This document shows positions 1 to 64,000 of a stretch of 64,000 bases of DNA, piece after piece; position 1 is the stretch's first letter, and each line of letters opens with the position of its first letter. The DNA is from Agelas oroides. Lineage: Eukaryota > Porifera > Demospongiae > Agelasida > Agelasidae. A program made the translations under genes and the position numbers. Location of the stretch: the NCBI GenBank assembly GCA_949130485.1, contig OX422189.1, positions 2,303,720-2,367,719 of the forward strand, read 5' to 3'. A model generated the notes under the pieces. It did no database searches and was not told the origin of the DNA. It was given only the letters and a program-made list of their open reading frames with translations.

Positions 1-566
1 CACTGGGCAGGAAATGTTTAGACTCCAATGCCGGGCCTTTTCAGCTACACTAGGGTGACCAACTTGGAGATGAGGACTGCTACCAAGGGAAAGAAGCAGT
101 TATGTTATCCCTATGATGGGGGCAACAGGATCTGTAGATGTTGTCGTTGTGGCCATCTGTTGTGTACAGACACTTCACACAACAGTAGCAAGGGGGTTAC
201 TAGTTTCACACCGAGATCTACATGTATGTATCACCATATACGTAATAGATACACAACAAAATCGTACGATTTGAATCAGAAGTGGAACCAATCTGATCCA
301 GATCTGTACCCAGAAACGCAACAGAACTTTTTGGCAACGGGTCTGATACCGAACTGTAAATCGGATCTGTATCAGTTTGCAGCTCTGTATCAGTTCAGCA
401 AAAACAGCCCTAAGACATGCTGTTCGTACAGGTCCGATACAGATATGTGCGTACTGATCTGATACTGTCCTGATGCTACTGCGGTACTGGTTCAGTTCCG
501 AAAATACGCCCGTAACAGAACTTTTTGGCAACGGAACTGTATCGGGTCAGAAAATTTTGTGCTGTG
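1..566. other. Non-coding DNA, nothing recognised
   Basis: No reading frame here resembles a protein I know. From about 295 to 550 there is a degenerate internal repetition of words such as GATCTGTA, CTGTATCAG and TCTGATAC, which looks like decayed repeat DNA. It probably lies in the intron before the first visible UVRAG-like exon. I looked for the preceding UVRAG exon and could not place one. Confidence 0.4.
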
Positions 567-675
567 TAAACCACAGTAGACAGGGATTTATGGTCCATAA
601 ACCACCCGAGCCCAAGGGCGCAGCAGGAGGGCAAGGGTTGTTTATGGACCATAAATCCCTGTCTACTGTGGTTTA
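567..675. mobile_element. Inverted-repeat element with perfect 36-bp arms
   Basis: The arms at 567-602 and 640-675 are exact reverse complements over 36 bp and are separated by 37 bp. The unit can fold into a perfect hairpin. It looks like a MITE or foldback element. A diverged relative seems to lie at 1746-1833, sharing the words GAG.CC.AGGGC and TTTGTTTA in the loop. Confidence 0.7.
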
Positions 676-950
676 TCTGTTATATTCTCCACTCTGATTG
701 GTCCTTGTTGTTATTAGTAAACACACATGGTAGTTTTCACTGTAAACAAGCTATGTTATTAGTAAACATGTAAAGTAGTTTACGCTGTAAACAAGGTAGC
801 TTATAGGAAACATCATTTTACAACTTCTGGGGTATAATTATGGAACAGAATCTACAGAATCTACAACTTCCTGTCAGTAATAATACCCACCTGTTGCCAC
901 AGAAACAAGGGTGAAGTGAAGTATACCATTTTGTTAGTATAATTAATAGC

Positions 951-1076
951 ATGGTTTCGAGTGCAATTTGGGATTAATAGCACGAGTGAATGGCTATTAA
1001 TTGCACGAGGCGAAGCCGAGTGCAATTATGCCAATCACGAGTGCTATTAATCCCAAATTGTATGAGAAAACATGCT
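951..1076. mobile_element. Foldback element
   Basis: The 20-bp segment at 964-983 is the exact reverse complement of 1041-1060. The outer flanks (AGCATG near 950 and CATGCT near 1071) extend the pairing imperfectly. The interior has further short inverted words built on GTGCAATT. It is most simply a non-autonomous inverted-repeat transposon. Confidence 0.55.
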
Positions 1077-1275
1077 ATTGATTGCTAATCATAAACTTTG
1101 CCAAGTTGACAGTACACTACAATAAGTATGAGCATGTATGAGATAGTCAAGTTTATTGTATACAAGTTTACAGTACACTGTATAGTTTACAGCAAATTGT
1201 TGATACTTACAAGTTTACAAGTTTATAGTACATTAGATAGTTTACAACAAATTGTTGTTACTTACAAGTCACTGA

Positions 1276-1450
1276 CCAATCAGTGAGCTACTACACTCAT
1301 GCACTGTTGACAGTTTGTTTTTCAACCAATCAGAGAGCTATTACACTTTTGCACTGTTGACAGTCTGTTCTTCAGCCAATCAGAGAGCTATTACACTTTC
1401 TGCACTGTTGCTTAGCCAATCAGTGAGCTATTACACTTTTTGCACTGTTT
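1276..1450. repeat. Tandem repeat, four CCAATCAG units
   Basis: The word CCAATCAG(A/T)GAGCTA recurs at 1276, 1326, 1376 and 1416. Each copy is followed by TACACT..TGCACTGTTG, giving periods of 50, 50 and 40 bp. The repeated inverted CCAAT-box-like word is visible, but nothing else supports a promoter role. Confidence 0.65.
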
Positions 1451-1566
1451 ACATGTACAAGAAAAACATTATTTGGCATTTATTGCACTGTTGTTAATGG
1501 AGCTTAAGTATGGACTGTGATATAGTCATATGATTATTCATGAAAGCGTATGCTCCCTTGCTGTAG

Positions 1567-4378
1567 GTTTCCACTATTTCTCAAAGGAAGTGAGAAAGCT
1601 CTGTTTCAATATGCAGTGTACCTCCTCAACAAGGATATTGCACAGGTGTGCAACAGGTTTAGCAGGTTCATTAAGGTTCACAAGAAAATTGAGAATACAG
1701 CGTGTTTTTGTACAATGTGCAGGTATAGACTATGTGCTACAGACATATAGCACAGTTTATGGCAGTAAACAGACCGAGTCCGAGGGCATAGCCCAAGGAC
1801 GAGGTTTGTTTACTAGCAGCCACCTGTGCTATAGCTATTATATATCCCACCTGATTGATCCTTTGTTGCTTTACATGTGCAAGTGTTTACAGTAAACACA
1901 TCTGTACATTTGCAAGTATTTATAGTAACTTCAACACATAACTATATAAAAAGCTGTGCTATAGTATGGCAATGTAGTGTACTGTAAGCTAAAAATACAT
2001 GGAGAGGAAATTGTTAGCCATATTTCCCCTTGTAGCTACCCCTCAGGGAGGGACAGTTAAACCCGACCTGTTATATAGACAAAACTACATGTATACTAGG
2101 CAGAATATATATTAATTGTAATTTTGTTATAATGTACCAGCAATTCCAGAAGGTTGGCATTTGTTACAAAAAACACATCTTTTCAGACTCAAGACGTAAC
2201 TAGTCACATAATAGTGTGCCCAATTAGTTGTCGGCTTAGTGAAGAACACAAGTCAAATTTGATACTTGTATAGGAAAGTTTGAAAGCAGACATAACTTCC
2301 ACATACATTGAATTCACAAAGGACGTAATAGCATTGATGGGGTTTACCAAAACCTTTTTTCAGTACGTGTACATGTACATAGCTTTTTGTATTAAATTTT
2401 GTGGTAACATGTCTCCCATTCAGATGAGGCAGAACTGTGGCCATGGTACCTCAAGATCTATGTTCAGGAAGACCTTACCCAACCTGAAGCTATTGCTAGA
2501 CAGGCTCACCAAGGATGTGTGAGTACATGGCAGACAGTTTCTTATATTATCCTTCTCTATTAGAGTTGATAGCTATACATGCCATTGAAATCATGCAACC
2601 TTACCATTGCAGGTGAAATCTTTAAGTTCAGAGTGTATGTGAGGAAGATTTCTTTGCTTCTAAAGTAGGCTTCTGCTTTTGTGTTTCTTCTGCTCAACAT
2701 ATTTTTCTTCCATCACAACTCATGGAATGGTTTCACTCTGTAGAATACACCACATGTAAGATTGTTGGATGTTGCTTAGCAACCAAATTTTGAACTTGAA
2801 TAACACAAAGTAGAATGGGTGGAGGTTACAATGGATGTGGCAGTGGGTTGCTAGGGGTAACATCCAACAAATCAAGTAAGTTACATTTCCCAGACAGAAC
2901 AGCATTCGCCCTTTGGGCTCATTCTGTTCCGTCTGGGAATGTAACTATTATCAAGAGCACATAAGAACGGGCGGCTAGAGGAAGAGCGTGTAACTCCAAT
3001 AGAAGCCCGTAGTCTGGTCAAAATTATCCAAGGGTTTTCATTTGAGGCTCTGCATCAGTATATTTGCTGATGTTGCATTATACCACCTGGAATGACTGCA
3101 GAATAGTACCCCACCAATAGTAACTGTTGATCTGTATCCTTGTGACTTTTCCACAGTGCACAGGATGGTTTCTCTCTGAGGATGCCCATCCCTATTGACA
3201 CTACATCCCTGTATTCATGTGTTCCATCTCTGTCAGATGCTTCAACAGCTTCAAGCACCATCATACCACTTACACCTTCCCCTGGGAGTGAGAGTTATTG
3301 CATCACGTCTAACAGCATGTCCCTGAATCCAGCGAGCTCATTGCAAAGTATTTCACCTGACCAATCATTCCCTGTTGGACTATTCCAGAATGAATCCTCT
3401 ATGTATGGTGAGAGGAGCTTGAACCTACATGATTTTGATGCTACTAATGCTCAGTACCAGCCAACACTTCCACCAAGTGTTAATGCCTGCGGGAAAGGCT
3501 TTCATCTAGATCCTGAATCAACCCAGACTACGGGAGGAAGGGGCGTTTGTGAGTCTAACCCTAAAGACTTGTTTAGTTCAGGGCACAAACAGTACCATTC
3601 TAGTCACATAATGAAGAGTTCTGTCTTCACTAATGAGGATCAGTTCGGTGGTCCTGTTTGTCACACAGGTAATAGTGATGAGGAATCTTCTCATGTAGAT
3701 AGGCAGTCAGATTCAGAGAACAAACCATCAAACTTGGATAATACTACTGAAGAGAGTTCTGTTGACACTTCAAGATCTCACAACAAAACCACTTTCGATG
3801 CTGATAGACAGCCAGAACCAGAAAACAAGTCTTTGACCTCCAGTAACACTACTGAGGAGACTTTTGTTGAAACTCCAAGATCTCGTAACGATACCACTGC
3901 CTCTGATTCTAGTAGGCATACTGATGACACCCTATTTGCTAGCACTTCTCCACGAGATATGCAATCTACTCCTGTACCTCAGCACATTGAAACAGAACTT
4001 GAAAACCATGATGCAGTGTCTAGATTTCCTCAGATTGCTTTTCAAAGGGCTGAATCTCCTGCTGCTACAGAGGGAACTCTTATTGATAGTGCTACAGTTC
4101 ATGAAAACAGGTACCATAATTCCAACACCAGGCACATCCATGTACCTATGTATGCACCATACACGTATAGCGCTGTCGGGGAAGGTGGATTCATTAAGAC
4201 TGATGTAGCTACCCCACACATTGTTTCAAGTCGTGTTGCCTCACAACGTGGTAGTGAATCAACCCAGAAGTTTTCTGCTTCTGTACATACTTGTCAACAC
4301 AGTGCTTCATCTCCGACTCGCAGTTCTGCTGGTGATGACACTCAGTTTCTTGATGACTTTATTGATGGTCCAACTTGA
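1567..4378 (+). CDS. UVRAG: UVRAG-like protein, last three coding exons (partial)
   Basis: Three exons join in phase: 1567-1645, 2424-2518 and 3157-4378, with acceptors CTGTAG, TTCAG and CCACAG and donors GTGTGC and GTGAGT. The first two encode FPLFLKGSEKALFQYAVYLL, then NKDIAQ, and after the junction RKTLPNLKLLLDRL. This follows the C-terminal end of the conserved UVRAG region (FPL..KG, Q..VYLLNK.IAQ, TLPNLK). UVRAG is a subunit of the class III PI3-kinase/Beclin-1 complex and acts in autophagosome and endosome maturation. The remaining roughly 400 residues are Ser/Thr-rich and low in hydrophobics, like the disordered UVRAG tail, and end at TGA 4376-4378. The N-terminal C2 and coiled-coil exons lie upstream of the window. 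I saw no close AATAAA after the stop. The family call rests on remembered family features without an alignment. Confidence 0.7.
1746..1833. mobile_element. Short inverted-repeat element in UVRAG-like intron
   Basis: TATAGCACAG at 1746-1755 pairs with CTGTGCTATA at 1824-1833, and the next 20 bp pair imperfectly (GTAAACAGACC with GGTTTGTTTAC). The loop GAGTCCGAGGGC resembles the loop of the hairpin at 567-675, so both may belong to one MITE family. Confidence 0.5.
2879..2945. mobile_element. Palindromic MITE-like hairpin
   Basis: GTTACATTTCCCAGACAGAA pairs with the inverted TTCCGTCTGGGAATGTAAC at the other end with few mismatches, leaving a loop of about 20 bp. It lies in the intron before the last UVRAG-like exon. 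Confidence 0.55.
2952..3027 (+). repeat. Dispersed 76-bp repeat, copy 1
   Basis: This segment is nearly identical to 53130-53205, some 50 kb away in the same orientation. Both contain CTCCAATAGAAGCCCGTAG followed by TCTGGTCAAAATTAT. It is presumably a fragment of a dispersed transposable element. Confidence 0.6.
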
Positions 4379-5041
4379 CATCATGCATGTTGTAGCAAAA
4401 ATATTAGTGATTTATTCAGATATAATATTGGCTTCAGGATTTATGGAACTTCTTACCTCATTCTCACAATGGTGTGTATAATGTTCTCAGTTTATTGAAG
4501 AACCCACCATCCACTATTATACTATATTGGTATTGCCATGTGTGCACATGTGCTGGTTTTGCAGAATCTTTACAACACATTGTATGAACTTACGCCAACT
4601 CAGAGTAAGCGCTTTATAGCACTGAGCTCTGAGATCTTATACAGTGATTCTGTAAAACCCAGTAACTTATGTGATGGGCCTTGTATTCACTCCAACGTTT
4701 GTTGCTTGCAATCTTGCATAAAGGACTAACACTGCGGTTGGAAGGCCTACCCTTCCTTCCCATCACGATCCAGTTTGAGTGATGCCCATTACTGGCTTTG
4801 TATACTTCGATCAGCTACACATCAATCATAGCCTTATTATTAATGTAGACACTTTGGAAAGGGGATATAAGACAACCACATAGCACTTAGTGCACCAATA
4901 TGTTCGTGAACAAGCCTTGATTACAGCTTCCAACTAAGATTTTCATGTCACTGTGCCTTATTATTGGTGCCACATATGGGACACCTTATCCACAAGTGAA
5001 AGCGAAACAGCTGTGAAGAGCATGCAATTTGTATATTATAT
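4379..5041. other. 3' flank of UVRAG-like gene, nothing recognised
   Basis: This stretch probably holds the 3' UTR and flank of the upstream gene. A 63-codon frame at 4538-4729 has no recognisable content. I saw no tandem repeat or element here. Confidence 0.35.
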
Positions 5042-5448
5042 CACTGCAAAAAATGATGGGTTGTTTTAGTAACCACTGAGCGGTTTACCCTGGTTGCAGA
5101 CAAGCTGAGGAGACAGTGGTTATGAGAAGTTTAGTTTGGTATTAGAGGCTAATTGCATAGGCAATCTGAACCCAAACCATACCTTACAACTGACAACCCA
5201 CAGAACATCTGTGAGAGAGTCACTGCAACTACACTTCAAAAATATGATGCTTTTGTGGTGACTCTCTCACAGATGTTCAGTGGTTACTATATCTGCAAGA
5301 TCATGGTTGCAAGATGGTCTGGGAAGCTTCCTCTCTGGTTGTCTTATGCAATTAGCAAAATATACACTACATAACCACTGTCTCTTCAGCTAGTCTGCAA
5401 CCAGGGTAACCACTCAGTGGTTAAAACAACCGATTTGTTTTTGCAGTG
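5042..5448. mobile_element. Non-autonomous transposon with about 80-bp terminal inverted repeats
   Basis: The ends CACTGCAAAAA at 5042 and TTTTTGCAGTG at 5448 are inverted. The homology continues inward for about 80 bp through ACCACTGAGCGGTT, CCCTGGTTGCAGAC and GACAGTGGTTATG, with a few mismatches. A second inner pair (ACATCTGTGAGAGAGTCAC near 5205 and its complement near 5260) makes a nested hairpin. No transposase frame is present, so this is a MITE or foldback element about 407 bp long. Confidence 0.75.
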
Positions 5449-6489
5449 ACAAACTTACAAGGCTATTCATAGCTAGATATTACAATCATCATACATGGCA
5501 GTTCATTAACAGTGTCTTAACTGCAAAATTTAAATAACCCAAAAAGGCAATGGGCACCAAACTTCATAATACACTGGAACTAATAAAATTTTGAGGCCAC
5601 ATCCACTATAGTGCAGTTGTATATCCCAAGACGGTCGTATCTAATGACTGGACTGGATTGTTGACCGGATTGCTGGACTGGACTGATGGACTGGATTACT
5701 GGATCAACATCCGAACTGAATTTGTTCGTATCACCCGACCTCTAGCCAATCAGAAGAGTCGACAGGTTACCTGTTTGTAATTGCAAGCACAATGGCCTAT
5801 TATACATTGTCTGCTGAAACCATCATGGTTGCCCTGCTAAAAAAGAAGGTTGCTAAGATGTGCTCTGCAAAAGTCAATAGTGAAGTTTTTTTAAGTGGCC
5901 GCAATTGTCTAAGAGTGGCGAGGCCAGTTCATACATAAATAAGTAGGGGAGTCCCTCTCAGCCCCCCTCCCCCTACCTGTCCAGGGAGATTTTCAATTTC
6001 ACCTGTACAGATAATGCTCTGATGCATGTGAAAGCGAATAAATATACCTGGAACCATTTTACTCATTTGACTGTCCCTTGTGTGAAACAAACTAATGTTC
6101 AACAATTCTGTCCAATGATTGGATATATACAACCGTCCCAAGACCATTTTTGGTCTATTTGACATTACCCCATTTCAACCAATGTTGGTCTTAAATGCTC
6201 CACTTCTAGTGCCAAATTTGGTTGATTTGGTCTCGTTATAGTTTACTCAATTTGGACCTTTTAGACGTCATTTGGTTGATTTAGTTATAACTTTTCTTCC
6301 TGATAGGCTACTCAATTGGAGTGTCTCTATTCACTGGACTGAACTTTTTGCCACAAAAAAACAAACAATTATTTGTGCCCTGTAATTAGGCTCACTTGCT
6401 GTAAGTATTGCATACTGATGAGTGCAAGTCTAGTAAAGGTTCTAACCACCACAAGAAGCCTGATAAGCTCCCAGTTTGTGTTTCTATCA
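5449..6489. other. Intergenic DNA, a short tandem tract only
   Basis: A short degenerate tandem of GGACTGGATT and GCTGGACTGG words lies at about 5648-5702. Around 6180-6310 the words GGTTGATTT and TTTACTCAATTTGGA recur loosely. The reading frame at 5929-6165 shows nothing recognisable. I find no gene here. Confidence 0.35.
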
Positions 6490-7238
6490 CAGTTGTCAAG
6501 CCACAATAAGACATCATAACACATCATGAGACACACCATGAAACAACATATGAGACACCACAAGACATCATAAGACATCATGAGATACACCACGAGACAC
6601 CATGAGCCTCTGTGAGACATTATATGACACTGTGAGACACCATGAGAGACTATGAGACACCATGAGCCTCTGTGAGACATTATATGACACCGTGAGACAC
6701 CATGAGACACCATGAGCCTCTGTGAGACATTATATGACACTGTGAGACACCATGAGAGACTATGAGACACCATGAGCCTCTGTGAGACATTATATGACAT
6801 CATGAGACACCATGAGACACTATGAGACACCATGAGACACCATGTGATAGCGTGAGACTCTATAAGACATCATATGACACCATGAGACATCATGAGACAC
6901 CATGAGAAACCATGAGACAACATGAGACACCATAAGATCCAATGAGACACAATAAGACACCATCAGACAGATTAGACTCTTTGAGACAATAGAAGACACC
7001 ATGAGGCACCATAAGACTTAATCAGACACCAGAAGATACCATTAGACACCATGAGATTCTATAAGACACCATGAGACAACATAAGACATGCACCATAAGA
7101 CACCATGAAACTCTATAAGACACCATGAGACAACATAAGACACCATGAGACAACATAAGACACCATGAGATACCATAAGACACCAAGAGACACTGTAAGA
7201 CCACCATGAGACACCACAAGACATAATAAGACACCAGA
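6490..7238. repeat. 10-bp satellite (CACCATGAGA) with 50-60 bp higher-order units
   Basis: About 750 bp consists of variants of CACCATGAGA. Between 6601 and 6830 the variants form higher-order blocks of 50-60 bp, each starting CATGAGCCTCTGTGAGACAT at 6601, 6661, 6711 and 6771. The minus-strand frames of MVSHGVS-type residues are translations of this repeat, not genes. The array ends directly against the broken gene copy at 7239. Confidence 0.85.
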
Positions 7239-7868
7239 ATACTCTTCCCAGTCACGGCAGGTTCTCGAACATGTGGATGATGGGGTTGAAGGAGATTGTC
7301 CGACATAAGAAGGCATGAAGCAGGATTAAATCTGCTTGTTTATCATAGTAAGTAAGCATTACAATGTGGTAAGAACTTATGCCATACCACCTTGTTGCAG
7401 TTCCTTGTGCAGTGATAAGGTTCTACTCGCAATGATAGACAAACAGCCCAGACTTCCAAAGCCTTCCCAATCCATAGTAGCATATACCTACCGCCAAACA
7501 TGGCAGCAGAACCACAAACAGTGCTAAACTCACCAGTACAAATAGTAAGCAAGAAGTGGGTATAATAGGTTAGAAGCTTGACATAGTCAAGCAAGCTTTA
7601 GTGTTATCCTTCGATTTGAAGATGATGGTGGTGAAAGGTGCCAACTGTGCTAGTAAGGTTGATTGGATAAGAAGACAGAACAAAGTAAACATTATGCTTA
7701 TAGGCAAGTAAAATGTTCCTGTCAAGTGCTTTGCTTGTATATTAACGTAACACCCCCTCTTGAATTTGTTAATAAACTGTCGGACGACGTGATCTTCAGC
7801 TCAAGCCTAAATGTACTTTTGATATCGACGTTCTAGATTCTCCAATGTAGCTAAGTGTCTTGAATAAA
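7239..7868 (-). pseudogene. Truncated duplicate of the neighbouring membrane-protein gene
   Basis: The sequence parallels 8165-8833 of the downstream gene almost base for base: CCGACATAAGAAGGCATGAA, then ACTTATGCCATACCACCTTG, then GATATCGACGTTCTAG. Insertions near 7251, a deletion of part of the membrane region around 7492-7530 and other small indels break the frame. The end matching the 5' part of the gene is missing beyond about 7868, and the C-terminal end beyond 7239 is replaced by the 10-bp satellite. It is a dead tandem copy. Confidence 0.8.
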
Positions 7869-8053
7869 CAAAATCTGATTCACAAATACATGATGCATTA
7901 GTTCAAGCACTACCAGTACATTAGATAGTAAGAACAAAGTGAAAACATGCACTACCTGTTTCGGTGAATCAAAAACCTACAAAAACGGATACAGATATCA
8001 TAAGATCAAAAGTATAGTGCATCTAATCTTATCAATACATCAGAGTAATATAC

Positions 8054-8917
8054 TTAGGCTAAACTTTTGGCTTCTGAGTACAGGGCAGCACTTTGCTGTT
8101 GGCATACACCATACATCTGTACCTCACGTGTGGAGAGGTATGCACCTTCAATGTCACCATAGCTATACTCTTCCCAGTGCAGGTTCTTGAACATGCGGAT
8201 GATGGGGTTACAGAAGATTGTCCGACATAAGGAGGCATGAAGCAGCATTAGATCTGCTCCTTTATCATACTTAGTAAGCATAACACTGTGGTAAGAACTT
8301 ATGCCATACCACCTTGTTGCAGTTCCTTGTGCAGTGATAAGGTTCAACTCGCAATGATAGACAAACAGCCCACACTTCCAAAGCCTTCCCAATCCATAGT
8401 AGCACATACCTACCATGAATACTGGGAGCTCAATTAATACTGCCAACAATAGTAGAACCACAAAGAGTACCAAGCCCACCAGTACAAATAGTAAATCTAG
8501 ACAAGCAAGAAGTGGGTATAATAAAAGTGTGACATATGTCAAGCAAGCTTTAGGGTTATCCTTTCTGCAGAGCGATTTGAAGATGATGGTGGTGGAAGGT
8601 GCCAACTGTGCTAGTAAGGTTGATTGGATAAGAAGACAAAACAAAGTCAACACTATACTTATAGGTGAATAAAATGTTCCTATCAAGTGCTTTGCTTGTA
8701 TATTAACGTACCACCCCCTCTTGAATTTGTCAATAACTTGTCGGACAACTTGATCTTCTTCAGGCCTAAGTCCTGACATGTACTTTTGATATCGACGTTC
8801 TAGTTCCTCCAATGTAAGTCTTTTGAATAACGCCTGTCTCGCGTATCGCCTTCGGACTTTCTTAGAGCTGCAACAAGCCAGGACACTTTGCAAACAGGAA
8901 ACGGGTTGTTGGTTCAT
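8054..8917 (-). CDS. Multi-pass membrane protein of unknown family
   Basis: An uninterrupted frame gives 287 residues from ATG 8915-8917; the frame is open four codons further to a GTG at 8929. The N-terminus has a cysteine pair (LACCSS) followed by a basic stretch (KKVRRRYARQ) and a charged, probably helical segment (LTLEELERRYQKY). Hydrophobic segments follow at about residues 81-105 and from about 128 to 175, the latter long enough for two spans. The C-terminal 100 residues are soluble and Cys/Tyr-containing. The cysteine pair could be palmitoylated, which is inference. I do not recognise the family. It may be a single-exon gene or the last exon of a longer one. The degenerate copy at 7239-7868 shows that the locus duplicated in tandem. 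Sequence conservation between the copies could also reflect transposon origin, but no transposase motif is seen. Confidence 0.6.
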   Translation of the reverse strand: MNQQPVSCLQSVLACCSSKKVRRRYARQALFKRLTLEELERRYQKYMSGLRPEEDQVVRQVIDKFKRGWYVNIQAKHLIGTFYSPISIVLTLFCLLIQSTLLAQLAPSTTIIFKSLCRKDNPKACLTYVTLLLYPLLACLDLLFVLVGLVLFVVLLLLAVLIELPVFMVGMCYYGLGRLWKCGLFVYHCELNLITAQGTATRWYGISSYHSVMLTKYDKGADLMLLHASLCRTIFCNPIIRMFKNLHWEEYSYGDIEGAYLSTREVQMYGVCQQQSAALYSEAKSLA

Positions 8918-8936
8918 CCAGTCATCCACACTTATA

Positions 8937-8978
8937 CCATAGATAATAGAGCGTAACCTACGACTCTATTATCTATGG
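8937..8978. repeat. Perfect 15-bp inverted repeat
   Basis: CCATAGATAATAGAG at 8937-8951 is the exact reverse complement of CTCTATTATCTATGG at 8964-8978, with a 12-bp loop. It lies just upstream of the membrane-protein gene and downstream of the M20 hydrolase gene, between two same-strand genes. It could be a small MITE remnant or a structured element of the 5' leader. Confidence 0.6.
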
Positions 8979-9142
8979 AGTTACCCAGCCGTTCATATGC
9001 AGATTAGCTATACCCAGCGCGCATGCGCAAAAGGTTAAGCAAGTAGTCATGAATGACTTAGTGTCCAGCCTACATGGTATCATTAAATTAGCCATACACT
9101 CAATGAGTGTGTACAACAAAGTTCTTCTATCAGCAGCCATAT

Positions 9143-9148
9143 TTTATT
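9143..9148 (-). promoter_or_regulatory. Poly(A) signal AATAAA overlapping the stop codon
   Basis: On the minus strand the M20 frame ends ...GTG TGA and continues ATAAAA. The final A of the TGA stop is the first A of AATAAA. If this signal is used, the 3' UTR would be only about 10-30 bases. Confidence 0.5.
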
Positions 9149-10767
9149 CACACTTTGGAAGACAGTTTGGCACTGCAGAGCTTGCAGATCACTTCTGTAA
9201 TGACTCGCAACCCCCATTTGAAACCATCTACAGGGATCCTTTCATTAGTGCCATGGAACAACTTAGCAAACTTAAGATCTTCAGGAATTCGTAGTGGAGT
9301 AAACCCCAAACAAATTGGCTTCTTTTGAGGATTCTGGGCATAGTAGAATGAGTCAGTAGCTCCTGGGATCATTGTCTTTATGATGTGTGCTCCATTTGCC
9401 CTGGTAGCAATGATCTGCTGGATCACCTGCAAAACCTCCTGACAAGACGTCTCACATGGGTCTTGGAAATGTGGATTACGAACAGCTAGTACTTCAATTG
9501 TTAAATCTGGTGGCAGTTCTACATCGTCAGGTCCTCGTTTCGGTTGAAAGTTGCCAACACCAATGACTTGCTGGATATCTTGGACAACATCGTCAGCAGT
9601 ACAACCAGGAAGAATCCGACCATCTACTATCAGCCAGGCAGAGGTTGGGATTTGATTAAATTGATCGCCACCACCAATGACAGTTGGATTGGCCATATTG
9701 TGTAGCAGAGGCACCATTGTGGCAGCTTGGTCTTCTGTCAGAAGCCGGCCTATGATGATGTCAGAAAGTGTTGGGGAAAGCAATCGACGAAAGACAGTAG
9801 ACTTTGGAAAAGGAAGTATACTTGCTATATTGTCAATGGTGATTCTATTAGCATCAACCACACGAAGTGGAAGTTGGGTACTTCCAAGCTTCTGTGCTAT
9901 TGCCCCAATTTTGGCGATGGGATTCTCCTTATGTAAAAGAGATCCATGACCACCTTCGCCCCTGGCAGTGATCTTTATCTGTGCACTCCCTTTCTCACCA
10001 ATCTGAATGGGAAAGACTTCTTTTCCCTCGAAAAACATGGAGAAACCACCCACTTCGTTAAAAACGATATCAGCTTCAATCAGATCAGGGTGATTCTCAA
10101 CAAGATACTTGGCACCATAGGTCGAGTCTGTTCGTTCCTCATCAGCAACCCCTGCAAAAATCAGATCACGTGAGAGCTGGATTCTATTCTTCTTGATGAA
10201 GCACAAAAGTGTGACTGACATTGCAGCCATATGCTTCATATCGACTGCTCCACGGCCATATATACACCCATCTTCTTCATCAATTTCAGCTCCATACGGA
10301 TCATACTTCCAACCTTCTTCCTGCCACTTCTCCTTTGGAGCTCGTACTGTGTCCAAATGGGAGCTCAGTAGAATGGCACCTTTTCCTGCAGAGCCATCGC
10401 CTACAACACGGGCAATAATGTTGCCTCGACCAGCCTTCGGTTCAATGATTTCGTACGGAATTCCAGCCTCTTCAAACTTTTCTTTTATAATCATGACTGC
10501 TTCAATTTCTGTACCATCGTCTTTGAAGTTCTGTGTGTCAGTCTGCAAAAGTTTACGGAAGAGTTCAAGAGCTGCTCCTTCGACCTCATCCCACTTGGAT
10601 GCCAGGAACTGTGAAAGTTCATTGTCCTCGTCTCTTGGTTCTTCCTGTGCGTCCACAGGACTTTCTTGACCGGGATCTGGGTCTGCTTGTACCTGTTGCT
10701 GCTGTTCTCCTCCCTCCTCCCCTCCAGACTGGCGCTGTTCCAGCTCAAGAGCAGCAGAGTCCGCCAT
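9148..10767 (-). CDS. M20-family zinc metallohydrolase (ArgE/DapE/ACY1-like)
   Basis: A single uninterrupted exon gives 539 residues from ATG 10765-10767 (context AAAAGATGGCGG); the frame is open three codons further to a TTG. Residues 1-50 are acidic and Gln-rich, probably disordered. The M20 catalytic pattern is complete: SSHLDTV with metal ligand H137 and D139, GRGAVDMK with bridging D176, ADEER with base E210 and ligand E211, NEVGG with E238, and a C-terminal FHGTNE with H505. The dimerisation-domain motif GEGGHGS is at about 270-276. The family cleaves N-acyl-amino-acid or peptide amide bonds using one or two zinc ions. The substrate here cannot be told. There is no signal peptide, so it is probably cytosolic. 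It lacks introns while its divergent neighbour has 18, so a retrocopy or an old bacterial transfer is possible. It shares a 57-bp promoter gap with the carboxylesterase. Confidence 0.88.
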   Translation of the reverse strand: MADSAALELEQRQSGGEEGGEQQQQVQADPDPGQESPVDAQEEPRDEDNELSQFLASKWDEVEGAALELFRKLLQTDTQNFKDDGTEIEAVMIIKEKFEEAGIPYEIIEPKAGRGNIIARVVGDGSAGKGAILLSSHLDTVRAPKEKWQEEGWKYDPYGAEIDEEDGCIYGRGAVDMKHMAAMSVTLLCFIKKNRIQLSRDLIFAGVADEERTDSTYGAKYLVENHPDLIEADIVFNEVGGFSMFFEGKEVFPIQIGEKGSAQIKITARGEGGHGSLLHKENPIAKIGAIAQKLGSTQLPLRVVDANRITIDNIASILPFPKSTVFRRLLSPTLSDIIIGRLLTEDQAATMVPLLHNMANPTVIGGGDQFNQIPTSAWLIVDGRILPGCTADDVVQDIQQVIGVGNFQPKRGPDDVELPPDLTIEVLAVRNPHFQDPCETSCQEVLQVIQQIIATRANGAHIIKTMIPGATDSFYYAQNPQKKPICLGFTPLRIPEDLKFAKLFHGTNERIPVDGFKWGLRVITEVICKLCSAKLSSKV

Positions 10768-10824
10768 CTTTTCCAAAATTCATTGTCACGTGACTTGTAA
10801 CAGCTATACAACGATTGCCAAAGC
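10768..10824. promoter_or_regulatory. 57-bp bidirectional promoter with palindromic E-box
   Basis: Only 57 bp separate the start codons of the M20 hydrolase (-) and the carboxylesterase (+). The gap contains the 10-bp palindrome GTCACGTGAC at 10785-10794. This is an E-box of the type bound by USF/MITF/TFEB bHLH-zip factors. No TATA box is visible. The AAGATGGCGG at the hydrolase start also resembles a YY1 site. Transcription starts must lie in or next to this gap unless upstream non-coding exons exist. Confidence 0.55.
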
Positions 10825-13550
10825 ATGCCATTGCTACTGCTTACGAGCGCGCTCTCTTTCTTTGTCTGGCTCTGTACAGCGCTAGCTGAGGCTCCTAACG
10901 GACCTATAGTTGCGACAGTATATGGAAAGGTAATTGTATTCAGCAGTGAAAATGCCGATCAGCACTGGTGCAACATGTAGTCTACTCTACACAGAGTCGC
11001 ACTACAGTGCATCGTCGTATCTCCCGGTCACCCCGGCGCAGCTGATGAGACCTGGTATTGGCCGAAACGCGTCCTGCGCAGTGGGTGACTTTGCTTAACA
11101 TCTAGGTCTATTTGTTTTAGGGAGTTGATTGTCAGTCATGCTATTACTAAACTTTGGTGCAATCGAATCTACTAACATCTTTCTTTTCCAGGTACAAGGA
11201 AGGTACACAGACACAGCCCAGGTGACTTTTAAGGATACTATGACTTGTGCTTAGTGAAATGTTATCTACATGTGATTGCTCTGCAGGTATTCACTTCTAT
11301 CCCATATGCTACGCCCCCTGTTGGTGAACTGAGATGGAAGGCCCCACGGTATTAAAGCTAGCTAGTCACCTCTAACCTGCGGCCATTCATGGCTGCTAGT
11401 TCAATCTGCAGTGAAACCAATGTTTACAGTGTTGTCTTAGTCTCGTGCCCAGGCTATTTTCCGCATGCGAGTGGAAAATAGTCTGGGAACGAGACTATAG
11501 TGTTGTCTTTGACACTGCAATCACTCAGTCACTTCCTCCTACTCATGCAGACCACCTGAGCCGTGGAGTGATGTCATAGAAGCAGTGGAAGATCCTCCAG
11601 GATGCCCGCAGGTTGGGTAAAGCATACTCGTCAAATGACGAGCCCCACCCCTTTTCCCTAGTGGATAGAAGTGAAGTTACCCAGTAGGAATTTGTTACAG
11701 AAGAATTTTATGGGTCTGTTGGCATTTTTGAAAAATCCTCAGGTACTAATTTTATAAAAGACTTTCTAGCAATCCTGAGGAGTATCACCACACCCCCAAG
11801 GCATTCACAGAACTTGGTACTGCAGAGTAGTCTAGTCCACCATAGAACCAGTGAAGCAAATCTAAAACCTATAAGTCTTAACTTGGACAGAGATGACAGG
11901 TGCTTGTAGTGGTAATCCTGAACGCTGTATATGGTTGACAGGAGCCATCTGCATGAATGACCAACAAACTGACAAGAATGAATTCAGCTTGTGTTGTGTG
12001 AAACAAATCAGCTCCACCAGTAATACCTACCTACATTACTGTATAACATGCATCAAAGTTAACCAATGACCATTTAATAGAGTTCACTGAGAGCTTTCTT
12101 CTGGTGCACAGACAGCTTGACCAAGTATCGGGAATTGCTATAGACTGTGAACCTAAGCAATACTGTGCATCAGCAATTAATGATATACAGTGGAATCCCG
12201 CCGGACACCCCTCAAAAGCGGACACCCACGATATAATGGACAATTCCAAAAGTCCCGACTGTCCTTCCGTTCACTTCAATACTTAAGCAACCCCTGAACA
12301 GTGGACACGCTGCTACTCCGTATATTTCACGATCCCAAATGTATGCACACAATACCAACGACCTCAATTTGGTGGGACACTTGTTGACCTTTTCAGCAAG
12401 ATTGTCCACCATTGCTGCTGGAGTTAACAACTGTTACTGTAGTATTATCCTCTGCTTAGCCTTCCTGCCAGCATACAGCAAGGGAAAACTCTGAAAACGT
12501 AGCCACGTTGTGCTCAACAGCCCGATTACGCAGTACCATGCCTACCGGAAATATACTGGAAGCCCCTGAGTTAGGGACACCTCACTATAAAGGACAAAAT
12601 GTTGGTTCCCAATGGTGTCCGCTTTAGAGGGGTTCCGCTGTATTTCTATTAATGTACATTGTACATGTTATGCAGAGTCACCCGCTGTGCATGACCATTA
12701 CCAGACCTCAGGGGTAAATTGAAGATAAGAACAACTAATTGTTTAGATGGCTGGCATTAATGGTTAGCAGCACTATCTCAAATGTAGTGTCATTGTACAA
12801 CTGTCTTCATGGGTCCAAGAAATGTTCCTATGAGTGCATGTGTGTGTGACTCAAAAAAACTGGAGTTCAGCTAACATCGTTGACAGTTTAGCATTGCAGT
12901 ATCTTAACTCAGTACAGTCTACATCCAAGTAGCACTGGTTTTCATCTCAACTCGGCAGATGATGCCATGCGATCTTCCCCTACCGCGATACTTGTGTCCT
13001 AAGAACATCACTGAGGACTGTCTCTACCTCAACATTTTTACACCACTCAGTGCAGACGTAAGAAAACAGGAATTAGAAAACCTATGTTGTAACCAGGTTA
13101 TGTTTATGTACATGGAACGGTCATAACAAATACTATTGATAAATGAGATTCAGAATGTAATCTATGGAAAAATACATTCCTTTCACAAGAATTCTCACCT
13201 CATGATGAGATCGACCCTGCATGGCTCAAAAGATCAATTTCTGGTAGCTAGCTATCTACCTGGTAATTGTGTCTTTTGGAAAGGTTGCTCCAGGAATCTC
13301 TCATTTCATGCAAAGCTCACTCAGTGTAAGCTGCTATATGACAATATGATAGACAGCAATATTTTCATGCTAATACAGCAGATCTGTTGAGTAGATTTCG
13401 AGTACCCTGGTATAAATCACTCTTCACTGTCGGCCACTATGGCTGTCTTGTATCACCAGCTTCCAACCTCCTCTGTTCTGCATCTTCCCTTCCCAGCCTC
13501 GTTCAAAGCTGCCAGTGATGGTATTCATACATGGAGGGAACTTTATCCGA
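10825..13550 (+). CDS. Type-B carboxylesterase (cholinesterase-like), exons 1-6
   Basis: Exons: 10825-10929, 11192-11221, 11287-11348, 11551-11611, 12959-13057 and 13497-13550. All have GT-AG borders and join in phase. Exon 1 encodes a signal peptide (hydrophobic LLLLTSALSFFVWL, likely cleavage after ALA at residue 21). Exon 2 is a 30-bp microexon. Exon 3 carries SIPYATPPVGELRW, typical of the family. Exon 5 carries the type-B signature EDCLYLNIFTP (residues 105-115). Exon 6 carries LPVMVFIHGGNF, whose HGG (131-133) forms the oxyanion hole. The enzyme should be a secreted esterase of the alpha/beta-hydrolase fold. Intron 4 holds a MITE. Intron 6 (13551-48566, 35,016 bp) holds the giant satellite. 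The gene continues at 48567. Confidence 0.92.
11438..11498. mobile_element. 61-bp MITE of the TAGYCTCG family, 10-bp target duplication
   Basis: The element starts TAGTCTCGTGCCCAGGC and ends with the inverted GTCTGGGAACGAGACTA. It is flanked by the direct repeat AGTGTTGTCT at 11428-11437 and 11499-11508. It lies in carboxylesterase intron 3. It is the shortest clear member of the family also found at 14168, 59520, 60342 and 62901. Confidence 0.85.
11612..12958 (+). other. Carboxylesterase intron 4
   Basis: The intron runs from GTTGGG at 11612 to CGGCAG at 12958. Apart from the inverted-repeat element at 12185-12643 nothing is recognised in it. Frames at 12031-12430 lie in that element. Confidence 0.7.
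12185..12643. mobile_element. MITE with inverted ends, about 459 bp
   Basis: The left end ATACAGTGGAATCCCGCCGG followed by ACACCCCTCAAAAGCGGACAC is inverted at the right end as GTGTCCGCTTTAGAGGGGTT followed by CCGCTGTAT. The arms match over about 40 bp with scattered mismatches. The interior repeats related words (AGTGGACAC, AAAGGACAA) and contains no transposase. Confidence 0.75.
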
Positions 13551-14547
13551 GTGAGTTAAAATTTAGCAATCTGAATGTTTTTGTTCAAGTCTTGCTGGCA
13601 AAATTATGCTTATGTGGGTTTACATCTCATACAACTATGGGACACTTGACACTTCTGCATGTAAAGTGGAACTGCTCTAAAGCAAACAGCCTTGGGAACA
13701 AAATGTGCATGTCCTGATTAGCAACTGCCTTCATTTTAGGGGGAGAATGATGGTCAAGGTTAATTTTATTTTCAAGGGTGTCCTTTAAATTACCACATAG
13801 GCCATTCTCCTTTGTGGCCTGGTTACCCACCTAGCTCACTATGTAGTATTGTGCCCAGCCTGCGCATGCCTCCCGGTGAGAAATGGTCTGATGAACAAAG
13901 TCGGATTTCTTGGGCTTTTTCCCCAAAAGTGGTAAGGACCAATGAGATTGCGAGATTGGTAATTATTACGTATCACTTCCCTTACAACTGTAAAACTTTT
14001 ATCTCTACTCAAGAATCCATACCGAGTGGGTTTGGTGTAAAATGAAATTCAACTTGGTTCACCAGACTGTTTCTCCTCATGAGAGGGTGGGGTCTGGGGA
14101 CGAGACTACCAACAATGTTCCACATTGTTGTTGAGTTGGAGGTTATATTGCCTTCAGTGCCAGAAAGTAACCTCGTTCCCAGGCTCTCCCCTCGCCCCGA
14201 CGAAAGTAAAAGCGGAGGGGAGAGCCTGGGAACAAGGCTAGCCAGAAAGGAAGCTGCTACAAGATGAAAGGAGCTTTTTCTAGGCTGATTCCCAAAGGTG
14301 GAGAGAATGACCCACCCAGTGTCAACCCTGGTTTTTATAGAGCAAAGCTTAAAGCAAAGCAGCAGCCAAGTGATTTTCACCCTGCTTGCAAGCTCATTAA
14401 CGAGTGGGTGCAGTTAGAGTTGTGAAGCAACGCAGGATGGCTGCATGTGTTAAGGTTTGAAGTAAGACAAAACTGGGAACTATGATACAGGTTCCACAGG
14501 TTAAAGTGACTCTAAAAAATAAGGCCAAATTAATGGGTTTCATTAGA
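13551..14547 (+). other. Unique 5' part of giant intron 6
   Basis: About 1 kb of ordinary intron DNA lies between the exon 6 donor GTGAGT (13551) and the first satellite monomer. It contains the MITE at 14168-14240 and, at about 14079-14108, a half-copy of the same family (GGTCTGGGGACGAGACTA). No exon was recognised. Confidence 0.6.
14168..14240. mobile_element. 73-bp MITE of the TAGYCTCG family, 9-bp target duplication
   Basis: The ends TAACCTCGTTCCCAGGCTCT and the inverted GCCTGGGAACAAGGCTA pair over about 30 bp. The direct repeat GCCAGAAAG flanks it exactly at 14159-14167 and 14241-14249. It lies in intron 6, just before the satellite. Confidence 0.85.
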
Positions 14548-16081
14548 CAGCTTATCTTGCACGAAACCAGCCCCCTGACTGCTTGTCTCTGCATGAAACC
14601 AGCCCCCTGACTGCTTGTCTTGTATGAGACCAGCCACCTGACTGCTTGTCTTGCACGAGACCAGCCCCCTGACTGCTTGTCTTGTATGAGACCAGCCACC
14701 TGACTGCTTGTCTTGCATGAGACCAGCCCCCTGACTGCTTGTCTTGCACGAGACCAGCCCCCTGACTGCTTGTCTTGCACGAGACCAGCTACCTAACTGC
14801 TTGTCTTGCACGAGACCAGCCCCCTGACTGCTTGTGTTTGGACGAGACCAGGCCCCTCCTGACTTCTCATCTCTGCCTGAATGCTTGTCTTGCATGAGAC
14901 CAGCCCTCTGACTGCTTGTCTTGCACGAGACCAGCCCTCTGACTTCTTGTCTTACACGAGACCAGCCCCCTGAATGCTTGTCTTGCACGAGACCAGCCCC
15001 CTGACAGCTTGTCTTGCACGAGACCAGCCCCTGACGGCTTGTCTTGCACGACACCAGCTCCCTGACTACTTGTCTTGCACGAGACCAGCCCCCTTACTGC
15101 TTGTGTTTGGACGAGACCAGGCCCCCCTGACAGAACATCTCTGCCTGACTGCTTGTCTTGCATGAGACCAGCCCTCTGACTGCTTGTCTTGCACGATACC
15201 TGCACCTGACAGTTTGTCTTGCACGATACCAGCCCCTTGACTGCTTGTCTTGCACGAGACCAGCCCCCTGACTGATTGTCTTGCACGGCTCCAGCTCCCT
15301 GACTTCTTGTCTTGCACGAGACCAGCCCCCTGACTGATTGTCTTGCACGGCTCCAGCTCCCTGACTTCTTGTCTTGCATGAGACCAGCCCCCTTACTGTG
15401 TTTGTGTTTGGACGAGACCAGGCCCCTGACTTCTCATCTCTGCCGAGACCAGCTACTTGACTGCTTGTCTTGCACGAGACCAGCCCTCTGATTGCTTGTC
15501 TTGCATGAGACCAGCCCCCTGTCTGCTTGTCTTGCACGAGACCAGCCCCCTGACTGCTTGTCTTGCGCGAGACCAGCCCCCTGACTGCTTATCTTGCACG
15601 AGACCAGCCCCCTGACTGCTTATCTTGCACGAGACCATTCCCCTGACAGCTTGTCTTGCACGAGACCAGCCCCCTTACTGCTTGTCTTGCTCGAGACCAG
15701 CCCCATCACTGCTTGTCTTGCACGAGACCAGCTCCCTGACTGCTTGTCTCTGCCGAGACCAGCTAGTCTTACACAAGAGCAGCCCCCTGACTGCTTGTCT
15801 CTGCACGAAACCAGCCTCTTCTCTGCTTGCTTTGCACGAGACCAGCACCCTGACGGCTTGTCTTGCACGAGACCAGCCACCTGACTGCTTGTCTTGCACG
15901 AGACCAGCCCCCTGACTGCTTGTATATGGACTAGACCAGACCCCTCACTTCTTGTCTTGCACTACACCAGCCACCTAACTGTTTGTCTTGCACGAGATCA
16001 CTTCTTGTCTTGCGCTAGACCAGCCACCTAACTGCACGAGACCAGCCCCCTGACTGCTTGTCTTGCACGAGATCAGCCCCC

Positions 16082-16655
16082 TCACTGCTTGTCTTGCACG
16101 AGACCAGCCCCCTGACTTCTTGTCTTACACGAGACCAGCTCCCTGACTGCTTGTCTTGCACGAGACCTGCCCCTGACTGCTTGTCTTGCACGAGACCAGC
16201 CCCCTGACTGCTTGTCTTGCACGAGACCAGCCACCTGACTGCTTGTCTTGCACGAGACCAGCCCCTTGACTACTTGTCTTGCACGAGACCAGCCCCCTGA
16301 CTGCTTGTCTTGCACTAGAACAGCCCCCTGACTGCTTGTCTTGCACGAGACCAGCTACCTGACTGCTAGTCTTGCACGAGATCAGCCCCCTCACTGCTTG
16401 TCTTGCACGAGACCAGCCCCCTGACTTCTTGTCTTACACGAGACCAGCTCCCTGACTGCTTGTCTTGCACGAGACCTGCCCCTGACTGCTTGTCTTGCAC
16501 GAGACCAGCCCCCTGACTGCTTGTCTTGCACGAGACCAGCCACCTGACTGCTTGTCTTGCACGAGACCAGCCCCTTGACTACTTGTCTTGCACGAGACCA
16601 GCCCCCTGACTGCTTGTCTTGCACAAGACCTATCCCCTGACTGCTTGTCTTGCAC
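16082..16655. repeat. Local higher-order repeat, 309-bp period
   Basis: Within the satellite, 16082-16315 and 16391-16624 carry the same order of variant monomers and translate identically over 77 residues, an offset of 309 bp (ten monomers). It is a small, recent tandem duplication near the left side of the array. Confidence 0.7.
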
Positions 16656-19600
16656 GAGACCAGCCCCCTGACTGCTTATCTTGCACTAGACCAGCCCCCT
16701 TACTGCTTGTCTTGCACGAGACCAGCCCCCTCACTGCTTGTCTTGCAAGAGACCATTCCACTGACGGCTTATGTTGCACAAGACCTATCCCCTGACTGCT
16801 TGTCTTGCACAAGACCAGCCCCCTGACTGCTTATCTTGCACTAGACCAGCCCCCTTACTGCTTGTCTTGCACGAGACCAGCTACCTGACTGCTTATCTTG
16901 CACGAGACCAGCTACCTGACTGCTTGTCTTGCACGAGACCATCCTCGTGACTGCTTATCTTGCACTAGACCAGCCCCCTGACTGCTTGTCTTGCATGAGA
17001 CCAGCCCCCTGACTGCTTGTATCTGCATGAGACCAGCACCCTGATGGCTTGTCTCTGCCGAGACCAGGTACCTGACTGCTTGTCTTGCACTAGACCAGCC
17101 CCCTGACTGGCTTGTCTTGCACGAGACCAGCCCCCCGACTGCTTGTCTTGCACTAGACCAGCCCCCTGACTGCTTGTCTTGCACGAGACCAGCACTCTGA
17201 CTGCTTGTCTTGCACGAGACCAGCCCCCTGACTGCCTGTCTTGCATGAGACCAGCCTTGTGACTGCTTATTTTGGACGAGACCAGCCCCCTGACTGCTTG
17301 TATCTGCACGAGACCAGCACCCTGATGGCTTGTCTCTGCTGAGGCCAGCTACCTGACTGCTTATCTTGCACGAGACCAGCCCCATGACTGCTTGTCATGC
17401 ACTAGACCAGCCCCCTCACTGCTTGTCTTGCACGAGACCAGCTACCTAACTGCTTGTCTTGCACAAGATCAGCTACCTCACTGCTAGTCTTGCACAAGAC
17501 CATCTCCCTGACTGCTTGTCTTGCACTAGACCTTTCCCCTGACTGCTTGTCTTGCACGAGACCAGCCCCCTGACTGCTTATCTTGCATGGGACCTGCCCC
17601 CTGACTGCTTGTATCTGCACGAGACCAGCCCCCTGACGGTTTGTCTTGCACAAGACCTAATCGCTTGTCTTGCACGAGACCTGCCTCCTGACTGCTTGTC
17701 TTGCACGAGACCAGCTACCTGACTGCTTATCTTGCACGAGACCAGCATCCTGACTTCTTCTCTTGCACGAGACGAACGCCCTGACTGCTTGTCTTGCACG
17801 AGACCAGCCCCCTGACTGCTTGTCTTGCAAGAGACCAGCCTTGTGACTGCTTATCTTGTATGGGACCAGCACCCTGACTGCTTGTATCTGTACGAGACCA
17901 TTCCCCTGACTGCTTGTCTTGCACGAGACAAGCCCCCTGACTGCTTGTCTTGCACGAGACCAGCCCCCTGACTGCTTGTCTTGCACTAGACCAGCCCCCT
18001 GACTGCTTGTCTTGCACAAGACCAGCCCCCTGACTGCTTGTATCTGCACGAGACCAGCCCCCTGACTGCTTGTCTTGCACGAGACCAGCCCCCTGACTGC
18101 TTGTATCTGCACGAGACCAGCCCCCTGACTGCTTGTCTTGCACGAGACCAGCCCCTTAACTGTTTGTCTTGCACGAGACCAGCCTTGTGACTGCTTATCT
18201 TGCACGAGACCAGCCTTGTCACTGCTTGTCTTGCACGAGACCAGGCTTGTGACTGCTTATCTTGTATGGGACCAGCCCCCTGACTGCTTGTATCTGCACG
18301 ACACAAGCCCCCTGACTGCTTGTCTTGCACGAGACCAGCCCCCTGACTGCTTGTCTTGTATGAGACCAGCCCCCTGACTGCTTGTATCTGCACGAGACCA
18401 GCCCCCTGACTGCTTATCTTGCACGAGACCAGCCCCCTAACTGCTTGTATCTGCACGAGACCAGCCCCCTCACTGCTTGTCTTGCACGAGACCTGTCCCC
18501 TGACTGCTTGTCTTGCACTAGACCAGCCACCTGACTGCTTGTCTTGCACGAGACCAGCCCCTTAACTGCTTGTCTTGCACAAGACCAGCCTTGTCACTGC
18601 TTGTATCTGCATGAGACCATCACCCTGATCGCTTGTCTCTGTCATGACCAGCTATCTGACTGCTTGTCTTGCACTAGACCAGCCCCCTGACTGCTTGTCT
18701 TGCACGAGACCAGACTCGTGACTGCTTGTCTTGCACGAGACCAGCCCCCTGACTGCTTATCTTGCGATAGACCAGCACCCTGACTGCTTGTCTTGCACGA
18801 GACCAGCTACCTGACTGCTTATCTTGCACGAGACCAGCCCCCTGACTGCTTGTATCTGCACGAGACCAGCACCCTGATGGCTTGTCTCTGCTGAGACCAG
18901 CTACCTGACTGCTTGTCATGCACTAGACCAGCCCCCTCACTGCTTGTCTTGCACGAGACCAGCTACCTAACTGCTTGTCTTGCACAAGATCAGCTACCTC
19001 ACTGCTAGTCTTGCACAAGACCAGCCCCCTGACTGCTTGTCTTGCACTAGACCTTTCCCCTGACTGCTTGTCTTGCACGAGACCAGCCCCCTGACTGCTT
19101 ATCTTGCATGGGACCTGCCCCCTGACTGCTTGTATCTGCACGAGACCAGCCCCCTGACGGCTTGTCTTGCACAAGACCTAATCGCTTGTCTTGCACGAGA
19201 CCTGCCCCCTGACTGCTTATCTTGCAATACACCAGCCTCCTGACTGCTTGTCTTGCACGAGACCAGCTACCTGACTGCTTATCTTGCACGAGACCAGCAT
19301 CCTGACTGCTTCTCTTGCACGAGACGAACGCCCTGACTGCTTGTCTTGCACGAGACCAGCCCCCTGACTGCTTGTCTTGCAAGAGACCAGCCTTGTGACT
19401 GCTTATCATGTATGGGACCAGCACCCTGACTGCTTGTATCTGTACGAGACCATTCCCCTGACTGCTTGTCTTGCACGAGACAAGCCCCCTGACTGCTTGT
19501 CTTCCACGAAACCAGCCCCCTGACTGCTTGTCTTGCACGAGACCAGCCCCCTGACTGCTTGTATCTGCACGAGACCAGCCCCCTGACTGCTTGTATCTGC

Positions 19601-22600
19601 ACGAGACCAGCCCCCTGACTGCTTGTCTTGCAAGAGACCAGCCTTGTGACTGCTTATCTTGTATGGGACCAGCACCCTGACTGCTTGTATCTGTACGAGA
19701 CCATTCCCCTGACTGCTTGTCTTGCACGAGACAAGCCCCCTGACTGCTTGTCTTGCACGAGACCAGCCCCCTGACTGCTTGTCTTGCACGAGACCAGCCC
19801 CCTGACTGCTTGTATCTGCACGAGACCAACCCCCTGACTGCTTGTCTTGCACGAGACCAGCCCCCTGACTGCTTGTATCTGCACGAGACCAGCCCCCTGA
19901 CTGCTTCTCTTGCACGAGATCAGCCCCTTAACTGCTTGTCTTGCACGAGACCAGCCTTGTGACTGCTTATCTTGCACGAGACCAGCCTTGTCACTGCTTG
20001 TCTTGCACGAGACCAGGCTTGTGACTGCTTATCTTGTATGGGACCAGCCCCCTGACTGCTTGTATCTGCATGAGACAAGCCCCCTGACTGCTTGTCTTGC
20101 ACGAGACCAGCCCCCTGACTGCTTGTCTTGTATGAGACCAGCCCCCTGACTGCTTGTATCTGCACGAGACCAGCCCCCTGACTGCTTATCTTGCACGAGA
20201 CCAGCACCCTGACGGCTTGTCTTGCACGAGACCAGCCCCCTAACTGCTTGTATCTGCACGAGACCAGCCCCCTCACTGCTTGTCTTGCACGAGACCTGTC
20301 CCCTGACTGCTTGTCTTGCACTAGACCAGCCACCTGACTGCTTGTCTTGCACGAGACCAGCCCCTTAACTGCTTGTCTTGCACAAGACCAGCCTTGTCAC
20401 TGCTTGTATCTGAATGAGACCATCACCCTGATCGCTTGTCTCTGCCATGACCAGCTATCTGACTGCTTGTCTTGCACTACACCAGCCCCCTGACTGCTTG
20501 TCTTGCACGAGACCAGCCTCATGACTGCTTGTCTTGCACGAGACCAACCCCCTGACTACTTATCTTGCGATAGACCAGCACCCTGACTGCTTGTCTTGCA
20601 CGAGACCAGCTACCTGACTGCTTATCTTGCACGAGACCAGCCCCCTAACTGCTTGTATCTGCACGAGACCAGTCCCCTGGCTGCTTGTCGTGCACTAGAC
20701 CAGCCCCCTGACTGCTTGTCTTGCACGAGACCAGCTCCCTGACTGCTTTTATCTGCACGAGACCAGACCCCTGACTGCTTGTCTTGCACTAGACCAGCCA
20801 CCTGACTGCTTGTCTTGCACGAGACCAGCCCCTTAACTGCTTGTCTTGCACGAGACCAGCCTTGTCACTGCTTGTATCTGCATGAGACCATCACCCTGAT
20901 CGCTTGTCTCTGCCGTGACCAGCTATCTGACTGCTTGTCTTGCACTAGACCAGCCCCCTGACTGCTTGTCTTGCACGAGACCAGCCCCTTAACTGCTTGT
21001 CTTGCACGAGACCAGCCTTGTCACTGCTGGTATCTGCATGAGACCATCACCCTGATCGCTTGTCTCTGCCGTGACCAGCTATCTGACTGCTTGTCTTGCA
21101 CGAGACCAGCCCCCTGACTGCTTGTCTTGCACGAGACCAGCCTCGTGACTGCTTGTCTTGCACGAGACCAGCCTCGTGACTGCTTGTCTTGCACGAGACC
21201 AGCCCCCTGACTACTTATCTTGCGATAGACCAGCACCCTGACTGCTTGTCTTGCACGAGACCAGCTACCTGACTGCTTATCTTGCACGAGACCAGCACCC
21301 TGACTGCTTGTCTTGCACGAGACGAACGCCCTGACTGCTTGTCTTGCACGAGACCAGCTCCCTGACTGCTTGTATCTGCACGAGACCAGACCCCTGGCTG
21401 CTTGTCGTGCACTAGACCAGCCCCCTGACTGCTTGTCTTGCACGAGACCAGCTCCCTGACTGCTTGTATCTGCACGAGACCAGACCCCTGACTGCTTGTC
21501 TTGCACTAGACCAGCCACCTGACTGCTTGTCTTGCACGAGACCAGCCCCTTAACTGCTTGTCTTGCACGAGACCAGCCTTGTCACTGCTTGTATCTGCAT
21601 GAGACCATCACCCTGATCGCTTGTCTCTGCCGTGACCAGCTATCTGACTGGTTGTCTTGCACTAGACCAGCCACCTGACTGCTTGTCTTGCACGAGACCA
21701 GACCCCTGGCTGCTTGTCGTGCACTAGACCAGTCCCCTGACTGCTTGTCTTGCACGAGACCAGCTCCCTGACTGCTTTTATCTGCACGAGACCCGACCCC
21801 TGACTGCTTGTCTTGCACTAGACCAGCCACCTGACTGCTTGTCTTGCACGAGACCAGCCCCTTAACTGCTTGTCTTGCACAAGACCAGCCTTGTCACTGC
21901 TTGTATCTGCATGAGACCATCACCCTGATCGCTTGTCTCTGCCGTGACCAGCTATCTGACTGCTTGTCTTGCACTAGACCAGCCCCCTGACTGCTTGTCT
22001 TGCACGAGACCAGCCCCTTAACTGCTTGTCTTGCACGAGACCAGCCTTGTCACTGCTGGTATCTGCATGAGACCATCACCCTGATCTCTTGTCTCTGCCG
22101 TGACCAGCTATCTGACTGCTTGTCTTGCACGAGACCAGCCCCCTGACTGCTTGTCTTGCACGAGACCAGCCTCGTGACTGCTTGTCTTGCACGAGACCAG
22201 CCTCGTGACTGTTTGTCTTGCACGAGACCAGCCCCCTGACTACTTATCTTGCGATAGACCAGCACCCTGACTGCTTGTCTTGCACGAGACCAGCTACCTG
22301 ACTGCTTATCTTGCACGAGACCAGCACCCTGACTGCTTGTCTTGCATGAGATCAGCTCCCTGACTGCTTGTCTTGCACGAGACCAGCTACCTGACTGCTT
22401 GTCTTGCACTAGACCAGCCCCCTGACTGCTTGTCTTGCACGAGACCAGCTACCTGACTGCTTATCTTGCACGAGACCAGACCCCTGGCTGCTTGTCTTGC
22501 ACGAGACCAGCCCCCTGACTGCTTGTCTTGTATGAGACCAGCCCCCTGAATGCTTGTATCTGCACGAGACCAGCCCCCTGACTGCTTGTCTTGCACGAGA

Positions 22601-22652
22601 CCAGCACCCTGACGGCTTGTCTTGCACTAGACCAGCCCCCTGACTGCTTGTC

Positions 22653-25600
22653 TTGCACGAGACCGTTCACCTGACTGCTTGTCTTGCACGAGACCAGCTA
22701 CCTGACTGCTTGTCTTGCACTAGACCTGTCCCCTTACTGCTTGTCTTGCACGAGACCAGCCCCCTCACTGCTTGTCTTGCACGAGACCAGCTACCTAACT
22801 GCTTGTCTTGCACAAGATCAGCTACCTCACTGCTAGTCTTGCATAAAACCATCTCCCTGACTGCTTGTCTTGCACGAGACCAGCCCCCTGACTGCTTATC
22901 TTGCACGATACCAGCATCCTGACTGCTTCTCTTGCACGAGACGAACGCCCTGACTGCTTGTCTTGCACGAGACCAGCCCCCTGACTGCTTGTCTTGCAAG
23001 AGACCAGCCTTGTGACTGCTTATCATGTATGGGACCAGCACCCTGACTGCTTGTATCTGTACGAGACCATTCCCCTGACTGCTTGTCTTGCACGAGACCA
23101 GCCTCTTGACTGCTTGTCTTGCACGAAACCAGCCCCCTGACTGCTTGTCTTGCACGAGACCAGCCCCCTGACTGCTTGTATCTGCACGAGACCAGCCCCC
23201 TGACTGCTTGTATCTGCACGAGACCAGCCCCCTGACTGCTTGTCTTGCACGAGACCAGCCCCCTGACTGCTTGTCTTGCAAGAGACCAGCCTTGTGACTG
23301 CTTATCTTGTATGGGACCAGCACCCTGACTGCTTTTATCTGTACGAGACCATTCCCCTGACTGCTTGTCTTGCACGAGACAAGCCCCCTGACTGCTTGTC
23401 TTGCACGAGACCAGCCCCCTGACTGCTTGTCTTGCACGAGACCAGCCCCCTGACTGCTTGTCTTGCACGAGACCAGCCCCCTGACTGCTTGTATCTGCAC
23501 GAGACCAGCCCCCTGACTGCTTGTCTTGCACGAGACCGGCCCCCTGACTGCTTGTATCTGCACGAGACCAGCCCCCTGACTGCTTGTCTTGCACGAGACC
23601 AGCCCCTTAACTGCTTGTCTTGCACGAGACCATCCTTGTGACTGCTTATCTTGCACGAGACCAGCCTTGTCACTGCTTGTCTTGCACGGGACCAGGCTTG
23701 TGACTGCTTATCTTGTATGGGACCAGCCCCCTGACTGCTTGTATCTGCACAAGACAAGCCCCCTGACTGCTTGTCTTGCACGAGACCAGCCCCCTGACTG
23801 CTTGTCTTGTATGAGACCAGCCCCCTGACTGCTTGTATCTGCACGAGACCAGCCCCCTGACTGCTTATCTTGCACGAGACCAGCACCCTGACGGCTTGTC
23901 TTGCACGAGACCAGCCCCCTAACTGCTTGTATCTGCACGAGACCAGCCCCCTCACTGCTTGTCTTGCACGAGACCTGTCCCCTGACTGCTTGTCTTGCAC
24001 TAGACCAGCCACCTGACTGCTTGTCTTGCACGAGACCAGCCCCTTAACTGCTTGTCTTGCACAAGACCAGCCTTGTCACTGCTTGTATCTGCATGAGACC
24101 ATCACCCTGATCGCTTGTCTCTGCCATGACCAGCTATCTGACTGCTTGTCTTGCACTAGACCAGCCCCCTGACTGCTTGTCTTGCACGAGACCAGTCTCG
24201 TGACTGCTTGTCTTGCACGAGACCAGCCCCCTGACTACTTATCTTGCGATAGACCAGCACCCTGACTGCTTGTCTTGCACGAGACCAGCTACCTGACTGC
24301 TTATCTTGCACGAGACCAGCCCCCTAACTGCTTGTATCTGCACGAGACCAGCCCCCTGGCTGCTTGTCGTGCACTAGACCAGCCCCCTGACTGCTTGTCT
24401 TGCACGAGACCAGCTCCCTGACTGCTTTTATCTGCACGAGACCAGACCCCTGACTGCTTGTCTTGCACTAGACCAGCCACCTGACTGCTTGTCTTGCACG
24501 AGACCAGCCCCTTAACTGCTTGTCTTGCACGAGACCAGCCTTGTCACTGCTTGTATCTACATGAGACCATCACCCTGATCGCTTGTCTCTGCCGTGACCA
24601 GCTATCTGACTGCTTGTCTTGCACGAGACCAGCCCCCTGACTGCTTGTCTTGCACGAGACCAGCCTCGTGACTGCTTGTCTTGCACGAGACCAGCCCCCT
24701 GACTACTTATCTTGCGATAGACCAGCACCCTGACTGCTTGTCTTGCACGAGACCAGCTACCTGACTGCTTATCTTGCACGAGACCAGCACCCTGACTGCT
24801 TGTCTTGCACGAGACCAGCTACCTGACTGCTTATCTTGCACGAGACCAGCACCCTGACTGCTTGTCTTGCACGAGACGAACGCCCTGACTGCTTGTCTTG
24901 CACGAGACCAGCTCCCTGACTGCTTGTATCTGCACGAGACCAGCCACCTGACTGCTTGTCTTGCACGAGACCAGCCCCTTAACTGCTTGTCTTGCACGAG
25001 ACCAGCCTTGTCACTGCTTGTATCTGCATGAGACCATCACCCTGATTGCTTGTCTCTGCCGTGACCAGCTATCTGACTGTTTGTCTTGCACGAGACCAGC
25101 CCTGACTGCTTGTCTTGCACGAGACCAGCCTCGTGACTGCTTGTCTTGAACGAGACCAACCCCCTGACTGCTTGTCTTGCACGAGACCAGCCCCCTGACT
25201 GCTTGTCTTGCACGAGACCAGCCCCCTCACTGCTTGACGTGACCAGCCCCCTCACTGCTTGACGTGACCAGCCTCGTGACTGCTTATCTTGCACGAGACC
25301 AGGCCCCTGATTGCTTGTCGTGCGCTAGACCAGCCTCCTGACGGCTTGTCTTGCACGAGACCAACCCCCTGACTGCTTGTCTTGCACGAGACCATGCTTG
25401 TCTTGCACGAGACCAGCATTGTGACTGCTTATCTTGCATGGGACCAGCCCCCTGACTGCTTGTATCTGCACGAGACCAGCCCCCTGACTGCTTGTCTTGC
25501 ACGAGACCATTCCCCTGACTGCTTGTCTTGCACTAGACAAGCACCCTGACTGCTTGTCTTGCACGAGACCAGCCCCTTGACTGCTTGTCTTGTATGAGAC

Positions 25601-28600
25601 CAGCCCCCTGAATGCTTGTATCTGCACGAGACCAGCCCCCTGACTGCTTGTATCTGCACGAGACCAGCCCCCTGACTGCTTGTCTTGCACGAGACCATTC
25701 CCCTGACTGCTTGTCTTGCACTAGACAAGCACCCTGACTGCTTGTCTTGCACGAGACCAGCCCCTTGACTGCTTGTCTTGTATGAGACCAGCCCCCTGAA
25801 TGCTTGTATCTGCACGAGACCAGCCCCCTGACTGCTTGTCTTGCACGAGACCAGCACCCTGACGGCTTGTCTTGCACGAGACCAGCCTTGTCACTGCTTG
25901 TCTTGCACGAGACCAGGCTTGTGACTGCTTATCTTGTATGGGACCAGCCCCCTGACTGCTTGTATCTGCACGAGAGAAGCCCCCTGACTGCTTGTCTTGC
26001 ACGAGACCAGCCCCCTGACTGCTTGTCTTGCACGAGACCAGCACCCTGACTGCTTGTCTTGCACGAGACGAACGCCCTGACTGCTTGTCTTGCACGAGAC
26101 CAGCTCCCTGACTGCTTGTATCTGCACGAGACCAGACCCCTGGCTGCTTGTCGTGCACTAGACCAGCCCCCTGACTGCTTGTCTTGCACGAGACCAGCTC
26201 CCTGACTGCTTGTATCTGCACGAGACCAGACCCCTGACTGCTTGTCTTGCACTAGACCAGCCACCTGACTGCTTGTCTTGCACGAGACCAGCCCCTTAAC
26301 TGCTTGTCTTGCACGAGACCAGCCTTGTCACTGCTTGTATCTGCATGAGACCATCACCCTGATCGCTTGTCTCTGCCATGACCAGCTATCTGACTGGTTG
26401 TCTTGCACTAGACCAGCCCCCTGACTGCTTGTCTTGCACGAGACCAGCCTCGTGACTGCTTGTCTTGCACGAGACCAGCCCCCTGACTACTTATCTTGCG
26501 ATAGACCAGCACCCTGACTGCTTGTCTTGCACGAGACCAGCTACCTGACTGCTTATCTTGCACGAGACCAGCACCCTGACTGCTTGTCTTGCACGAGACG
26601 AACGCCCTGACTGCTTGTCTTGCACGAGACCAGCTCCCTGACTGCTTGTATCTGCACGAGACCAGACCCCTGGCTGCTTGTCGTGCACTAGACCAGCCCC
26701 CTGACTGCTTGTCTTGCACGAGACCAGCTCCCTTACTGCTTGTATCTACACGAGACCAGACCCCTGACTGCTTGTCTTGCACTAGACCAGCCACCTGACT
26801 GCTTGTCTTGCACGAGACCAGCCCCTTAACTGCTTGTCTTGCACGAGACCAGCCTTGTCACTGCTTGTATCTGCATGAGACCAGACCCCTGACTGCTTGT
26901 CTTGCACTAGACCAGCCACCTGACTGCTTGTCTTGCACGAGACCAGCCCCTTAACTGCTTGTCTTGCACGAGACCAGCCTTGTCCCTGCTTGTATCTGCA
27001 TGAGACCATCACCCTGATCGCTTGTCTCTGCCATGACCAGCTATCTGACTGCTTGTCTTGCACGAGACCAGCCCCCTGACTGCTTGTCTTGCACGAGACC
27101 AGCCTCGTGACTGCTTGTCTTGCACGAGACCAGCCCCCTGACTACTTATCTTGCGATAGACCAGCACCCTGACTGCTTGTCTTGCACGAGACCAGCTACC
27201 TGACTGCTTATCTTGCACGAGACCAGCCCCCTGACTGCTTGTCTTGCACGAGACCAGCCTCGTGACTGCTTGTCTTGCACGAGACCAGCCTCTTGACAGC
27301 TTGTCTTGCACGAGACCAGGCTTGTGACTGCTTATCTTGTATGGGACCAACCCCCTGACTCATTGTCTTGCACGAGACCAACCCCCTGACTGCTTGTCTT
27401 GCACGAGACCATGCTTGTCTTGAACAAGACCAGCATTGTGACTGCTTATCTTGCATGGGACCAGCCCCCTGACTGCTTGTATCTGCACGAGACCAGTCCC
27501 CTGACTGCTTGTCTTGCACGAGACCATTCCCCTGACTGCTTGTCTTGCACGAGACAAGCCCCCTGACTGCTTGTCTTGCACGAGACCAGCCCCCTGACTG
27601 CTTGTCTTGTATGAGACCAGCCCCCTGAATGCTTGTATCTGCATGAGACCAGCCCCCTGACTGCTTGTCTTGCAAGAGACCAGCACCCTGATGGCTTGTC
27701 TTGCACGAGACCAGCCCCCTAACTGCTTGTATCTGCACGAGACCAGCCCCCTCACTGCTTGTCTTGCACGAGACCTGTCCCCTGACTGCTTGTCTTGCAC
27801 TAGACCAGCCACCTGACTGCTTGTCTTGCACGAGACCAGCCCCTTAACTGCTTGTCTTGCACAAGACCAGCCTTGTCACTGCTTGTATCTGCATGAGACC
27901 ATCACCCTGATCGCTTGTCTCTGCCGTGACCAGCTATCTGACTGCTTGTCTTGCATGAGACCAGCCCCCTGACTGCTTGTCTTGCACGAGACCAGCCTCG
28001 TGACTGCTTGTCTTGAACGAGACCAACCCCCTGACTGCTTGTCTTGCACGAGACCAGCCCCCTGACTGCTTGTCTTGCACGAGACCAGCCCCCTCACTGC
28101 TTGACGTGACCAGCCTCGTGACTGCTTATCTTGCACGAGACCAGCCCCCTGACTGCTTGTCTTGCACGAGACCAGCCTCCTGACAGCTTTTCTTGCACGA
28201 GACCAACCCCCTGACTGCTTGTCTTGCACGAGACCATGCTTGTCTTGCACGAGACCAGCATTGTGACTGCTTATCTTGCATGGGACCAGCCCCCTGACTG
28301 CCTGTATCTGCACGAGACCAGACCCCTGACTGCTTGTCTTGCACGAGACCATTCCCCTGACTGCTTGTCTTGCACGAGACAAGTCCCCTGACTGCTTGTC
28401 TTGCACGAGACCAGCCTCGTGACTGCTTGTCTTGCACGAGACGAACGCCCTGACTGCTTGTCTTGCATGAGACCAGCTCCCTGACTGCTTGTATCTGCAC
28501 GAGACCAGACCCCTGGCTGCTTGTCGTGCACTAGACCAGCCCCCTGACTGCTTGTCTTGCACGAGACCAGCTCCCTAACTGCTTGTATCTGCACGAGACC

Positions 28601-31600
28601 AGACCCCTGACTGCTTGTCTTGCACGAGACCAGCTCCCTCACTGCTTGTCTTGCACGAGACCAACCCCCTGACTGCTTGTCTTGCACGAGACCAACCTCC
28701 TGACTGCTTGTCTTGCACGAGACCATGCTTGTCTTGCACGAGACCAGCATTGTGACTGCTTATCTTGCATGGGACCAGCCCCCTGACTGCTTGTATCTGC
28801 ACGAGACCAGCCCCCTGACTGCTTGTCTTGCACGAGACCATTCCCCTGACTGCTTGTCTTGCACGAGACCAGCCTCGTGACTGCTTGTCTTGAACGAGAC
28901 CAACCCCCTGACTGCTTGTCTTGCACGAGACCAGCCCCCTCACTGCTTGACGTGACCAGCCTCGTGACTGCTTATCTTGCACGAGACCAGCCCCCTGACT
29001 GCTTGTCTTGCGCGAGACCAGCCTCCTGACGGCTTGTCTTGCACGAGACCACCCCCCTGACTGCTTGTTTTGCACGAGACCAACCCCCTGACTGCTTGTC
29101 TTGCACGAGACCAGCTACCTGACTGCTTGTCTTGCACGAGACAAGCCCCCTGACTGCTTGTCTTGCACAAGACCAGCCCCCTGACTGCTTGTCTTGTATG
29201 AGACCAGCCCCCTGACTGCTTGTCTTGTATGAGACCAGCCCCCTGAATGCTTGTATCTGCACGAGACCAGCCCCCTGACTGCTTGTCTTGCACGAGACCA
29301 GCACCCTGACGGCTTGTCTTGCACTAGACCAGCCCCCTGACTGCTTGTCTTGCACGAGACCGTTCACCTGACTGCTTGTCTTGCACGAGACCAGCTACCT
29401 GACTGCTTGTATCTGCACGAGACCAGACCCCTGGCTGCTTGTCGTGCACTAGACCAGCCCCCTGACTGCTTGTCATGCACGAGACCAGCTCCCTGACTGC
29501 TTGTATCTGCACGAGACTAGACCCCTGACTGCTTGTCTTGCACTAGACCAGCCACCTGACTGCTTGTCTTGCACGAGACCAGCCCCTTAACTGCTTGTCT
29601 TGCACGAGACCAGCCTTGTCACTGCTTGTATCTGCAATAGACCATCACCCTGATCGCTTTTCTCTGCCGTGACCAGCTATCTGACTGCTTGTCTTGCACT
29701 AGACCAGCCACCTGACTGCTTGTCTTGCACGAGACCAGACCCCTGGCTGCTTGTCTTGCACGAGACCAGCCCCCTGACTGCTTGTCTTGTATGAGACCAG
29801 CCCCCTGAATGCTTGTATCTGCACGAGACCAGCCCCCTGACTGCTTGTCTTGCACGAGACCAGCACCCTGACGGCTTGTCTTGCACTAGACCAGCCCCCT
29901 GACTGCTTGTCTTGCACGAGACCGTTCACCTGACTGCTTGTCTTGCACGAGACCAGCTACCTGACTGCTTGTCTTGCACTAGACCTGTCCCCTTACTGCT
30001 TGTCTTGCACGAGACCAGCCCCCTCACTGCTTGTCTTGCACGAGACCAGCTACCTAACTGCTTGTCTTGCACAAGATCAGCTACCTCACTGCTAGTCTTG
30101 CATAAAACCATCTCCCTGACTGCTTGTCTTGCACGAGACCAGCCCCCTGACTGCTTATCTTGCACGATACCAGCATCCTGACTGCTTCTCTTGCACGAGA
30201 CGAACGCCCTGACTGCTTGTCTTGCACGAGACCAGCCCCCTGACTGCTTGTCTTGCAAGAGACCAGCCTTGTGACTGCTTATCATGTATGGGACCAGCAC
30301 CCTGACTGCTTGTATCTGTACGAGACCATTCCCCTGACTGCTTGTCTTGCACGAGACCAGCCTCTTGACTGCTTGTCTTGCACGAAACCAGCCCCCTGAC
30401 TGCTTGTCTTGCACGAGACCAGCCCCCTGACTGCTTGTATCTGCACGAGACCAGCCCCCTGACTGCTTGTATCTGCACGAGACCAGCCCCCTGACTGCTT
30501 GTCTTGCACGAGACCAGCCCCCTGACTGCTTGTCTTGCAAGAGACCAGCCTTGTGACTGCTTATCTTGTATGGGACCAGCACCCTGACTGCTTTTATCTG
30601 TACGAGACCATTCCCCTGACTGCTTGTCTTGCACGAGACAAGCCCCCTGACTGCTTGTCTTGCACGAGACCAGCCCCCTGACTGCTTGTCTTGCACGAGA
30701 CCAGCCCCCTGACTGCTTGTCTTGCACGAGACCAGCCCCCTGACTGCTTGTATCTGCACGAGACCAGCCCCCTGACTGCTTGTCTTGCACGAGACCGGCC
30801 CCCTGACTGCTTGTATCTGCACGAGACCAGCCCCCTGACTGCTTGTCTTGCACGAGACCAGCCCCTTAACTGCTTGTCTTGCACGAGACCATCCTTGTGA
30901 CTGCTTATCTTGCACGAGACCAGCCTTGTCACTGCTTGTCTTGCACGGGACCAGGCTTGTGACTGCTTATCTTGTATGGGACCAGCCCCCTGACTGCTTG
31001 TATCTGCACAAGACAAGCCCCCTGACTGCTTGTCTTGCACGAGACCAGCCCCCTGACTGCTTGTCTTGTATGAGACCAGCCCCCTGACTGCTTGTATCTG
31101 CACGAGACCAGCCCCCTGACTGCTTATCTTGCACGAGACCAGCACCCTGACGGCTTGTCTTGCACGAGACCAGCCCCCTAACTGCTTGTATCTGCACGAG
31201 ACCAGCCCCCTCACTGCTTGTCTTGCACGAGACCTGTCCCCTGACTGCTTGTCTTGCACTAGACCAGCCACCTGACTGCTTGTCTTGCACGAGACCAGCC
31301 CCTTAACTGCTTGTCTTGCACAAGACCAGCCTTGTCACTGCTTGTATCTGCATGAGACCATCACCCTGATCGCTTGTCTCTGCCATGACCAGCTATCTGA
31401 CTGCTTGTCTTGCACTAGACCAGCCCCCTGACTGCTTGTCTTGCACGAGACCAGTCTCGTGACTGCTTGTCTTGCACGAGACCAGCCTTGTCACTGCTGG
31501 TATCTGCATGAGACCATCACCCTGATCGCTTGTCTCTGCCGTGACCAGCTATCTGACTGCTTGTCTTGCACGAGACCAGCCACCTGACTGCTTGTCTTGC

Positions 31601-34600
31601 ACGAGACCAGCCTCGTGACTGCTTGTCTTGCACGAGACCAGCCTCGTGACTGCTTGTCTTGCACGAGACCAGCTCCCTGACTGCTTGTATCTGCACGAGA
31701 CCAGACCCCTGGCTGCTTGTCGTGCACTAGACCAGCCCCCTGACTGCTTGTCTTGCATGAGACCAGCTCCCTGACTGCTTGTATCTGCACGAGACCAGAC
31801 CCCTGACTGCTTGTCTTGCACTAGACCAGCCACCTGACTGCTTGTCTTGCACGAGACCAGCCCCTTAACTGCTTGTCTTGCACGAGACCAGCCTTGTCAC
31901 TGCTTGTATCTGCATGAGACCATCACCCTGATCGCTTGTCTCTGCCGTGACCAGCTATCTGACTGGTTGTCTTGCACTAGACCAGCCACCTGACTGCTTG
32001 TCTTGCACGAGACCAGACCCCTGGCTGCTTGTCGTGCACTAGACCAGTCCCCTGACTGCTTGTCTTGCACGAGACCAGCACCCTGACTGCTTGTCTTGCA
32101 CTAGACCAGCTCCCTGACTGCTTGTCTTGCACGAGACCAGCCCCCTGACTGCTTGTCTTGCATGAGATCAGCTCCCTGACTGCTTGTCTTGCACGAGACC
32201 AGCTACCTGACTGCTTGTCTTGCACTAGACCAGCCCCCTGACTGCTTGTCTTGCACGAGACCAGCTACCTGACTGCTTGTCTTGCACGAGACAAGCCCCC
32301 TGACTGCTTGTCTTGCACAAGACCAGCCCCCTGACTGCTTGTCTTGTATGAGACCAGCCCCCTGACTGCTTGTCTTGTATGAGACCAGCCCCCTGAATGC
32401 TTGTATCTGCACGAGACCAGCCCCCTGACTGCTTGTCTTGCACGAGACCAGCACCCTGACGGCTTGTCTTGCACTAGACCAGCCCCCTGACTGCTTGTCT
32501 TGCACGAGACCGTTCACCTGACTGCTTGTCTTGCACGAGACCAGCTACCTGACTGCTTGTATCTGCACGAGACCAGACCCCTGGCTGCTTGTCGTGCACT
32601 AGACCAGCCCCCTGACTGCTTGTCATGCACGAGACCAGCTCCCTGACTGCTTGTATCTGCACGAGACTAGACCCCTGACTGCTTGTCTTGCACTAGACCA
32701 GCCACCTGACTGCTTGTCTTGCACGAGACCAGCCCCTTAACTGCTTGTCTTGCACGAGACCAGCCTTGTCACTGCTTGTATCTGCAAGAGACCATCACCC
32801 TGATCGCTTTTCTCTGCCGTGACCAGCTATCTGACTGCTTGTCTTGCACTAGACCAGCCACCTGACTGCTTGTCTTGCACGAGACCAGACCCCTGGCTGC
32901 TTGTCTTGCACGAGACCAGCCCCCTGACTGCTTGTCTTGTATGAGACCAGCCCCCTGAATGCTTGTATCTGCACGAGACCAGCCCCCTGACTGCTTGTCT
33001 TGCACGAGACCAGCACCCTGACGGCTTGTCTTGCACTAGACCAGCCCCCTGACTGCTTGTCTTGCACGAGACCGTTCACCTGACTGCTTGTCTTGCACGA
33101 GACCAGCTACCTGACTGCTTGTCTTGCACTAGACCTGTCCCCTTACTGCTTGTCTTGCACGAGACCAGCCCCCTCACTGCTTGTCTTGCACGAGACCAGC
33201 TACCTAACTGCTTGTCTTGCACAAGATCAGCTACCTCACTGCTAGTCTTGCATAAAACCATCTCCCTGACTGCTTGTCTTGCACGAGACCAGCCCCCTGA
33301 CTGCTTATCTTGCACGATACCAGCATCCTGACTGCTTCTCTTGCACGAGACGAACGCCCTGACTGCTTGTCTTGCACGAGACCAGCCCCCTGACTGCTTG
33401 TCTTGCAAGAGACCAGCCTTGTGACTGCTTATCATGTATGGGACCAGCACCCTGACTGCTTGTATCTGTACGAGACCATTCCCCTGACTGCTTGTCTTGC
33501 ACGAGACCAGCCTCTTGACTGCTTGTCTTGCACGAAACCAGCCCCCTGACTGCTTGTCTTGCACGAGACCAGCCCCCTGACTGCTTGTATCTGCACGAGA
33601 CCAGCCCCCTGACTGCTTGTATCTGCACGAGACCAGCCCCCTGACTGCTTGTCTTGCACGAGACCAGCCCCCTGACTGCTTGTCTTGCAAGAGACCAGCC
33701 TTGTGACTGCTTATCTTGTATGGGACCAGCACCCTGACTGCTTTTATCTGTACGAGACCATTCCCCTGACTGCTTGTTTTGCACGAGACAAGCCCCCTGA
33801 CTGCTTGTCTTGCACGAGACCAGCCTCTTGACTGCTTGTCTTGCACGAAACCAGCCCCCTGACTGCTTGTCTTGCACGAGACCAGCCCCCTGACTGCTTG
33901 TATCGGCACGAGACCAGCCCCCTGACTGCTTGTATCTGCACGAGACCAGCCCCCTGACTGCTTGTCTTGCACGAGACCAGCCCCCTGACTGCTTGTCTTG
34001 CAAGAGACCAGCCTTGTGACTGCTTATCTTGTATGGGACCAGCACCCTGACTGCTTTTATCTGTACGAGACCATTCCCCTGACTGCTTGTCTTGCACGAG
34101 ACAAGCCCCCTGACTGCTTGTCTTGCACGAGACCAGCCCCCTGACTGCTTGTCTTGCACGAGACCAGCCCCCTGACTGCTTGTCTTGCACGAGACCAGCC
34201 CCCTGACTGCTTGTATCTGCACGAGACCAGCCCCCTGACTGCTTGTCTTGCACGAGACCGGCCCCCTGACTGCTTGTATCTGCACGAGACCAGCCCCCTG
34301 ACTGCTTGTCTTGCACGAGACCAGCCCCTTAACTGCTTGTCTTGCACGAGACCATCCTTGTGACTGCTTATCTTGCACGAGACCAGCCTTGTCACTGCTT
34401 GTCTTGCACGGGACCAGGCTTGTGACTGCTTATCTTGTATGGGACCAGCCCCCTGACTGCTTGTATCTGCACAAGACAAGCCCCCTGACTGCTTGTCTTG
34501 CACGAGACCAGCCCCCTGACTGCTTGTCTTGTATGAGACCAGCCCCCTGACTGCTTGTATCTGCACGAGACCAGCCCCCTGACTGCTTATCTTGCACGAG

Positions 34601-37600
34601 ACCAGCACCCTGACGGCTTGTCTTGCACGAGACCAGCCCCCTAACTGCTTGTATCTGCACGAGACCAGCCCCCTCACTGCTTGTCTTGCACGAGACCTGT
34701 CCCCTGACTGCTTGTCTTGCACTAGACCAGCCACCTGACTGCTTGTCTTGCACGAGACCAGCCCCTTAACTGCTTGTCTTGCACAAGACCAGCCTTGTCA
34801 CTGCTTGTATCTGCATGAGACCATCACCCTGATCGCTTGTCTCTGCCATGACCAGCTATCTGACTGCTTGTCTTGCACTAGACCAGCCCCCTGACTGCTT
34901 GTCTTGCACGAGACCAGTCTCGTGACTGCTTGTCTTGCACGAGACCAGCCCCCTGACTACTTATCTTGCGATAGACCAGCACCCTGACTGCTTGTCTTGC
35001 ACGAGACCAGCTACCTGACTGCTTATCTTGCACGAGACCAGCCCCCTAACTGCTTGTATCTGCACGAGACCAGCCCCCTGGCTGCTTGTCGTGCACTAGA
35101 CCAGCCCCCTGACTGCTTGTCTTGCACGAGACCAGCTCCCTGACTGCTTTTATCTGCACGAGACCAGACCCCTGACTGCTTGTCTTGCACTAGACCAGCC
35201 ACCTGACTGCTTGTCTTGCACGAGACCAGCCCCTTAACTGCTTGTCTTGCACGAGACCAGCCTTGTCACTGCTTGTATCTGCATGAGACCATCACCCTGA
35301 TCGCTTGTCTCTGCCGTGACCAGCTATCTGACTGCTTGTCTTGCACGAGACCAGCCCCCTGACTGCTTGTCTTGCACGAGACCAGCCTCGTGACTGCTTG
35401 TCTTGCACGAGACCAGCCCCCTGACTACTTATCTTGCGATAGACCAGCACCCTGACTGCTTGTCTTGCACGAGACCAACTACCTGACTGCTTATCTTGCA
35501 CGAGACCAGCACCCTGACTGCTTGTCTTGCACGAGACCAGCTACCTGACTGCTTATCTTGCACGAGACCAGCACCCTGACTGCTTGTCTTGCACGAGACG
35601 AACGCCCTGACTGCTTGTCTTGCACGAGACCAGCTCCCTGACTGCTTGTATCTGCACGAGACCAGCCACCTGACTGCTTGTCTTGCACGAGACCAGCCCC
35701 TTAACTGCTTGTCTTGCACGAGACCAGCCTTGTCACTGCTTGTATCTGCATGAGACCATCACCCTGATTGCTTGTCTCTGCCGTGACCAGCTATCTGACT
35801 GTTTGTCTTGCACGAGACCAGCCCTGACTGCTTGTCTTGCACGAGACCAGCCTCGTGACTGCTTGTCTTGAACGAGACCAACCCCCTGACTGCTTGTCTT
35901 GCACGAGACCAGCCCCCTGACTGCTTGTCTTGCACGAGACCAGCCCCCTCACTGCTTGACGTGACCAGCCCCCTCACTGCTTGACGTGACCAGCCTCGTG
36001 ACTGCTTATCTTGCACGAGACCAGGCCCCTGATTGCTTGTCGTGCGCTAGACCAGCCTCCTGACGGCTTGTCTTGCACGAGACCAACCCCCTGACTGCTT
36101 GTCTTGCACGAGACCATGCTTGTCTTGCACGAGACCAGCATTGTGACTGCTTATCTTGCATGGGACCAGCCCCCTGACTGCTTGTATCTGCACGAGACCA
36201 GCCCCCTGACTGCTTGTCTTGCACGAGACCATTCCCCTGACTGCTTGTCTTGCACTAGACAAGCACCCTGACTGCTTGTCTTGCACGAGACCAGCCCCTT
36301 GACTGCTTGTCTTGTATGAGACCAGCCCCCTGAATGCTTGTATCTGCACGAGACCAGCCCCCTGACTGCTTGTATCTGCACGAGACCAGCCCCCTGACTG
36401 CTTGTCTTGCACGAGACCATTCCCCTGACTGCTTGTCTTGCACTAGACAAGCACCCTGACTGCTTGTCTTGCACGAGACCAGCCCCTTGACTGCTTGTCT
36501 TGTATGAGACCAGCCCCCTGAATGCTTGTATCTGCACGAGACCAGCCCCCTGACTGCTTGTCTTGCACGAGACCAGCACCCTGACGGCTTGTCTTGCACG
36601 AGACCAGCCTTGTCACTGCTTGTCTTGCACGAGACCAGGCTTGTGACTGCTTATCTTGTATGGGACCAGCCCCCTGACTGCTTGTATCTGCACGAGAGAA
36701 GCCCCCTGACTGCTTGTCTTGCACGAGACCAGCCCCCTGACTGCTTGTCTTGCACGAGACCAGCACCCTGACTGCTTGTCTTGCACGAGACGAACGCCCT
36801 GACTGCTTGTCTTGCACGAGACCAGCTCCCTGACTGCTTGTATCTGCACGAGACCAGACCCCTGGCTGCTTGTCGTGCACTAGACCAGCCCCCTGACTGC
36901 TTGTCTTGCACGAGACCAGCTCCCTGACTGCTTGTATCTGCACGAGACCAGACCCCTGACTGCTTGTCTTGCACTAGACCAGCCACCTGACTGCTTGTCT
37001 TGCACGAGACCAGACCCCTGGCTGCTTGTCTTGCACGAGACCAGCCCCCTGACTGCTTGTCTTGTATGAGACCAGCCCCCTGAATGCTTGTATCTGCACG
37101 AGACCAGCCCCCTGACTGCTTGTCTTGCACGAGACCAGCACCCTGACGGCTTGTCTTGCACTAGACCAGCCCCCTGACTGCTTGTCTTGCACGAGACCGT
37201 TCACCTGACTGCTTGTCTTGCACGAGACCAGCTACCTGACTGCTTGTCTTGCACTAGACCTGTCCCCTTACTGCTTGTCTTGCACGAGACCAGCCCCCTC
37301 ACTGCTTGTCTTGCACGAGACCAGCTACCTAACTGCTTGTCTTGCACAAGATCAGCTACCTCACTGCTAGTCTTGCATAAAACCATCTCCCTGACTGCTT
37401 GTCTTGCACGAGACCAGCCCCCTGACTGCTTATCTTGCACGATACCAGCATCCTGACTGCTTCTCTTGCACGAGACGAACGCCCTGACTGCTTGTCTTGC
37501 ACGAGACCAGCCCCCTGACTGCTTGTCTTGCAAGAGACCAGCCTTGTGACTGCTTATCATGTATGGGACCAGCACCCTGACTGCTTGTATCTGTACGAGA

Positions 37601-40600
37601 CCATTCCCCTGACTGCTTGTCTTGCACGAGACCAGCCTCTTGACTGCTTGTCTTGCACGAAACCAGCCCCCTGACTGCTTGTCTTGCACGAGACCAGCCC
37701 CCTGACTGCTTGTATCTGCACGAGACCAGCCCCCTGACTGCTTGTATCTGCACGAGACCAGCCCCCTGACTGCTTGTCTTGCACGAGACCAGCCCCCTGA
37801 CTGCTTGTCTTGCAAGAGACCAGCCTTGTGACTGCTTATCTTGTATGGGACCAGCACCCTGACTGCTTTTATCTGTACGAGACCATTCCCCTGACTGCTT
37901 GTTTTGCACGAGACAAGCCCCCTGACTGCTTGTCTTGCACGAGACCAGCCTCTTGACTGCTTGTCTTGCACGAAACCAGCCCCCTGACTGCTTGTCTTGC
38001 ACGAGACCAGCCCCCTGACTGCTTGTATCGGCACGAGACCAGCCCCCTGACTGCTTGTATCTGCACGAGACCAGCCCCCTGACTGCTTGTCTTGCACGAG
38101 ACCAGCCCCCTGACTGCTTGTCTTGCAAGAGACCAGCCTTGTGACTGCTTATCTTGTATGGGACCAGCACCCTGACTGCTTTTATCTGTACGAGACCATT
38201 CCCCTGACTGCTTGTCTTGCACGAGACAAGCCCCCTGACTGCTTGTCTTGCACGAGACCAGCCCCCTGACTGCTTGTCTTGCACGAGACCAGCCCCCTGA
38301 CTGCTTGTCTTGCACGAGACCAGCCCCCTGACTGCTTGTATCTGCACGAGACCAGCCCCCTGACTGCTTGTCTTGCACGAGACCGGCCCCCTGACTGCTT
38401 GTATCTGCACGAGACCAGCCCCCTGACTGCTTGTCTTGCACGAGACCAGCCCCTTAACTGCTTGTCTTGCACGAGACCATCCTTGTGACTGCTTATCTTG
38501 CACGAGACCAGCCTTGTCACTGCTTGTCTTGCACGGGACCAGGCTTGTGACTGCTTATCTTGTATGGGACCAGCCCCCTGACTGCTTGTATCTGCACAAG
38601 ACAAGCCCCCTGACTGCTTGTCTTGCACGAGACCAGCCCCCTGACTGCTTGTCTTGTATGAGACCAGCCCCCTGACTGCTTGTATCTGCACGAGACCAGC
38701 CCCCTGACTGCTTATCTTGCACGAGACCAGCACCCTGACGGCTTGTCTTGCACGAGACCAGCCCCCTAACTGCTTGTATCTGCACGAGACCAGCCCCCTC
38801 ACTGCTTGTCTTGCACGAGACCTGTCCCCTGACTGCTTGTCTTGCACTAGACCAGCCACCTGACTGCTTGTCTTGCACGAGACCAGCCCCTTAACTGCTT
38901 GTCTTGCACAAGACCAGCCTTGTCACTGCTTGTATCTGCATGAGACCATCACCCTGATCGCTTGTCTCTGCCATGACCAGCTATCTGACTGCTTGTCTTG
39001 CACTAGACCAGCCCCCTGACTGCTTGTCTTGCACGAGACCAGTCTCGTGACTGCTTGTCTTGCACGAGACCAGCCCCCTGACTACTTATCTTGCGATAGA
39101 CCAGCACCCTGACTGCTTGTCTTGCACGAGACCAGCTACCTGACTGCTTATCTTGCACGAGACCAGCCCCCTAACTGCTTGTATCTGCACGAGACCAGCC
39201 CCCTGGCTGCTTGTCGTGCACTAGACCAGCCCCCTGACTGCTTGTCTTGCACGAGACCAGCTCCCTGACTGCTTTTATCTGCACGAGACCAGACCCCTGA
39301 CTGCTTGTCTTGCACTAGACCAGCCACCTGACTGCTTGTCTTGCACGAGACCAGCCCCTTAACTGCTTGTCTTGCACGAGACCAGCCTTGTCACTGCTTG
39401 TATCTGCATGAGACCATCACCCTGATCGCTTGTCTCTGCCGTGACCAGCTATCTGACTGCTTGTCTTGCACGAGACCAGCCCCCTGACTGCTTGTCTTGC
39501 ACGAGACCAGCCTCGTGACTGCTTGTCTTGCACGAGACCAGCCCCCTGACTACTTATCTTGCGATAGACCAGCACCCTGACTGCTTGTCTTGCACGAGAC
39601 CAACTACCTGACTGCTTATCTTGCACGAGACCAGCACCCTGACTGCTTGTCTTGCACGAGACCAGCTACCTGACTGCTTATCTTGCACGAGACCAGCACC
39701 CTGACTGCTTGTCTTGCACGAGACGAACGCCCTGACTGCTTGTCTTGCACGAGACCAGCTCCCTGACTGCTTGTATCTGCACGAGACCAGCCACCTGACT
39801 GCTTGTCTTGCACGAGACCAGCCCCTTAACTGCTTGTCTTGCACGAGACCAGCCTTGTCACTGCTTGTATCTGCATGAGACCATCACCCTGATTGCTTGT
39901 CTCTGCCGTGACCAGCTATCTGACTGTTTGTCTTGCACGAGACCAGCCCTGACTGCTTGTCTTGCACGAGACCAGCCTCGTGACTGCTTGTCTTGAACGA
40001 GACCAACCCCCTGACTGCTTGTCTTGCACGAGACCAGCCCCCTGACTGCTTGTCTTGCACGAGACCAGCCCCCTCACTGCTTGACGTGACCAGCCCCCTC
40101 ACTGCTTGACGTGACCAGCCTCGTGACTGCTTATCTTGCACGAGACCAGGCCCCTGATTGCTTGTCGTGCGCTAGACCAGCCTCCTGACGGCTTGTCTTG
40201 CACGAGACCAACCCCCTGACTGCTTGTCTTGCACGAGACCATGCTTGTCTTGCACGAGACCAGCATTGTGACTGCTTATCTTGCATGGGACCAGCCCCCT
40301 GACTGCTTGTATCTGCACGAGACCAGCCCCCTGACTGCTTGTCTTGCACGAGACCATTCCCCTGACTGCTTGTCTTGCACTAGACAAGCACCCTGACTGC
40401 TTGTCTTGCACGAGACCAGCCCCTTGACTGCTTGTCTTGTATGAGACCAGCCCCCTGAATGCTTGTATCTGCACGAGACCAGCCCCCTGACTGCTTGTAT
40501 CTGCACGAGACCAGCCCCCTGACTGCTTGTCTTGCACGAGACCATTCCCCTGACTGCTTGTCTTGCACTAGACAAGCACCCTGACTGCTTGTCTTGCACG

Positions 40601-43600
40601 AGACCAGCCCCTTGACTGCTTGTCTTGTATGAGACCAGCCCCCTGAATGCTTGTATCTGCACGAGACCAGCCCCCTGACTGCTTGTCTTGCACGAGACCA
40701 GCACCCTGACGGCTTGTCTTGCACGAGACCAGCCTTGTCACTGCTTGTCTTGCACGAGACCAGGCTTGTGACTGCTTATCTTGTATGGGACCAGCCCCCT
40801 GACTGCTTGTATCTGCACGAGAGAAGCCCCCTGACTGCTTGTCTTGCACGAGACCAGCCCCCTGACTGCTTGTCTTGCACGAGACCAGCACCCTGACTGC
40901 TTGTCTTGCACGAGACGAACGCCCTGACTGCTTGTCTTGCACGAGACCAGCTCCCTGACTGCTTGTATCTGCACGAGACCAGACCCCTGGCTGCTTGTCG
41001 TGCACTAGACCAGCCCCCTGACTGCTTGTCTTGCACGAGACCAGCTCCCTGACTGCTTGTATCTGCACGAGACCAGACCCCTGACTGCTTGTCTTGCACT
41101 AGACCAGCCACCTGACTGCTTGTCTTGCACGAGACCAGCCCCTTAACTGCTTGTCTTGCACGAGACCAGCCTTGTCACTGCTTGTATCTGCATGAGACCA
41201 TCACCCTGATCGCTTGTCTCTGCCATGACCAGCTATCTGACTGGTTGTCTTGCACTAGACCAGCCCCCTGACTGCTTGTCTTGCACGAGACCAGCCTCGT
41301 GACTGCTTGTCTTGCACGAGACCAGCCCCCTGACTACTTATCTTGCGATAGACCAGCACCCTGACTGCTTGTCTTGCACGAGACCAGCTACCTGACTGCT
41401 TATCTTGCACGAGACCAGCACCCTGACTGCTTGTCTTGCACGAGACGAACGCCCTGACTGCTTGTCTTGCACGAGACCAGCTCCCTGACTGCTTGTATCT
41501 GCACGAGACCAGACCCCTGGCTGCTTGTCGTGCACTAGACCAGCCCCCTGACTGCTTGTCTTGCACGAGACCAGCTCCCTGACTGCTTGTATCTACACGA
41601 GACCAGACCCCTGACTGCTTGTCTTGCACTAGACCAGCCACCTGACTGCTTGTCTTGCACGAGACCAGCCCCTTAACTGCTTGTCTTGCACGAGACCAGC
41701 CTTGTCACTGCTTGTATCTGCATGAGACCAGACCCCTGACTGCTTGTCTTGCACTAGACCAGCCACCTGACTGCTTGTCTTGCACGAGACCAGCCCCTTA
41801 ACTGCTTGTCTTGCACGAGACCAGCCTTGTCACTGCTTGTATCTGCATGAGACCATCACCCTGATCGCTTGTCTCTGCCATGACCAGCTATCTGACTGCT
41901 TGTCTTGCACGAGACCAGCCCCCTGACTGCTTGTCTTGCACGAGACCAGCCTCGTGACTGCTTGTCTTGCACGAGACCAGCCCCCTGACTACTTATCTTG
42001 CGATAGACCAGCACCCTGACTGCTTGTCTTGCACGAGACCAGCTACCTGACTGCTTATCTTGCACGAGACCAGCCCCCTGACTGCTTGTCTTGCACGAGA
42101 CCAGCCTCGTGACTGCTTGTCTTGCACGAGACCAGCCTCTTGACAGCTTGTCTTGCACGAGACCAGGCTTGTGACTGCTTATCTTGTATGGGACCAACCC
42201 CCTGACTCATTGTCTTGCACGAGACCAACCCCCTGACTGCTTGTCTTGCACGAGACCATGCTTGTCTTGAACAAGACCAGCATTGTGACTGCTTATCTTG
42301 CATGGGACCAGCCCCCTGACTGCTTGTATCTGCACGAGACCAGTCCCCTGACTGCTTGTCTTGCACGAGACCATTCCCCTGACTGCTTGTCTTGCACGAG
42401 ACAAGCCCCCTGACTGCTTGTCTTGCACGAGACCAGCCCCCTGACTGCTTGTCTTGTATGAGACCAGCCCCCTGAATGCTTGTATCTGCATGAGACCAGC
42501 CCCCTGACTGCTTGTCTTGCAAGAGACCAGCACCCTGATGGCTTGTCTTGCACGAGACCAGCCCCCTAACTGCTTGTATCTGCACGAGACCAGCCCCCTC
42601 ACTGCTTGTCTTGCACGAGACCTGTCCCCTGACTGCTTGTCTTGCACTAGACCAGCCACCTGACTGCTTGTCTTGCACGAGACCAGCCCCTTAACTGCTT
42701 GTCTTGCACAAGACCAGCCTTGTCACTGCTTGTATCTGCATGAGACCATCACCCTGATCGCTTGTCTCTGCCGTGACCAGCTATCTGACTGCTTGTCTTG
42801 CATGAGACCAGCCCCCTGACTGCTTGTCTTGCACGAGACCAGCCTCGTGACTGCTTGTCTTGAACGAGACCAACCCCCTGACTGCTTGTCTTGCACGAGA
42901 CCAGCCCCCTGACTGCTTGTCTTGCACGAGACCAGCCCCCTCACTGCTTGACGTGACCAGCCTCGTGACTGCTTATCTTGCACGAGACCAGCCCCCTGAC
43001 TGCTTGTCTTGCACGAGACCAGCCTCCTGACAGCTTTTCTTGCACGAGACCAACCCCCTGACTGCTTGTCTTGCACGAGACCATGCTTGTCTTGCACGAG
43101 ACCAGCATTGTGACTGCTTATCTTGCATGGGACCAGCCCCCTGACTGCCTGTATCTGCACGAGACCAGACCCCTGACTGCTTGTCTTGCACGAGACCATT
43201 CCCCTGACTGCTTGTCTTGCACGAGACAAGTCCCCTGACTGCTTGTCTTGCACGAGACCAGCCTCGTGACTGCTTGTCTTGCACGAGACGAACGCCCTGA
43301 CTGCTTGTCTTGCATGAGACCAGCTCCCTGACTGCTTGTATCTGCACGAGACCAGACCCCTGGCTGCTTGTCGTGCACTAGACCAGCCCCCTGACTGCTT
43401 GTCTTGCACGAGACCAGCTCCCTAACTGCTTGTATCTGCACGAGACCAGACCCCTGACTGCTTGTCTTGCACGAGACCAGCTCCCTCACTGCTTGTCTTG
43501 CACGAGACCAACCCCCTGACTGCTTGTCTTGCACGAGACCAACCTCCTGACTGCTTGTCTTGCACGAGACCATGCTTGTCTTGCACGAGACCAGCATTGT
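22653..43600. repeat. Multi-kilobase duplicated blocks within the satellite
   Basis: Long strings of variant monomers recur in the same order. The block starting at 22653 recurs at 29912, 33062 and 37187. The block at about 24570-26220 recurs at 35292 and 39417. The block at about 26408-28750 recurs at 41255. The block at 29115-29930 recurs at 32265-33080. Offsets are 7,259, 3,150, 4,125, 10,722 and 14,847 bp. Predicted translations of matching blocks are identical or nearly so over up to 329 residues, so the copies are young or homogenised. Confidence 0.85.
32849..41115. repeat. 4,125-bp tandem duplication inside the satellite
   Basis: Reading frames from 32849 to about 36990 reappear at +4,125 (33076 at 37201, 34430 at 38555, 36443 at 40568) with the same lengths and sequences. 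The two copies are directly adjacent. The match ends at about 36990/41115, where frames begin to differ. Confidence 0.8.
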
Positions 43601-46600
43601 GACTGCTTATCTTGCATGGGACCAGCCCCCTGACTGCTTGTATCTGCACGAGACCAGCCCCCTGACTGCTTGTCTTGCACGAGACCATTCCCCTGACTGC
43701 TTGTCTTGCACGAGACCAGCCTCGTGACTGCTTGTCTTGAACGAGACCAACCCCCTGACTGCTTGTCTTGCACGAGACCAGCCCCCTGACTGCTTGTTTT
43801 GCACGAGACCAGCCCCCTCACTGCTTGACGTGACCAGCCTCGTGACTGCTTATCTTGCACGAGACCAGCCCCCTGACTGCTTGTCTTGCGCGAGACCAGC
43901 CTCCTGACGGCTTGTCTTGCACGAGACCACCCCCCTGACTGCTTGTTTTGCACGAGACCAACCCCCTGACTGCTTGTCTTGCACGAGACCAACCCCCTGA
44001 CTGCTTGTCTTGCACGAGACCAACCCCCTGACTGCTTGTCTTGCATGAGACAAGCCCCCTGACTGCTTGTCTTGCACGAGACCAACCCCCTGACTGCTTG
44101 TCTTGCACGAGACCAACCCCCTGACTGCTTGTCTTGTACGAGACCAGCCTTGTCACTGCTTGTATCTGCATGAGACCATCATCCTGATCGCTTGTCTCTG
44201 CCGTGACCAGCTATATGACTGCTTGTCTTGCACGAGACCAGCCCCCTGACTGCTTGTCTTGCACGAGACCAGCCTCGTGACTGCTTGTCTTGCACGAGAC
44301 CAGGCTTGTGACTGCTTATCTTGTATGGGACCAACCCCCTGACTGCTTGTCTTGCACGAGACCAACCCCCTGACTGCTTGTCTTGCACGAGACCATGCTT
44401 GTCTTGCACAAGACAAGCATTGTGACTGCTTATCTTGCATGGGACCAGCCCCCTGACTGCTTGTATCTGCACGAGACCAGCCCCCTGACTGCTTGTCTTG
44501 CACGAGACCATTCCCCTGACTGCTTGTCTTGCACGAGACAAGCCCCCTGACTGCTTGTTTTGCACGAGACCAACCCCCTGACTGCTTGTCTTGCACGAGA
44601 CCAACCCCCTGACTGCTTGTCTTGCACGAGACCAACCCCCTGACTGCTTGTCTTGCACGAGACCAGCCCCCTGACTGCTTGTCTTGCATGAGACCAGCCC
44701 CCTGACTGCTTGTCTTGCACGAGACCAAACCCCTGACTGCTTGTCTTGCACGAGACCAACCCCCTGACTGCTTGTCTTGTACGAGACCAGCCTTGTCACT
44801 GCTTGTATCTGCATGAGACCATCATCCTGATCGCTTGTCTCTGCCGTGACCAGCTATCTGACTGCTTGTCTTGCACGAGACCAGCCCCCTGACTGCTTGT
44901 CTTGCACGAGACCAGCCTCGTGACTGCTTGTCTTGCACGAGACCAGGCTTGTGACTGCTTATCTTGTATGGGACCAACCCCCTGACTGCTTGTCTTGCAC
45001 GAGACCAACCCCCTGACTGCTTGTCTTGCACGAGACCAACCCCCTGACTGCTTGTCTTGCACGAGACCATGCTTGTCTTGCACAAGACAAGCATTGTGAC
45101 TGCTTATCTTGCATGGGACCAGCCCCCTGACTGCTTGTATCTGCACGAGACCAGCCCCCTGACTGCTTGTCTTGCACGAGACCATTCCCCTGACTGCTTG
45201 TCTTGCACGAGACAAGCCCCCTGAATGCTTGTTTTGCACGAGACCAAGCCTCGTGACTGCTTGTCTTGCACGAGACCAGGCTTGTGACTGCTTTTCTTGT
45301 ATGGGACCAACCCCCTGACTGCTTGTCTTGCACGAGACCAACCCCCTGACTGCTTGTCTTGCACGAGACCAACCCCCTGACTGCTTGTCTTGCACGAGAC
45401 CATGCTTGTCTTGCACAAGACAAGCATTGTGACTGCTTATCTTGCATGGGACCAGCCCCCTGACTGCTTGTATCTGCACGAGACCAGCCCCCTGACTGCT
45501 TGTCTTGCACGAGACCATTCCCCTGACTGCTTGTCTTGCACGAGACAAGCCCCCTGACTGCTTGTTTTGCACGAGACCAACCCCCTGACTGCTTGTCTTG
45601 CACGAGACCAACCCCCTGACTGCTTGTCTTGCACGAGACCAACCCCCTGACTGCTTGTCTTGCACGAGACCATGCTTGTCTTGCACGAGACCAGCATTGT
45701 GACTGCTTATCTTGCATGGGACCAGCCCCCTGACTGCTTGTATCTGCACGAGACCAGCCCCCTGACTGCTTGTCTTGCACGAGACCATTCCCCTGACTGC
45801 TTGTCTTGCACGAGACAAGCCCCCTGACTGCTTGTCTTGCACGAGACCAGCCCCCGGATTGCTTGTCTTGCACGAGACCAGCACCCTACGGCTTGTCTTG
45901 CATGAGACCAGCCCCCTAACTGCTTGTATCTGCACGAGACCAACCCCTTAACTGCTTGTCTTGCACGAGACCAGCCTTGTCACTGCTTGTATCGGCATGA
46001 GACCATCACCCTGATCGCTTGTCTCTGCCGTGACCAGCTATCTGATTGCTTGTCTTGCACGAGACCAGCCCACTGACTGCTTGTCTTGCACGAGACCAGC
46101 CTCGTGACTGCTTGTCTTGCACGAGACCAACCCCCTGACTGCTTGTCTTGCACGAGACCAGCCCCCTGACTGCTTGTCTTGCACGAGACCAGCCCCCTGA
46201 CTGCTTGTCTTGCACGAGACCAACCCCCTGACTGCTTGTCTTGCACGAGACCAACCCCCTGACTGCTTGTCTTGTACGAGACCAGCCTTGTCACTGCTTG
46301 TATCTGCATGAGACCATCATCCTGATCGCTTGTCTCTGCCGTGACCAGCTATCTGACTGCTTGTCTTGCACGAGACCAGCCCCCTGACTGCTTGTCTTGC
46401 ACGAGACCAGCCTCGTGACTGCTTGTCTTGCACGAGACCAGGCTTGTGACTGCTTATCTTGTATGGGACCAACCCCCTGACTGCTTGTCTTGCACGAGAC
46501 CAACCCCCTGACTGCTTGTCTTGCACGAGACCATGCTTGTCTTGCACAAGACAAGCATTGTGACTGCTTATCTTGCATGGGACCAGCCCCCTGACTGCTT

Positions 46601-48566
46601 GTATCTGCACGAGACCAGCCCCCTGACTGCTTGTCTTGCACGAGACCATTCCCCTGACTGCTTGTCTTGCACGAGACAAGCCCCCTGACTGCTTGTCTTG
46701 CACGAGACAAGCCCCCTGACTGCTTGTCTTGCACGAGACCAGCCCCCTGACTGCTTGTCTTGTATGAGACCAGCTCCCTGAATGCTTGTATCTGCACGAG
46801 ACCAGCCCCCTGACTGCTTGTCTTGCAAGAGACCAGCACCCTGATGGCTTGTCTTGCACGAGACCAGCCCCCTAACTGCTTGTATCTGCACGAGACCAGC
46901 CCCCTCACTGCTTGTCTTGCACGAGACCTGTCCCCTGACTGCTTGTCTTGCACTAGACCAGCCACCTGACTGCTTGTCTTGCACGAGACCAGCCCCTTAA
47001 CTGCTTGTCTTGCACGAGACCAGCCTTGTCACTGCTTGTATCTGCATGAGACCATCACCCTGATCGCTTTTCTCTGCCGTGACCAGCTATCTGACTGCTT
47101 GTCTTGCACGAGACCAGCCCCCTGACTGCTTGTCTTGCACGAGACCAGCCTCGTGACTGCTTGTCTTGAACGAGACCAACCCCCTGACTGCTTGTCTTGC
47201 ACGAGACCAGCCCCCTGACTGTTTGTCTTGCACGAGACCAGCCCCCTCACTGCTTGACGTGACCAGCCTCGTGACTGCTTATCTTGCACGAGACCAGCCC
47301 CCTGACTGCTTGTCTTGCGCAAGACCAGCCTCCTGACGGCTTGTCTTGCACGAGACCAACCCCCTGACTGCTTGTCTTGCACGAGACCAACCCCCTGACT
47401 GCTTGTCTTGCACGAGACCAACCCCCTGACTGCTTGTCTTGCACGAGACCAACCCTCTGACTGCTTGTCTTGCACGAGACCAGCCTTGTGACTGCTTATC
47501 TTGCACGAGACCAGCCTTGTCACTGCTTGTATCTGCATGAGACCATCACCCTGATCGCTTGTCTCTGCCGTGACCAGCTATGTGACTGCTTGTCTTGCAC
47601 GAGACCAGCTCCCTGACTGCTTGTCTTGCACGAGATCAGCCTCGTGACTGCTTGTCTTGCACGAGACCAGCCCCCTGACTGCTTGTCTTTCACGAGACAA
47701 GCTCCCTCACTGCTTGTCTTGCACTAGACCAGCCCCCTGACTGCTTGTCTTGCACGAGACCAGTCCCCTGACTGCTTGTCTTGCACTAGACCAGCCCCCT
47801 GACTGCTTGTCGTGCCCCGTAACTGGTTGTCTTTCGCGAGACCAGCCCCCTGACTGCTTGTATCTGCATGAGACCAGTCTCATGATTGCTTGTTTTGCAC
47901 GAGACCAGCTACCTGACTGCTTATCTTGCACGAGACCAGCTACCTGACTGCTTGTCTTGCACGAGACCAGCCCCCTGACTGCTTGTCTTGCACGAGACCA
48001 GCTCCCTGACTGCTTGTCTTGCACGATACCAGTCACCTGACTGCTTGTCTTGCACGAGACCAGCCACCTGACTGCTTGTCTTGCACGAGACCAGTCACCT
48101 GACTGCTAGTCTTGCACGAGACCAGCTCCCTGAGTGCTAGTCTTGCACGAGACTAGCCCCCTGACTGCTAGTCTTGCACGAGACCAGCCCCCTGACTGCT
48201 TGTCTTGCACGAGACCAGCCCCCTGACTGCTTGTGTCTGCACGAGCTAGATCAGCCCCCTGACTGCTTGTCTTGAACGACACCAGTCACCTGACTGCTTG
48301 TCTTGCATGAGACCAGCCCCCTGACTGCTTGTCTTGCACGAGACCAGCCACCTGACTGCTTGTCTTGCATAAGACCAGCCACCTGGCAATACCTCCGTTA
48401 GCAGCATGATGGTGATCACAACATCAAAATGTTGCAATAAAGCTAGAACAGTGAATACTCAGATAATGATTGTTGGGAAATCATGAACTGCTACTACCAT
48501 GACCCACCCATATCTGCCTCTTTGTTTCAACACAACAACTCTCCACTTACACACACTCTTGTACAG

Positions 48567-55891
<7,325 letters not shown>

Positions 55892-55907
55892 CGTGAACAT
55901 TTATAAA

Positions 55908-55913
55908 AATAAA
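55908..55913 (+). promoter_or_regulatory. Poly(A) signal AATAAA of the carboxylesterase
   Basis: AATAAA lies 17 bases after the TAA stop of exon 19, in an AT-rich stretch, so the 3' UTR would be short. Confidence 0.6.
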
Positions 55914-57661
55914 TATTAATGTACAGATTTGATATTATATATATGATGTGAGGTACTAACTTATTTTCCAGTGCTTTTCTTCAAAACCTATGGCTTTTAT
56001 AGCTCTGTGTATCCTCCAAGTTGCATCTTCCCAGGGCATCAATTCATGCACAGACAACAACACAAAAAATTAACATTTTAAACTGGGTTTCACACAGGAC
56101 ATTTTCCTTGGGGGAGTGGGGGAGGGGAATGTAGATGTGTGCAAAGAGGGCATGCACACATCAGTGCACCCGCTAGGGTTTTGTAGATCTTAATGAAATT
56201 CTGATTCAGCTATACTGTATAGCGTTACATTCTTTGAGTGTCTAAATTTTAGTGAATAGTAATTTTCTAAGATTTCGTTGAATAATTTCGCAAATGCTGT
56301 ACGCGCATGCCGCACACGTAATATACTATGGGCGTGGCATACAAGCCTGGTTTATCTAACACACACTGTCACACTGTCCTCCGCTTGAACTTGCAGCTGT
56401 CAGGAAAGCAATGCCTACTTCGAAGGTATCTTCTTGGAGAGAGTTCCTTGCAGATTTGGCAGCTTAACTGTGGGGTATTGTCCATCGACGCTCTTGCAGT
56501 CAGAGCGTGAAAACTGTGTGTCGCGTGTCAAAATTTTTTGCTACAATATTTTCACAAACGGTTGAAAAGTCGCGAAATTCGCGAAATAAAAAGACCCACA
56601 AAAATTTAGCGCTATATGGTAATACATGTACATTACACCTATAATTATGCTGTACTTTGTTATTGTGTGGTATACACTATTGTAGCTGTTGAGGCAATTA
56701 TGACATCATAATTTTTAATTTTGAAAATTTGGGGGGGGAATCCCAGTGCCCCCCCCCCCCCCCTTGTATGAGAACCCCTGATTTTGTGACATTACAGTCA
56801 CATGATGTCATGTGCAAAATCCTACCAGGCTTCCTTAGCCCAAGTTGTGAGACAACACATGGAACAGAAAGCCTGCATATGCATGCAGAAACTCAAGTTT
56901 TCCTTAATGATCTCTTTATAGTTAAACTGAAAAAATATCATAATAAAATGTAGTCTATACATGTACCGTACATGTACGATGACCACTCAACACACTTATT
57001 ACTTCAGTGTACATCCAAACAATAAGGGGGCCATCCATTTGTCTATATAGTATTCTATGGCAGACGTGCTATCAAAGCAGATCAATGCAGCAATAACACT
57101 ACAAGGAATTATAGAAAACATTAATACTTCTAAATTGGTATAATAACACACCTCACAGGAATGGGTTTGTTTTTGACTGTGATGACGACTATGGAAATAA
57201 GAAAAATAAGAACAAGTAAATGCTAGCACAGTACCCCAATGTTAAGTCCCCCCCTTTGTTTTGCATGCTTTGCAGTAGTGAAAACAGAATGGAAAGCTGA
57301 CATCACTTCTCAACGGCTGGACAATGGTAACTGTGTGTGTTTGCTATGAAACTTAGAATAGCAAGATGAAGGTTTTACGTAGGTAATGGACTTAGAACAA
57401 AATGGTGACATCTACTAGAACTATATTGAGAGGGAAAACCACTGTGGCTACCAAACAGCCAGAAATATTGGCTAAATTTGGTGACTTATGTGCAAGTAGA
57501 GCTCTTCTGTATGTGTCCATTAGTAATGCAGTGTTTCTCCAACAATGCTACAGCATATGGTTCCCCAAACCACCAAATTAAAATCCACAAAAATCCACCT
57601 TTCATCCTATATCTTTGGCGATCCACCAAACTATTTCTGACTATACAGTATGCATGCGTAC
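55914..57661. other. Intergenic DNA between convergent genes
   Basis: It lies between the carboxylesterase (+) and the AGFG-like gene (-). It holds the reverse copy of the dispersed repeat (56085-56250 and about 56650-56770), split by an insert at about 56255-56600 that is rich in TTTCGCGAA-type words. A 17-base C-run lies near 56747-56763. No convincing gene is seen. Confidence 0.45.
56085..56770 (-). repeat. Dispersed repeat, reverse copy, split by an insertion
   Basis: The reverse complement matches 54693-54930 in two pieces (about 56650-56770 and 56085-56250). Between them lie about 350-400 bp with inverted GCGAAAT/ATTTCGC words, which look like a younger element inserted into the repeat. 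Confidence 0.5.
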
Positions 57662-60600
57662 CTAGGCACTTACAGCAAATGGGTTGGAAGCAAGGCTTTG
57701 TTGTCCAGAGCTCATGAATGGCTGTTGACCTCCTCCACCACTACCACCAAATCCTCCCATTTGTGGCTGCATTTGTGGCTGCATCTGTGGCTGCATTTGT
57801 GGCTGCATTTGTGGCTGCATTTGCGGCTGCATTTGTGGCTGCATTTGTGGCTGCATCTGTGGCTGCATTTGTGGCTGCATCTGTGGCTGCATCTGTGGCT
57901 GCATTTGTGGCTGCATTTGTGGCTGCATTTGCGGCTGCATTTGCGGCTGCATCATGGGCTGCATTGTAGGGTGGGTCCAGTTCTGAGGGCTACCCACAGT
58001 CATGTTCATCTGGTTAAAGCCACCAACATTTCCAGCAGGCATTGTACCACCACCACCACCCCAACCGCCTCCCGTGCCCTGTCCTGTGGGGCCACTTCTC
58101 ACAGTTGAACTCCATCCAGTAGGCATGCTACTCGAACTAGGCTGTTGTAAGCCCCACGTGCTGCTTGGGGCTGGTTTGTTGAGAGTAGAACTCCAACCCG
58201 TACCGGCTGAAGAAGTAGAAGCTGACTGAGTTTTCTGACTACTAAAAGCACTGCTGGAAGTTGGTAGACCTTGTGTCTGAGTTGGTTGCATGCTAGAATT
58301 CCAGTTGAACTGGGGCTTCTGGGGCTGTTGGGATTGCTGAGGTTGCTCCGATGATACAAAACTACCAAACGCTTGTTGCTGTTGAGGAGCCTGCTGCACG
58401 TTTGTTGATCCAAAGCTACCACTGCCCTGCCCAGGTATGCCACCCTGAAAGCCAAATCCCCCTTGTTGGCCGGCAAACTGTGTCTGCTGTGGTACTTGAA
58501 CACCCCACTGTTGCTGTTGAGGAAAGTTTCCTTGTAATGGTGGTTGCTGCTGTGGAGGTCTCCATTGCATCTGTGGTCCTTGTGGTGAAGCAGGATTGAG
58601 TCCAGGCAGGCGGGCCCATTGCTGCTGCGGTTGTTGCTGCATATATTGTCCTCCTTGTCCACCTTGCTGGACGAAGGAGCCAAACTGTTGCGGCTGGGCA
58701 CCAAACGATGCTTGAGGTGCTGTCTGGCCGGGGAAACCACCACCTGGTTGGGCCATCCCCTGAAATGTGCCAAACCCACCTGCTCCTACTTGTTGCCCTC
58801 CAAATCCACCAACGACTAATCCTCGTTGCTGCATACCTGGTGACCCCTGGGGAGGAGAGCCTATTAGGAACGGATTCGATTGCTGCTGGGTCAAGCCTTG
58901 GGCAGCACCTAGTTGGACATTCGGAGCACCAAATGGATTTACCGTACCTCCTACAAAAGATTGGTTCTGCTGAGGTTGCTGAGCCTGTTGTTGCTGTTGA
59001 ACATGCTGATGGTCTTCCTTGACTCTCATGTCCCGTAGTGTATCGTCAAGGCTTGCCAGGGCTGCATATCTGTCATTAGCTGAAGTGCCGATGGAACTAG
59101 CAGGCTGGCCACTTCCAGCAATATTAGAAGTACCTAAACCTGATGAGGAAGTCATAGTTATCATAGGTGCTCTCTAATACACATACGTATAGAGAGATTG
59201 CATTTACATCATAGCGTTTATTGTACATGTAACATGTGTAATCCATTTTGGATATGCATGCATTAGTTTTCATTCACTAATGTTTTAGTTGTATACATAG
59301 ATTCACAAACCTGACGTTCTAGCTCCTGTAAAAGCACCAAAATCATCTGGGAAGGCCAAGCAAAATACGTAAAGACCAATATACATGTATGAATTCTAGA
59401 GTATCATTTTTTGCTCCTTGAAAATGGGGTATACAAACAATGTGCACAAATTATTAGAAGTTATGCAGTACGTTATGTACATGTAGGTGGCATCATCACA
59501 TTTAGAGATGGTCTTTGGCTAGCCTCGTACCCAGGCTCTCGGTGGGCGGGGGAAAGAGAGAGCCTGGTATCCACTGTTTGCGCATGCGCTTAATTTCCCA
59601 GAAATCTTGGGAAATCGGAAACTATCGTGTTATATCCGTAAAACCGTGACCTCATAACGTATACTTACCGCTACATCGTCTGCAAAGTTTCTGACCAACG
59701 ATGGAAGTCTTTCGGTTGTTCGTTCTTCTTCGCCCTCCAGCTCCCTCCGACGGCTCGGTACTTCTGATATGAGTCTCAAGGAAGTACAGGTAGCTTCCAG
59801 TTTGGACGTTTGCTAGGGGAAAGACGTGTTTATACGACTACTGCCTGGTAAGTCTGTAGTCTCGCGGAGCCAGACTCTCTGTGTGATACGAAGTGTTGCC
59901 GTTTGTCATAGACTGTTAGTTAGCAACAACTTATAGCGAGTCAGGGCGGTGTAGCGCTAGCTGTATGTAGTTGTTTCGCTCTTCGCTGCATGCTACTATA
60001 CTAGTATACTTGCTAAATAATATGTCACACTATAAATCACGTGGATATGTATTACACGTTCCCCTCCCACTATTGCCTGAACACGTGGATAATTACGCGC
60101 ATGCGCGAACAGTGGATACCAGGCTCTTTCTCTCCCCGCCTACCAAGAGCCTGGGTATGAGGCTAGTCTTTGTCTAACCAGGATTTTGCTGAGATCCTGA
60201 CAGCAGTGGAACTGGTCCAGAAGGCAAAACTGACACAGCTCCCACGGGTCGCTTGGGAGCTATAAATAAGGAGAAGTAGCAAGATGAATTCATGGTGGTT
60301 CTATTTTCATGGGGAAAATTTCACTAGTACATGCATGTACATAGCCTCGTTCCCAGGCCCCGCCCAGCTTTCCGTCGCTTGCAGTACGGAAAAGCGGTAG
60401 AGGGCCTGGAATAATTTATCACGTGAGTGACGTAGGGGTAGAAAGAAGGGTAGAGAGGACTTAATTGAGCGTAGGCGGATCGTCGATGTGCCCATGCACG
60501 TAGTTGATCGATAATCGACAGTACACGTAGCTGTTTTTTAGTAGGAGCCCGTTCTGGCAGTTTTTTCGAACAATAAGCGCAGAGAAGCCTTGGTGTTTAA

Positions 60601-63600
60601 CAGCGCCTTGAAAGCCATTCTCCGGGGTGTACAGCGGTCAGTTTGCCAGGTAAGCGAGTAGGTTAGCGTGATTTTCGAATGTACGGGTCTGTGTACGCTC
60701 ACCATAGCTTTCCGTACTGCCAGGTAATGTAGCATAGTGCCGTCTAGTCCCATTCTGTCGGCCATAAAGCTTTTGCAACTGTATTCTGTCCGTACAGCGT
60801 GGGCGAGTTCATTCGTTCGCCCACATGTAATTAAGTTCTCTCTACCTATGACGTTTCTCACGTGATAAATTTTACCAGGCTCTCCCCTTTCCTTTCGATT
60901 TTTCGTTCGCGTGGGGAGAGCCTGGGAACGAGGCTAACATGTACATACACTTCTGAAAGCCTAGTCCACAATCATGAAACTACATTCAAAAACTATACCT
61001 TTGTACAATTTTAGAAACATGCCTAATTATAGCTCTTATGAACTATAGTGTTCTATTCTGTTTGTTTCTCTGCCTGCATATGACGTCAGAGGCAGGCAGA
61101 CACTGCATCTTAGATATAGTACCTTTAATGTAATCGGCAAGTAGAGGCGAGGCAATTAAGTACTCATGCAGAGAGGGATCGGAATCTGAGCTAGCTAGCA
61201 CATATACATGTATGTGTGTGTAATGCTCAGGAATGCAATGTTATGTTATTCCACTGCCACGTGTCATGTCTCACGAAGTTGAAATGGAATAATCAGATGC
61301 AGAGACGAAGACAAGTGGAGAGATACCATCAAAAAGAGCATGATTCCCAGAGGCAGCAACAACAAGAGGCTAAATGATGTAGGCAACAACACGTTCAGCA
61401 TCAGAAAACTGATGTCCACTGGGAGCAAAGACTGGTAGACTTGAAGCAAAGAACGACTCAGCCAAAGGATATTAACCCACTTCTCATAAAAAGCTCTCCT
61501 GTGTGCATTCATACATGTATATGCACTAGTACATATACCTGTACAACTGCCTTGGCTTAGTGTATCACAAAACTGTACTTTGATCCACCCACGCAACATG
61601 CCACAAGTTTATATATACAGTGGCATTAATGTTGAACAGCTAGTAAACACAATACCCACAGCTACATTGTTCATACCAAAGGGATCAGCTCCCAGATCTC
61701 CAAGTAAGTCTACTTTCCCACTTCCTCCTCCCCCTCCTCCTTCAGCTCCACTAGTACTGGTGGGTGGAGCTACAATCTGAGAGGCCGGTGGAGATGTTAT
61801 AGACGCTTGGCGTGCCCTTTCACCCTGTGTGTATGAGCGATTGTATGCATGTGACTGAAACACGCTCAAGCATTAGGCACATTTCGCTTATAAGCACGTA
61901 TTCACTATTAAGTGCTGGTTTACGTGCGGTCACTACATAATTCTAAATAAAGCACACACGGAATGCATCGGGCTGTTAGGTGCATTTTGCCGTTAGGCAC
62001 TCACTTCCTTCCTGTTGAGATATAAAGAGAATGCACTTAACAACGCGTGAATACGGTATACAGAATGTGCTAACAAAAAAGTAACACTATGATTTTTTAG
62101 ACTTAGACTTAGACCACTCAGCAATTGAAATGACAGCTACATGTAGCTTGGTAGCATTGTGTTCACAAACAGTGATCACAATGTTTACATCATCCTCTTA
62201 TCTCAGTATGCGCGGCATACACATGGTTCTATGAGGTGGTTTTACTGTAGTGTTGTTGTGTCAATTCTGTGGTGTTCTCAACATTACTGATGGCTCTTCT
62301 GCGATAAAAGGTACTGGTATGTGCATGAACATGACCCACAAGTTCATTTAGCTTCAAAGTACTCAGTTCCCAAATGATGATACAGTACAGATCACATGTA
62401 AGGTAACAAATTAATTCACGTGTGTAGTGAGGGATTGACTCGTGTGTGACGAATAGTCAATGTGGGTGGTGCGGCACGTATATACTCACAGTAGACTCAC
62501 GACTGTAGCGACTTGTGTGCATTGGTACAACAGAAAAGTAACGTATAGCGGGTATTTTACAGTCGAGTAGGAACTGCAAAAAATATACGTGTGTATAATT
62601 GAGCTCCATGTGCTTTCTTGTAGTTTCACGACATGGCTATTCTGGTTCTATTGAGGACAGCTACAAAATTTGGAGGGCCCACTGTCTTCCTTGTCTTCAT
62701 CCAGCCAGCTGCTGTCCGTGCCACCAACGAGACTGCACAACTTGAGAAAGGTGGAAATGGCAAGGTCCGTACAATAAACTCCCGAGTGAGAAGTGAGCTA
62801 AGACACGTCTCTGGTATACCTATAGGAACTCACGTGCTTCTGCACAATCTGCTTGCCGCAAAAATTTAACCCACGAAAATTTTCTGTAATACAAACAATC
62901 TAGTCTCGGTCCCAGACCCAAAACCAACCCCAGCGCAGATCGCTTTCAGTATCGCACGTGTTATACTGGAAGCGATATACGCGCCGGATGAGGTCTGGGG
63001 ACGAGACTACAACCAATCGTGATTCCCCTCCCCCCCAGTATACAAAAATACACTGTAAAACAAAATGCTGGGGGATAAACACTACTACTGAAGACTTTTT
63101 AGTGATGCCATGCTGCTCTTTCCATCCTGTTTCACTCCCACTCTTACTCTTCGTCTTCGCTCTTCAGTCTCGCCCTTCCACGCTATGTACCCTTCATCTT
63201 CACTCTTAGGTTTGCTTCTCCTACTTTTCTGTTTACTCTTCTCTTCGTTCTATATCTCCTGACTCGCTTTTCCTGCCGCTAGTTTTGTCCAGTCTTGCTC
63301 CTCTCACTGTTACTGTTCATCGTTTTCGTTTTTCTTTCTCCCATTCACTTGAAACAGCCTCTAGCTCTCTTTTGCTGTCATTCCCACTTGCTATTTGGTT
63401 CCTTTTTCGTTACTTTCGTTCTTCATACTTAGCAGTCTGCATATGTGTACTCACATGGGACTCGTGGAACGGGCACTCGCCTGTACACGCCTATTAACTC
63501 ACACAAGTCACACGTTCACGTGTACTGTGATCTGTACTATACATAATGTAGCAATATAGCAATCTGCATAACACAAGACTAAGGCAGGGTTTTCACTAGA

Positions 63601-64000
63601 AACCAAATGGTGCATGATGTTATGTAGACTGAGACAGATACGAAACTCCTTGTTTACACACTTCTATTAAAATGTGGGAAATCAGGTCAGCAACTGGACT
63701 AATTACCCAAATGATGCTTTACCTCTCTTACTTAAATTTTACCACATCCAAAAGGTGCTACAATCAACCAAAAGCATCCCCTAAAGGCCTAGAGAGAACT
63801 CTAGACTAAGGAGAAACGGTACACACCTTGTTAGAAGAAGGAGGGGGTTGCAGCTTGGGTTCTGGTTTAGGTAACTCCTTCTCTTCTTTCTTTATCTCAG
63901 CAGGAGTGCAGTACCAGTTCTTCCGCTCATATTTGGTGATCAGAAACTCCTTGAAAGCCACCTCGTCTCTCTTGTCTGGGTCACGATCTCTCTTAGGGTT
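57662..64000 (-). CDS. AGFG1: AGFG-like ArfGAP with NPF/FG tail, last four exons (partial)
   Basis: Minus-strand exons: 63827-64000 (cut by the window edge), 61677-61824, 60179-60259 and 57662-59169. Phases agree at every junction. The first encodes FKEFLITKYERKNWY, the helix ending an ArfGAP domain; the zinc finger lies outside. The second encodes KVDLLGDLGADPF and the last DRYAALASLDDTLRD; both resemble AGFG1/HRB. The tail is Gln/Gly/Phe-rich and has NPF motifs (VNPFGAP, SNPFLIG, SNPFAVSA) expected to bind EH-domain endocytic proteins such as EPS15. A block of about 17 MQP(Q/M) repeats lies near the C-terminus. The stop is TAG 57662-57664. A perfect GTAAGT donor at 57673 would alternatively splice out the last codons. 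A SMAP-type ArfGAP is the main alternative. The paralogue label is tentative. Confidence 0.75.
57759..57966 (-). repeat. In-frame 12-bp minisatellite encoding MQPQ repeats
   Basis: About 17 copies of a 12-bp unit (plus strand GCATTTGTGGCT with T/C and C/T variants) encode MQPQ repeats in the AGFG-like protein. As 12 is a multiple of 3, copy-number change keeps the frame. The plus-strand VAAFVAAF frames here are shadows. Confidence 0.93.
59311..59325 (-). other. Possible 15-bp microexon (ELERQ)
   Basis: GAGCTAGAACGTCAG is bordered by a good acceptor (TGCTTTTACAG) and the donor GTTTGT on the minus strand. It is in phase with the exon-like segment 59669-59812 upstream and, through the acceptor ATTAG at about 59174, with the last AGFG-like exon. 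It could be an alternative exon. Chance is not excluded. Confidence 0.3.
59520..60165. mobile_element. 646-bp TAGYCTCG-family transposon with about 80-bp inverted ends
   Basis: The ends TAGCCTCGTACCCAGGCTCT and the inverted GAGCCTGGGTATGAGGCTA continue inward for about 80 bp through GGTATCCACTGTT and GCGCATGCGC. The flanks GTCTTTGGC (59511-59519) and GTCTTTGTC (60166-60174) are a 9-bp target duplication with one mismatch. The left end in gene orientation lies 13 bases from an AGFG-like exon border at 60179. The interior contains the exon-like segment 59669-59812 and no transposase. Confidence 0.82.
59669..59812 (-). other. Exon-like segment carried inside a transposon
   Basis: On the minus strand a strong acceptor (TCTTTCCCCTAG) and a perfect donor (GTAAGT) bracket 144 bp, exactly 48 open codons. 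They encode a charged, coiled-coil-like stretch (TSKLEATCTSLRLI ... RRRELEGEEERTTERL). Its phase does not fit the AGFG-like exon at 60179 but fits the microexon at 59311. It could be a captured host exon, an alternative first coding exon or chance. Confidence 0.3.
60260..61676 (-). other. AGFG-like intron holding a transposon
   Basis: This intron lies between the exons at 60179-60259 and 61677-61824. It contains the TAGYCTCG-family element at 60342-60936. The remainder (about 60950-61670) shows no recognisable feature; a hydrophobic 111-codon minus frame at 61264-61599 is not supported. Confidence 0.45.
60342..60936. mobile_element. 595-bp TAGYCTCG-family transposon, 8-bp target duplication
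   Basis: It starts TAGCCTCGTTCCCAGGCCCC and ends with the inverted GAGAGCCTGGGAACGAGGCTA. CATGTACA flanks it at 60334-60341 and 60938-60945. Subterminal ATTTATCACGTGAG and CTCACGTGATAAAT form a second inverted pair. There is no coding content of note. Confidence 0.82.
61825..63826 (-). other. Large AGFG-like intron
   Basis: This intron contains the small transposon at 62901-63009 and a strongly pyrimidine-rich plus strand at about 63110-63430 (purine-rich in the transcript). The plus frame at 62633-62869 is open but has no recognisable product. Otherwise nothing is seen. Confidence 0.45.
62901..63009. mobile_element. 109-bp TAGYCTCG-family MITE
   Basis: The ends TAGTCTCGGTCCCAGACCC and the inverted GGTCTGGGGACGAGACTA enclose inner inverted words (ATCGCTTTCAGTAT and ATACTGGAAGCGAT). 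The flanks CAAACAATC (62892-62900) and CAACCAATC (63010-63018) form a 9-bp duplication with one mismatch. Confidence 0.82.

Follow-up and report, generated by a model that had tools for sequence, protein, structure and literature searches.

The esterase gene and its sixth intron

The window, by which we mean the whole 64-kb stretch of Agelas oroides DNA that was analysed, corresponds to 2.30-2.37 Mb of a 10.5-Mb contig, in an assembly of 259 Mb and 141 contigs, and does not contain any N. On its plus strand, from position 10825 to 55891, lies an esterase gene whose 19 exons join to 1,632 bp, or 544 codons, with no internal stop; its start codon and that of a neighbouring gene are 57 bp apart. 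All 18 introns begin with GT and end with AG. Apart from intron 6, which extends over 35,016 bp in phase 0 between exons 6 and 7, they measure between 64 and 1,600 bp (n = 17). The parts of the gene are as follows (window coordinates):

10825..10929, plus strand: exon 1, start codon; hydrophobic N-terminus, signal-peptide-like by eye
11192..11221, plus strand: exon 2
11287..11348, plus strand: exon 3
11551..11611, plus strand: exon 4
12959..13057, plus strand: exon 5
13497..13550, plus strand: exon 6, ends HGGNFIR, the oxyanion-hole motif
13551..48566, plus strand: intron 6, 35,016 bp, GT-AG, phase 0
48567..48716, plus strand: exon 7, begins GYSGG
48993..49142, plus strand: exon 8, GQSAG nucleophile elbow with Ser216
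50743..50830, plus strand: exon 9
51539..51576, plus strand: exon 10
51652..51713, plus strand: exon 11
51888..51936, plus strand: exon 12
52001..52063, plus strand: exon 13
52322..52381, plus strand: exon 14, Glu343
52453..52557, plus strand: exon 15
52786..52942, plus strand: exon 16
53555..53724, plus strand: exon 17, His446
54969..55043, plus strand: exon 18
55835..55891, plus strand: exon 19, stop codon; AATAAA after it at 55908

The esterase protein matched the Pfam COesterase profile (PF00135) with 415.1 bits, its residues 27 to 539 aligning with profile positions 3 to 515 of 515. In two alignments that we viewed, both to solved p-nitrobenzyl esterases, the exon 6/7 junction (HGGNFIR/GYSGG) was ungapped, so that the series of exons seems complete at this point. 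The HGGN motif from residue 131, together with Ser216, Glu343 and His446, shares columns with the catalytic motifs of p-nitrobenzyl esterase, the three residues occupying the nucleophile, acid and base positions, respectively. Judged by sequence, both the whole-domain profile match and the triad and HGG columns place the protein in the carboxylesterase family. A preliminary description of this DNA had reported the distance between exons 6 and 7, which proved exact to the base, the joining of 19 exons in phase to 544 residues with every catalytic residue kept, and remaining introns of mostly 70 bp to 1.6 kb; our results agree with all of these.

Searches of the genome with the esterase protein, with the profile and with a conserved 100-residue piece returned 14, 3 and 2 matches, respectively, all of them to this gene, and in these searches we found neither a second copy nor a sister copy free of the array. 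The searches were run exon by exon and scored the best candidates only, and a paralogue lying in short exons could escape them; moreover, the profile search recovered just three pieces of this gene, which indicates that its reach is short. As the gene is the sole match, exons 1-6 and exons 7-19 are most likely the two halves of one gene. Both halves are open and the GT and AG of every intron are kept, which supports the earlier view of a single gene harboring an array within an intron. With drift in the exons equal to that of the array units away from their consensus, about 5 stops should have arisen, and none was observed; this clock is soft, since arrays homogenise. Such intactness is indirect evidence that the gene may be under selection.

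A private 31-bp minisatellite fills intron 6

Intron 6 and its array contain the following features:

13842..14108, no strand assigned: left flank of intron 6, dispersed repeat (~267 bp), from the genome search
14546..48385, plus strand: 31-bp minisatellite array, ~1,095 units, private to the locus at up to 3 mismatches
23054..28958, plus strand: array block, in-register duplicate at 37901-43805, 19 mismatches in 5,905
32816..37050, plus strand: array block, in-register duplicate at 36941-41175, 14 mismatches in 4,235
48386..48566, plus strand: right flank of intron 6, contains the 3' splice site and one AATAAA at 48436

The array was found by TRF with a period of 31, 1,095 copies and a score of 44,320, far beyond chance, and a separate decomposition gave 1,096 units. 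With its 33,840 bp it makes up 96.6% of intron 6, confirming the previous estimates of about 97% repeat content and about 1,090 repeats; intron 6 is thus 35 kb long because a 31-base unit is repeated some 1,095 times. Full-length units free of indels number 821 of 1,096, and distinct unit rows number 241. With gaps excluded, mean divergence is 7.9% between a unit and the consensus and 13.9% between one unit and another. A period of 125 also appeared in the TRF list. Identity between units was nearly flat over distances of 1 to 140 units, with a single peak at 133 units, which corresponds to a duplication of 4,125 bp. The consensus unit carries one long G-run, on the antisense strand. By its sequence, the array is a minisatellite, that is, it consists of a 31-bp unit (within the range of roughly 10-100 bp) repeated head to tail inside one intron of an intact gene.

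A genome-wide pattern search with the unit gave 544 matches when as many as 2 mismatches were allowed and 655 when as many as 3 were, with none on the reverse strand, and the array alone yielded exactly the same two counts. Since all 655 genome matches lie in this array, the unit represents a private, single-locus minisatellite rather than a dispersed satellite that landed in the gene. Membership in a dispersed satellite is hence ruled out at up to 3 mismatches, and the array departs from a classical satellite, whose family is common to several loci. Neither the remainder of the window, where 55 of 100 shuffled units reached the best match, nor a 200-kb genome sample, where 98 of 100 did so, yielded a proto-unit. 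The exact 26-base core of the unit had no match in viral and prokaryote genome contigs.

As for the surroundings, a genome search with the ~267-bp repeat to the left of the array returned 2,328 candidates at first look; 40 of them, including this place, were scored. Elsewhere in the window, TRF identified a 10-bp minisatellite at 6509-7236. With no more than 1 mismatch, a two-unit pattern of it matched the genome 2,265 times on the forward and 1,366 times on the reverse strand, the 100 matches listed being located on contigs C1 to C6. This minisatellite resembles a multi-contig family, in contrast to the private 31-bp unit. The genome sample consisted of 20 stretches of 10 kb (200,000 bases, of which 15,079 N) and contained 26,680 bases of tandem repeat. 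Two of the 20 stretches were mostly tandem arrays, one of a 10-bp minisatellite (L019) and the other of 5S rDNA (L027; 36 Rfam matches), so that a long non-rDNA array occurred in 1 of 20 stretches of this small sample.

In-register duplications within the array

Six duplicated blocks of 5,905, 4,235, 3,275, 1,832, 1,765 and 1,332 bp were detected within the array, whose copies differ by 19, 14, 17, 14, 18 and 28 mismatches, respectively, the two copies of the largest block being 99.7% alike. All six are in unit register, as 189/189, 134/134, 103/103, 56/56, 54/54 and 40/40 unit starts coincide, and duplications are nested at offsets of 14,847, 4,125, 7,259 and 3,150 bp. The share of exactly repeated 100-mers was 0.72-1.0 in 2-kb bins from 22.5 to 44.5 kb; at the edges it was 0.16, 0.18 and 0.28 (bins one to three) and 0.14 (final bin). 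Mean identity to the consensus likewise reached its minimum at the ends, with 0.885 in the last bin and 0.897 in the first, versus up to 0.926. These values suggest a young centre with older edges, as unequal exchange between the units of an array would be expected to produce.

Scarcity of decoy signals on the sense strand

Splice matrices were built from the 18 sites of the gene itself, with the tenth percentile of their scores as cut-off. The sense strand of the array (33,840 bp) contained 2 donor-like and 4 acceptor-like sites, compared with 110 and 102, the gene's own included, on the plus strand outside the array (30,160 bp). Donor-like sites in the array numbered 2 on the sense versus 153 on the antisense strand, a difference which is a property of one ancestral unit and not of many independent events. 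Neither AATAAA nor ATTAAA was present in the array or in the left flank of intron 6. The right flank has a single AATAAA, which lies at 48436, past the array and ahead of exon 7, and could end transcripts early. In the consensus unit, nothing resembles a splice donor, a splice acceptor or a poly(A) site. When random 31-mers taken from the rest of the window were made tandem, 3,206 of 4,000 were equally silent, and splice silence was therefore rejected as a sign of selection; the paucity of decoy signals nonetheless makes the array easy to tolerate. The true sites of intron 6 are ordinary for this gene (donor 8.4, acceptor 9.4).

The unit also carries an imperfect palindrome, and its sense RNA is mildly stable, with z between -1.6 and -3.7 for ten 310-nt stretches, the antisense RNA giving z of -0.5 to -2.4 in 310-nt stretches; in both cases the reference was first-order Markov shuffles. 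Pairing did not exceed that expected from independence (mean observed minus expected -0.003; 9 positions, 241 distinct units), and two-sided changes occurred in 2 units only, at the sole position where the consensus is mismatched. A conserved hairpin in each unit was accordingly rejected. Antisense open frames of up to 383 codons from stop to stop run through the array, where the longest stop-free run on the sense strand is 99 codons. Antisense coding was rejected as well, as the consensus unit is stop-free on that strand and the stops of the real array (573) outnumber those of column shuffles (mean 481, maximum 509); sense coding was likewise rejected.

Origin of the array and alternative explanations

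We consider it highly probable that the array is a single-locus minisatellite which was born and grew in place in intron 6 of a functional-looking gene of the carboxylesterase family. Small tandem duplications would first have given rise to an array of 31-bp units, after which in-register unequal exchange or break repair would have copied blocks of 1-6 kb, and as this copying would have taken place mostly in mid-array, the centre would be young and the edges older. The gene would tolerate the array because it is intronic, its sense strand is almost devoid of splice sites and lacks AATAAA and ATTAAA, and the true sites of intron 6 remain. RNA polymerase II would transcribe the 35 kb, intron 6 would be removed in one step as an ordinary long intron, and the array itself would be neutral.

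Alternatively, the array could be a functional, length-dependent control element comparable to that of ABCA7, longer alleles of which would cut expression or skip exon 7. In line with such a role, the length of the human ABCA7 intron 18 variable number tandem repeat (VNTR) is described as correlating with lower expression and skipping of exon 19 (PMC6660495), and deletion of the TERT intron 6 VNTR is described as shifting splicing (PMC11830802). At the sponge locus, the multi-kb duplications with 99.7% identity suggest a recent change of length, and exon 7, at 150 bp and phase 0 on either side, could be skipped in frame, with the loss of 50 core residues. However, the hairpin of the unit is devoid of covariation and the true splice sites are ordinary, and we regard a control element as unlikely. 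We hold it to be quite unlikely that the array acts as a fast-changing rheostat, in which allele length, altered by multi-kb in-register duplications, would set the transcription time of the esterase and the efficiency of exon 6-7 splicing; if so, it would correspond to the intronic VNTR of ABCA7 while being over 3 times as long.

An assembly artefact, namely a real array whose length was inflated by stitched alleles or repeated passes, or a wrong joining of gene halves, appears decidedly unlikely. Blocks of up to 5.9 kb that are 99.7% alike fit two alleles as well as young duplications, and part of them may be two alleles set end to end by the assembler, which makes the copy number of the array uncertain; a wrong copy number is therefore possible. 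On the other hand, both halves come from the sole gene copy found, exact repeats are few at the array edges, and duplications nested at several different offsets are not what a single allelic stitch would give, so that a wrong join of the gene halves is very unlikely.

The preliminary description had further noted that satellites of this size are usually found in heterochromatin, and had proposed that one in a transcribed intron may carry a dedicated splicing or chromatin mechanism. A satellite of the heterochromatic type requiring such a mechanism was not supported. The CpG observed/expected ratio of the array (0.389) is close to those of the rest of the window (0.425) and of the genome sample (0.415), which would mean little sign of extra methylation decay, and no sign of dedicated machinery emerged from the tests of unit privacy, CpG, splice signals and hairpin, the silence of the unit being of a kind seen in random sequence. 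Fly genes whose largest intron is 50-100 kb are described as showing no attenuation under perturbed splicing, unlike megabase Y genes; that study also reports that splicing becomes harder as introns grow and that the polymerase is likely slowed by repeats (PMC11207136). We thus find it highly improbable that the array is a heterochromatic satellite or centromere-like domain requiring a dedicated factor in order to be transcribed, as Drosophila Y genes do with Blanks or Hephaestus: its length of 34 kb and the Drosophila precedent of satellite-bearing introns that need special RNA-binding proteins, described at megabase scale (PMC6508621), speak for it, while the confinement of the unit to a single locus, the unremarkable CpG ratio, the proximity of another gene's start codon and the behaviour of 50-100 kb fly introns all speak against it.

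Growth in place of a private minisatellite, if correct, suggests that a minisatellite can exceed 1,000 units within a gene whose protein is preserved, and can do so independently of any shared satellite family. The locus offers a clean natural test, as it combines one gene copy found, one private repeat and both array edges in one intron, and a comparison between individuals would show whether intron length made of repeats by itself affects expression. It also carries a warning for genome annotation, as gene-finding programs may cut a gene of this type apart where the array lies.

Comparison with known systems

Among open-licence PubMed Central papers, queries that were not directed at the species returned no title on this locus among the matches listed, which is a weak indication. 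Judged from one genome, the array appears to be a very long intronic minisatellite of the VNTR kind, and its nearest known relatives in kind are the human intronic VNTRs of ABCA7 and TERT and, at megabase scale, the Drosophila Y genes.

The ABCA7 intron 18 VNTR has a 25-bp unit and alleles ranging from 300 bp to slightly more than 10 kb, or ~400 units, according to PMC6857246 and PMC6660495. Like the sponge array, it is C-rich, has a similar unit length, resides in one intron of a protein-coding gene and shows kilobase-scale alleles and frequent unit variants, as far as these accounts describe it. It differs in unit sequence and in size, given the 34 kb and ~1,095 units found here. For ABCA7, alleles are described as varying in length and this variation as correlating with splicing; the sponge array is known from one genome sequence. 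TERT VNTR6-1, in intron 6, is described as having a 38-bp unit in 24-66.5 copies, with predicted G-quadruplexes, and as altering splicing (PMC11830802). It shares with our array the intronic position and a unit of 30-40 bp; in contrast to its predicted G-quadruplexes, each consensus unit here has one long antisense G-run.

The Drosophila Y chromosome is heterochromatic. Its gigantic genes kl-3 and kl-5 resemble the esterase gene in that long tandem-repeat introns occur in genes for needed proteins, as described in PMC6508621 and PMC11207136. They are unlike it in their megabase introns, in simple satellites partly common to Y genes and in the special RNA-binding proteins involved, the esterase intron being 35 kb long with a private repeat. 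Finally, TCAST of Tribolium provides another case of satellite-type repeats within gene introns, with 1,416 dispersed elements described in introns genome-wide (PMC5844308), in contrast to the one long private array of the sponge esterase gene.

Immediate neighbourhood of the esterase gene

Upstream, the 19-exon plus-strand carboxylesterase-family gene is flanked by an M20-family peptidase gene on the minus strand, which matches Pfam PF01546 with 78 bits and lies head to head with the esterase start (window 10765-10825). As only 57 bp separate the ATG codons of the two genes, they likely have a two-way promoter in common. Features of the flanks were as follows:

6509-7236, 10-bp minisatellite of the AGACACCATG type
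8054-8929, minus strand, ORF of 291 codons
9148-10776, minus strand, M20-family peptidase ORF (ORF scan and Pfam PF01546)
57662-59164, minus strand, glutamine-rich ORF (ORF scan)

Within esterase intron 6, a high-copy dispersed element occupies positions 13842-14108, and a single AATAAA (48436), found between the array end and exon 7, could possibly act as an early poly(A) site of the esterase. By eye, short inverted-repeat pieces whose ends are alike (resembling CTCGTTCCCAGGCT and its complement) were seen near 11.4, 14.2, 60.3 and 60.9 kb.

Other repeats in the window and on the contig

The glutamine-rich ORF returned no match in a Pfam search; it contains in frame a 12-bp repeat (57758-57965) encoding (MQPQ)n. 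Inspection by eye also revealed close copies at ~7.24-7.7 kb and ~8.17-8.65 kb, the second contained in the 291-codon ORF, as a partial local duplication (window 7240-8650). On the same contig as the window, one of the 20 sampled 10-kb genome stretches (L027; C7:4000000-4009999) is a 5S rDNA tandem array with a period of ~286 bp and 36 Rfam matches within its 10 kb.

The 10-bp minisatellite resembles a family with thousands of genome matches on at least 6 contigs, whereas the 31-bp unit of intron 6 is private to its locus.
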